The notes below the pieces were generated by a model. The model had not been told where the DNA came from and searched no databases. It saw only the letters and a list, made by a program, of their open reading frames with translations. A stretch of 64,000 nucleotides of DNA, from assembly GCF_035083965.1 (NCBI RefSeq), contig NC_089732.1:12105424-12169423 (forward strand), read 5' to 3'. Both the position numbers and the translations under genes were made by a program. The first letter of the stretch is position 1, and the number at the start of each line of letters is the position of its first letter. Shown here piece by piece: positions 1 to 64,000 of the stretch. Source of the stretch: Branchiostoma lanceolatum. Lineage: Eukaryota; Chordata; Leptocardii; Amphioxiformes; Branchiostomatidae.

Positions 1-3000
1 CTGGCTTCCACCAGTGTGGTGCCTTTTGTCGCTAGCAGCTTCTTTAGTAGATGCGGGTTCTGAGTGAACTGCAGAGAAATCCGTGACACATTTGGTCTTC
101 ACTTTGATTTCAGTTTCACATCCGTTGACATTTGCATTTGTTGTGAATTTAAAGCATAAACGTCGAAAGAAACAATGGAACCATGCTTACAGACAACAGC
201 TGTGGAGACTGTTTCAATCCTTCAAGATGGGGGTTTTGTAATATTACATTATCTATAACCATTGCAGTACCATAGAAAGTCGCTAGGGGGCCAGAATTCA
301 ATGGTTTCAAGGTCTTACAACGACCTACCCAACTACTAAATATGAAGACAATCCATTGAGGCATTCGAGTTATCGTCCCGTGGACTTTCACATTCCTGTG
401 CAATTCCTATATTCTTGCAAACTGCACACAATATATATATCATTAGGCTCGCCCCTGAAGCGTCACCAAAAACTTCTACGGTGTAAAAATTGAATGTGCA
501 TCATCTCGTGCATACTAGCGGACGACATGCCAAACTACATACAAATGCAGCAAAGGGATTGCGAGCTGTAGCTGCGAACGTACGGACATGACTAACTACA
601 ATACTCATGTCTGAGGTCACTGACCTCCTTCACGGAGTAGTAAGCTCGTTCGCACATTCGAACACGCATATGCAGTGTCAACGGTAAAGGCTCTCGAGAC
701 GTATACAGAACCTACTCTCCAAGCAGAGGACGGGTTCCGGCAGGTTTTTTACGTGTTTTTAGGCGTTTTTGTCGGGCTTTCTACTTTTTCATTTTTTTTT
801 CTCTATAAACCCTTTAGAGACAAAAGAAAGTAGAGAGCCTGACAAAAACGCCTAAAAACACGTAAAAAAACATGCCGGAACAACCCGTCCTCTGCTTGGA
901 GAGTATACAATTACAGAACCCGTCTGGAAATTGCTGTGCAAACCGAGACAATGTCAAGATAAGAACTGTTTACAAGTCAGGGGCCTTCACCTTTGACATT
1001 GCACATGCGTACTCGAATGTGCGAAAGCGCTTTTTTATTGTTTATTGTTTATTCGCATATATGTACAATTATGAAAAGATAAACAGGGCAAAAAGAAAAC
1101 ATGCAGCGGGGGCCAAAAGCCTAGCTGGCTTTTCATGTGCCTACGCTAAGCTAGACAGTGGGAATTTTTACAAAATTATACATAATCAACACTAAGCAAA
1201 ATCAACGAAAGAACAAATTGAAAATTGTGCCATAAATCCTAATGAAACAAATGGAAAAGAAGAAGAACTACAAAATAAAATGAGTTGTAAACATAATTTA
1301 TTTATTTATTTATTTATTTTGATTTACCACATTTTTGTGGAAGGATTGACATAACAGGTGAACTATCACCTTTTCAAGATGTCATCCCAGACCGGACCAT
1401 CGCACACCGGGGCCATCCTCGTTCACCAGGACCCTTCCGCTCCACGTTACATCGCTCGCAGAAAGGGCTGCGAGCGATGTAACGTGGAGCGGAAGGGTCC
1501 TGGTGAACGAGGATGACCGGGGCATGCCCCTACTCTTTTTCGAAAGGTGTGGTGGGTTCTTTAACGTGCGCGGGGTGTTGCTCTCCCCAAACACGGGACC
1601 TCCATTTAACGTCCTATCCGAGGGACGTCCCTAACCCTAGATGAGCTAGGTACTCATTTACACCTGAGTGAAGTGAGGAAAGTCGTGTTAAGTGCCTTTC
1701 CCAAGGGCACAACGTCGGGGCGCAAGTTCGGACATGTCTCTGGGCACACCTGGGATTAGATCCCGGGACCCATTGTTTGACAGCCGCGTGTTCTTCAGTT
1801 GCGCCACACGACGCCACACGTAATGAGTAAGATTACGCTATATAGTAAGTGTAATTACACTGTACATTATCAAATTACCATTTACAATTTATAAAGAAAT
1901 AGATCAAAATTATACAAAATAATAATCATTTTTAACTAACGTACCTTTGCTCTGTTTCCTTCCTTCACGACTCTCTGACAGTGGGCGTCCCAAACTTCGT
2001 CATCGTAGTTGCGCACCTGGCGACCCAGAGCCTTGATTTCGGGAGGGACGTCGGTCTCCAAAATCTGCTGCGCGATTTCATGGTCTTCAAACACCACTGT
2101 CAAGCACAAACAAATACTAAGTACTTATCTTAGATTGCATTAACTTAAATTACACACATAAGCTTCAATTATACACATAGCTTTAAATAAACAACAGGCC
2201 TTTCCCTTGGCCAATCATCAAATTCCTACATAAGAATAGAGCGAAATAAAAGTGATCCTTTCATGTCTTTTATGTTTCAAAGGCTCCCGTTCAAACGCCC
2301 TGTAGGTCCAAAGAAAGCTGCTAGAGGGCCCAAACTTATGTCATCTTTGTCCAGAGCACAAGAGCTGTCTGACTCTGTCATCTAGAAATCGCGACTTAGC
2401 TTGTCCGAAACACGTTATTTCAAAACCAGATGTTCTGCTGCAGTATGTAGGAAAGACACCTGGGGTCCAAAATCTAGTCATTCTTTTAAAGGAGAAGACC
2501 TAACCACATACCAATTTTTTTTGACAATCCATCCATAGCCTCTTGAGTTGATACCTAACCACATGCCGAAATTTCCTGACAAGCCGTCTAGCTAGATAGC
2601 TCTTATTGAGTTATGTTGCACATAAATTACACGAAATGATAATAACGTTCTTTTTGACGGTAAAAAGCGGGTCTACAGTTTATCACGTACCTGCCTTCTG
2701 GTGCATCATGTATTGTTCAGCACAACAATACGTGACGTCATCGACCTTGAACCATGACGGGTGAAACTGACTGAAAGGTGACTCCGTCCGCCAGAAGAAT
2801 GTGAATCTCTCCTTCCCTAGTATCAATATTGATAATAATAATATTATTGTAATATTTTTTTTTAAATCAAAAAAATTATTACTTCTGTAATATCAAAAAA
2901 TATCACTTCTGCATACGTATGTAAAGCATTTAAAAACTTTGAACTGAAGGTGATTCCTTCCGCCAGAAGAAGGTGAATCTCTCCTTCCCTAGTTTCAATA

Positions 3001-3537
3001 TTGATAATGATAATATTATGATATTCTAAAAAATCATAAGATTTTTACTTCTGTAGTATCAAAAAGTATCACTTCTGTATGTAAAGCATTTAAAAACTTT
3101 GAACTGAGATGAATTAACATAATGTGTCGACTGTCGACGATACCGATTCCTTAAGGATTTTGAGATTGACCCAAAGACAAACATTCTACGTAAACTATAT
3201 GTTTTTTTTGCACAGATACAAAACAGAAAAGACTGCTTCAATATGTACGCTTCTAGACATCAGTTCCGTTTGGTACATAGTTCAAAATGCGTACTGAATT
3301 CTTGCTACTAGTAGTTTCGGCTTCTTAAGTTTCGATGTTGTTCCTTTCTAAACATTTTCGTCAAGAATGTATCGAATCAAACCAAGAGAGATATATTCAC
3401 ATACAGAAACAGTCTCAAGTCTCTATTCTACAATCTATCATACGTTAATGTGTACCATACCAGATAACTGAGTTAGCTATACAATTCATAGTGCACGTAT
3501 ACGTACCTTCTTCGCTGTGATGGCTTGTTGTTGCCAT
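1..3537 (-). CDS. NADAR-domain (YbiA-like) protein, 5' part, runs off left edge
   Basis: Four exons on the minus strand: 3507-3537 (ATG), 2691-2816, 1945-2096 and 1-68 (partial). Phases join as 1, 1, 0 and all introns are GT..AG. The product starts MATTSHHSEEGKERFTFFWR and continues with AEQYMMHQKA, EIKALGRQVRNYDDEVWDAH and FTQNPHLLKKLLATKGTTLV. These blocks are diagnostic of the NADAR/DUF1768 fold. The expected final block (EASP..WGIG) would follow just outside the window. Family members are known as N-glycosidases of damaged riboflavin intermediates and as guanine ADP-ribose hydrolases; which activity applies here is not decidable. The start is chosen because the first exon opens the protein with a short polar leader at a good splice donor. 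The gene sits head-to-head with SMIM15. A truncated second copy of the exon 2 acceptor edge lies upstream in intron 1. Confidence 0.9.
651..1023. repeat. Foldback (MITE-like) element in last visible NADAR intron
   Basis: Outer arms CGCACATTCG (651-660) and CGAATGTGCG (1014-1023) are inverted repeats. An inner, stronger pair spans about 712-791 and 826-906 and contains the GCAGAGGACGGGTT / AACCCGTCCTCTGC block. The element is non-coding; the 107-codon frame inside it has no family features. Confidence 0.7.
1376..1830 (-). repeat. tRNA-derived SINE, antisense, with a nested palindrome
   Basis: On the minus strand the head reads GTGTGGCGCAAC (box A-like) near 1815 and a degenerate box B near 1760. 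It continues with GGGAAAGGCACTTAACACGA, then a core domain with GGACGTTAAATGGAGGTCCC and GAACCCACCACACC. The same core recurs at 50165-50480. The copy is interrupted by the palindrome at 1413-1515. Confidence 0.75.
1413..1515. mobile_element. 103-bp palindromic MITE nested in a SINE, 7-bp TSD
   Basis: Two arms of about 48 bases are almost perfect reverse complements around a short AAAGG-type loop. The element is flanked by direct repeats ACCGGGG at 1406-1412 and 1516-1522. The related SINE copy near 50295 reads CACACCGGGGCATGCCCC without the insert, so it serves as the empty site. Confidence 0.8.
2940..3107 (-). pseudogene. Partial tandem duplicate of NADAR exon 2 edge
   Basis: This block repeats 2766-2948 with roughly 160-bp periodicity, including the closing ATTTAAAAACTTTGAACTGA. 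Read on the minus strand it keeps the CTAG acceptor and the first 15 or so codons of exon 2 (KERFTFFWRKESP). It then stops matching and has no donor, so it cannot be a usable exon. Confidence 0.75.
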
Positions 3538-4083
3538 GGCACTATGTTCCCCAAGCAGGCCCTCGAGATAAAGTATGCGGACTTCTTGGACAGACGGGAT
3601 CTCTTGAATATAAGATACTTCACAACTGACTGGCCGGACACTTATAGTGCTGCTATTGCACGTCTATTTTTGTTGCAAAAGATGATGTTGTACCATTGCA
3701 CAACGTAACGCAACGTACGATTGGGACTTTCCAAGCTGAGCTTTCACTTCCGGGTATAGGAACACACCATTTGAAAAAGGGGTCTTTTGTCAAAACTCTA
3801 TATTAAATTCGTAAAGATTTTCTCATCACTTTGTCATTGATTATTCATTTTAGTGGAATAATTTGTATAAATAAAAATGGTGATTTGTATTTTTCACGTT
3901 TTTATCCTACGATCTAGAAAACTGCAAACTCGCGATTTCTTAAGTGGTTTCTCCCAGAGTCAAGATGGCGACGCCCTTGTAGTGTTTTTACGACGAAAAT
4001 TTCCTGAACTTTTCTCCCTCCTCTACTCAATACTGAAGCATTTTCATACATTAGAGGACCGAAAGTTGGAACAGCATTCCCTT
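3538..4083. promoter_or_regulatory. Likely shared promoter of NADAR gene and SMIM15, with candidate SMIM15 5' UTR exon
   Basis: ACTTCCGGGT at 3746-3755 matches an ETS/GABP site and CAAGATGGCG at 3961-3970 matches a YY1 site, both typical of housekeeping promoters. A strong donor (TTG|GTAAGTAA) at 4084 could end a non-coding SMIM15 first exon that joins the acceptor before 5277. The distance from the NADAR start codon supports a bidirectional promoter. The transcription start sites are inferred. Confidence 0.4.
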
Positions 4084-4719
4084 GGTAAGTAACTGCACGA
4101 TTATCTGTAGGATTCGTGAATTTTTTACTGTAATATTGAGCGTCTACAGAGCTAAACCGGTCTTCTCTGGATTTGTTTACTTTTCATGAAATGATTTGAT
4201 AACAGTTTCTATGGCCACCGAGCTGATATACCCCTTGCCAGATTATGACTTTACGTTCAGTTTTACATACTTGTCTATGGAAAGTCTAATGTAGATACCG
4301 ATAGAAGGGTAGACGACCTGTACATAGCACAACATTTAACTGATGACCCCCCTCCCCCAAAGAAATACCTGTAATTTTTGTTCAACTTCAAAGATTGAAC
4401 CAAGGATGTTAAAGTCAATGCAACATACACTGAAAATTAAATCTATGTTGATATCAGTACACTTTGTTATCTTAAATGAGCTACCACTACGTATACCCTC
4501 CTTAACTTCGCATATTTTGACATGGCTCTAGAGTCTAAATACTAATGTACATTTACAAATGTGATGATATAAAAAATGGATACATGTAGCACTCATGCTT
4601 TTTCAAATAGTTAGTGTAATGCATCTTTGCCATGGATCGTGTTTTTAGCCTGTCACATTGTGACTCAAGGTCATCTCTACTATTCTCACTCTTTAAGTTT
4701 AACATGGAAGGCATAAATG

Positions 4720-4951
4720 AAGGTTAGACATCAAGGTAATAAGATACACAAGGTAACAGTTACTCAAGCAACTGGATGAAATTTGAAAACAGTCAGCCAG
4801 GTATTTCCGACAGCATCTGCTACCTTTCGTCAGTAACTCTGGCACATCCACTACCTCTCTTCAGTGTCACAGCAAAAAGGTAGTGGATGCTACATGAAAC
4901 GTCTGACCCTTACCAAAATCTACCCAGTTGCTTGAGTAACTGTTACCTCTA
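4720..4951. repeat. Foldback repeat, 'TTACTCAAGCAACTGG' family
   Basis: GGTAACAGTTACTCAAGCAA near 4752 is mirrored by TTGCTTGAGTAACTGTTACC near 4929. The left end AGGTTAGACATC (4721) recurs at 47155 and, inverted, at 16897. Confidence 0.7.
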
Positions 4952-4961
4952 ATTGATCTCT

Positions 4962-5120
4962 AAGCAGATCTACACGGTGCCAAAAATCGTATATGCTAGC
5001 CAGATAAGCTCCAGTCAGCCAGATAAACTCCAGTCCGCACTGTTGCTTATCTGGCTGACTGGAGCTTATCTGGCTAGCATATACGATTTTCGGTGCACCG
5101 TGTACATTGTAGATCTGCTT
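4962..5120. repeat. Palindromic MITE upstream of SMIM15 coding exon
   Basis: Terminal inverted repeat AAGCAGATCTACA (4962-4974) and TGTAGATCTGCTT (5108-5120). Inner arms containing ATCGTATATGCTAGCCAGAT and its complement leave only a short spacer. It lies in the presumed 5' UTR intron of SMIM15. Confidence 0.8.
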
Positions 5121-5292
5121 GGAGACTAACCTTGAATGTGTATGTCACTAGTAATGTGTAAAGGCTTCCCCTTACATGTGATTGGTTGGGCTGGGTCAGG
5201 TAACCAAGATGGCTGCCTTCATGCATGGTGGATAAAACAAAATAGTTCGCAAAGTATGCTGTCTCTTCTTCCACAGACTACAGCACCTGAAG

Positions 5293-5520
5293 ATGGCAGA
5301 GATTCCTCCGTGGCTGGAAGACATCCTGAAGTGGGCGGCGACAAACCCCTGGGAGTTCATCTACTACGTCTTGCTGTGCCTCTCTCCGTTCTTCTTCATC
5401 AGTGCCCTGTTGTCATGGAAACTGGCGCAGCAGATCGACGCCCGCGACAAGGAGAAGAAGAGGAAGGCGAAAAAGGAAGCCAACATCGCCAGGGCGCGGG
5501 GACGGGCGAAACAGGACTGA
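5293..5520 (+). CDS. smim15: Small integral membrane protein 15
   Basis: A 75-residue protein in one exon, beginning MAEIPPWLEDILKWAATNPW. A single hydrophobic helix follows (about residues 20-42). The cytosolic end is very basic, with KLAQQIDARDKEKKRKAKKE and a closing ARARGRAKQD. Vertebrate SMIM15 is 74 residues and has the same plan: acidic/aromatic start, one helix, the SWKLA.I.AR.KE junction and a Lys/Arg/Glu-rich tail. Its biochemical role is not established. The coding exon begins at an acceptor after 5276, so the 5' UTR is probably spliced. A long 3' UTR runs to AATAAA at 7025. ERCC8 lies downstream in convergent orientation, as part of conserved synteny. Confidence 0.9.
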   Translation: MAEIPPWLEDILKWAATNPWEFIYYVLLCLSPFFFISALLSWKLAQQIDARDKEKKRKAKKEANIARARGRAKQD

Positions 5521-7045
5521 CGCTAGCGACAGTAGTTTGTGTGTGTAGTGATGCATCGGACTGTTGCTTGTGAGTCATCAACACTCTTAACTTCTGCTCG
5601 GTTTACATAGCCTGGTTTCCAAACCTATTATAGCTCACGATTTGCAGAAAGGACAGATCTAGAAGAGACTCCGAAGCTATAATAGATTTGAATACCAGGC
5701 TATGGTTGACAGTGTCCAGGCTTTTAGCTAGGAGGGCGTCTAGGCGTCCTGGAGACGCCCTACACTAGAACAAACAAAGAAATTTGACGCCCTACTTTTA
5801 GACAGGATGCCTAGAGTACGCCCTGTTTCCCTTATAATTACATACTAGTACACATGTAATGATGGTCTATGTGTGTTTCACACACACACTGCCACTATTG
5901 ACCTTGGAACAGCATGTAAATTGACTTACATGCAAAGCTATAGCTACAAGGTTAATCCAAAGAGCCATTGAGGAACTGAATTTCTGATGTAGTGAGTTGT
6001 ACTCATTGATGTTACAATTATACAAGGCATAAAACATGATGTTGTTTGTACACCAGTTTAATATAGCCTAAAAGCCAGCAGTGACTTTTAGTGCTTAAAA
6101 TGCACACCCACTCACCCCACACATTTTTTGTACACCCAGTCTATAAATCCTAGCTAAAAGCCTGGTTTACACCAGCTTCAATAGTTACTAACTAGTGTGT
6201 TAACCAGCCTAGTTACCATTCTGTCTGTATTGCATTCTTTGGGAAGACATTCTACACACATTTTCAGTCACTTCTCAGCATTTAAGAATTTGAAGTGAGG
6301 CAACATAATCTAATTTTTCATCTCTTCTTATTTTAGCTTTACGCCTTGATGTTAACCATCAAACTGCTAAGGTATCGTTTGAGCACTAGATTTGCATTGT
6401 TTATGGGCTAGAAAGCAGGTTAAAGGGTTAATACATGTAGTGTGAACATTTGTGTTTTGATGTACATGATTTTTGTCAAGCCATTTATTGAAAGAATGTT
6501 TTCATCTAATCTCCATCAATTAATCCACTGGGTTACATAAATCCGCCACTTTGAAAAACAGTGTGTTTGAGAGATCTCTAGTGCAGCACGCCCCAGGTAT
6601 GCAGTTTAGATATACAAGAATGCATCATACTGTGAGACGTTGACGTTAGGTTGGAGATCTGTTTGGACATATTTTTTCAGGGTAGCAGAATTATGTACCC
6701 TGGTGGAATTATGATAGTAGATGTTAATTGGAAATGCCATATTATCTTCTATTCAGCAATGAATAACATGACAATGGATGTATTAATGATACTAGCATTA
6801 TTTTGATATGATTAATTCAGAATATAATACTTCAGGGTCCAAACAACCTCAGCTTGACATGTTTTGAAGTCAACGTACTTTCATTTTGTCATTCTTTGTT
6901 GTGTGTGGAGTTATGAGTGTATATTTGCATGTGACAATGAGACATATTTTCAGTGTACATTTAACTTTGATACAATCTCTGTGTATACTGTTGTGATCTC
7001 TAGAACAGCAAACTGATCAAGTCAAATAAAATGCTGAAAGGAATT
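5521..7045 (+). other. Probable SMIM15 3' UTR with poly(A) signal
   Basis: No coding frame of interest lies here. The first good AATAAA on the plus strand in a fitting place is 7025-7030, directly after an AT-rich stretch. Transcript extent is inferred. Confidence 0.45.
5606..5704. repeat. Compact inverted repeat in SMIM15 3' UTR
   Basis: CATAGCCTGGTTTCCAAACC (5606) pairs with the end at 5704 (AATACCAGGCTATG). The inner TATTATAGCT pairs with AGCTATAATA. The roughly 30-base arms flank a 40-base spacer, which would form a stem in the mRNA. Confidence 0.7.
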
Positions 7046-7084
7046 TTACTTTTCAAGGCATTCAGTTACTCATTGCTAGTGTCT

Positions 7085-7290
7085 TTGTGTTGGCGTTATG
7101 GTTAAGAGAGTCTGGCCCAGAACAAATTTTCCGGTGTGCTACCGATGTTTAGCCCTTAGTATGTTATACACCATTCCTCACTTACCCAGGTATAAGAATG
7201 GGTACCTGACTTTGGTTGGGAGGTAAAATGCAGTGGAAGGAGAGGGATGGGTTCGTTGCCACCAAGTACTGTTGGGGTATCCTCATAAGG
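7085..7290 (+). repeat. Degenerate tRNA-derived SINE tail
   Basis: Contains GGGTACCTGACTTTGGTTGG and TGGAAGGAGAGGGATGGG, shared with the copies near 19130 and 32718. The head is decayed. Confidence 0.55.
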
Positions 7291-7565
7291 CCACAACAAT
7301 TTAATTTCTTGGTTAACAGATTTTTTATTTATTTTCGCAACAAATCATGAAAACAGAAGGCTGGGGTGCAAACTTGCACCTGACCCTGTTCACTCCCTGA
7401 AACTGTGTGCACCAAAGTGAAAACTTTCCTCTGAGATTCTGTTTTCCTGTTAAACTACTCAGTGATTACACCCTCACAAATTCTGAAACAGTGTATTTCT
7501 CACTTCCGTAAAAAGTTCTTCGTCGCTTCAAAGGAATCACACAGAAACTTGTATGCAGTAGAGCA

Positions 7566-7571
7566 TTTATT
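7566..7571 (-). other. Candidate ERCC8 poly(A) signal
   Basis: TTTATT on the plus strand gives AATAAA on the minus strand, about 580 bases beyond the ERCC8 stop. Confidence 0.35.
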
Positions 7572-8148
7572 TTTTTGAAAATGCATCAAAATATATTGCA
7601 ATACTCTAACATGTGTTATGGTTGTTGGAGGTTATACAGAACTGTTCATCTTATCAACTTTCATTGCAATAAATAAGAATCATTCCATAAGAACAGACTT
7701 AGATTCAAAGGACTTTTATCACAAATCATTGATACAAAATCTTCACCTCTGTAAGCTGTAAGATAGGATTATCTGTCATTCTAAACAGAGAGTAATGATT
7801 CGAACATCAGGGTAACATTTTCTTTCGATCCATTTCAAAACCAGCAACACAATCATCATTATTCTGGTATCGTGATCTTTACCTTAATTCCACTATAAGC
7901 CTATACACCACTCTTTGAAGCAGAATTTTGGAAGCAAAATACATTTTCTACTATACATAGTGTAACAATGGTTTAAATGTATGTAGGAAAAGAAACGTTT
8001 TTTTAAGTTACTTTGACTGTGACTATAGCTATTTTTTCATATGTGCAGTTTGCTGTAGTCTCAATTCAACATCTCCTGACTCCCTGAGGTTCATTTCTGC
8101 ACAGTCCCCAGATCTTGCCATCCTCCACAGTGCACAATGAACGCCCCC

Positions 8149-11100
8149 TCAGTCCTCATCACTGCTCCATGTGTCTTGATATGCCTGGGTATTTTGGCTC
8201 CTCTGGCTAGGCTCTGCTTTCTACAAAACAAGAAAGAGGAAGAAAACTTTGTTAAACATCTCGATGACGCTACACAAAGCACACATGGATACATACTTTT
8301 GCTTGGAATTTAACAATCTACTTCAATGTATCAAAATTGTTTGTTATGATGTATCTTAAATGCATTGCAGCAAAATATCTTAGGTTTTGAGTCACTGTAT
8401 CTCCAGTGAAGAACAATATGATAAACATAACATGTATACAATAAAGACAAGGAATACTTCTCAATTCACACATTGTAAAAAAAAAATCCGTCTTTAGTAA
8501 AATATGGAACTCCTTCCAACTTTTCAGAAATATAAAGGTTTTCTTCCAAAGTGCTTTAAGTACTTATAAGTAAACTAGAATCTTTACCTGTTTTTTGCAC
8601 TCTTCGTAATCCTCCCCCCTGCCCAGGTCAGGTACCCACACCAGGATGTTACTGTCACTCCCTCCACTGTACAGCTCCTAGAGGACAAAATATGGCATTG
8701 TTAAACACGACAAAGTAGTTCTCTGTAATGAGGATTCAACTGGCACAGAAATACTTCAATCCATCACTTTAACGATGCCAACATTAATACACCCCAAAAT
8801 CAGTTGCCAATTTCAAAATAAACAGAAGGTCCGATGTATTTTTACCTAATCATAACATCCTTAAAAATTGCACGATGATAAGAAACAGGGCTCATCAGGT
8901 TTGAATCTTAAGGTAAGTAGTAGTGGACAACCCCAAGTCAACCGTACACACTCATGCAAAATCTTCAAAAAAAACGCTGTAGCCGCATAGTTCCCATTTA
9001 GAACTTTATTCAAGCCCACACCCAGACTAGTTTCGCCTCAAGTACCAGCACAAGTACAATGTGTTCTTGCTTTTATAAGCCAAGTACAAAGTGCTCTAGG
9101 TGGCTTAACCAATCACAGCAAAGCAAAAATCAAGGCAGTGCACTCTACACTGCCTAATAGGTCTAAGTGCACTAGACTACATGACCTCACCTGGGTGTGG
9201 GCTTGAAAAAAGGTTCTAACCAACAACTTTTTTGGACGATGTGGGATAAGTACTAAGTGTCGATGGTTGACTTGAGATTGTCAACTACTACTGTTAGTGC
9301 ATTTTGCATGGGTTTTTTTCGCGCTAAGGCGAAAATGGAGTGTTCGCGATGGTTTTAAGTTTGCGACAGCGCTATAGTCACATACTGCTTCAGTATTGGG
9401 CAAAAATATTTGCGGTAGTTTTAAGTTCACAGTTAAACGGTCGCCGCAAAAACTGCGAACATAAAACCACCGCTAACATTTCTGCATATTATACAGTACT
9501 TGCCCAGGTTTGAATGTTAAGAAAGGTTAACCATACCTGAGTGTCAGGGTTGAAGACACAACATTGCACATAGTTGTAGTGTCCCACAAGCCGGTGTAGA
9601 CTGGTCCCACCGAACACGTCGAACATCGCGATGGAACTGTCGTCCGGAACGAACACCACGTCCGGGGACGAGCCACGCGAGACCGTGAACTGAACCGACT
9701 TCTTGCTCTCGTTGCAGATTTTCCCATAGTTCACCTGAGTGTGTAAAAAAAAGGTTTTAATATACATGGTTTGTGTGATTGTATCTATCAATGTAAACCC
9801 TCAGTCAGAAGTAGATAGACAACAAGTCAGCTTAGAGGCGGGCTTGTACTATTCATAGTTGTCAATTTTCTTGTCAACTACACAATACATTTTGTATACT
9901 GTAATTCTTCTTTCTTTCACTATACCTTTATGTTCATTATTTTCAGTCACCTCTGTACCGTGAACTTATCATCACCGTAAAAAAAAGTGTTATCATTTAT
10001 GATTCCTTCACACAGCCGTTCTGTAAATCACTTGCCGCCACGGTGAAGTTTAAGTTCAGTGAAAATTTTCATTTTTCTTACACCATGAAACTTTGCTACT
10101 TTGAAGATAATTTAAAAGTGAATTACACTATATCAATTATTACATCTATCTCTCTTGTGAATAGAGCACATACCCAGGTAGTCTTTGTGACATCTATGAC
10201 ATTTTCACACCTTTACATAACTTTAAAAGGTCCTATATAGAAACATAAAACATGTGATTATAGCAAAAATAGTTTTGCTAATTGTACGCGCCAGAAGCAT
10301 AGAGTTCATGAATGTTAAGATTACTATGAGGCTTTCATACTGTAATTCCTGATTTGTTAACTGTAACTTAATTTTAGCTGATTTAACGGTCACCAGTCAA
10401 CAGCTAAAATTTCATCATCGCTAATATCTGATCACTAATATTTGAGACAGTAATGTTTGTTCCCACCCTTAGAATTAAGTGCCGTGATCTACTCCATTTT
10501 CCCCAAACCGCTATATTTTCCTACCACTATATCAAAGTGATTTACAGCAGTTATATATCTCTACATAGCCTTGACCATGCCACTGACCAGTGTGTTCCTG
10601 CCAGTTGCAGTGTCCCAAAGTCTGAGTCGGTGGTCAGTGCCGAAGCTCAGCAGATGGAGCCCTTCTGGTGTGAAGCACAAACCATTCACATGGCCGTTAT
10701 GGGCTGTATTCACTGCAGAAATGAAAAAAAAACAAAAAAACAATATGATCTAAGTTCAGAAAGAACTTCTTGACACTATCATTAACAGTATAACAAACTT
10801 CACAATCATTAGTACAGGGAAATACAATTGTCAAGCAAAGCTTGAGGAATGAATCCACTCTACTTTACACTTGGTCATAATGACAATTACTAACAGCTGA
10901 CCTCACGACCCTTGACCTTCTGGTGGGTGACACCTGACCTTAATATGACCCTAGCTTGACCTTCTGCCATGCTGGTTGGTGGCTTCAGCCCTAATGAACA
11001 GTCCTAACAGCTGACCTTACGACCCTTGACCTACTGACCTGCTGCTGTGCTGGTTGCCAGCTCCCCGTTGTGTTGGTCCAGTGACATAAGACTGCTCTTG

Positions 11101-14100
11101 GCGCTGCGTACGTCCCACAGCAGTACCTTATTGTCCTGGCTGCCTGTGGCCAGCAGGTACGGATTCCTGGGAGACCAACGCGCACATTTCACCGCCGCTC
11201 TGTGACCTAGAAACAGAACACAAAAGCTAAAATCTTCAAACTGAGAATAGAGAAATTCTGAACAAATTCTTCAGGCTTCAAACTAGAACTTATCCTTGAC
11301 CCCTCCAAACAACACCGCCAACACATCCCACCTAGTATACAGACTGATCATACAATATAACACATTGTGAAACTTTTCTCATTAATAATGTAAAGTAGTT
11401 CGCCCAAAATCTAATCATCTTGAGATTTCCCACATACCCACCAACACACCAAATACGACAACAATCCATCCAGGCCTTCTCGACTTATCGTGTTCACTAA
11501 CAGACACACAGACACACATTAAAATATACCCTTCTTGACGAAGGTAATAAAGTCAAAACAACTGACAAATTTTTTATAGGAAGCTAGCTTACGTATAGGG
11601 CTTTGAAATATGCAGGCTAGTACAGATGAAATATTTCTGATGTCTACCTGCACCTTACCTACCACAGGGTTAGAGATCTGATTGGGTTTCTGACACTAAA
11701 GCAGGGCTGTCTCCATCCTGGTACAGATATTTGTTTGTTGTGGTGGACAAAAATTTCACCCTGTCTATCCGAAAAATCTAAACTGCATCATAAGAAATGG
11801 ACGAAACTGTATTTTCTTCAGCTCAAAATGTCCTATTTGATAATGAAACATGAACTTCCAAACAAGGAGTAAATGGGAGGGAAAATATTTAAAGCTTTGG
11901 ACAAAAGTCTTAAGGTAATAAAAATCAGAGCAAAATTTGTTTGGCACACAAAATTTTGAACATCATCTTCACCACTGCAGGTATGGAGAAAAATGTACAA
12001 TAATACTACTTGGTTATAGATGTACACAGTTAAAAACACTAAAAAAAGAAAATTTCCAGGACAGAAACATGACCTACCCTTCAGTATGTGTGTAGATGAC
12101 CCCGACTTCAGGTCACATAGGGTCACAATGGAGGTCATGGTGGCGACTGGGGATGGAAAAAAACATGTAAAACATGCAACCATTCTTCTTTTCTTAGTGT
12201 AGGTCATTTAGAAGACGCCCTGCTACCTAATACTAAGTAATAGCCTGGAAGACAGAGATATATATTTTTTTGTTCATGTACATGTTTGTAAGAGTCTTGT
12301 CCCCGTGGCGCAAGCGGTAACGCAACCCCGCTGCTTCGCCATCTGGATCAAATTCCGTGGATCTTAGGGCCCGCGTTCAATCCTTGGGGTAGACTCGAGC
12401 TTGGACATGTTGTAAGGGATTGCATTTGTCATTTCGGATGGTGACGTAAAGCCGGCGGCCCCGTGTATTAGGGAGCTTCAGGCATTAGCCTCAAGCGTCA
12501 AACCTCTGCCCATAAAAGAACCCAACACACTTATGGAGAAGAGTAGGGGTGACCCGGTACCGGCGTGCTTGGCCAAAAACGTGAGCAGTAGCGAAGCCCC
12601 ATTGTACTACCACTAGCTACTTGAAAAAGCATCATGCTTCACCTCAAAGGAGGATGCCTTGAAACGAAAACAAAGAGTTGTCTTCAACCCACCTGCAATA
12701 AGGCAGTGTTTCTTGGCCACGGGAGACATGGCGTGTGAGTACACCGTGCCCTCGAACTGGAACACCTCTGCCGGCAGCAGGACGTTGGTGTCCCACACCT
12801 TCAGCGTCTTGTCCATGGAGCTGGACGTGAACAGTCCCGTGTCGTGTGGATACCAGCGGACGGTCTCCACGCTGTACTTGTGGACATGGCGGTGGGACCT
12901 GATGAGTAAAGAACATAGTGTGTGGACTAATCTACATTTTTCTGACTGTCGACACAACTACATGTACACAAAGTGTAAGAACTGTACGTGGTATGTCAGA
13001 AAAATAGGACAGTTTAAAAACATAGGCCGGAGAGGGATCCGACCTGCGGGAGGGCGGGGACAGAAGACACCGTGTTGTATCTTATCTATGTCAAACCCAC
13101 CCGAAAAACACACACTTCAACGCGAAATGCACCAAAAGTTAAGAGAGTTTTGTGTTCTTGAACAAAAAAATTGTAACAACATCATTCCAAACGTCCCAAT
13201 CTGGTATACTCATATTTAGCAAGGTCAAATCATTCAAATCCAATTGAAAAACATCCAATCGCATAAAAAAACAAAATAGGGAATGCTATGCCGAACATGG
13301 TGCTACTGGTATGGGTTACATGCAATCAGTCTCTTGAATAGGACGTTAAACCAGAGGTCCTGTGCTTGGAGACAGCCACAATTTTCACCCACCACACATT
13401 AGATTTTGGGTTCCCTTTGGTGTGAGTGGATCAAACCTGTTATAAGTTGGGTCATATGTACTAGTACTACTTCGCTTGTACTAAAAACATACTGGAGTGT
13501 TATAGCACCTTTAGGCTGTTGACCAGTTCTGCAATTAGGATTCAAATAAAATAATATATAAAATAAACAAAGTTTTCCTACCTGCCAACCGTGCAGACAG
13601 CCTCAGATGTGTTGCTGGGTGTGCCTGAGAGGTTGTGTGTGTCATAGATAGCAATGACTCCATCTGCACCTCCGGATATCAGACTGGAACACACAAAACA
13701 TCTCAGACTAAGAATTTTCCAAGGCAAGCATCTGCTTAATATATACCGGGTATTCCTGACCACTTGTCTGCCAAGTGTCAAAATGTGTGCAAATCACGCA
13801 TTTAATGTAAAGAAGACGTATTCTAACCCCTACTCACGAGCCATCCAGACCACATCTCATTACATTTACAGAAGTGTTCCATATTAGTATGGCGTGATTT
13901 GTACCACATATTAGTTGTTACATCTGCTTGAAGATTTAAACACCAGGGTTCAACCGGGTACAAGTAGAAAATTATCATATTTCACTTCCCATACCAGAGG
14001 TATGGGTAGAGTGAAAATTATGTATTGTTTTTGTTCACTTCATGTTCTTCTTCTTCTTCTTCTCCTGCCAAATCTTCAAATGGATTCAACTCCGCCATTT

Positions 14101-14516
14101 TTGACCTAAATGACCTGAAATTTGGCATGGAAGTAAAGATGGCAAATACCCCCATTTTAAACAGGGCTTAAAACAAACATTTTTATGGAGGTTTTGGAGG
14201 GCATTTTTTAGGCAAAAACTACATTTTGGGATCCTGTATTTAATGTGCCCAACTAGTATTACAAACAAATGACCTGAAATTCGGTACAATGGTGCCTTGA
14301 ACATGTCCGTACAGGACGTTAATCACATATCTGGTGTACTCACTATCTCCCTTCCACAGGGTCCAGGTCTAGCGAGTTGACGCCGCTCGCGTGAATCCTC
14401 TTCACATCTTGTTCCTTGCTCAGCTCCAAACTGAAGGTTCTCCGCGTCGCCTCGGCTCGTACCAGCGCCAGCGGATCGAGTGTGCCATTCTCCCGACAAC
14501 TCAGAAAGTTGAGCAT
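8149..14516 (-). CDS. ercc8: ERCC8 / Cockayne syndrome A WD40 protein
   Basis: Nine exons: 14344-14516, 13582-13683, 12693-12898, 12078-12146, 11039-11206, 10588-10712, 9537-9734, 8588-8677 and 8149-8220. Phases are consistent throughout and give 400 residues, against 396 in human. The start [20 protein letters not shown] parallels human MLGFLSARQTG..DPLRLRR. WD-repeat blocks include [53 protein letters not shown] and [20 protein letters not shown]. The C-terminus QDTWSSDED matches human EDAWSSSDEEG. CSA is the substrate receptor of the CUL4-DDB1 ubiquitin ligase in transcription-coupled nucleotide excision repair. A bidirectional promoter is shared with NDUFAF2. Introns carry SINEs and foldback repeats, but no exon is disturbed. 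Confidence 0.97.
9296..9497. repeat. 'Cggtggttttaagttcgcg' MITE, copy 1
   Basis: In ERCC8 intron 7. GGAGTGTTCGCGATGGTTTT and the end CATTTCTGCATATTATACAG are shared with the copies at 17162, 17455 and 18575. Confidence 0.65.
9895..10078. repeat. 'Tttctttcac' MITE, copy 1
   Basis: Starts TATACTGTAATTCTTC.. and includes TACCGTGAACTTATCATCAC. It is the reverse-complement relative of 20098-20290. Confidence 0.6.
12299..12605 (+). repeat. tRNA-derived SINE, second head type
   Basis: Box A-like GTGGCGCAAGCGG near 12306 and box B-like GCGTTCAATCCTTGG near 12372. A core follows with GACGTAAAGCCGGCGGCCCC, AAAGAACCCAACACAC and GAGTAGGGGTGACCCGGTAC. The core resembles the one at 1376-1690, but the head differs. 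It lies in ERCC8 intron 3. Confidence 0.7.
13280..13510 (+). repeat. SINE core fragment, headless
   Basis: AGGACGTTAAACCAGAGGTC and TTTTCACCCACCACAC match the shared core. The tail (GTGAGTGGATCAAACCTG..TTGTACTAAAAACA) recurs near 16665-16740. Confidence 0.6.
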
Positions 14517-14793
14517 CACAGAACACGTAATACATCACTAACAACCACGCCAAAAGTATTAAAAACGACGAAAAATCGTAAAAGGAAGAAAACCGACATC
14601 ATTTCTGCATGTAGGCCGCCATTGCTATCCCAGCATGCAACTACAAATCTTAAACCATTTTTGATTGGTTAAAGCTAAATTTCTGACCAATCAAATCACA
14701 GTTAACGGCGATTTCTGGTTTATTCTAGAACCAATGTCCCGGATGTACAAAACATAGTAGAAAGGTTATTGTGGTGTATCAAACTAAAGAACG
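14517..14793. promoter_or_regulatory. Bidirectional promoter ERCC8/NDUFAF2
   Basis: Only 277 bases separate the two start codons. Visible elements are inverted CCAAT boxes (GATTGGTTA near 14655, GACCAATCAAATC near 14685), GGCCGCCATT near 14614 (YY1-like) and CCCAGCATGC near 14629 with ACTACAA close by (ZNF143/SBS-like). No TATA box is evident. The same head-to-head pair exists in human. Factor assignments are by motif only. Confidence 0.65.
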
Positions 14794-17700
14794 ATGTTTA
14801 ACAGGATTAGAGCTTTGGTTGGGCCCGCCAAAACATTTGTCGGGGCGGATCACCTCGGAAACAAGTACTACGTAATACCAGAACGCACAACCATATTAGG
14901 TAAGTTGTGAAAAAGCCGATATTTTCTTTCAGACGTGTGGGGAGGGGGGCAAAGTCGTCTGCTAGGACTTTCACAGCATTACGCAATGCCCCTCAAAACG
15001 TGCATTCTTGTATTACATGGCTGATTTATATAAGTCCATTTGCATGAAGGCTGAGATAAAAAGACACGGATATAATTTCATGCAAAGATGAGACATAAGG
15101 TAGTAGAACACAATATTTTGCCTCAAAATTTGTAGTACTAGTACTATTGGTTTATTGGATTATTAAGAAAATCCATTAGTGATGTGCTGCTAAGTAGGGT
15201 GCACAAGAAAATTTCAAGAATCGAATATGTTTGACTCCAAGGTACAATCGTGGTACAATCTACAAGATATGTAAAAATGAGCTTAAATTTGTCTGCTCGT
15301 TCTCTTTTAAAAGTCACTTTTATATGACCCCAGCGGAGGTCATCATACATACTGCAGCCGACGGGCAGATTCGGTTTGCGGTAACCATATCCAAGAGCAA
15401 ATTTACGCCAGCCGAACAAACAGCATAATTTTGCTCATAGTCTCAAGACTGAGGTGTTTCTCTACCATTCATCCGGAAGAATCTCTACAGCTTTGTCAAG
15501 TTCTGTGAGGAACTAATCTACTTTATACCCGAACTGCTATAGACGACGAATACTGTTTTGCCATATTAACAATTATTTCCACTTAGGATCAATTTTGATA
15601 TCTTCATGATAAATATCTTTACTGCAGGAACTAAACGGAAGGGTCGCCGGTTGGCAGAGTCTCCCACAGCCACTATGGACTATGAGCTGGGAGATATACC
15701 ACTGGAATGGGAAGGTACAGCTAGCAAGCTCAGTTATGATAACTGCAACTCATGCCGAATAAAAAAGACTCTTTTTACACAACCAAGAGATATTTTCCAC
15801 CAACGTTTCGATGACCATCTGTCACCTTCTTCAAGGCAATGCTGACTGGTTCACATAGCAATAAACTTATGCAGCACAGGTGTTGCTGCTTATACATATT
15901 AATGAGATGTAATCCCAAACGCAAAGTATTTACATATGTACAATCACAGGGGATGACATCACCATGCGGTCAACCAGTCAGAATTGCCTTGAAGAAGGTG
16001 ATAGATGGTCACTGAAACGTCGGTGGAATAAATCTCTTGGTTGTGTAAAAAGAGTCTTTTTATTCAGTCACTTACCAACTTGACGAAACTATTCACAGAT
16101 GCAACTCATGCCATTTGAAGTTCATAACATACAGCCAATCAGTGTGCTTCATGTTGGGATATACAAGAATACATCATACTACTTGCAATTCTGTCACTTT
16201 CTGCCAGGGGGCAAAACCGCACACAGTAAAGGTCAGATTGTTTTTTCAACCCCCTAATCAGGCTGGACTGTTTTTTCCGCCGTCTGGACTGGAAGGTTTT
16301 TTCTGACAACCCCATAACCAAGTCTGCTTGTACATTGGTTAGCACTTTGGAACTGGGTTACCGCTCAGGTGGCAAGCTGGTCTTATGGTTAGGGACGTTG
16401 ACTTCGGTTTGAATCCCTAGCAGGCCCCAATGTTGTGCCGTAGGGAAAGGTCTAGTTTATACCAGGTCCTATTTCCTCACTTGACTCAGCTAAACATGTG
16501 TACCTAATGCTTCCGTTAGGGACATCTTACTAGTATTGAATCTGATGGTTTGTATTATGTATCAAGTTTGATAAAACCTCTGAGGCTCCTCAGTAGGGAG
16601 TCACACCTCAGGCATGTTAAAGATCTCACTACACTTCTTGAAAAGAGTCAGGGGTTCTTCCCAGTGTGGGCTGATCAAACCTTACAGTCCGGTCTTTTAC
16701 GCAGCTTGTACTTTCTGTACTAAACTGGTGTGTTACTCCTTAATGTTTATCGTTTGTGCAAAACATACAAACAAACACGCCAAAAATGGTTACTCAAGCA
16801 ACTGGGTAAAATTTGAAATTTGTGGTTTCAAAATTTTATCCAGTTGCTTGAGTAAATATTTTTGCCGTATCTAATACTATCTGGATGTCTAACCTTCATT
16901 AACATACAAACAGACATTTTGTGTATTTCTTTTGTTCCTTCCAGCTTGGATCCGTGGCAGAAGAAAGGACCCGCCAACAGATACAGAGATTGAAAAGAAT
17001 GAGAAAATGATGCTGCTGAAACAACAGAGAGGGAAGGAGGCAGAAGAAAAGGACATGGCGAGACAGCAGCAGGAATATGATGGTGATTTTGGTTTAGTTC
17101 AATGTAAAGTATATTTGCACTCTGGTGTAGTAGTAGCAGTAGTATCCAGTAGATCTTTAGCATACTGTAAATGCATTTAAGTTTGCATGGTGTTTATTTC
17201 GGGGTAGGGAGAAAATGGAGTGTTCGCGGTGGTTTTAAGTTCGCGTTTGAACAATAGTACTAGTAGCGTTACAGTCATAGATGGGTAAAAAGTTTTGCGG
17301 TGGTTTTAAGTTCGCGCTGAAAATTCACCTCGAAAACCGCGAACGTATAACCACCGCAAACATTTCTGCATTTACAGTATCTCTTATGTGAGTCTTTCGA
17401 ATTCACACTTTTTAGTATATCAACACTAAAGTTATGAATTTTCATTGTACACACATGTATATTGTAAATACAGAAATGTTCGCGGTGATTTTATGCTTGC
17501 GGCTTTTGCTGTGAACTTTTTACCGCAAACATTTAACCGCCGCACAAAGCAGTTCCGGTCTTTGACTGTAGCACTTCTATTGAATCAAACGGGAAATCAA
17601 AACCACCGAACACTCCATTACTTAGTATCTCCTTTAGTGACTGCGAAATTAAATCCCCGCAAACATTTCTGCATTTACAGACATATAGGCTCAGATTCAA

Positions 17701-18557
17701 GACTTGTTAGCTAAATCATTTCAGTCCTATCACAATGACCTTTTTTTTTTCTTTTAGAGGGCCTTGTTGCAAGACCAGCACCTAAAGTACACACAGGTAA
17801 GATAAGTCTTGTTCAAAATTGACATTTAAACTGAAATTAAAGTTGTTGTTTTTTATTGCATCATTCTTTCTTGTTAGTTACATGTATTTCATTAATCTTC
17901 CAGTTGAAATCATTGACCCATCCAAATCCCAAATGACATATATATCTTCAAGCTATTAACCATTTAAGACAAACTCTTGTATTCTTTTTATTTGCTTTAC
18001 TTCCTCTTGTGTTTTGTTTCACTTGTACTTTTCTCTGCTCTTTAAGCCAATGTTCTATGGATGGTTGTATATAAACCTTCAAAGTGAGGTTTGTTGTGCA
18101 GTTGATCGAACTGTCATGAGCAGTGTCTTAGCTAGGCCCCAAGGAAGTATAGATCTATATATCAATCGACAGCAAATCTACAAATGAGCTTGTAACATAG
18201 ATTGTAAATTCAAATAGATTCTAGAAGGAGACAATCCTTTCTGTGTGCAAATAGTAAAACATATCAAAGAATGTTTAGATCTTAGAACTAGTAGTGTAAG
18301 TGATAGGTTAAACTCGACATGTTGAAGTATTCATATACTTGTACGTAGGTTGATAAATCTGTATCCCATTGTTTGCTGTTTGCATGTATAGTTGCAGAAG
18401 ACATTACGAAAGTTGCTGTACTTTAAGATTTCCATATGATATGTTTATACCAGGCCATGCTTCGTCTCCATCCTATGAGAAGCCAGATACCAACCAGGAA
18501 AGCAGTACTGGTGGAACCTTCCAACCTTCAGCATGGATGCCTGGGAAGAAGTCATGA
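14794..18557 (+). CDS. ndufaf2: NDUFAF2 (mimitin), complex I assembly factor 2
   Basis: Five exons: 14794-14899, 15628-15714, 16945-17082, 17758-17796 and 18454-18557. All junctions are phase 1, and the product is 157 residues (169 in human). Conserved blocks are GADHLGNKYYVIPE (human GTDQFGNKYYYIP), DYELGDIPLEWEAWIRGRRK, GHASSPSYEKP and the end FQPSAWMPGKKS (human FQPGSWMP). The middle is a charged helix, KNEKMMLLKQQRGKEAEEKD. The protein is a mitochondrial chaperone acting late in assembly of respiratory complex I. The fourth exon is only 39 bases; its acceptor is taken as TTTTAG|AGG because that keeps the frame. Intron 2 carries a foldback element, and introns 2 and 3 contain other MITEs. 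Confidence 0.95.
15757..16065. repeat. Long terminal-inverted-repeat element in NDUFAF2 intron 2
   Basis: Left arm 15757-15860 and right arm 15975-16065 are about 90-100 bases each. They begin GAATAAAAAAGACTCTTTTT and end with its near complement. The GAAGAAGGTGATAGATGG and GAAACGT blocks recur at 42885-42985. Confidence 0.75.
16365..16745 (+). repeat. Degenerate SINE pieces in NDUFAF2 intron 2
   Basis: 16380-16500 shows a tRNA-like head with a GGTTTGAATCCC box B. 16580-16745 carries the tail GTGTGGGCTGATCAAACC..CTGTACTAAACTGG shared with 13280-13510. Confidence 0.5.
16787..16897. repeat. 'TTACTCAAGCAACTGG' MITE copy
   Basis: TTACTCAAGCAACTGG (about 16791) faces CCAGTTGCTTGAGTAA (about 16840). 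The right end GATGTCTAACC matches the ends of the copies at 4720 and 47155. Confidence 0.7.
17162..17381. repeat. 'Cggtggttttaagttcgcg' MITE, copy 2, intact TIRs
   Basis: Terminal inverted repeat ATACTGTAAATGCA (17162-17175) and TGCATTTACAGTAT (17368-17381). Internal GTTCGCGGTGGTTTTAAGTT is repeated and also inverted. Confidence 0.8.
17455..17690. repeat. 'Cggtggttttaagttcgcg' MITE, copy 3
   Basis: TGTTCGCGGTGATTTTATGC near the left end and CGCAAACATTTCTGCATTTA near the right. It is more diverged than copy 2 and sits 75 bases downstream of it. Confidence 0.65.
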
Positions 18558-18574
18558 CACTAGTCTTGTATATG

Positions 18575-18757
18575 GTAAAATGCAGAAACTTTGCAGGGAT
18601 TAAATTTCATGGTAGAGAGAAAATGGAGTGTTAGGGAGAAAAGTTTTGAGTTTTGGTTTTGAGTAGCACTATACAGTCTAAAAATGGAATGGCTTTTCAC
18701 GGTGGTTTTAAGTTCACGGTAAAGAGTTCACCACAAATATTTCTGCATTTACAGTAT
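18575..18757. repeat. 'Cggtggttttaagttcgcg' MITE, copy 4
   Basis: Begins TGGTAAAATGCAGAAAC and ends ATTTCTGCATTTACAGTA, directly after the NDUFAF2 stop, so probably in its 3' UTR. Confidence 0.65.
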
Positions 18758-18779
18758 TGTCTAAGGTACCCATTTTTTT

Positions 18780-19375
18780 ACACCAAGGTAGAGTGAGGAA
18801 AGTCCTGTCAAGTGCTTTTCCCGAGTGCACAAAGTCTATCTAGAAAATCGCTTCTAATAGAAGAGTGTTGGGTATTAAAGAAAAAGGAAATGTTTCTACT
18901 ATCCCCTTTCTTTGATCCCTACATACCATATTCTTTGATAAGGAAAAATTCTCAACCACCCTTCATGAACATTTTGTTAGATAGTACAGTCTTAGTATTG
19001 TGTCAAATACCTGAGTGGTTATGTAAGCGACATGAGAATGAGAGGTCGCAGGTTCGAATTCCTGGTATTCCTAGTTTGTGTACTTGGGAAAGGCACTTTA
19101 CACAACTTTTCTCAATCTACCCAGGTGTAAAAAATGGGTACCTGACTTTGATTGGGGAGATAAAAGGTTGTGGAAGGAGAGGGTTGGGCTCTGCCTTCCA
19201 ATACTGTACCCTAGACACAGTGGATAACAACCCACTGGCCCTACGGCCTCAAAATGGCTATGGGACTACCTAGACCTTTTTGGTCTCCATGCACTCTTGT
19301 GAAAAGTCTTCTGTGATAGGAAAACTCTTGAAATTGGCACTTTGGTGCCAATAAAGAGAATCACACTACATTTGT
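18780..19375. repeat. SINE cluster with tRNA-like head
   Basis: 18785-18830 is an antisense core fragment. Near 19010-19075 a tRNA-like head ends in GCAGGTTCGAATTCCTGG (box B). It is followed by TTGGGAAAGGCACTTTACAC, GGGTACCTGACTTTGATTGG and a tail ending near AATAAAGAGAATCACAC. The overlapping 153-codon frame is not a gene. Confidence 0.65.
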
Positions 19376-21009
19376 AAAAGACGTTTCTAGATCTTGATGT
19401 GTGCATATTTCAAACAAACAAAAAAACATTTGTAATAATTAGTCATATAAATAGTATGTAAGTATAGAAACTCAACATTTTTTTCCTGGCAGACATTTTC
19501 AACATTATATACTATTGCCATTTCAAGTGACACCATCTGTAAATTAAGTCGTACATGTATATCGACTGTATATGCAATAAAGAATTACTAAAAGATGCCC
19601 TGTCAGTGAACTACTGTCTTTGTGTAATACTTGAAACACATGGCAAACTACGTAATTCTATTCTCAGTGGGGGAAGCCTGGTACTAGTAGTTTCTTTAAC
19701 ATTTACGCATTTTGTTGACATAAACTTTCTCTGTTATTATTGAATCGGTCAGTTTTAGCAGGATTAAACCGCACACAAGCGGGTACATGATGGTTTGAGA
19801 TCCTTAAGGGTAACAGAATAAAGTTAACTTTAATTTCTCACAGGAGGGCTAATCGATTTGAGCAAAGAGTAAGGTCGAGTGCATGCGCAATAATCCACAC
19901 CGCCGTCCCCAAGGCATAGATGATAGAATTACCTTACTGGAACTTATTTTCAAAATCAAGAAAACGCTGCTGCAGCGTAACAGCCAACAAAAGCCTTTTT
20001 AATTACTACCCACAATGACATCAACCAGATAATTGTACGATGTTCAACGGTTCAACCAATGCAAAATACAAATGGACTATATAATTCACTTTATCTTCAC
20101 GGTAGCAAAATTCCACGGTGTAAGGAAAATGGACATTTTCAGTGAACTTTAACTTCACGGAATGGATATGTGAAGGAATCATAAATACTACAACAGGTTT
20201 TTCACGGTGATGATAAGTTCACGGTACAGGGGTGACATTGAAAACAGTGAACATAAAGTTACAGTGAAAGAAACAATAATTACAGTATATAGATACAAAT
20301 AATGTCCATAAATATATTGTAACGTTAATGTACCAGTCATCGTCCAAATTGTTGATAACATCATGCGTGGATATACCTGAACAAAGTGTTCGTGGAGAAG
20401 AATCTTGAACCTTTGGAAATAATCATGCCTCTCCCATAGTGACAGCGAATGGGAGACTTTGATGAGACTTCCGAAAATACTTATCTTTGATATCCACGCT
20501 TTCCTTAGAAGAAGAGCGACAAGACCTTAATGCAAGCTGAAGAAATTGTAGGTTTTTATTTCGGATACAGGTCCTGCATGTAGGTATTCATTTGTGCGTG
20601 CAGATTGTAGCAGTGCCACGTCCCATTTATTGTATAAAGTCGGCGTTTGGAACTTTGTGGTTAGACGATAGAATTTCTTAGAGATACAAACTCTAGAGCA
20701 GGGGGCTGTACATTTCAAGGCGCGGCATCTGTCATGGTACCAGTGATATTGTTGTTATGTTTATCCCTCTAGAGAAGTGTGAATTAGGTAAAACATCTTT
20801 TGCACTCGTCTTTGCCACTCCTTGGCTCGTCGTTCTTGGGTTACAAGTCATTTCTTTCATCTGTTTATTTACTTCAGCCTTCATTTCAGCACTAAGGACA
20901 GCACCGATGTTGTATGAGACGAATGGAAAGCAGTAGTGATTATGATAGCGCGCTTGTGAATTAAGATCAGATATAGATAAGTTGGCTATTACTGACATTG
21001 CGCAGTCAC
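19376..21009. other. Intergenic, no gene recognised
   Basis: AT-rich. It contains the MITE at 20098-20290 (end GTGAAAGAAACAATAATTAC, relative of 9895-10078). Short frames on both strands lack family features or splice structure. Confidence 0.5.
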
Positions 21010-21489
21010 CACTGCACGAAATGGCCTCGGATCCTGACGTATCCTGACGTGATCCGGAACCTGAGATCCGGAAGAATCCGAACGGATCCGGAGCCGTATA
21101 TTTCTCGGCAGGCTAATGGGCATCCGAATATTGGGACCCAAGGCACCACTTGCATATTTGAGTTGTGTGAGTGCCGAGAAATATACGGCCCCGGATCCGT
21201 TCGGATTTTTTCCGATCTTAGGTTCCGGATCACGTCAGGATACGTCAGGATCCGAGGCCCGGCAGGCTAATGCGCATACAAATATAGGGACTCAAGGTAC
21301 CACTTACACAACTTGTGTAAGTACGTACTTACACAACTAAAATATGCAAGTGGTACCTTGAGTCCCAATATTTGGATGCCCATTAGCCTGCCGAGAAATA
21401 TACGGCCCCGGATCCGTTCGGATTCTTCCGGATCTTAGGTTCCGGGTCACGTCAGGATACGTCAGGATCCGAGGCCATTTCGTGCAGTG
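21010..21489. mobile_element. 480-bp GC-rich palindromic element
   Basis: Ends CACTGCACGAAATGGCC (21010) and GGCCATTTCGTGCAGTG (21489) are perfect complements. Inside, GATCCTGACGTATCCTGACG, GGATCCGTTCGGAT and CCGAGAAATATACGG occur several times in both orientations. The similar open frames on both strands are by-products of the symmetry. Confidence 0.8.
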
Positions 21490-22446
21490 CACATGCTTCT
21501 CAGTCATTTTCTCCGTGGCCGCCAATGTTATCTATCTATCTTTATTTTCTTTGGAGGGGGGGATGACACTCAGGTTCTCAGTAAGGTCTGGTAGTTATAA
21601 TCTCCTTTCCACAACCTATGGCATGGAGTGAAATATCAAAGGAAAAAAACATTTCCCTATTGCATACAAAACAGGGACCAACTAGATTATTCATTCCCCC
21701 ATGCATACTCCATGTAAAGAGATTTCGGCCAAGAATAAATGTACTACTATATTGGTAGTAACGTTACAATACAATTTCCATAATTTTTGACAGTTCATAA
21801 TTTTGTTGTAGGTCAAGAACATTATTGTGAACTGATCTCATTTGCAACGCTATTACTGTGAATTTAAACAAGAAAGTTCTTAATAGACAACTCTGGACAA
21901 GGTATGTTTGGAAAAAAAATGAATGAACTACCTTTGAACCACACGATTTCACGAATATAGTTATTACATTGCCAAAAGCGAGGAAGATGCATTCCGTGTT
22001 CCATAGAACAATCGAAAAGACTGCTAACGGTATGATGTTCGCATGGCTACAATGTCACATACAAACAAAATTAAATAGCTAAACTGAATATAAAGAATAT
22101 TCTAAGATATGTCATAGCCAACATGGTTTTACTGGAGGACACCAAAGGACCTTATCAAGGTAAGGAAAACTTACCTACCAGAAAATAGATTATGTAAAAT
22201 GTCAACGTTACCTGCTAGGATGCTTTTATATCTTGTTTAACGTCCTCTGAATTTGTTTCGTGATATTTGAAGTATCTTGATTGTAGTATCCTATTGAGAT
22301 TGCTCTTTGTATCAATGTTTCGGTACCCTCTGCGACAAGTATTAATTTGGTGAATGAAACTCATTATTTAGGAAGGAACACAAAGTGCAGTGTGACAAGT
22401 GTGACTCCAGGAGAAGTGCTTTGAATCTGAGGGCCGAAATTCTAGG
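21490..22446. other. Intergenic to 5' flank of small membrane protein gene
   Basis: No coding sequence seen. A possible non-coding first exon for the next gene ends at the donor CAAG|GTAAGG (22159/22160) and could join the acceptor TTTAG|GAAGG (22371/22372). Confidence 0.3.
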
Positions 22447-22914
22447 ATGAAGATACCACCATGCGTTCTTCTAATGGCATTACTTCCCGTCTTTGCCGTT
22501 GGCGACAACTTGCCGGAGAACTTGGGTGACAAGTCACCCTCGCTTGTGGAAAATCCAGACAACCAGCAAATTTTCAGAAACATTTTCAAGGAAATCTTAG
22601 CCAAGAGAAAGAGCCCACATTCATTGTTATTGGACGACGATGACATTCGCTTGGTGGAAAGGGAACAGAGAAGCCAGCTGGGTGGACACCAACATGGCGC
22701 CGATGTGCAATCACGTGATTCACAGATCAGCCAATCAAGGCACGGGAAGCCCTTACCTGCAAGTATGGCGGATGGAATCGTCGTTGTTATGACAACGATG
22801 CTTTCCACCATGGCGATTCTGAGTATAATAAGCTTAGCTATTCACGCCATATGTCTCAAATATGGGCGGTATTTCCGATTGAGAAGCAAACGTTTAATGT
22901 CCTCTCAAGTTTAG
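22447..22914 (+). CDS. Predicted small type I membrane protein, unknown family
   Basis: A single-exon frame of 155 residues. Residues 1-19 form a signal peptide (MKIPPCVLLMALLPVFAVG). The ectodomain of about 90 residues is polar and Cys-free, with an acidic DDDD stretch and a His-rich GGHQHG. One transmembrane helix (about 109-137) is followed by a short basic tail, KYGRYFRLRSKRLMSSQV. Poly(A) signal AATAAA at 23000-23005, 86 bases after the stop, supports a real transcript. I do not recognise the family. The signal peptide plus helix plus basic stop-transfer tail is a coherent design, so I favour a true gene over a chance frame. It could encode a processed peptide precursor or a small receptor subunit. 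Confidence 0.6.
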   Translation: MKIPPCVLLMALLPVFAVGDNLPENLGDKSPSLVENPDNQQIFRNIFKEILAKRKSPHSLLLDDDDIRLVEREQRSQLGGHQHGADVQSRDSQISQSRHGKPLPASMADGIVVVMTTMLSTMAILSIISLAIHAICLKYGRYFRLRSKRLMSSQV

Positions 22915-23204
22915 GATTCTCAGTAACTTCAATTAAGTGTAACATTGAGTCAATCTTTGTACAAATTTGAAACTCTATTTATATCATACTGGCGTTCCTA
23001 ATAAAATGTGCACGGGTTTTGGGTTGTTTCTTCCTGTTAGCTTATTCTTTGTGGCTAATTTCAAGATGGAAACGTTAGCAGTATTTTCGATTGTTCTATA
23101 GAACATGTACATGAGGGGGGGGGGGGGGCTTCCCCGACTCTCGAGCTAAGTTATATTTGATGATATATTAATTTTTCTTTCCATAGCTTATGTGTTATAT
23201 GATT

Positions 23205-23350
23205 GTGAATTGATTACTCATTAAGTTTATGTTAAGTTATCCTTTTGTATCCTGATTTGTTATGATTTGTCATATAATGTAAGGGCTCCCTTGGAAATCA
23301 GTTACAATGTTAACTGAAGGGACCACCCTTAAGATTAATAAATAAATAAA
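23205..23350 (+). mobile_element. 3' end fragment of a non-LTR retrotransposon
   Basis: Ends GGGACCACCCTTAAGATTAATAAATAAATAAAT, a short-tandem tail typical of CR1/L2-like 3' ends. Only the last 150 or so bases are present. The rest of 22920-24341 shows no gene, apart from a G-run at 23115. Confidence 0.45.
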
Positions 23351-24341
23351 TTCATTCGCAAACCATTCCCAAGCAGCACTTGCTGAAAAAAAATGCATCA
23401 GACGCCAAATGTCAAACAGAGCTTGTTCATATGCAGTGCTCAGCCCTCGACAATTTGGACATAAACATTGTGCGTACGAAGCTAGACTACTAATCATATT
23501 ATTAAGAATAGCCAATAGACCCATTCAACATTATACAATCACCAATACAGAGTCAGAATTAACACTGATACTTTGGAAATCATACCAAACTAACGTAGCA
23601 TACATAAAACGACTGGCAACCCCTCTGGAGAGGTCTTATTAGATTATTGACAACAGATAGCTGATATTAATGCTTGCTAAAACAAAATAGAATATAATAT
23701 TTCCATCACAATTTTACACAATTATTTGTGATCTCTACATCTTCATGTGAGATGAATATGGTAACATACGGAAAGCCCATTTAGCTTGCTCTTAAATGGC
23801 ATAAATCATCATAAACATGCATCGATTAAGAGAAATCTACAACCAATACCAGTAACACGTATACATAAAGTTCATGCTTACAGTTCTCAACCCCTGATAT
23901 TTGTCAAAATCTGATAGATATGAACATACAGTATTCTGTTTCTAGTCAACTGTGACTGTACTGATGAATAATCATATTTTTCGTTTTCTTTTATCATTCA
24001 ATATTCAACATATCTACAAAACGCCTGAGTCTCACAGCATGGCAGTCTCTCAGCGTTACCAGATTTATATCATGTTGTTTTTGGAAAATACTTTCTCTAA
24101 TAAACAGAAAAGTTTTAATAGAGGCTTAATGTGGGGGTTTGCAGTGTCAATAATGATGAAATTTCCACCTGTCTTATCATTCCCGGCTTACTTTCAAGAC
24201 ATGGACTTGACCTTAATTACTATTGACGTCACGGGGAACTATCGGAAAATCCAGAATTTTACAGATTTTCAGCAATGGTTACCTTCGAAATCCTAAAACT
24301 TTTCCAATTGTTTTACGTTTAAGCCAGAAAGTTAACACACT

Positions 24342-26141
24342 TCAAATACCAGAGGTCATAATTTCTTTAAACCATTGCTTAATATCATCAATTTCCTTTT
24401 CATCGGAAACGTCACCATTGTGGCATAACTGTTCGCAGTCCTGTGTACCTTCGACGGTTAGAATGTTGGGATCATCTGTTTCCTGACGACTTGTTTTTTC
24501 TGCCGTTTCAACTTCCCCGAGATGATATTGGGGTACATCAAAAACATAAGGCGACCTCGCATACGGTTCAATCGTGTAAGGTTTAACCTCATTAATGCTG
24601 ACCTCTGTATCTGACTTTTGCACCTGATTGCCAACCGTGTCGTCATCGGAAACTTCCCCATTGCAGTCGGTACGATCACAAGTTTGTGCGTCTAGACCAG
24701 TTAAAGTACTGACTTCTTTCTTAGGACTGGTTCTACCTGCCGTTTCAACTTCTCCAATATGGTATTGGGGTACATCAAAAACGTAAGGCGACCTTGCATA
24801 CGGTTCAATTGCGTCAGGTATAGTTTCGTACATGCAAGAATCCGAGTCTGTTTCCAGACCACTTGTACAGCTTTCCTGATCATCTGCCAGGGTACTAGTA
24901 TCATGACTGGTTGTAGCCTGATGATAAAAAACGTTGCTTACAACATGGCCAGCCGCCATGTTGTTCACGTGACCTAACGGGGCATGCGCAGTTGTGTTAT
25001 TAGGTTGTTTTCTACCCAATGTAAAATACACAGCTAATGCCACACCACAAAGGACAGCTATCACTCCAACTACTGAACCAGCTACAGCCCAGGCTGATAC
25101 CATGGCAACGGTTTGAGAAGATGACGTCTCCCGAGTCTCTTTTAAAACTGTGACCTGATTAAAGGTTCTCGTTGCCAAGGTGCCATTGGTGACGTTTTTA
25201 AATGTTTCCCCGTGACTCCAACCACTGGTTGCTAGTGGCAACAAGGGCGAAGTGATGACGTCAGAGGGAACAACATGACGTTCTGTGAGGCAGGAACTGT
25301 TAGGGTCACAGGGCTTACTGTAAATTGAACTATTTTCGCCTGTCACAACTGCAGAACATCCTGATATATGTTCATTCAACAAGTGGAACTCTACGTTCTT
25401 TACTTTAGGTGGTGTTTTACAGCGAAACTCGCTTTGCAATGTGGCGCGTGCAATATGATTTCTCATAATGATATCTACGCACTGCCAGCTGCTTTTATAA
25501 GTTCGGCATCTTTCCGCACGTATCGCCATTTCAATGATCCAACTTATGTTACAGTCACAGTGGAAAGGGTTACCCGCTATGATAAGTACATAATTAGCTA
25601 CATTTAATTGATTTTGTACAGGAGCGTCCAACCCAAGATCGCACATAGAAAATGTTTTGATGTTATTGTAGGAAACGTCAACCTTCTTCAAGTTGGGCAG
25701 GGAAAACTTCACCGGATAGAGGTTGACACAGGAGAGCTGATTATGTGACAAATCCAACATGAATAGCTTGGGCATGTTCTTCAAACATTTCCATGGAAAG
25801 TAAGTTATCGAGTTGTTTCTTAGGTTAATGACAGTTAAATAGGGTAGGGCCATGCAGGGAAATTTAGTCAGGGCGTTACCAGGAAGATGAAGCCCCGTGA
25901 GATCTGAAGGCAGTTGTCTGGGAACATTCGTGAAACCTTTGTTTTCACAATAGACCTGTTTGAATCTAGAATTAGGTGGCCAACGAAAAGCATTGTTGTG
26001 CCAGTTACATCTTTTAGATCGCAGTGGTGAAAATGCCGATCCTTCGCAAGTATGTTGTACGTTCAGAAATGTGAGGACCGAAACCAGAATGACTATCATC
26101 GCTGTCTGATAAACTAAAGTACATCTATCCCTGAATAACAT
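24342..26141 (-). CDS. LRR single-pass receptor with duplicated Tyr-rich tail segment
   Basis: An intronless frame of 599 residues. An N-terminal hydrophobic signal segment (13-28) is followed by a Cys-containing cap with CNWHNN and VYCENKGFTNVP. Leucine-rich repeats span about 75-165, with LTVINLRNNSITYFP, LFMLDLSHNQLSC and LKKVDVSYNNIKTF. An LRRCT cap follows with NPFHCDCNISWI. A linker with N-glycosylation sequons leads to a transmembrane helix at about 346-376. The cytoplasmic tail (about 220 residues) contains YETIP near 439 and two copies of IEPYARSPYVFDVPQYH (about 445 and 524), each followed by GEVETA. I infer a signalling surface receptor, since paired YxxI/YxxV tyrosines suit SH2 or PTB docking. 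The LRR fold is secure; ligand and pathway are unknown. Large single-exon LRR genes are often retrotransposition-derived or lineage-expanded. Confidence 0.85.
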   Translation of the reverse strand: MLFRDRCTLVYQTAMIVILVSVLTFLNVQHTCEGSAFSPLRSKRCNWHNNAFRWPPNSRFKQVYCENKGFTNVPRQLPSDLTGLHLPGNALTKFPCMALPYLTVINLRNNSITYFPWKCLKNMPKLFMLDLSHNQLSCVNLYPVKFSLPNLKKVDVSYNNIKTFSMCDLGLDAPVQNQLNVANYVLIIAGNPFHCDCNISWIIEMAIRAERCRTYKSSWQCVDIIMRNHIARATLQSEFRCKTPPKVKNVEFHLLNEHISGCSAVVTGENSSIYSKPCDPNSSCLTERHVVPSDVITSPLLPLATSGWSHGETFKNVTNGTLATRTFNQVTVLKETRETSSSQTVAMVSAWAVAGSVVGVIAVLCGVALAVYFTLGRKQPNNTTAHAPLGHVNNMAAGHVVSNVFYHQATTSHDTSTLADDQESCTSGLETDSDSCMYETIPDAIEPYARSPYVFDVPQYHIGEVETAGRTSPKKEVSTLTGLDAQTCDRTDCNGEVSDDDTVGNQVQKSDTEVSINEVKPYTIEPYARSPYVFDVPQYHLGEVETAEKTSRQETDDPNILTVEGTQDCEQLCHNGDVSDEKEIDDIKQWFKEIMTSGI

Positions 26142-26519
26142 GTTCTGTTATTAAGTTATTAAAGGCACACTAAACTTAATTTCGTAAAGCATACCGCAGT
26201 ATGTTAAATATACTACTAAGACCCGTTCTTACTTGTTTTACACTAGTCCATCATAAATTAGTGATTTTACAACATTTGAAATTCGCGGCGTGGTGATGTA
26301 ATTCTGGCGATGTCCAACGACCTTTGACCTTTGTGACGTCAGATCTCGAATACTAGTTGGCCCAAGACTCACAACACAGTCGAACCGCAGGTCACCCTAG
26401 TTCTGAGTTAGGTTTATGTTGATATCGTCTAGCCACTGTCCATCATGATCTCATTGTGATGTTATGAAGTTTTTTTTAATTCATTTTTAGAGTTAGGATA
26501 GAACTAATATCAGGTGTAT

Positions 26520-26770
26520 TTGCAGCCAGTGCCACAGGCAGGTACCCAATGTGTAGGGTAATGAGGCTGTTTAACGTGTTCGAGGCACCTCCTCGAGCAC
26601 GGGACCCCCGTTTTACGTCCCTCCCGGAAGACGATTTCGTGGAAAGCTTCGTGAGGCTACAGCAATCCGGACGTCCTTGGTTGGTCTCCCATCCAAGCAC
26701 TGCCCGGACCGCGCGTTGCTTAACTTCCGAGATCGAGGGATCGGGTGTATCCAACGCGCCACGCGGCCGA
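26520..26770 (-). repeat. 5S rRNA-derived SINE, antisense
   Basis: On the minus strand, CGATCTCGGAAGTTAAGCAA and GTGCTTGGATGGGAGACC are the internal control region and flanks of 5S rRNA. CTGTAGCCT follows as in a 5S 3' end. The downstream part, GGGACGTAAAACGGGGGTCC, joins the core domain seen in the tRNA-headed SINEs. It is truncated and diverged, so it is not a functional 5S gene. Confidence 0.8.
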
Positions 26771-28517
26771 ACTCTTTTACTTTATCTCCGCAGATAAGAA
26801 TGTCAGAGTTAGAGACGAATGTGAAAGTTTGCGCCACAAGAAACATCTAAAAATTTAAATATCTTTCAACGGTGTCCACGTATCAGTTCAACACTCCACC
26901 ATCACGCTAAATTGATCAACATATGTCTGTACCAGCTACCGTAAAACAGAATGATATGATATTGTTTACAGTTCAATTAAAATACCAAGTGCTTTGTCTA
27001 ACCATTGACAAGTCTATTCCTGTACATGAAGGTGATCTTGAAGCTGTGAAGACGAGTTGCCTCCGTCTCTTCTTTACACTGTTTATGTCTTTAAGTCTGC
27101 AGATGCCTTCTACTGGTCTCCTAGAGATCAAAAAATAAAATAAAATCAGCCTTAACCTTTGCTTCCCAGCGCCTATGCCAATATACCAAATATCATCGAA
27201 ATCCATCCAGAGGTTCTTGAGTTATGCTGACTCCAAAATCCGGAAACACAAGCACACACACACGATTTGTGTCGGTCGCGGCCGCTTTGGTCAGGTGGTC
27301 GCATATGGGCAGGCCGCTTAACGTTTGTGCCAAGGGTAAAATGTTCGGGAGGCAGGAATAGCGAGCGTCGTGGCCAGGTGGTGGGCATGAAAAGGTTGTC
27401 GCCAAGGCAAGTTTGACACTAGGTATACTGATTTCTTGTTGACGAAAGTCTAAAATCAGCACATACCTTTATTAACAAAACAAAAGTGCAGCTAGGCCTG
27501 ATAGAGATCCTTCTGCTGCGCAGTGACACCTGTGATAAGGCAGGAAAACAAGAAGATTCTCTCGCGCGGATTAGGGGTGGCTGTTTTCTCACTGCTATGA
27601 TATCATGTTACTCAATATGTTTTCAATATCGTCTGCTGTTAGATATAGGAATAGAAATTAAGGTGAAATAAAGAACATAATGCCATGAATTTTCATTGAC
27701 AGAACGAAAGAATTAATTATTTACATACCTTAAAACAAGCACAAGTCGCACCTAGGCCAGTGGCAAACAAGCGCTCGTCCCTGTGCCGTTACACCTGCTA
27801 TGATGGCGCAGTAAAATAAAATAAAATGAGGGCAATTGTCTGCCTCTCTTTGAGATTGCACGGTAGGCGTGTCATCACTGCTATGGCAAGGTCTCGTGAC
27901 TTTTTCTTTTGTCATGATGACATTTGAAATTGCATGCTGGCTGGTATTACATGTTTCTACGTTTGACAAACATTAAGAATGAGAAATAGGTAATTGATTA
28001 GTAAATACACATTGTCTTCTGCATGTCCAGAAAGGGGGCGTGACAAATCTGTTGTCCAAAGGTCATCGTGGCCAGAGAAAAAAAAATTAGTGAAGAAGAC
28101 CGAACGGACCTGGAACTCAAGTCAGTAAGTCAGTGAATTTTAATTCTTGCCCTGCGACTCCAAATGTAACTGCATAGTTTATTTTTAAGTGGAGGTAATG
28201 ATTTGAGTAAGCATCGTTGTCGGGCGTCCCTAACTTGGTCACCATTCTATCCCCGGGCTGCAGGCTGGTTTTCTTCGGCACTGTATGCTTCTATCCCCGC
28301 CTGGCCAACTGAGCTCACCCGTTGATTTTGTCTGCGTGGATTCTTTTTTTTTAGGAGGGGGTGCGAATTTCCTTAGGATGTACTAGACCTGGTGCCGAAT
28401 AACTGGGCCCAGGCAACAGCTTGTATTGCAGGTCTGGACGCCCCTTCTTTTGAAAAAGAATAGATTTTCTTTTTATGTAAGCGTTGATAGTTGTACTTTG
28501 CCCACCTAGATAGAACG
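26771..28517. other. Intergenic, no gene recognised
   Basis: Contains a short dispersed repeat at about 27150-27260 (ATCCATCCAGAGGTTCTTGA) with relatives near 2540 and 11475, and CA-rich spots. Small frames lack support. Confidence 0.5.
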
Positions 28518-31500
28518 ATGGTGATAAAGGCGGCTCTGGCTTTTGTTGCGGCTGCGACTGTCCTTGCGTACTACTGTCAAGAACCAGTTCCGCACGACAT
28601 CGAACAGCCAAGATTCTATGCAGCACTGGGAATATTGTCTCGGACAGTTCGCAACATGGTAATAACTGTGCCCGGTCACATCATCCCCCCCCCCCCCCAG
28701 CAGACCCGATATGCTCTGTTCATTACCTCTCATAGCGGCCCTACAATTTCCAGGCTTTGAACTCACTTCTGGCGACGTTATTGACAGTTGCTCCTGAATA
28801 ATTAATGAGCTAGCCTTATTTGGCACAAACATCCGTTATTTTTGCTCTGAACCCAAAATAGCGATGTAAGACGAAACCTGATTGGTTAATAGCATCCCAG
28901 CGTCCTTTGCGCTTTTGCTCTAGATGAGCTTAAGCCAACCCTCGGACGTCGCCAGAAGCGAGTTCACAGGTTGGAAATTGCAGGGCCGCTATGGGAGGTA
29001 ATGAACAGAGCATATCGGGCCTGCTGGGAAGATAGGTCACATTCGTCTGTCGTGCGATCGCAATTTGAGGGCATTCCTGGGTTAGTCGTGCATATGTCGT
29101 AAAAAATTTAGCTGTCTTAATTGCTACCAGAAAGAATGTCTTTGATCATAAGATTTCCGGCGGTTGGTTCTGCCACAGACTGCTTGAAAATTCTACATCA
29201 AAATCATATGATGGCCTACAAAGAATGTGGTCGCACCGTTACATAAGTCAACTAAATTTTGTTTATGAGACCTGTAAATCTACCATATGAAACTTTCAGT
29301 GCATTGCAGTTTTTATGTTAAATTCCAGATAAAAAATGACTACGAAAAAACTGTTGTCGTATTAGTCAGTATAGCATAGGGTTTGACAGATTTACTGTAA
29401 TGTTTACATTCAAATTGAAAACATTTTGTTTTCATTTTTTCAGGCTAAATTCGGTGAGTTTATCGGTATAGGTACTGAGCCTCAGAATTTTCGTTACATG
29501 ACCGATGGGATGTTAAACGCAGCCCGTAAACTAAAAGGCGACTACAGAGAAGGACTGAGGTGCACGGACACCACGTTTGACGGGGTCAGAGTCCGTGTGT
29601 ACGAACCAGAGTCGGCGGGACAGAGTGGCAGCAGACGGCCTGGCCTAGTCTACATCCACGGAGGGGGCTGGTTTCTTATGAGTGTCGGTAAGACCTAATC
29701 TCCAAGCATTGATTATCAGTAGAAACATCAATAGTTCTATAGACTAGTTATACCCAGTTTTTTTTTTCTTTTTATATGTGAGTCAATCTTGTGTGTTCCC
29801 TTGCAACTAAACCTCAGGCATGATTTGGCAAATATAAATAAATATAATTTTTCACCGTTTATATGCATTCTTTGATAGATGACAATGCCTTGCGTTTGGG
29901 AACGCATCTATGGCTATACTTTATTTACTTTACTTGTCAATTCTTTCTTACTGTTTCATAACTTCTTTTTTCACTGATGCTGTTACGTATATTTCAACAT
30001 TGACAATTTGGTTCGTTTAAAGAAAGTTTTTCCTTTAATCCTGTTGTTATTTACAGATACCTACGATCAGCTGACGGCCCATCTCGCTAAACAACTAGGA
30101 GTTGTCGTTGTGTCAGTGGAGTAAGTACCTTGGGGTTCTTTTTGGCGAAGCCTCAGGAGCGGAGCCGATTTTGTAATTAAGATTAGCTTTGCAAGTACAT
30201 GTATTCTAAGATTTCCGTCCGTGATTTCTCAACTAAATTTTTCCTTGTTTGTTCGTTCGTTCGTTTTTATGTTTTCATTACACTATAATACGAGTTGAAG
30301 TGAATTTTGAATGATCAGTATTGTGGTGGTATGTTTCAGAATATGTTTTTGATTTTGCTTTTTAATCTATGAGTTTTCTGCGTTTCATATTAAAGATGCA
30401 CAAGTTTGTTTCATTACATTAATCATTAATCATGAATCTTAATTCTTTATTGAAATGTGTATTTAGCGCTAGTTTGATAGCGCCATATAGTTCAAAAAGT
30501 CAACATTTAGGGCTGATGCGACATAGGGCTGAAGCTTTGTACCAAAACAGAAAGTTTTGAATTTTTGACTTTTTTTACTGCAATCTTCTTCAGTATTAAA
30601 GAGACCTAGAAGTTAGATCACCTGGCCGTAAGAACATATGACGTCGTCACTTGGTCAAAAGTACCAGGAAGTTCGTACCGCCCGCCGTCTCTGTTGAGTC
30701 AAGGCTGGTACTAATTGCTCTTGTATAGATGGCCTCCTTGCTTCCCCACACGAAATAGTCCTGTTCAGCGTCTAAAAGAAATATCTTTCATATCATTTTA
30801 CAGGTACAGACTTGCCCCTGAGCACAAGTTTCCGGCGGCCTTTGACGACAGCGTTGCTGCCACAAAGTTTTTCCTGAAGAACGCAGAAAAGTACAACGTT
30901 GATTCCAAACGTATCGGCATCAGCGGGGACAGTGCAGGGGGCAACCTGGCCGCAGCCGTCACTCAAGCACTCGCTAAAGAAAAGGGTCTTCCTAAGTTAA
31001 AGACACAGGCACTTATCTATCCAGCGCTTCAAGCCATCGACTTCAACACGCCTTCCTTTGTAGACCATGGTCATTTGAGTACTTTGAGTAAAGATCTAAT
31101 GGTGGCATGTTGGTTGTGGTATCTAAATAACGACCAGTCGTATAAAGAATCGTTCAAAGCCAACCAACACACAAGTGACCAGTTAAAGAAATCTCAGTAT
31201 TCCGGGTACGTGGACAACGAGATGAAGTCCAAAGCCATCGTTAGGAAGGAAGATATCAAATTTCCTGAAATTCCTAACATCGAGACCATTTTGGATCCAC
31301 GTTTTGCCCCGTTAATGGCAGGTGACGCCGATCTTAAAGGTCTCCCACCGACGTACGTGTTGACGTGTGAGTACGACGTTTTGAAGGACGATGGTGTAAT
31401 GTACGGAAAAAGGCTCGAGAAGGCTGGGGTTAAAGTCGAATATGATAATTACGAACGAGGCTTTCACGGCCTCTTAAACCATTTTGAAGTTTATGACTTA

Positions 31501-31551
31501 GGAGGTACTGCTATGGAAAACTTTGTAGCGTATCTGAAGAAGACCCTTTAA
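28518..31551 (+). CDS. Arylacetamide deacetylase-like serine esterase
   Basis: Four exons: 28518-28658, 29444-29687, 30057-30120 and 30804-31551. Phases 0, 1, 2 are consistent and give 398 residues, the usual AADAC length (399 in human). An N-terminal anchor (about 4-19) resembles the type II ER anchor of AADAC. HGGGW at 119-123 forms the oxyanion hole. The nucleophile is Ser193 in GDSAGG. Asp341 (CEYDVLKDDG) and His371 (GFHG) complete the triad. YRLAPEHKFPAAFDD and ALIYPALQ are classic family blocks. Members hydrolyse ester or amide bonds of lipids and xenobiotics in the ER lumen; the exact substrate, and orthology to AADAC versus NCEH1, cannot be settled by eye. The first 29 codons of a longer frame at 30715 are intron. 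Confidence 0.93.
28698..29026. repeat. Inverted-repeat element in esterase intron 1
   Basis: Left arm 28698-28777 and right arm 28946-29026 pair over about 80 bases (GATATGCTCTGTTCATTACC against GGTAATGAACAGAGCATATC). Confidence 0.8.
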
Positions 31552-32575
31552 AACTAACTCATTAATGTAGTCATTGCCATCCCTGTATCAATTGTCTGAT
31601 TGAAAAAAAAAACACTGACAAGTGTAATTTCTGAAACATACGGTATCAAAATGGTTTGCGATTAAACATATAGCGTTGGAAGTAGATACTATACTATACT
31701 ATACATAGCTTATTCCAATGCTATACAATATTCTGAAAAAATACAACGTTACAAAATGTAAACTTATCAGTACCCGAATATATAAAATCAAAAGTATCAA
31801 AGAATGATGACGGAATTATACCCGGGAAAGTTCTAGCATATTTATCATCAATCAATCTTCGTAATATAAACCACACATTGTAAACTCATGTTTATCATTA
31901 TGATTGTTTAATAGGAACTTTGTGCAATTTGTTACAAGCATCATATCCAGATGATTTGTACATAAATATATACAGTAGTTCAATATAATTCTTTAATCAA
32001 AAGTTATGCAGTTTTTAAAAATATTTTGTTTTTTTCCAATATATAGTCATACAAAATCGAAGACAAGAAACAATATTACAACATCGAATATAATAGACAC
32101 ATACAATATTCTGACATTACACATCATTGCTTAAATATGCATGGTTATTGTCAATTATCAAATATACACTGCCGTTAACATAAGTACGCATAAGCAAGTA
32201 AGTTAGTAATAAATATAACTTTTTCTAGTATCTAATAACAAAGAGCTATTGGAATTTTCCCGGTGTTGTGAACCAGTACGCTGTTCTTTGTTTTATTTCT
32301 TCTCTTGTCAATATCGGCTTTTTTCATTAAGTTAAAACAGTATTAAGATATATCTTATTCATCTTTTTTATTATGTCATTCATATTCTGAGAAAATATAT
32401 GAAAATAGAATACGATAATTCAGTACAGTTCTTGACCAGTTTTGCAAATATATTTTTTAAGGTTCCCCGCATTATACAATGACAAGGTATACAGTCAACT
32501 GACTTCTACGCCTGACTTATTCTGAAATAGTATTATTGTACGTAGCCTGAAAAACATAAAGCAAGTGTCTATCGA
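31552..32575. other. Esterase 3' flank, AT-rich intergenic
   Basis: ATTAAA at 31661 or AATAAA at 32208 could end the esterase mRNA. TTTATT at 32292-32297 could end the mucin mRNA on the other strand. No gene is visible. Confidence 0.4.
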
Positions 32576-32830
32576 TTGTGGCGTCGTGTGGCGCAATCGG
32601 TAGAGTGTTTCGCCCAGAACCGAGAGGTCCCGGGTTCGAAACCCCGATATGCCCCGATACTGTGCCCTTGGGAAAGGCACTTTACACGACTTTCCTCACT
32701 CCACAAAGGTGTGAATGGGTACCTGACTTTGGTTGGGGAAGGTCGAATTGAGGTCACCAGCTAGCGCCGAATGGCAGCCGCCCAGACCCTTACGACAGTT
32801 CCACAAAGTGCAAATCTGTTCTGTATTATA
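32576..32830 (+). repeat. tRNA-derived SINE, best-preserved head
   Basis: Box A TGGCGCAATCGG near 32589 and box B GGTTCGAAACC near 32633 have normal tRNA spacing. TTGGGAAAGGCACTTTACAC, GGGTACCTGACTTTGGTTGG and a non-core tail follow. The element lies just beyond the mucin stop codon, so antisense within its 3' UTR. Confidence 0.8.
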
Positions 32831-32911
32831 TGATTGTAAACCCTGCAGCAATTCAGCACTGGCTGCCATTGCGCGGGTACTTTCTGACCAATAAACCATA
32901 ATTCGTAACGC

Positions 32912-34797
32912 TTAGAATTGATTGTATCGGATATTAGTTTCCTTCCTGTATCGTTTGTTCAGAGACAGCATAAGATGAAGATTTTGCGGCAGCCTTTGTG
33001 GCGCGTCACTGTCTAAAGATGTCACGGACTCGGTCCTCGTCACAGTCGAGTCGCTGGCGTCTGTGATCGTTGACGCATCCGTTTCGAAACCATCTGTTTC
33101 TGATGTCGTGTCTTCTTTAAGGAATTGCATGTTAAGAGTCTGACTTTGAGCCGACTCTTCTGTAGAAGTGTAGCTCGGACGTCTACTGCTTTCCTCCAAG
33201 ATGGAGTGCAGTTCCCTGTTGTATCCGCTTGTCGCCAATTGGCGCTGCGGAACGTTGACATGTCCCTCGCTGTCGGTCATCAGAACGCTGCCGTCGATAT
33301 CTATGTCATCCACATCCGGGTTACATCTCCTCGTCGGGACGTCAGTTCTGACCCATTCTTCCACTCCAAATATGGTATCAGACGGGTTCCCTTCAATAGC
33401 CAATAAAGCCTGGGGGTTCATCATTGGTCGTGCAATGCGGAACTGTGTCGGGAAAAGAAATTAAAGAAACAGTCAGTTAAGATGCGGACTTAAAACACAT
33501 TTACATACCAACAGCACTTCCCAGGACCCATAGATTAAGTAAAAGGATAATAATATGATAATCGATTCTACGCAATAAGATATCTCATATCTACACTCAT
33601 AAGAACATGTACTGTGAATCCAAACAATGGCCGACACTGTTACTGACAAACCAAGCAAACAAAGAAAGAGAAAAACAGACACACAATGACCGTGGGTCAA
33701 TATAATAAAAATATATAATAAAGACCTTACTGTTAACATGTCTAATGAAATATTTCTAAGAAGTGATAACATTCCAATCATTCTAGACTGTCTATAATGT
33801 GCTTCCTAATAAACTCCGCGAAAATAAAAGAATTATTAGTAGCGTGACCGAGTATTTAAGCAGCAATTTATGAAACAGTTGAAAAGGCCAAGCGCGTTAA
33901 GCCAACATTCAAAACACTTACGTCCCCGCTAGCCATGCTGTTGCTTTCGGTGTCGGATGCATCCGGGTTATAATAGCTACTGGGGCCGCCTACATCCGGG
34001 ATTCTCCTCCTTTCTACGACAGTACCCCTCTCTCTATCATCTCCAAATATGGTATGAGACGAGTATGAGTCATCTTGGAAAGTCCGCAGAGCCTGTAGGT
34101 CGATCACCGGCCGAGGAAGGCGGTACTGTACGGGTAGAACATAACTATTATTGAGAGAATAACGGAAATTTGAGAACTAACGTATAATGATCAACTACCA
34201 TAATTTCTCAGAACGCATGCTAATGCATAAAGTGCAACGTCAATTTTTTACTTTATAGAAACGATAAAAAGTCCCTCAATCAAAACACAAAACAGTTTAG
34301 CCAGATAGCCGACTGACTGACAGACCGGTGTCATAACAATGTCGTGTTTTAGGCGACTAACCCATTGTTTAGTATTTGTTGTTATGACATAGGGTACTAT
34401 CCATATATCCATATAACCATTCTTGAATTTGAGCTATAAAAGCAACGACCCAGATTGGATAAAACAAGTACGGTTGTGAAAAAATAGGAAGAACGTGCGC
34501 TTGGACCAAGTACTGTCGAACTGACAAAAAGAAATCCACTACTTATTCAATTTCAAATTTTACAATGATACACTTACGCGGACGTTAGAGGCGAAAATCT
34601 TTTCGTAAGTCTCTAAGTCCTTCGTGGTGCCGACAAAAGACGACGAGGGCCTTCTAGAACAGGTCTCTGATAGGTGAGTCCTCTGTAAACCCGGCAAGAA
34701 CCGAGTCACCCGGGTATCATATAGGTGGTCTTGATGAACATCTGTTTTGGACCATGGACTTGATACCCAGTGATGTCTGGACTTGAAGAACGTTGGC
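32912..34797 (-). other. Cytoplasmic tail (exons 34578-34797, 33922-34125, 32912-33442)
   Basis: About 315 residues, Ser/Thr/Asp-rich, ending in NIRYNQF and a stop at 32912. The last two exons both open with a related segment (YRLPRPVIDLQAL and FRIARPMMNPQAL), then S-x-TIFG and a [IN]PDV motif, so they look like a duplicated exon. No known tail domain is recognised. Confidence 0.85.
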
Positions 34798-37700
34798 CTA
34801 AATAAAACAAAAAATCGAGTCAGAAGAAATCTTTCCATGTTTGTCGTCATTAATAAATGAAGACATTTGTTGAAGAAAATGGTACAAGAAAATGATACTT
34901 TACAGATATATCAGTACATTGTCAAGTTACTACAAGAACTATAAACTTATTGACTTAATATCATAAGAGCACAGGGACTATACCGACGATATGTTGCAAA
35001 ACGTCTGAAAGGGAATTGATGGCAAAAGAAGAAATTTCAGGAAAAAGTACTAGTAGTCTTCACTACTAATAGGATAGAAAATATTTTTTATATTTCAATC
35101 CTGTTGGTACATAGCATTACATACTGGTTATACTTACTTATATCTTCTTGCCGTAGACTGGATGGACCGTCTTCGCATAATGATAATGACGATTAACATG
35201 ATGAAAACTACTACAGCGATCGTAACGGTTGTGCCAGTGACGACTGCAATTAAAGAAAAAAACACAATGAAGTCATTTCCAAATCCATTACTAAACTAAT
35301 TAATTGACCTGTGCCAGTAAAACTGACACATGAATTTTGGTTTTTGGTAGCCCGTTACGAATAAAACACAGAACAGATATGAAAGTTTATCTGTGTTTAC
35401 CTCATTAAAAGAGTCCATGATACAACAGAGAATGTACTCAAGGAAACTTGACGGTCTGTTAAAAGAGAATTCCTAGAACACTAGATTGGACCGGTAGAAC
35501 GTTGATGAATCAAATTCTTAGACTGAGAAAATAGTTGTTCTCTTTCATAAGAGTTTTATGAGATTCGCTGCATGTTCTTACCTCCAGTCAAGTATGTTTG
35601 GCACCTCTGTCCTGTGTACTGCAACGGACAGCTAAAACATGCAAAAACACAGTCAGTTATGTATAGGTTAAAATTCATTATGACAAATTACAGGAAATAC
35701 ATATGTGTCTTTTTTTTGCATCATGTACTTCTCACCACGTCGCTAGTGTAAAAAAAAGGATCATTCTGGCATAATTGAACTAAAGACATGAGAAGGCAAC
35801 TTACCTGCATGTCTTGGCATCGTTTTGGATGGAACATGATCCTCCGTTCAGACAATATCCTTGGTAGCAGAACGCTGTAATTTGACAGTCAATTGTTAGA
35901 TTGTCTCTTAGAACTATATATGGTAACAGTTACAGTTGCGTAGTGACCAAGCAGACTGTTAATTTATTACCAGAAAAGAGCTAAATACTGTAGAACACAA
36001 GTTTATGACTGGGCAAATGATGCCTACAGTGCTCCTTCTTGATCGGTATTACGCGAAGATCTCCTTTATCATATAGTAATATTTGCCACAATGATTGAAA
36101 ATTATAGTAAGATGTGGATTCTTTGATTGAAGACATGTACAGCCTCACGTTTACACAAAACTTTTTTTTTTCTATTGGAACGTTTCCGCGACGCCAACTT
36201 GACAAGCTCGATGCGTCATATATCCTCTGTTTTAAAGAAATATGTACCTGGACATAGAAATGGTCAAATTCAGTCCTCATGTATTCTAGTACAGATTCCG
36301 TAAGTTAACTATAGAAGTGAATGTTGCACGCTACCTCTGGTCGAGATGATGGACACGTTTAAGCCGAGTAGATCCACGGATGTGTTCCCGGCTCCCTGGA
36401 TGAAGGCTTGAGCGATGTCGGCCTTGGTTAGATGTGCGGAGGTGTCTGTTGTGATCATGGTGTCGGCGATGACACTGCCGTTCCTCAGGTCAGACACGGA
36501 CACAGCCATGTACGCCATGCGGATGGTAAGGTTAATGTGGGTCTCAAACAAACGAGTCAACTGTAAAAAAAAGGAAGGGTAAATGTATTAAGAGTTGCCA
36601 TTGACTATACCTAATATGAAGAGATAGTTAGGTTATATCTTATTACGCTTTTAGATTGTACCTATCGACTGTTTGTTATTTGTAGTTTATGTGCTGTGTA
36701 TTGTGATGTGTGGGGGCCACGACACCAGCAACAGCTGCCTGTGGCCTACGTGTATTGTACGGCTTGCCATCTCAATAAATCACAAATCACAAAGTGTTCA
36801 AGCATGTAGCGAAGGGATGATATCTGTAGGTAGATAGAGAAAATCCCATAGCCTTCTTTAGTCCTCAGGGGCAGTGGGTTGTTATCCACTGTGTGAAGGG
36901 TACGCCATTGGAAGACGGAGCCCAACCATCTCCTTCGAACCAAGAACATTTGGGTTCTGCATTGTCCTCGTTTTGTTCTAAAAATGACAACTAAAGGATT
37001 GCTGTAACTTGATGGTGCCAAATCAACAGCTTTACATTGATTCGCTTTCAGCTCAAAGACTATCAATGTATGTATTAATCATGTCAAACTGACCGTGAAT
37101 TCTATTAGCTCCTTCATCTTTTGGTACTCTGTCGTCTTGCAGTTGGCCAGATTGGCATTGAAGACAAGATCGTGGAACTGTAAGGTATTGGCAAACGCTG
37201 CAGAATCTGAAATGGAAATTTACTTTATATTAGTATGTTACACGACACAGCACTTATATAGCACTAACAAAACAAAGTACAGCGCAACGACAGCAGAAAC
37301 AATACAACATAACTTACGCAGCACAGCAAACGCAGTACAGCACAACAGATCACATCATAACAAAGCATAGTAGCGTAGCATAACACTAGAGAGCACAAAC
37401 TCATGCATCGTCGCAGCCAGCTTAGCAAGCACAGTACAACACTACACTGCACTACACTATACTATTCTACAGTACACTACACTTCACTTCACTTCTCTAC
37501 ACTAAACTACACTATACTATACTACACTACACTACACTATACACTAGACCAAACTACACTGAACTGCACACTACACCACGCGCACACTACGCTACGCTAT
37601 AAGACGCTCACCTGTTTTGCATGTTGTGGTGCCGTCTCCCGTCCAACCGCTTTTACACTGACAGTACTCGTGTGTGCCGTTAAACACCAGCTCCCCGTGT

Positions 37701-40700
37701 TCATGACATCCATAGTTACAGACAGGTTCTGTTAGAAAACAAGGAAATTTCATTGTTGACACTGTCATACAATCAACATATATATTGTGTGAAATGTGTC
37801 TAACGTTATTACATTTATTGCATGGCTTTCTTTGCTATTTTCAGACAAAAAAATAATAAACACGGTGTTTATGATACAGGCATTTGCGAAGTGATGATTA
37901 CTTCTGCCCATTAAAATAAAATGGTTAAATCTTAACTTATTTTGGCGAAGCATCAGTAGCGAGACTAATAGTGTGTATACTAAAAGTAAAGAAGGCTTAC
38001 CTGAACTGACACAGGTGTGTCCATCCGCCTGTAGGCTGTACCCTGCATCGCAGGAACAGCTATAGGAACCTATGCTGTTGGTACAGTCATGATCACACGG
38101 GAACTCCAAGCACTCATCCTTATCTGGAAGGCAAGAGGAAACCATTTTAGTTAGTATGGTACCATATTCATGATAGTTCTACCACCTCTGACCTCGACTT
38201 CCTGTCACTCACATGAGTCTGACCTTTGTGGTGTGAGAACATCTTTCAACTCACTTCTTGCTACTCTACTGGCCGTGTATTCAAATAACTACACACACAC
38301 AAAAACGCCAACATCCAGGCACTTCGAAAGCAAAGCCTCCGAACATGGAAGCAACTATTGCATATTACAATTTGAACACATAACAACAGAGTATGTATAC
38401 TGGAGCGAAATTAAGATTTCTTAGGATGATTTACTACTGATGAGGTCTATACGCAAATAATATATCTTATTGCCCGGCACTACGCAGCTTGTACGTAATG
38501 TACGAAAATGCTGTGATACATTTATAGGTGCTTCACTTGCTGTGCGAAAGAAACGAACAGACCAATTGGCTAACTTTTCTAGCATTGTAGATTATTTCTT
38601 GTGGCTTAAAAAGCATGTCCTGTTTACTTACGAATGATAGATAACCACAAAATATCTATGACAACAAACAGTTTGTCCGGAGATACAATACATTCAAAGG
38701 AAGGCATTAGGAAACGCTGCTTACCATTGCACGAAACACTGTCGTTGGCTAGGACGAATCCTGTTCCGCAGATACAAACGTACGATCCAAGCAAATTCAG
38801 GCAGCCGACTTTACATCCGCCCTGGCCATTCCTACCATTCAGTATGCACTCGTTCACGTCTGAAAACAAAATTACACAAATTAACATCAACACATCAAAA
38901 CATCGTAAGCATGCTCCCAAATCAAACTCATTAACCCTGAAAACGTCAAGCTATGAATTTCAAACTTCGCAACATATTCCCCGTTCCAAAATTTCGAACC
39001 ACACTAGTATTACTAATAGGTCATGCCAGTATCATTTGCAAGTAGTTATTTCATTGTGCAAATTTTCATATTATTTCAACTGACCTCCGCAGAGAGAGCC
39101 ATCCCCTTCGTAACCTGGCTTACAGGTACACCGGAAACCACCATCTTCGTCCTGGCAGACGGCATTGGTACTGCAGTCATTGGTCCCATTGGAGGCACAC
39201 TCGTCTATATCTAAATGAGAAACGTAGTCTTAGATTACACTCTGAAACAAAATTAGGCACACGCTAGCTGACAAAGGACCTCGTCTATTCGACGTTACTG
39301 TTATACATGACAGAATATCCTGTCCAGGATACCGTAATTAAGCCTGATTAAATTGAGCCTTATTATTGGCGACGCCTCAGGGGCGAGCCTAATGATGTAT
39401 ATATTGTATGTTGCTTGTCTGTCGTGTTTTCGCATTGTCAGTGCTGCCTTTTTTGTTCGTAGAACGGACATACTCGCAAATCAGTATGGGTAAAGTGGTG
39501 AAGTCAGCCATCTCAAGAACATTTTCAATTCATCCATTCATATTAGCAACATTAATTATGGGGTCACTTTGCGTATGCATTCGCATGGCACATACTTTCT
39601 TGAAGATAACCTGTTTCAGTACTAGCTATAGTCAAACACTAACAACGAAAAAATGGCCATTGTATAGAATCCTAAACCAATGCAAGGATAGTGTCTTACT
39701 TATACACGTCTTTCCATCTGCGTCCAGGTAGTATCCCGATTGACATCGGCAGTAAAACGACCCCTCCGTGTCTTCACACATCTGACTGCAGTTCCCGTTG
39801 TTGATGTCGCATTCGTGAACGTCGTGACATCGCCGTCCGCCGTGTGCGGTCGATAAACTATAACCTTCTTTGCAGATGCATTCGTAACTTCCAAGAGTGT
39901 TGCGGCATTCTTTGGCGTTCTCGTCACATTTGTGAGTCTCATCGGTACATTCGTCGATATCTGTAACGAATAAACAATAAGTTTAATTTTTCTGGGCCAC
40001 AGCCGTTTCAATGGCATAGATAGTTGTACAGTTTTAATTTTCAGAGCAAGGGGCCCCGTGTTTGGGGAAAGCCACACAGATTCCATGCACACATTGATAA
40101 GAGAAGGGTCTATGGGGATGTCCAACCTATTATTCCTGCTGACAAGGACCCATTGATGACGTCAGTAATATCATAAGATACTTAAATTCTAGCTCAAGAT
40201 ATCAAGTGTCACATCAAACATACCGATGCATGAATTGTCCGGTTGAAGTTTGTATCCCAGGTCACAATAGCAAACCTCAGCTCCGGTGGCGTTGATTGCG
40301 CATGCTCCAATGGGTTGCGGATGGCATTTGTTCCCTACCCCACATGTGATGTTAGCTGTGAGGACATCATGCAGAAGGACAAGATTAAAATCAAAACTAC
40401 ATTTTGCAAGTAATTAACATAATTACCATCAACATCATGATTATCACCATCACTATCTCCTTTGGTGGCTTCTCGATCTTTATGGTATATTAAAACGTTT
40501 ATCTATGTTTATTTGTTATGTTTAGACACTTGTACACGTACCACATCAAAACATGAAAACCACGTTTAGTTAGACACTTACCGGTACATGTTCTGCCATT
40601 GGGGGCCAGAACGAAAAGGGGGTTACACCGACACTCGTAGTAGCCCACTCGGTCGTCGCAGAATTGCTCGCACTTACTTCCCGCGTCACATTCATCGAGC

Positions 40701-43700
40701 TCTGAGATAAAGAGAGGCAAATTGTCAGGGTTTAGTGTTGCGAAGACTCGAGAGTATCACATTCTAGTAGTGAACAGAAACCTTTTTTTTCTGAGAAAGA
40801 GAATTCACTCCTTGGTCCGATTCGCAAAAATCTAACTTATTGTTATTGTACTTGTCTATGTAAGTTGTAATTTTTTTTCCAGAGGTGATGTTTAATATTA
40901 GCTTTAGCTAGAGTGCATCACCTCTGTGTCCTGTATATTCTTCTGTTGTTTAATAAATAAAATAATAATAAAAAAATAATAAAAAAATAAAAAAATCTTT
41001 TATCACTTCCCATTCTACTACGAAGAGCCGCCCGCGACCTATACCTTCGAGAGGCTCTGCTAAATCGGGCTGAGGTGAAACATTCATGTCAAGTTGCATT
41101 ATATGCACCCTGATGCACCCGATTTCTTATTCCTCTTCGTGACCATATTGAAAAAGTTACACGTCATTGAAAACCCGATGACAATCGTAGACAAACGTAT
41201 TGTAGACTTAGAGACATACTAGACACATACCTAGACATGTCCGTCCATCCGAGTGTAGATAGTAGGCTGTTCCACACGCGCACTCGTAGTCCCCATCCAT
41301 GTTGATGCACTCTCGGTTGCACCCACCGTTGTTGTCAAGGCATTCATCAATATCTAAGATATGACATCAAAGCTAGAGTTACAATTTATTCCATAGGCTA
41401 TGTACATATCGTATGCACATGGGACATGCATTGATTGTGTGTTGGTCACCAGGAATGCGAATGATGATTTCGAAAGTGCTCATATTTGAACTTTTTCTGT
41501 CTTTGTGTGGCATCATATTTCACAAACCAGAGTGAATCAAGCGCCGGGCAAATATCTAGATCTGTTTTCCACGACTCGAACTGCCAAGGAAGCAAACGAC
41601 TTCTTGTGGTATCATTTATACATTTGTCAGCGCAGGCAAGCCGTCACTTGTTAATAATGCCTCGCATACGGTCACAAGAGGCGACGTCATTGGCTAGTAA
41701 CTCTCCCTCCCGCAACAGGAGAGGGGATCTGATTGGCTGATGGTTGGAGAGCGCTAATGCAGCACTAATGCAGCACTAATGCAACACTAATGCAGCACTA
41801 ATGCAACACTAATGCAGCACTAATGCAGCGGATTATAGACCGGTACGCCAGGGCCATGCCTGCTACGAAAGGATGATTTGGAGAGTCTAATAAACTTACC
41901 TGCACACGTTTTCCAATCGCTTTGAAGCCGATATCCGGGCTGACAACCGCAGGTATACCCGCCGTCCGTGTTGGTACAGAAGCCATGGCGGCCATCACAG
42001 TCATTCTGGGAGGGCTGGCGACACTCGTTGATGTCCAGACACACGTGCGAGCCGCCCTCCTTGTGGAAGCCTTGAGGACACACACATGTGTAGGACCCTG
42101 CCGTGTTGACGCATTGGGCATTCACGCACTGGTGTGCAGCGGTGCCGTTTACGTACAACATGCATTCGTTCAAATCTGCGTAGTGGTAAAAAGCAAACAT
42201 GTTTTATCAATGACGATGACAATTAAGTTTATTGCATATTCATACCCAACATACATTACGTAATATCAGGAAAATAATAGGAAAACTAGGCTATTCTTAA
42301 TCTATGATTTAGATGTTTCTTCTCTGTTCTTAAGTTCAAGTATCATATTTTAAGCACTGTTGGCTAAACTTGACTGTATATTACGTATGTAAGTCAGGAT
42401 AATTTGAGGATAATATCACCAAATACGTTTTTCTTCTTAACCATGCTGGCAGTGCTAGGCTCTGTTGACATAGTCAGAAAGCAACTTCTGATGAAGCTTT
42501 TTACTGTTGCAATATTACAACGCGAAATAAATGTCTAGTAAAACATTGAAAACAAAGTTGAGGTTCCAACCTGCACATTGCTCGCCGTTCCCGGCCAGAC
42601 CACTCCCGCAGGAACCGCACGTGTAGCCCTTCTGCCCTGGCGCTAGAGGAGCCGGCTGGTCCGTACATGTCACGCCTACATAAACAAGAGTAGAAACATC
42701 ACAGTCGGATGAAATATAAGAACACCGCACGTTTTCCTTCAATGTGCAAAGTGTAAATGTGTGTACATGTGTGTGATGATATTGGCTTCTGACTAACAGA
42801 AACAAGCTTAGCCACGTTTGGGACAGTGTTCTCACCGCAAAAGCGCCACCAACATCGGCTACTTCAACAGCGGTGAGAAGCAATACTCCAGTCAGAAGCT
42901 CTGAAGAAGGTGTCTGATAGACAACGAAACGTTAGCAGGTGGGATTCCCTGGTTGGGTAAAAAGAATCTCCTATATCCTAGAAACAAATCACTATTTTTT
43001 TTCTCTTTTCAAGTTCGTCATCCAATTTGGCATTGTATTACATATCTAATTGAATTTTGATGAATAATATGTCGAATTAATTACCTTGAAAGCAGGGACT
43101 ACCATCGCATCCGTCTATGTCCACCTCACAGAAGGGCCCACCCCATCCGCTGGGGCACACACAAGCTGCGGGGGCGAAGCCTTCGTCCCGGTCCCCGACG
43201 TTGTCGTAATCACACAATCCTCCGTTTACGCAGCCGCAAACCTGTTGGAGTAGACGTTTATTTTATTAGATCAAATACGGGACGGGGGACGGTACAGGCT
43301 TTCTGACACATTCCACGTTTTAATTCCGTACCCGGTACATGTCGTGGTGGGTGATTCTACCCGCGCATGGCTTGAATTCGACATGCAACCGAAAATTCAG
43401 TTTATCTATTTCTTCATAGAATTAGCTTTAAAGGTAAGCTTTCCTTCATACCTTTTACCAATATGGACACAATTCTATGTGATTATCGCATATTTTAATC
43501 ACTTGGTAGTCATGTTTGAATAGTTTTCGCTTACCGTGATTTGGGGAACAAAGGAGACAGTTGCGTTCAAACGATCAGATGCCGTCCAGCTGATAGTCAC
43601 TTTGTCCGTGCTTGTCGGTATCCACACGAATGTGGCCTGTAGGCTACCGGTCTGCGACAACGTGCCCACGCCGTTCAGTGTTATTGTAACGCTTGTCTCT

Positions 43701-46700
43701 TCGTCGGTTGCTTGTAGCGTTGTGTTGAAGGTTTCACCAACACGAAGGCGTATGTTACTTGGTCCCGTCAACGTAGGTGGGTTATTGGCTGTAGAGGCAT
43801 AAGATATTGGTCATACTTCAAGATATTAGACCGTGATTTTCCAATTCAGGAGAAAACAAGCTTAAAGGAACTACTGATTTCATTTTATGGTACTACTGTA
43901 CTGTTGGCTACTATGATTTCAAATTGATTTTCAAAACAACTCTGGCAATGGATCTACCATATAACACTAGTTTCTGTAAATATCTACAGTATATATCTAT
44001 ATCCAAGAGGTCCAGCTTGTTTTACCAATACGGTACATCTTCACTGTAACAAAAAAGAACAACAAAAATTGTGAATGAGCGGCTTTATCACAAAATCACA
44101 GAGCAAGCTATAACAAGATGACAAGGTTTACCGATGACAGTGTTCGTTTCTTGAAAAGAAGTCAGCTCTTCTGCTGTGGCAAGTCCAATGTCGATGACGC
44201 CTGTGACGCCAACGTCGTGAAGACAGGCAGCCCTGTCTTGTCCCCCGCACGCTGCTATGGCCTGTTCCTTCAGTGCCATGTTCCCGTCAAAGAAGGTGTC
44301 CAGGTCAGAGGTGAAGAACTTGGGTACAAAACTGTCGTCGCCATAAGTAGTAGCGGATGAGCCGGAGGGATATCGGGTGAAAAGCGTCAAAGAAGAGACT
44401 TCGATGCCTTCCACAGAACTGACGTTCCTAAGTGACCCTAAAGTAAGAAAAAACGAATATATTTTAGACACAACAAATATGAGGAATTAAATCGTTTCTA
44501 CATCCGATATCTATCAAATTCATATTCTTAACAACAAACTATATTACAGGAATAACGTCAACATCCAAGTTATTGTTAAGCAAAGAAGGATTCTAAAAAG
44601 CACAGAAGTAACTTGTCGGATTGTCGGACAGACTTACAAGCTTGGCCGAAGGGAAACACCTCTGACTCGGAGGGAGTGTTTGGATTTAACAAAGAGGTCA
44701 ATGACCCGTCTGGGATGATAAAGTCGTCGGATGTGTTGCCATTTGCATTTCCCAGAATCCCTTGCAACTTCCCCGCCATGTTTGACGGCATGCCCAGTGC
44801 ATAGCTGAGGAAGTTGTCGTGCGAGTTGACGGAAATTGAGATTCCGGACGGAAACGTCACGAGGACTCCTGTCAAGTTTCCGGACTCGTCTGAAAATTGA
44901 AACAAAAACAACAGTTTATCACATTTCTAAGCCACTTCGAAACGAAATTTACCGCTACCATGAATGAATGAATGAATGAATGAATGGTTTATTAGGAAAA
45001 AGTGTAACATGGCAGCTAAAAGCTGAATTACGTACACTGTACAATCATATATCACATTATCTTAAAATCACAAGGAAAATACTTAAAACGTCTTGACATA
45101 CATTATCAAAATATCCATAACGGTTAAAACGAATCAAATTTATCTACAACTCAGTGACATAACAAGATTCTTAAAAGCTTGACACAAAATCATGTATTGT
45201 GATAATGATAATGATAACCTGTACAACGCGCCAAAACAACAGTTATCTATAATCAAGGGGGTAAAATCCTTACCAGTCTTTGGGAAAATCCGTCCATCGT
45301 TGAAAGTTGTTCCAGCAAAGACGTCCGGGGAAGATATGACTTGTCCATTAATGATAACACGTAGTCCAGGGATGGTGTTGGTAGAGTGGATTTCCACGGT
45401 ATCGGAGGGTTGCTTGATTGCAATTCCACTATAAACATAAAGAACAAAGGAAATCTATCAGAAACAGTAGTTTCACGTTTTTGTTAAAGTATCTGATAAG
45501 GAGACGAAACTGAGAATGTGTCATTCTGGGCGCGGCCATTTTGTTTGTAGAGGTCAAATAGTTAACCCGTGCGTCGCACGTCAGTGTGACCTTAAAAGAA
45601 AAAGTTCCTGCAATAACTGTGAGATACCTGCTTAAGGTATAGCAATAGTCTATAGCATGAATTGAATAGGCTTAACACTTGTATCCCACCTGTAGACGGT
45701 GGCCCTGACTAGAACGCCGTTGATGACAGGTCGCTTGGTGCGTGCCTGCAGTTCCATGCTGTAGGGGGCGCTGCTGGTGCTCCGCAGCAGAATGTACTCG
45801 CCGTGGCCGTTGAACGAGAACTGAGACCCGTCAAGAGTAGTCATGTGCGGATCCCCAATTCCAGAGGCTGATTTCATAGAAAAAAATTAAGAACGTGTAT
45901 CAAGAGGGTGTAAAATAAGCTACTACTGTAGCAGGAGATTGAAAAGTCAGCATTTATCCTGTGACCATATTTTCGGGTTGTTTTCAAAACGTTGTGTAGT
46001 ATATGAGTCTCTGCACTAACATGACTTACATAAAAAATGTCCGCCATGTTGAATGGTTATACATGTACCTCGAAGTTGCCATGTCAATTTGAAGTTGTGT
46101 ATGTTATGGCAGTCAGATTATGACTGTGGCGTCACTTTGAAACACATTCTACACATGCAAATCCATAAAAACAATGGGTTAAACCAAGCAACATATGGGT
46201 CGTGGCATCACATGGAAAAAACTATATATTACACGTATTAGTCATTCTATGTACGTCGTTTTCTATGTACGTGGAGAAGCATACAATATTGAACCATCAC
46301 TACTAACCCAGCTGTGCCCTTGTGTAGCGTCTGGATGACGCCATTGGTCTCTTCTTTCTAAACTTGATACAAGAGTTGTCGTCAGCCATCTTACAACACC
46401 AGATCCTGGGCAGGTAGTCCCTCCGGTAATAGTCACTGTTTTTATCCGTGGTCTGTATTAAGAAAAAGTGTCGATTATTATGGCTTTGCAGTTCAGATAG
46501 TCTTGAGTATAGGGTTGTTGACTTGGAGTCCAAAGGTTCTGGGGTCGAATCCCTAGCACGCCCCCATGTTGTGCTCGTCGAAAAAGAACACTTTACACCT
46601 ATTTCCTGGCTCTACAGAAATACATTTTACAGGCTATGTGGAACAAACAAACAACCAAACGATAACTCTTTTTCAAACTGAATAGGTACGTCTGTTCATT

Positions 46701-49700
46701 CAACAACCACAATCTACTGCTGGATAATCCGAAATTTTTCCAAAAGCTTTTAGAAATCCTTTTTTGCCAAACCATACCTTCTAAATGACTCTTATTTTTG
46801 GACGGTACAACAAGCTTAAGTGCAAACACTTTACAGCTGCAGCCATAATTGTTAATGTTTACAGATGTGTTGCGTACCTTTCTGTATCGATGTAAGGCAC
46901 CGGCTCTGGAGTCAAATCTGCTGGGAGAGTCAATCAGTGCACCCATGTTGTCGTAACAACACTCGTAGTTACCCCCTGGATAGGAATAAAGACATAGAAA
47001 TACAATCAACCATCAACCAATAAAACTTGATTGTGCAATATTTTCACTAAGAAAATGTTTGGAAAAGGTATCAAACAACTCAAAAGCAGTTAACAATCCG
47101 ATAATGAGAATACTAATCTATATGGCTAGTTGTTAAACACCTCTGCGTCGATGACGGTTAGACATCCAGGTAATAAGATACGCAAAGTAACGGTTACTCA
47201 TTGACAAGCAACTGGATAACTCTGGAAACGACATTCTACACATGACACAAGTCTTGAATAGGATATGATACTTTATGTCAGCAAAATATGTCTCTTATAC
47301 TTTCTTACGAAAAACTGGCAATGCTTAGAAATATTGTTTCGACTTTTTTGCTACATATATTGTCTACATCAAGTACCGGTATGTCACGAATCTGAACTTG
47401 TAACGATATGATTGGCTAATTTAACCAATTAGGACGCTTGATACATGTGAGTTGCGTCGTGTTGTGTACTTACTGAAAAATTACGCATGCCAAACAAACC
47501 TGTTGAGAAACTAAACGGTGTCGTGAAGCACGCCCCCTGCCGGTCCTCACTGGTGAGCACCCAGCGGCCGATCTCTGCCCTGGCCTGGCCGTAGTACATC
47601 GGACACGTGCCGACCAAGTTGGGCGCGTAGACTTCCACATCGGGCTCATCCTATCAAGGCAAATAACCACAACAGATTGTGTCTTAAATCCGTCTTAATC
47701 AAACAATGGGTCAATGCACATACTAGAACATTTTGTGGGAGAGAATTGTTATTTTTGAGTGTGTGTATGTGTATGTGTGTGTGTGTGTGTTTTTGTGTGC
47801 GCGTTTGTGTGTGTGTATGTGTGTGTGTATGTGTGTATGTGTGTGCAATACATCCTCAGTGTTTCTGTATTTGTCATTAGAACTCGAAGGGTCGCAAAGT
47901 ATTTGCAAGTTGGTAGGTTATGACATTCTAATTGCCTTCTTCAGAAGTAGAATTTTCTGTGGCAATGCTAACGATCGAAACTACACATTCAAAGCTTATG
48001 AGACTTGCAAATTAAAAGGGATAAATATATATGGAACTACATTTCACAGTATAGATTCCTACCTTGAACCAGTCATCACATGCCAGTTTTGCGTTGATGT
48101 AATCTTCTCCGTTCACGTCCACTCGGTGGAAAATCTGTCCTTTCTTGCCTGTAGTCGGACTGACTTTCTGGTCCACACGATAAGCGTTGACGTCATTGTC
48201 GTTTCGACTCCACCAGCCAGAATTCCTGTCTTCTATTGCGTACGTACTACTCTGTGTTCTCACCACGTACCCAATCCTCACAGGGTAACCGTCTCGGTAG
48301 TAAACATTCACAGGATAGACTGGAACCCAGGTCATGTGGCCATCTTTGTAGCGATACATGGTGTACGTACGCCTGTAGTCTGTGGCTATGACCGCTTGGA
48401 ACGTATTTTCCTGTTAACAAGAAGAAAATTACATTGCCTCACCTTGTTGGTAAATAAAAGATATAAAAAAACATTATTCCATCTGGATCGTAACGTATAC
48501 TGCAGTCAAGAACCGAGACGAGGGGGGATACAGGCTAAGCCACGTTGGAACGGCTTTTTCTCACTGCAGTCACCTAGTGGCGTGTATAAGTAGCCCCAGT
48601 CATTACCGCACTGAAGAAGGGAACGGAAGGTCTACACTTTCGGCCGCAAGAAACATTTCTATGGTGTAGACTGTAAAGAAACATGAATTTATTTGAAGAA
48701 CAATGCCCGGGCGTTTTTCTTTTACGTCTCGGTAGCCTTCACCTTTGTCACATTACCCACATGGGCACTAGGAAGTGTGAAAGAGCTCATACTAGCAGCT
48801 GAACACTGTCTATACCTCAGATGTCTCGGAGAGCCACGCTGGAACCATTCGCTGCCACGTGGCGACGAGCACAAAAGACGCGGTGAAGTTAGTCGCCGTG
48901 GGGTCCGTGTTTCGGATGGCACTGTCGACTAGAGTCATCATGCCGCTCTCGTCACTGGTGTACGTGTTGTACCACACCTGGAAGCGATGGAAAGAGTTAT
49001 CCGATCTAACTGTTAAGAGCTTCTAAAATCATAATCTCAGAGGTAAATCTCATAGTTTTCCCTAGACAATATGACAATACTATATTTTTTATACGTCAGC
49101 TCTATTTAAAGTTAGATAAAGTCGCATGTTTTAAGAGAGAAGAAGCGTGTAAATCATGAATCATGCATAGCGTAGTTTCTTTAGTATTTTCTTGATCTTC
49201 TGATGTATTTAGCCCTTTGTTTGGCATGGATATACAATAAACTTTATCCATTCGTTGACTCTTTGTGAAATACAGGAGTCGATCGGTCAAAAATATGGGT
49301 AAATCCAATCGTTTATGTTTGAAATTACATTTCAACTTTTCTCCAGGAGGTTGATATAATTGCTATTTACCTTCGGATCCAGTTGTTCTATGAGCTGCTG
49401 GAAACGGTTGTTTGCCCAGAACGGTGCAAAGATGGCGCAGATGTCCGTGTTATTGTGCGCCAGAACATCCTTCAACTTTCCAGGATTACGGAGGCTGGGG
49501 ATGTTGAAGTGATTCTTTCCGTTCGTGGCAATGGCAATGCCATTTTCCGAGACCTAGAACATGGATTTATTGGATTCTGTAAGCTTCTATTCTTAGACAC
49601 TGTAGACTTAGGACGTAAAACGATTATTATCAATTGCCCGGACAAATTTCACTGTACATTACAAGCTAATACAAGCAGAAAATAGACGTAACAATTTATA

Positions 49701-52700
49701 ACCGCAGCCACTATTTTTTTGGACATGGCAAACGTTTCAGAAGAAAAATAAAGTTGAAGGTATTGATATTATAGACTTATCAGAGTGAATTTGCATTTAT
49801 CAACTTAACAAATTAGAGTTTAGTTATAGGGCTTATTGATCTATGACCTACTCAGAGCTAGATCTAGTCGCTTTCAGAAGAGTCACGTGACAGAATTAAG
49901 TGGGTCAGAATGTATGACGAAGGCCAAAGAGATGGTTGACAACATGTTTGCTGGAAAATATATTTATAATCTTATCATGTTGTAAGGCTTGTATGAGATA
50001 CATGGTAGAAAGACTTACGCATATGTCGTTGCACAATCCGCCCGGAACCGGAAGTCCGTACGGAATGTTGATGGGAGGCGAGATGGACTCTCCAAAATCT
50101 TCACTCAAGACGGTCAACAACGTGTCGTTCATAGCCTCGCCGAAGGGGAACAGTCGGTCCTCTGCAGGGAAATATTTATTTATTTATTGGTTCAGATTGT
50201 ACATGCCAGGGTTGCCCAACTAACCGGAGGCTATTACTAAAAGACGAACCCATGTGCGGGCATAGGTCTGTGGGTTTTGGACCATCTCACACCGGGGCAT
50301 GCCCCTACTCTTTTACGAAAGGTGTGGTGGGTTCTTTTACGTGCGCGGGATGTGACTCTCCCCAAACACGGGACCTTCATTTAACGTCCTATCCAATGGA
50401 CGTCCCTAACCCTAGATGAGCTAGGTATACGTACTCATTTACACCTGAGTGAAGTGAGGAAAGTAGTGTTAAGAGCAGGGAAGTATGAGAAAACATTTTC
50501 TATGTTTACCTTCGTGAAAACGGAGGTATTGTTTTCGGTCTGTGTGTTTGTTTGCCTTGGTGTGTGCCTTGTGCGAATTAGCGAGAAATTCTCAATAAAG
50601 CATAAAGAAAGAAATCCACCAAAAAATATGAATATCTAACGGAGGGAGGAATAATATCGTCGGTTTCTTGTTTCTGATTTAGCCCTAAATTTGATAACAT
50701 TCAAACTTTAACTTCAATTGACTGGCTACAGTACAGTTTGCTCAGAGACGTAGAGAAAAAAAAACTACCCTACATGTTCGAAATTAGCAGCACTATCTAT
50801 AAGTAAGTGACAATATATTGTTTTATGCCTTTTGCATAAAACAGTGTTTCTTAACTGCTAAAATGAAATCTTTGATTTTGAATATCATATGATAAAACCA
50901 ATGAATGAATGAATGAAAGATCGACCTTCATTGTGCATTCATGCCCCGAGGGGCTAGGTACAGGTCGTCTAACTTAACACATAGAACATACAAGGACATA
51001 AATACAACAATACAAGCTGTAAACATATAGAGTAGACAAACGTGTTATTAGACTAAGCTAGTCCAGTAGAGTCGACAAAAAATCAATATATTTGAGTGAG
51101 ACCGTACCGTTGCACTCTCCCACGAAGCCAGTCCCCTGCGCTGACGTACTGGTGTATCCAAGGTTACAGGTGCAGGTGTAGCCGCCATCTTGGTTCTCAC
51201 AGGACGCATGCGCATCACAGTTGGTGTTTAGCAGTCCCTGACATTCGTCGATATCTTTCGAAAGAAGCGATAAAAAGGCTAAGATAACTTGTCGTGGAGA
51301 AATAAAAATATAAAAAAAGGAATAAGAAGCACAGAAACATGAAAACATTGGTCGTGTCTAATTAATGTTAAATATAGTCATAATTTTATTCTTGTTTACC
51401 AACCTTCACAGATGACGCCGTCGCCTTCGTAACCTTCATTACATTGGCAGGTGAAGTTCCCGAGTATGTTGGTGCATGTTGCCAATGTAGGGTGACAATC
51501 ATTCATCCCCGATGTGCATTCATCTATGTCTGTCGATTGAAATAGTCAGCGGTTGAGTTTAGTTTAGTTTAATTCTTTTTGATTATACAATGATGGACAT
51601 CATGCCATTCTTGAGACTTTATGACATCATTGTAGTCAAAACGTTTGCTGCCATAGAAACCAATGAGATGTGCATACAGGGTCATTACAACAGGAGTCTT
51701 ACCTTGACATCTGACGAATTCGGTGTTATTGTTACTGAGGACGATATCGTATCCATGGTTACAGTAACAGTCGTAGTCAGGAAAGTCTAGAAAGCAGTTC
51801 CCCGCTCCCGTGGACTGGCCACACCGGTCTTCTACTGGGTCGCACCAGTCAATGTCTACAGGAAAAACACATAGGAGAATGTATTGAGCAGTCGGTTTTG
51901 TTCTTCCGTGTAGATTTTGGTGCTTTTTAGGGGTCTGCATGGAGGGAAGACGATTACGCTTTTCCCAAAATTCAGGAATCGTATTAAGTAGAGGCATGCG
52001 GACCCCCATTTAAGGCAAAAAGGTTTCGACGATCCAAGGTATATGAACATGACAACCATAACCTTAGTCAAAGGAAAATATAATTTCCTAATTTGCTATA
52101 ATAATCTTTATGTTTTATATCTTAGCAAAACAGAAAAATTCATGAAGAATTAAATGCAACGAATTAAATGCAAAAGTAAATTGCTTCAATAAAATTCTCG
52201 ATATTTTGATCAATGATCGAGCAAATTAGCATCTCCTGCATGCTCCTTTTGGTTAAAAAAAAGGGTTATATTAGACTAAGTACATACGTCCATCTGTGCA
52301 AGGCGGAAGATCACAGGGCTGGAATTCCACCGATACCCCACTGCAGTACCGTCCACCAGCGCTGGGAGGCGGGCTGTCACACTCTCGAGTGCGCATGCGT
52401 GATCCTTCTCCGCAAGTGGAAAGGCAGTTGCTCCAATCGCTCCACTGACCAAACTCACCGTCTAATATCAGCGAAAAAGGATAAATCTTAAAAATACGGT
52501 AACACTTTGTTCAAACATACCAAATTTCCACCACTCTAAAAATAAACTATTTTCCAGTAGGAACGAAACAAATGCCTTTCAATCTTCACTCAATAGAGAC
52601 GGGGGGCGCCACAAACGTTCTGCAACTAATAAGCCATGTTTCCTATTTGCCTAACGTGACGACAGAGACATGTTCTCCGTATAAAAATATGAACGTAGTA

Positions 52701-55700
52701 TTAATATATGTGACTTACCTACAATAAGGGTCTCGCACCGATCGCCCGTGTGAGACAAAGGACACCTAGCGGAAAAGAACCAAACTACATTAGAGGAAAG
52801 GCATGACATGCAACACGGGAACCTAGGAAGCTGAAATATACACTTCACTAAGGTGATTCTATATTAGTGTTAAAGCTCGTTGAATATCTTTTAAGATTAT
52901 TTTATTTCATCTATTCATAACACCTTATTAACAAATCTGTGGTATTCTTTTTAAGACATTATAAGAATTCAAAGGAGTCTGAAACAGAAAAAAATATTGT
53001 TGTGTAAAAATCTATTTCATGGCTTTCAAATAATCGAGTTGATCTTGAAAAAGAAAGTCTGATGTACACTTTAACGTCACAAAGACAACTTACGTGCAGG
53101 TCCGTGACTTGTTGACGACTGTACACTCACCACCATTTAAACAGTAGCCAGTGTAACAAAGCTCTGAAAATATATGATTTCTCAGATTATCATATGGTGT
53201 ACATTGAGAGAAACTACTATGAAAGATTCACAGTTGATCTATATATCTAAAATCTAGGACCGAAGAAAATAGAGAATGAAAACAGCCACAAAAGAAGGGA
53301 GAGTATCACTGACTTAAACACTATGTGAATGATGAAACATCCTTTTTTATCTGTAATGTATACTCAAGTCTTATGTATGTAATACACTTAGCGCTACGTA
53401 ATAAAAACTATGGGGATAAAGGAATAATTAAGATAGATTATCTGAAATTTAAGCAGATTGAGTGATAAGCAAACCTGCAGTGGTGATATCTAGGTTGATC
53501 CCAAGAGAGTTGATAAAGGCTTGCTCCAAAACATCGTAGGTGAGGTTTGCAGCTACGTCCGTTACAATGGTGGCAAGTGCGATGAGGCTGCCGCTTCGGA
53601 ACGAGGTTATGGTGATGGAGTAGATGTAGTCAGCGACGGTACTTTCTGAGTAGATTTCAGTGATCTAAAGAACAACAAAAAAGGAACAAGAAATTGAAAA
53701 TCTCCTTCCTCCGTGGAAAAGTTTTAGATTCTGTGCATTTCTTGTTTTACTCATTATTGTAAATTTCTAGCTGATTCTCTCACAAGGCAACGGATATGCA
53801 TATAGCAGGAAGCTGAAGACAGGAAAGGACAAACCTATTCTGGGACCTTTCTGGGACCTTTGACCTAACTTCCTGTCAGCGTCTCCGACGTGCCTAGCAT
53901 GCGGTAACTCTAGTATACATGATTCATATAACTGAGAGAACACAAGAAATCAAAGAGACACATCGAATTCGAAAGCGAAACATCCTTACACAGAGGTACA
54001 GATGGACTTCTCTACCAAGTATATGGGGGTCTACAAGGCCTAGGGAAGAGCCCAAGCCGCAAATATGTACTGAAATGTACCATAATGCAGTTACTATTTC
54101 AATTATGTACGTGCACCTTATTAAACTCCAGGTTCGTTTTATTCACAAAGAGTGGCTTCAGGACGAACAAAATCAAATATACCTCAGTATTTCAAATACA
54201 AATGTATTAATCAACGTTACATTTTAACGAGATGAAAGAATAAATGTTTGCTTCATCTAAAATACAACGGAACTGTTTAGATAAACACCCACCGTGGTTT
54301 CTGTCTGCGTCTTGGTAGACTTGAAATCCTCAGATGTGCAGTCAGCAAGTGCAGACCTGTACGACAGCCCCGTCAATGTGATGCTCTGGGAGAAACCGCT
54401 GGAAACTAGATAGCAATGAAAATAAGAAGATGCAGCTATTATATATTCAATATTTACGACGATAGCTTCCAATTCCGCACTACTTTATCATCACGTATAT
54501 CATGAATGTCTCATAACTGCTAGGTAGCTTGTATCACTCCGCTACATAGACTATAACGATAGCAAAATAAACTTAGAAGTCAGCCCTCAAAATGTTTCCT
54601 TTTATTCATCGGTCATAAACGGACATTAGAGCACAACCGAGCACAGCAGTAACTGATTACATTTTTCAGATGAACACAAAACGTCGAAAACAGTTCATCA
54701 AACTGCAACTTAGCATTACGACATAGTCAATGTATTGCTCAAGCTATGGAAGTCAAATTAAGAGCAATTCCCCTCTAATATGTGCAAATACAAGATATAC
54801 TTCTTGCAAAACAGATTTGAGACTAAGAGACAGAAATCAAACTAAGAGCAATATCCTCCGCTGATATGTGCAAAGGTATACTTCTTACAATACAGATTTG
54901 AGAGCAACCCAGACGTTAAGAATACTTGTATGAAAGCTGGATTCTCACCAAGTTCGCAGACGGTACCGTTTCCTGAAAATCCTTTTCTGCAGAGGCACGT
55001 TCCATCAGACTGGGCGTCAGCGTGCTCATCACAACCTGAATTACACACTTGCAAAATTGTTGGCATCATCGTTGTAACTTGTGTTGTTGGCGATGCTGTT
55101 GTACTTATGGTTGTGCTCTGGGATGGTGTACTAGTCCGTGTACTCCTTGTTGTTGGTGACAGAGTAGTCGCCAGTGTTGTAGCTCTCGGTGTTGTAGTTG
55201 GTATCACTGTAACCGTTGTGTTTTCTTGTGGAGTTGTCGTATGTTCCTTTGTTGTTGATGAAAGTGTTGTCAACACTGTTACGTCCTTTGAAGTTGTTGA
55301 AACTGTTGTCATGACTGGCATTTGCACCGTCGTTTTGAACGTGGATGTCAGCTGTGTAGTTTTCAACGTAGATGCAGGCTCTGTTGTTTTCACCGTAGAT
55401 GGCTGCTGTGAAGTTTTCGCCGTAGATGGAGACTGCGTAGTTTTAACTGTAGTTGGAGATTCTGTAGTTTTCGTAGTAGACGGCGGCTGTGTAGTTTTTA
55501 CCGTAGTTGTAGACTCTGTAGTTTTCGCCGTAGATGCAGGTTGTGTAGTTTTATCAGTAGTTGTAGACTCTGTAGTTTTCAACGTGGATGCAGGTTGTGT
55601 AGTTTTATCAGTAGTTGTAGACTCTGTAGTTTGAGCCGTAGTTGGAGCCTGTGTAGTTTTAACAGTAGTTGTAGACTCTGTAGTTTTCACCGTAGATGCA

Positions 55701-58700
55701 GGTTGTGTAGTTTTATCAGTAGTTGTAGACTTTGTAGTTTTCGCCGTAGATGGAGACTGTGTAGTTTTAACAGTAGTTGTAGACTTTGTAGTTTTCGCCG
55801 TAGTTGGAGCCTGTGTAGTTTTAACAGTAGTTGTAGACTCTGTAGTTTGAGCCGTAGATGCAGACTGTGTAATTTTATCAGTAGTTATAGACTTTGTAGT
55901 TTTCGCCGTAGATGGAGTCTGTGTAGTTTTAGCAGTAGTTGTAGGCTCTGTAGTTCTCGCCGTGGATGGAGGTTGTGTAGTTTTCACAATAGTTGTAGAC
56001 TCTGTAGTTTTCGCCGAGGATGGAGTCTGTGTAGTTTCAACAGTAGTTGTAGCTTCTGTAGTTTTCGCCGTAGTTGGAGGCTGCATAGTTGTAACCGTGG
56101 TTGTTGGCTCTGTAGTTTTCACCGTAGATGGAGACTGTGTAGTTGTAACAGTAGTTTTAGCCTCTGTGGTTTTCAGCGTAGATGGGGGCTGTGTAGTTTT
56201 GATAGTTGTTGTAGACTCTGTAGTTTTGGCAGTGGATGGAGGTTGTGTTGTTTTAACCGTAGTTGTAGACTCTGTAGTTTTGGCCGTAGATGGAGGCTGC
56301 ATAGTTGTAACCGTGGTTGATAACTCTGTAGTTTTTATCGTAGTTGTAGACTCTGTAGTTTTAACAGTAGTTGTAGCCTTTGTAGTTTTCAGCGTAGATG
56401 GGGGCTGTGTAGTTTTGATAGTTGTTGGAGGCTCGGTTGTTTTGGTCGTAGATTGAGGTTGTGTAGTTTTAACAGTAGATGTCGGCTCTGTAGTTTGGAC
56501 CGTGGATGAGAGCTCCGTCGTTTCCACAGAAGATGGAGGATGTGTCGTTTCCACCGTAGATTGAGGCTGTGTAGTTTTAACTGTAGATGAAAGAGGTGTC
56601 GTTTTCGGAGTAGGCGTGAGCTGCGTTGTTTTCTTCGTTGATTGAGACTGTGTTGTCTTCACCGTAGATGGAGGCTGTGTAGTTTTTACTGTAGATTGAG
56701 GTGATGTAGTTTTCACCGTCGATTGAGACTGGGTAGTTGTAACGGTAGATAGAGACTGTGTCGTTTCCATCGTAGATAGAGGCTGTGTAGTTTCAACCGA
56801 AGATTGAGGTCGTGTACTTTTTACCGTTAATGGAGGCTGTGTAGTTGCTACCGTAGATGACAATTCCGTCGTTTGTACCGTAGATGACAGTTTCGTCGTT
56901 TCTACCGTAGATGACTGCTGTGTAGTTTTAACCGTAGATTGAAGCTGTGTTGTTTTTGCGGTAGATGGAGACTGTGTAGTTTTCATCGTGGATGGATGTT
57001 GTGTCGTTTCTACCGAAGACTTAGGCTTTGTAGTTGCAATCGTCGATGTCGGCTGTGTCGTTTTTCCCGTAGATGTCTGCTGTGTTGTTTTTACTGAAGA
57101 TTGATGCTGTGTAGTTGTAGACTCTGTAGTTTTCGCCGTAGATTGAGGCTGTGTAGTTCCCATCGTAGTTTTAGGCTGTGTAGTTCCCATCGTTGTAGTT
57201 CCCATCGTAGTTGTAGGCTGTGTAGTTCCCATCGTTGATGGAGCATGTGTAGTTCCCATCGTAGTTGTAGGTTGTGTAGTTCCCATCGTTGATGGAGCAT
57301 GTGTAGTTCCCACCGTAGATTGAAACTGTGTGGTTCCCACCGTAGATGCAGGTTGCGTCGTTGCCATCGTTGGCTTAATCGTTTTCACTGTCGTGAAAGG
57401 CTTTGTAGCTTTTACAGTTGACTGCACTGGTGTAGTTTTTACTGTAGATGGCTTTTGCGTGCTTTTCACCGTGGTAGCAGGCTGTGTTGTTTCAGTTGTT
57501 GACGGCACATATGTAGTTCTCACCGTGGACAATGGCCGAGTAGTTTTTGATGTAGTTGATGACAATGTACTCTCAACTGTCGAGGGTGCGCTAGTAGTCT
57601 TTACCGTGGATGGCACCTGTGTAGTTTTTAAAGTAGAAGACAGCTGTGTACTTATTACAGAAGATTGTGTCGTTTCGAGTGTGGTTATAGGCGGTGTACT
57701 CTTGACCGATGACGACACTTGTGTAGTTTTTGCTGTAGAAATGGGTTGTGCATAAGTAGTTATCACCGTAGTTGGAGGCTGCGTAGTTTTCACAGTTGTT
57801 AAAAATTGTGTAGTTACCATCGTGGATGGTAATTGAGTGGTTGCTTTGGTAGATGACGCCCGTGTAGTTTTCAATGTAGATGTAGGATTCGTAGATTGTA
57901 CCGTAGATTGAGGCTGTGTGGTTCTCACTGTAGATTGGGGTTCTGTTGTTGCCATCGTCGAGGGTAGCTGCGTAGTTTTCAATGTAGAAGGCGCCTGTGT
58001 AGTTTTCAACGTAGATGTAGCTTGTGTAGTTTTCACCGTAGATTGAGGCTGTGTGGTTCTCACTGTAGATGGAAGCTGTGTTGTTGCCATCGTTGGCTGA
58101 ATCGTTTTCATTGTAGTGGAATGCTTTGTACTTTGACCTGTTGACTGAGCCTGTGTAGTTTTCAATGTAGAAGACGGCTGTGTAGTTTGCACTGTAGATG
58201 TAGGCTGTGTAGTTTGCACTGTAGATGTAGGCTGTGTAGTTTGCACTGTAGATGTAGGCTGTGTAGTTTGCACTGTAGATGTAGGCTGTGTAGTTTGCAC
58301 TGTAGATGTAGGATGTGTAGTTTGCACTTTTGATGTAGGCTGTGTAGTTTGCACCGTAGATGTAGGCTGTGTAGTGTGCATAGATGTAGGCTGTGTTGTT
58401 TTTACTGTAGATGTAGGCTGTGTAGTTTGCACTGTTGATGTAGGCTGTGTAGTTTGCACTGTTGATGTAGGCTGTGTAGTTTGCACTGTTGATGTAGGCT
58501 GTGTACTTTGCACTGTCGATCTAGGATGTGTAGTTTGCACTGTAGACGGTGACCGTGTAGTTTGCACTGTAGATTGAGACGGTGTAGTTTTCATCGTCGA
58601 AGGCAGGTTTGTGGTTATGTCCGTAGTTATAGGCTCTGTAGTTTTCACCGTCGCGGTGGTGGACGGTTGTGTACTTTTAAATGTTGAGGTAACTGGTGTA

Positions 58701-61700
58701 GTTTTTACCGTAGATGGGGATCGTGTAGTTATCCTTGTAGTTTGCGGCTGTGTACTTTTTACAGACGCTGTGGTGAAAGGCTGTGTAGTTACCAACGTGG
58801 AAGGTAGCTGAGTGGTTGTCAATGTAGATGACGCCCATGTAGTTTTCACCGTAGATGTAGGATGTGTAGTTTTCGCCGTAGATTGAGATCGTGTAGTTCT
58901 CGCCGTAGATAGAGGTTGTGTTGTTGCCATCGTTGGCTGAATCGTTTTCATTGTAGTGGAAAGCTTTGTAGTTTTAACTGTTGGAGGCTGCGTCATTTTC
59001 TCTGTCGATGTTGGCTGCGTAGTTTGCACTGTTGATGCAGGCTGTGCAGTTTTCACTGTTGATAGAGGATGTGTAGTTTGCACTGTCGATATAGGATGTG
59101 TAGTTTTCATTGTAGATGTAGGCTGTGTTGTTTTTACTGTAGATGTAGGCTGTGTACTTTGCACTGTCGATGGAGGCTGTGTTGTTTCCACTGTCGATGG
59201 AGGCTGTGTTGTTTTCACTGTAGATGGAGGCTGTGTAGTTTTCACCGTGGTAAAGGGTTGTGTAGTTACCATTGTGGAAGGTGGCTGAGTGGTTGTCAAT
59301 GTAGATGACGCCCATGTAGTTTTCATGGTCGAAGGCAGGTCTGTAGTTTTGTCCGTAGTTAAAGCCTGTGTAGTTTCTACCATCACAGTAGTTGACGGCT
59401 GTGTACTTTTAAATGTTGAGGGCACCTTTGTTGGTTTCACCGTAGATGGTAGTCGCGTAGTTATCCTTGTAGTTCGAGGCTGCGTACTTCTTTCAGATGT
59501 TGTGGTGAATGGTTGTTTTGTTTCAATCATGGTAGAAGGTTGCATTGGTGTAGTCGTCGTTTGTACAGTGGATGACAGCCGCGTACTTTCCATCGTAGAA
59601 GGACGCTGTGTGGTTTTAAATGTTGAAGGCATCTGTGTAGTCTTCGCGGTAGACCAGGGCCGTGTAGTTTTCACCGTGGTTGTAGAATATGTTGGCTTTA
59701 CAGTGTGAATCGGTGTAGTTGCTACAGTTGAAGGCAGATGGGTAGTTGTTGTGGTGGATATGGGCTGTGTCGTTCTTACCGTGGTTGGTGGCTTTGTAGT
59801 TTTCACCGTGGATTGAAGCATGGTAGTTTCCACGGTAGAAGGCATCTGCGTAGTTTCAGAAGAGGTTACAGGCAGTGTAGTTTCCACGGTGGATGGTCGC
59901 AGTGTTGTTGTCACCATTGACGAAACCTGTGTAGATATAATAATTGTTAATGTTAGAGGCTGCATAAAGTCTAGAGTAGCTGAAAGCACAGTGAAATCTA
60001 CAGTTGCTGATGTTATTGCACTTTTTGCTTTTACTAGATCTGAGAAATGCGCTGTTCTTTTAGAGTCTGGGTAGTTATATCATTAGTTAGAGGCTGTGTG
60101 TAGTTGTTACTGTTGTAAGACTATTTGTTGTCATCAACGTGGTTAGAATCTGGATTGCACTCACCGTGGTTGGAGACGCTGTAGTTTCCATAGTGGATGC
60201 TGATTGTGTAGTCTTCTCCGTGGAGGGATGCAGTGACGTTGTCACAGATGGCGGCAGCTGTGTAGTTGCTTCCGTAGATGCTCCCAGTGTAGTTGTCACA
60301 ATCGGCGGAATCTCTGTCATTTCTATCGTTGTTAGAGGCTGTGTAGTTTTTGCATAGGTTGGAGCATTTGTAGCCTTCAACGTTGTAATTTCTGCTGTGG
60401 TTGCAGCCTGTGTAGTTTCCATCGTGGTTAGAGCATTTGTAGATTTTGCGGTGGTTGGGGCATTTGTAGTTTTTATGGAGGTTGGAGCACTTGTAGATTT
60501 TATCGGGGTTGAAGCATCTGTAGTTTGAGCATCTGTAGTTTTCACCGTGGTTGGAAAACGTGTAGTTCTTGCTGTTGTTGAAGAGGCTGTAGTTTTAATT
60601 GTGGATGGTGTCTGCGTAGTCTTTACCGTTGATGGTGACGACGTAGTTGCCACCACTGTTGTAGATATTAATGTAGTTTCTCCTGTTGATAGTGGCTGTG
60701 TAGTTTCTCTTCTGGTCGGAGTTTGTGTAGTGTCCTCCATTTTTGTAGTTTCTCTGGTTTCTACCACTGTCGGAGGCTGTGTAGTTTCCAGTGTAGTCAG
60801 AAGCTGTGTAGTCCCTACTGTAGTTGGAGCCTGTGCAGTTTTTACTGTTGTTCCAGTTTCTGATGTTGTTAAAGTTTGTGTAGTTGCTGTCGTTGTTATA
60901 GGAAGTGTAGTATCAAACGTTATTGAAGGCTGTGTAGTTTTTGGTGTGGTCGGAGCCTGTGTACTTTCCAACGTTGTTAGAATCTGTGTAGTATCTATCG
61001 TTGTTAGGGGCTGAGTGGTTTCGGCATTGGTTGGAGCATTTGTAGGTTTCACCGTCGATAGAGGCTGTGTAGTTTCTGCCGTAGTTGGAGCCTGTGTAGT
61101 TTGCACCGTGGTTTGAGCTTTTGTAGTTTTCATCGTGCTTGGAATCCGTGTAGTTCTTAGTGCCGTTGTAAAGGCTGTAGTTTTCATTGTGGATGGCGCC
61201 TGTGTAGTCTTCAACGTTGAAAGAGATTGTGTAGTTTGTGCATTGGTTGAGGTCTGTGCAGTTTTCACGGTGGTTGCGGCATTCGTAGTTTTTAAAGTGG
61301 TTTGGGCATTCGTTGTTTTAACCGTAGTTGGAATCCATGTAGTACCTGGTGTTATTGTTGTTGTAGACGCTGTAGTTTTCATTGTGGATGGTGTCTGTGT
61401 AGTTTTCATTGTTGATAGAGGTTCTGTAGTTTCTGCATTGGTTGAGGTCTGTGTAGTTTTCACGGTGGTTGCGACATTCGTAGTTTTTAACGTGGTTTGC
61501 GCATTTGTGGTTTTAACCATGGTTGGAGTCCATGTAGTACCTGATGTTGTTTTAGATTTTGTTGTTGATGGTGTCTGCGTAGTCCTTACCGTTGATGGCG
61601 ATGGTGTAGTTCCCACCGCTGTTGTAGAAACCAGCGTAGTTTCTCCTGTTGTTAGGGGCTCTGTGGTTTCTTTTCTGGTTGCAGTCTGTGTAGTTTCCTC

Positions 61701-64000
61701 CCTTTTTGTAGTTTCTCTAGTTTCTACCACTGTTGGAGGCTGTGTGGTCTCTGCTGTAGTTGGAGCCTGAGTAGTTTTCACCGTTGTTAGAAGATGCGTA
61801 GTTTCGTCTGTCGTTGGAGCCTGTGTTGTTTTCAACGTTGTTGGTTGATGTGTAGTTTCTGCTTTTGTTTCAGCTTCTGTAGTTATTACCGTGGTTGGAG
61901 TTTTTGTAGTTTTAACCGTAGTTGGAGCATTTGTAGTTTTCATTGTTGTTTTAGGGACTGTAGTTTTCATTGTTGATGGTGTCAACGTTGATAGAGGTTG
62001 AGTAGTTTCTGCATTCGATGGAGTCTGTGTAGTTTTCACGGTTGTTGGGGCATTTGTAGTTTTTACCGTGGTTGGAGTTCTTGTAGTTTTAACCGTAGTT
62101 GGTGCATTTGTCGTTTTTGTTGTTGTTTTAGAGACTGTAGTTTTCATTGTGGATGGTGTCAACGTTGATAGAGGTTGAGTAGTTTCTGCATTCGATGGAG
62201 TCTGTGTAGTTTTCACAGTTGTTGGGGCATTTGTAGTTTTTACTGTGGTTGGAGTTTTTGTAGCTTTTACTGTAGTTGGAATCCGTGTAGTTGCCATTTT
62301 TGTTGTAGAGGCTGTAGTTTTCATTGTAGACGGTGTCTGTGTAGTCTTCACCGTCGAAAGGAATGGCGTAGTTCCCACCGCTGTTGTAGAAACTAGTGTA
62401 GTTTCTCCTGTTGATAGATGTCGTGTAGTTTCTATTGGAGTTTGAGTCTGTGTAGTTATTGTTGTTGTTGTTGCAGAGGCTGTAGTTTTCATTGTGGATG
62501 GTGTCTGTGTAGTCTTCACCGTTGATGGTGATGGTGAAGTTCCCACCGCTGTTGTAGAAACTAGTGCAGTTTTTCCTGTGGTCAGCGACACTGTAGTTTC
62601 TCTTTTGGTTGGAGTTTGTGTCGTGTCCTCCAATTTCGTAGTTTCTCTAGTTTCGACCACTGTTGGAGGTTGGGTTGTTGCTGCTGTTGTTGTTGGAATC
62701 TGTGTAGTTTTCATCGTTGTTAGAAGCTGCGTAGTTCCTTCTGTAGTTGGAGTATGTGTTGTTTTCGACGTTGTAAGGGGATGTGTAGTTTCTGCTGTAG
62801 TTTGAGCTTGTGTAGTTTCCATCGTGGTTGCAGCTTTTGTAGTTTGCATCGTGGTTGGAATCCATGTCGTTCTTGTTGTTGTCGTTGTAGAAGCTGAAGC
62901 TTCCATTGTGGCTTGTGCCTGCGTAGTCTTAGCCGTTGATAGACTTTGAGTAGTTTCTTCATCCGTAGGACCCTGTGTAGTTTTCATTGTGGTTGGGACA
63001 TTTGTAGTTTTTACCGTGGTTGGAATTCGTGTAGTTGGAATCCGTGTTGTTGCAGAGGGTGTGGTTTTCATTATGGATGGCGTCTGCGTAGTTTTCACCG
63101 TCGATAGGAATGGTGTAGTTCCCACCACTGCTGTAGAAACTAATGTAGTTTCTTCTGTTGATGGAGGCTGTGTTGTTTCTATTCGGGTCGGAGTTTGTGT
63201 AGTTATTTTGGTTGTTGTTGCAAAGGCTGTAGTTTTAAATGTTGATGGCGTCTGCGTAGTCCTCACCGGTGATGGCGATGGTGTAGTTCCCAACGCTGTT
63301 GTAGAAACTAGTGTAGTTTTTCCTGTGGTCAGCGACTCTGTAGTTTCTCTTGTGGTTGGAGTTTGTGTCGTGTCCTCCAATTTCGTAGTTTCTCTAGTTT
63401 CTACCACTGTTGGGGGTTGTGTAGTTTCTGATGTGGTTGGAATCTTTGTAGTTTTCATCGTTGTTAGAAGCTGCGTAGTTTCTTCTGTTGTTGGAGCCTG
63501 TGTTGTTTTCAACGTTGTTAGGGGATGTGTAGTTTCAGCAGTAGTTTGAGCTTGTGTAGTTTCCACCGTGGTTGCAGCTTTTGTGGTTTTCATCGTGGTT
63601 GGAATCCATGTCGTTCTTATTATTGTCGTTGTAGAAGCTGAAGTTTTCATTGTGGATGGTGCCTGCGTAGTCTTCGCCGTTGATAGAGTTTGAGTAGTTT
63701 CTTCATCCGTAGGACCCTGTCTAGTTTTCACGGTGGTTGGGGCATTTGTAGTTTTTACCGTGGTTGGAATTCGTGTAGTTGGAATCCGCGTTGTTGCAGA
63801 GGGTGTGGTTTTCATTATGGATGGCGTCTGCGTAGTTTTCACCGTCGATAGGAATGGTGTAGTTCCCGCCACTGCTGTAGAAACTAGGGTAGTTTCTTCT
63901 GTTGAGAGAGGCTTTGTAGTTTCTCTTCTGGTTGGAGTCTGTGTAGCTATTGTTGTTGTTGCAGAGGCTGTAGTTTGCATTGTGGACGGTGTCTGCGTAG
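32912..64000 (-). CDS. Giant transmembrane mucin (Thr-rich, SEA, EGF, TSP1, NIDO, AMOP, VWD), 5' end off window
   Basis: Forty-one exons are read on the minus strand: 60111-64000 (open at the edge), 54949-59926, then 39 small exons down to 32912-33442. All junction phases agree; EGF-type introns are phase 1 and NIDO introns phase 0. Order: Thr-rich tandem repeats, EGF, SEA, split EGF, TSP1, EGFs, NIDO, AMOP, VWD (GDPH), Ig/cadherin-like, EGF array, SEA, split EGF, transmembrane helix, cytoplasmic tail. The NIDO-AMOP-VWD run is that of MUC4 and Mesh; the SEA-EGF-TM end is that of MUC3/12/17. It is presumably an apical, heavily O-glycosylated surface protein. Orthology to any one vertebrate mucin is not claimed. 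The signal peptide and 5' exons lie beyond 64000. Confidence 0.88.
35138..35243 (-). other. Transmembrane helix exon
   Basis: VVTGTTVTIAVVVFIMLIVI continues to IIMRRRSIQSTARR. One hydrophobic span of about 22 residues is followed by a triple-Arg stop-transfer signal, giving type I topology. Confidence 0.9.
35582..35874 (-). other. Split EGF 2 (exons 35805-35874 and 35582-35631)
   Basis: AFCYQGYCLNGGSCSIQNDA..TC joined across a phase 2 intron to CPLQYTGQRCQTYLTG. Its exon pattern is the same as split EGF 1. Confidence 0.88.
36335..37206 (-). other. SEA domain 2 (exons 37094-37206 and 36335-36560)
   Basis: LQFHDLVFNANLANCKTTEY then LTRLFETHINLTIRMAYMAV, VSDLRNGSVIADT and DIAQAFIQGAGNTS. The NGSVIA stretch fits the Gly-Ser autoproteolysis loop. 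The first exon is 113 bases, exactly as in SEA 1. Confidence 0.75.
36640..36800. repeat. Retroelement 3' tail fragment in mucin intron
   Basis: Ends GCCATCTCAATAAATCACAA with a short repeated tail. An antisense SINE-tail piece (CCCATAGCC..GGGTTGTTATCCACTGTG) follows at 36845-36930. Confidence 0.4.
37255..37600. repeat. Simple-sequence region (ACTACACTAC-type) in mucin intron
   Basis: Low-complexity tandem CACTACACTATACT-like DNA between the last array EGF and SEA 2. It generates the open frames at 37403 and 37264. Confidence 0.75.
40870..41000 (+). repeat. Non-LTR 3' end fragment, A-rich tail
   Basis: AGAGGTGATGTTTAATATTA, then TGTTTAATAAATAAAATAAT running into poly(A)-rich repeats. Confidence 0.4.
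41754..41829. repeat. 11-bp minisatellite, about 7 copies
   Basis: Unit TAATGCAGCAC with an alternating TAATGCAACAC variant, in the intron before the double-EGF exon. Confidence 0.85.
42885..42985 (+). repeat. Half-copy of the GAAGAAGG..GAAACGT foldback family
   Basis: GAAGAAGGTGTCTGATAGAC, GAAACGTTAGCAGG and TTGGGTAAAAAGAATCTCC match the right arm of 15757-16065. A similar piece (CTGAAGAAGG) lies near 48611. Confidence 0.55.
43085..43788 (-). other. Ig/cadherin-like segment and MUC4-type EGF (exons 43535-43788, 43085-43241)
   Basis: NNPPTLTGPSNIRLRVGETF has a beta-sandwich-like pattern but low motif content. The next exon carries VCGCVNGGLCDYDN, CVCPSGWGGPFCEVDIDGCD and GSPCF, the arrangement that follows VWD in MUC4. 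Confidence 0.75.
44132..45867 (-). other. VWD domain and C-terminal extension (exons 45690-45867, 45274-45428, 44638-44889, 44132-44437)
   Basis: Opens ASGIGDPHMTTLDGSQFSFN with the GDPH site known to self-cleave in MUC4 and gel-forming mucins. LQGILGNANGNTSDDFIIPD matches the family G.LGN.NG.P.DDF. The last exon holds the ACGGQDRAACLHDVGVTG tail seen after VWD in MUC4/Mesh-type proteins. Confidence 0.9.
44961..44987. repeat. (TGAA)n microsatellite
   Basis: Six or more TGAA units next to a retroelement-like tail. A short similar run is at 50900. Confidence 0.8.
46490..46640 (+). repeat. Degenerate tRNA-derived SINE in mucin intron
   Basis: GGGTCGAATCCCTAGCACGC (box B) is followed by GAACACTTTACACCTATTTC. 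It has the same lineage as 16380-16500. Confidence 0.55.
47155..47218. repeat. 'TTACTCAAGCAACTGG' MITE fragment
   Basis: GGTTAGACATCCAGGTAATA through CAAGCAACTGGAT; one end only. Confidence 0.6.
47758..47845. repeat. (GT)n/(GTAT) microsatellite
   Basis: An alternating GT run in the intron between NIDO and AMOP exons; source of the spurious 286-codon plus-strand frame. Confidence 0.9.
48063..50161 (-). other. NIDO domain (exons 50019-50161, 49371-49553, 48816-48977, 48063-48410)
   Basis: Begins DRLFPFGEAMNDTLLTVLSE, then VSENGIAIATNGKNHF, DICAIFAPFWANNRFQ, VWYNTYTSDESG and ATNFTASFVLVATWQRMVP. These are typical nidogen-like blocks. The last exon (348 bases) holds QAVIATDYRRTYTMYRYKDG and a Tyr/Arg-rich extension. 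Confidence 0.88.
50165..50480 (-). repeat. SINE core copy, antisense, lacking the palindrome
   Basis: Matches 1376-1690 in minus-strand sense (GGACGTTAAATGAAGGTCCC, AAGAACCCACCACACC). Uninterrupted CACACCGGGGCATGCCCC near 50290 shows the pre-insertion state. Confidence 0.8.
51108..51855 (-). other. Three EGF domains (exons 51703-51855, 51404-51529, 51108-51254)
   Basis: The first is atypical: HIDWCDPVEDRCGQSTGAGN with CYCNHGYDIVL. The next two begin DIDECTSGMNDC and DIDECQGLLNTNCDAH, with calcium-binding D-x-D-E-C starts. Confidence 0.85.
52288..52461 (-). other. Thrombospondin type 1 repeat (one exon)
   Basis: GEFGQWSDWSNCLSTCGEGS, then RMRTRECDSPPPSAGGRYC and FQPCDLPPC. The WSxWSxC and CSxTCG-like motifs and six cysteines fit TSP1. 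Such repeats carry C-mannosyl Trp and O-fucose in other proteins. Confidence 0.9.
52719..53163 (-). other. Split EGF 1 (exons 53094-53163 and 52719-52765)
   Basis: ELCYTGYCLNGGECTVVNKS..TC joins CPLSHTGDRCETLIV across a phase 2 intron. It has six cysteines in EGF spacing. Confidence 0.85.
53475..54405 (-). other. SEA domain 1 (exons 54293-54405 and 53475-53664)
   Basis: Sequence FSQSITLTGLSYRSALADCT leads into SEDFKSTKTQTETT, then VADYIYSITITSFRSGSLIA and VLEQAFINSLG. The TSFR-SGS-L pattern is the SEA autoproteolysis loop (cleavage between Gly and Ser). No membrane helix follows this copy. Confidence 0.7.
54949..59926 (-). repeat. Mucin exon 2: 4978-base Thr-rich exon ending in an EGF domain
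   Basis: Entered at acceptor CTACACAG|GTTTCG (59927/59926). 27-base (9-residue) units of the STVKTTQPP type fill about 1500 codons. From about 58580 to 58180 the units are nearly identical (STVQTTQPT), with one 8-residue unit. From about 56450 to 55440 the order is a 54-base dimer (KTTESTTTVKTTQPPSTA). The exon leaves the mucin region as MPTILQVCNSGCDEHADAQS and ends in a short EGF (CLCRKGFSGNGTVCEL), so mucin and EGF parts belong to one protein. Confidence 0.9.
60111..64000 (-). repeat. Mucin exon 1 (partial): Thr-rich region with ~745-bp super-repeats
   Basis: The open frame contains no Cys and is made of roughly 9-residue units such as TTVKTTQAP, TTAETTQPL and TTMKTTKIP. A distinctive block (STAVAGTTPFLSTVKTTQTP) recurs at DNA positions 63851, 63107 and 62360, giving super-repeats of 744-747 bases. 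A shorter 177-base duplication lies at 61983 and 62160. The proposed donor is ACAACA|GTAACA at 60111/60110; this weak donor is the least certain splice call in the gene. The frame would otherwise stop at 60087. Confidence 0.75.

Follow-up and report, generated by a model that had tools for sequence, protein, structure and literature searches.

A candidate single-gene membrane mucin that joins a MUC4-type core to duplicated SEA-EGF modules

The minus-strand exons that occupy the second half of the window (the whole stretch of 64,000 nucleotides that was analysed) raise the question of whether they belong to one gene for a membrane mucin carrying both a MUC4-type core and a SEA/EGF membrane anchor or to two adjacent genes, and, if to one, whether such a protein is of an ancestral type or a lineage-specific fusion. 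In PMC5039420 and PMC9080433 the membrane mucins of vertebrates fall into two classes, one with NIDO-AMOP-VWD and one with SEA, in agreement with the two-class split from which the initial annotation of the locus had started. Taken jointly, the observations are best explained by one gene for a type I membrane mucin of very large size, with the parts and the serial-break-point working set out here, and the probability of this reading is put at about 0.78.

A gene model was assembled, from genomic sequence alone, out of open reading frames and scored splice sites. It runs on the minus strand from 63998 to 32912 and comprises 41 exons encoding 5133 residues (Table 1). A single frame passes through all 41 exons with no internal stop and ends at a TAA codon (32914-32912, minus strand), and thus the coordinates and the single splice frame proposed in the initial annotation hold. 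The model is open at its 5' end: the Thr-rich exon overruns the end of the window, and the signal peptide and N-terminus therefore lie outside it. Its introns are 149-946 bases long. Because the exon boundaries of the model had been picked with phase in mind, the agreement of splice phases was tested again unforced, with only the best-scoring acceptor and donor of each exon core being used (40 cores, 39 adjacent pairs). The cores were chosen by eye as domain-like; 37 of the 45 initially listed were kept, and the other 8 were duplicates, gave no hit, or lay in competing frames already judged wrong. In this test, which was not entirely blind because those 8 cores were removed and 3 others added once the splice sites were known, 34 of the 39 adjacent pairs were phase-compatible, compared with 18.9 on average and never more than 30 when acceptors were shuffled (20000 permutations). 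The model's own sites were recovered as the best-scoring ones for 36 of 40 acceptors and 35 of 39 donors. Counting against the model are several weak splice sites, namely the acceptors of exon 28 (-0.1) and exon 36 (-0.6) and the donors of exons 4, 21 and 24 (scores between -0.5 and -0.1). The first tail exon could also take a shorter form by use of the donor at 34710, with the phase unchanged. A different exon between AMOP and VWD (46611-46461) was rejected in favour of 46452-46308, which matches phase and provides a Cys-Cys stretch, and no extra exon within AMOP was seen in 47500-46960 (three frames and splice sites), AMOP scoring above its cut-off without one.

Table 1. Features of the mucin gene model, listed 5' to 3' along the minus strand.
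Feature	Position	Strand	Evidence
PTS exon 1, Thr-rich mucin domain, at least 1278 aa, 5'-open	60165..63998	-	open frame, donor score 5.9
PTS exon 2, EGF-like stretch at end (from about 55048)	54949..59926	-	open frame; EGF-like by Cys pattern
SEA domain 1	exons 54405-54293, 53664-53475	-	Pfam SEA 7.0e-8; internal intron phase 0
EGF after SEA1	exons 53163-53094, 52765-52719	-	structure match EGF (1egf) 1e-5; internal phase-2 intron
TSP type 1 domain	52288..52461	-	Pfam TSP_1 5.5e-13
Cys-rich exon	51855-51703	-	Cys pattern
Two EGF exons	51529-51404, 51254-51108	-	Pfam EGF_3, EGF_CA
NIDO	exons 50161-50019, 49553-49371, 48977-48816, 48410-48063	-	Pfam NIDO 9.1e-20
AMOP region (46308..48100)	end of 48410-48063, then 47650-47500, 46975-46878, 46452-46308	-	Pfam AMOP 5.0e-7
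VWD	exons 45867-45690, 45428-45274, 44889-44638	-	Pfam VWD 8.8e-18
C8-3 domain, MUC4 type	44132..44437	-	Pfam C8-3_MUC4 (PF23263) 2.2e-7, 30.5 bits, cut-off 25
Exon 22, no Pfam assignment above cut-off	43535..43788	-	strand-rich low-confidence model, pLDDT 51.6
EGF array, 11 exons, 43241-43085 to 37728-37612	37612..43241	-	Pfam EGF_CA 3.8e-61, 9 stretches
SEA domain 2	exons 37206-37094, 36560-36335	-	Pfam SEA 1.6e-6; internal intron phase 0
EGF after SEA2	exons 35874-35805, 35631-35582	-	structure match EGF (1a3p) 6.7e-6; internal phase-2 intron
Transmembrane exon (exon 38)	35138..35243	-	mean hydropathy 3.06, highest in whole model
Cytoplasmic tail, about 330 aa	exons 34797-34578, 34125-33922, 33442-32912	-	splice model

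The joined protein was searched against Pfam, with curated cut-offs, in four overlapping or abutting pieces that cover everything after the PTS region. NIDO, AMOP, VWD, TSP1, two SEA domains and the EGF array, all named in the initial annotation, pass their cut-offs in the joined translation, SEA2 doing so narrowly (28.7 bits, with the cut-off at 26.4). Little weight attaches to the absence of any NCBIfam match for the mucin core, since that library is built for bacteria and archaea. The Thr-rich exons expected ahead of this domain region are present as a PTS region of at least 2904 residues over both exons (39% Thr; 58% Ser, Thr and Pro together), with no cysteine and a 9-residue period. The VWD domain likewise contains no cysteine in 192 residues and carries the tetrapeptide GDPH (45856-45845, minus strand), and the SEA domains carry the motifs RSGSLIA (SEA1, 53598-53578) and RNGSVIA (SEA2, 36485-36465), also on the minus strand. 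The EGF domains immediately before SEA1 and SEA2 were identified by their Cys pattern, as were the first and last exons of the EGF array. The membrane anchor, too, has the composition that had been proposed for it, SEA2 being followed by an EGF, a transmembrane segment and a tail; this EGF scores under the cut-off with the Pfam hEGF model (0.046) and is assigned from its structure match. Exon 38 is the only strong transmembrane segment in the model, the next-best hydrophobic segment (1.72) lying within an EGF.

The two SEA-EGF modules resemble each other over their whole length (alignment score 257, shuffle maximum 57) and within the SEA part (score 116, shuffle maximum 51). They also have the same introns, in phase 0 within SEA (at the same place in the alignment), in phase 1 between SEA and EGF, in phase 2 within the EGF, and in phase 1 after it. 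Most simply, to judge by this likeness, the modules would be copies of one exon set. A two-row profile of SEA1 and SEA2 matched the solved structures 1ivz (9.2e-5) and a chain of transmembrane protease serine 11D (1.3e-4), with weak matches to agrin (1.4) and Mucin-1 (1.7); 1ivz, listed as hypothetical protein 1110008I14RIK, is presumably the SEA domain of mouse MUC16. Against the proposed reading, the single modules gave mostly EGF matches among solved structures, 1ivz being found at 0.062 with the SEA1 module and not among the best 60 matches listed for the SEA2 module. Since the match of SEA2 by itself is modest, support for it was taken from its likeness to SEA1 and from the two-row profile. 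The EGF domains that adjoin SEA1 and SEA2 are closest in sequence, among solved structures, to EGF itself. For the VWD domain, the nearest solved structure is the Fc fragment of IgG binding protein (3.4e-35), followed by VWF and gel-forming mucins, and no MUC4 chain is among the solved-structure matches listed, which likewise counts against the proposed reading. A second internal likeness is found in the cytoplasmic tail, where the second and third exons resemble each other at their starts, 18 of 46 aligned columns being identical (score 57, shuffle maximum 48) and the motif RPxxxxQAL...TIFG being common to both (within 32912-34125, minus strand). This suggests that a tail unit was duplicated; no likeness is seen between the first tail exon and the second (score 21, shuffle mean 22).

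The model could in principle have merged two adjacent genes, an upstream one for a secreted or truncated MUC4-like protein and a downstream one for a SEA-EGF-transmembrane protein. Transcription of the mucin as one unit is something that we infer, and EGF arrays join in phase easily because their exons are mostly of phase 1-1 (25 of the 40 junctions in the model are in phase 1). This reading is nevertheless very improbable, given that the largest intron measures only 946 bases, that the upstream half has no other strong transmembrane segment, and that an internal start was not detected. For the last point, 33 introns (numbers 2 to 34) were scanned for a first exon that resembles a signal-peptide start and is followed by an in-phase donor scoring at least 2; none of the 33 contained one on the gene strand, and the opposite-strand control gave 3 hits, two of them nested, in a scan that can overlook a start because 12 of the 40 donors of the model score below 2. 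Frame continuity, phase agreement, compact introns and the lack of a detected internal signal-peptide start thus make a single hybrid membrane mucin, as first claimed for this locus, most likely.

Within this single mucin the layouts of both vertebrate classes meet, and the claim that a MUC4-type core and a SEA/EGF anchor belong to the same protein is borne out in the model. Like MUC4, the protein has a PTS region followed by NIDO, AMOP and VWD in that order, EGF domains and a transmembrane segment, and it shares the C8-3 domain, by the name of the Pfam model. Its VWD domain, Cys-free and with GDPH, is also MUC4-like by the criterion described in PMC1552070 and PMC5354666, the VWD domains of human and chicken MUC4 being reported to be without cysteines (Lang et al., PMC1552070). 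Unlike MUC4, which as described in PMC5039420 and PMC5354666 is without SEA and has a tail of 22 residues, it has two SEA domains above the cut-off, and its tail is about 330 residues long. The present protein differs further in having one TSP1 domain and a long EGF array.

MUC3, MUC12, MUC13 and MUC17 have a PTS region followed by EGF-SEA-EGF. The protein resembles them in its PTS region, EGF, SEA, EGF and transmembrane anchor, with SEA followed by EGF occurring twice here and one such pair adjoining the membrane, and in the Gly-Ser motif of the SEA domains (GSLIA and GSVIA), which marks candidate cleavage sites. The class I PDZ pattern is S/T-x-hydrophobic. Such an end, described for the MUC3 cluster in PMC9578598, is missing from this protein, which terminates in NQF. 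It also differs from MUC3, MUC12, MUC13 and MUC17 in the presence of a NIDO-AMOP-VWD core, these three domains being confined to MUC4 among membrane mucins in the account given by PMC5354666.

From the N-terminal side, the domains follow each other as a Thr-rich domain, predicted to carry O-glycans, EGF, SEA1, EGF, TSP1, EGFs, NIDO, AMOP, the Cys-free GDPH-bearing VWD, the MUC4-type C8-3, the EGF array, SEA2, EGF, a transmembrane helix and the long tail. A mucin of this kind would stand on an epithelial surface as a tall brush coated in sugar, with the NIDO-AMOP-VWD-EGF rod acting as a putative adhesive spacer. SEA mucins mostly cleave themselves, reassociate non-covalently and respond to tension (PMC9578598); SEA1 and SEA2 may do the same at Gly-Ser, their halves being held together non-covalently. 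Cleavage of MUC4 has been postulated to occur at GDPH (PMC4202122, PMC5354666), and the VWD domain is possibly cleaved here as well. With SEA1, SEA2 and GDPH all candidates for cleavage, the chain would have three serial break-points, so that its extracellular part could be released under load and a stub of EGF, transmembrane segment and tail would be retained in the membrane. The cleavage motif of the MUC1 SEA domain is GSVVV (PMC4456727), the exact form of which is absent here, Gly-Ser being present in both SEA domains. In MUC16, cleavage was found experimentally away from the predicted GSVVV-analogous site (PMC4456727), a case that by analogy, together with the non-GSVVV motifs, would count against SEA cleavage in this protein. 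The EGF domains of MUC4 are reported to bind an ErbB receptor (PMC5039420, PMC5354666). As a single chain with three candidate cleavage sites, the protein would be a useful model of surface mucin release.

The initial annotation had also put the locus forward as a leading candidate for an undescribed system, and this claim does not stand, because mucins of mixed architecture are already a known kind from reports on sea anemones (PMC9080433) and corals (PMC4890752). In Actinia tenebrosa and three other sea-anemone species, a mucin4-like protein is described with NIDO, AMOP and VWD and a single SEA domain on the C-terminal side; other mucin4-like forms in the same report carry CUB, ZP and FN3 (PMC9080433). 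Compared by description, the SEA-bearing sea-anemone form and the present protein are alike in NIDO-AMOP-VWD, in a SEA domain placed C-terminal to these and ahead of the membrane, in a low-complexity region and in a transmembrane segment; they differ in that one SEA domain is described there and two are found here, and the term TSP is absent from the main text of PMC9080433. A mucin4-like protein of the coral (Acropora) skeleton, called coral-unique in PMC4890752, has TSP1 N-terminal to NIDO, AMOP, VWD and EGF, an order that the protein encoded here shares, again by description. In the coral form TSP1 is repeated, unlike the single domain here, and the words "SEA domain" do not occur in the main text of PMC4890752.

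What may be new is the particular combination. In the open-licence literature, among the matches listed, there was found no protein uniting TSP1, the MUC4 core, two SEA-EGF modules and a long tail, no such mucin with three candidate cleavage sites and a duplicated SEA-EGF, and no SEA-bearing MUC4-type mucin in a bilaterian. The amphioxus papers found in the open-licence literature were one on an unrelated subject and one on SNPs, which mentions a SEA domain gene but, in its accessible text, no such mucin. An echinoderm matrix review and a paper on the red-coral skeletome, likewise in their accessible text, contain no protein with SEA plus NIDO-AMOP-VWD.

The literature does not appear settled on a separate origin of MUC4 as against a loss of SEA from it; the proposal that MUC4 arose from a SEA-bearing ancestor, with SEA subsequently lost, is cited in PMC9080433 (from Zaretsky & Wreschner 2013). 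If the host is a bilaterian, the present gene would provide a second, phylogenetically distant mucin with SEA and a MUC4 core, and the question of origin could then be put to the test with a phylogeny of the core and a comparison of where the introns lie. A lineage-specific fusion, in which a MUC4-type core acquired a SEA-EGF-transmembrane anchor by exon shuffling independently of the sea-anemone case, is entertained tentatively, at clearly less than even odds. That there are two SEA-EGF modules, alike in where their internal introns fall (and with the alignment score given above), indicates that the module moves or duplicates, and its borders are symmetric, in phase 1, as a fusion would have it. 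Against a fusion stands the presence of the same combination, with SEA also on the C-terminal side, in four sea-anemone species (PMC9080433): if the host is not a cnidarian, fewer events are required when the combination arose once, long ago. In a cnidarian host, a reading of low probability, the gene would be one more member of the published mucin4-like group of sea anemones and corals, where TSP1, NIDO-AMOP-VWD, EGF and a C-terminal SEA each have a precedent, and its novelty would be smaller still.

The ancestral reading is that, in a bilaterian, the ancestor shared by the two classes of membrane mucin survives in this protein, and we consider this reading possible but rather unlikely in its full form, that is, with its scheme of the parts kept and with the three break-points. 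The N-terminal half (PTS-EGF-SEA-EGF) would be what MUC3, MUC12, MUC13 and MUC17 retained and the core what MUC4 retained after loss of SEA, the intact form functioning as a mucin that has SEA1, GDPH and SEA2 as serial break-points. In a bilaterian host, the gene would strengthen the case for an ancestral SEA-bearing MUC4, short of proof.

Several other features were noted in the window, the genes near the mucin being of ordinary animal kinds. Beyond the 3' end of the mucin gene, and tail-to-tail with it, is a gene for an alpha/beta hydrolase (29387-31551, plus strand), with an Abhydrolase_3 match (1.2e-46) in the long exon 30715-31551 and no Pfam match above the cut-off in the upstream exon 29387-29695; we take this gene to be AADAC-like. 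A 5S rRNA match (53.2 bits; 26654-26774, minus strand) may mark a SINE derived from 5S RNA and not a 5S gene, because additional sequence continues 3' of the match, and ARAGORN predicted no tRNAs in the window. A leucine-rich repeat (LRR) membrane protein of up to 601 residues is encoded in a single frame at 24342-26147 (minus strand), and its tail contains a near-repeat in which PYARSPYVFDVPQYH occurs twice (119 nucleotides at 81% in the DNA). An open frame at 22405-22914 (plus strand) has a signal-like start and one hydrophobic segment, as judged by eye, and no Pfam match. A compact inverted repeat at 21010-21489, whose arms measure 163 nucleotides at 95% and which has additional copies nested in it, resembles a mobile element. 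Towards the start of the window are a UPF0542 gene (5236-5517, plus strand; 2.1e-29), presumably SMIM15-like, an ERCC8 gene (12616-12957, minus strand; 1.3e-36 to the ERCC-8 chain 7oo3), and an NDUFAF2-like gene whose two exons (15570-15842 and 16893-17177, plus strand) were joined by hand and match chain 8ca5 at 1e-10, with no Pfam match above the cut-off. The counterparts of these three genes are, we believe, also neighbours on human chromosome 5q12, and their grouping here may be an old conserved synteny.
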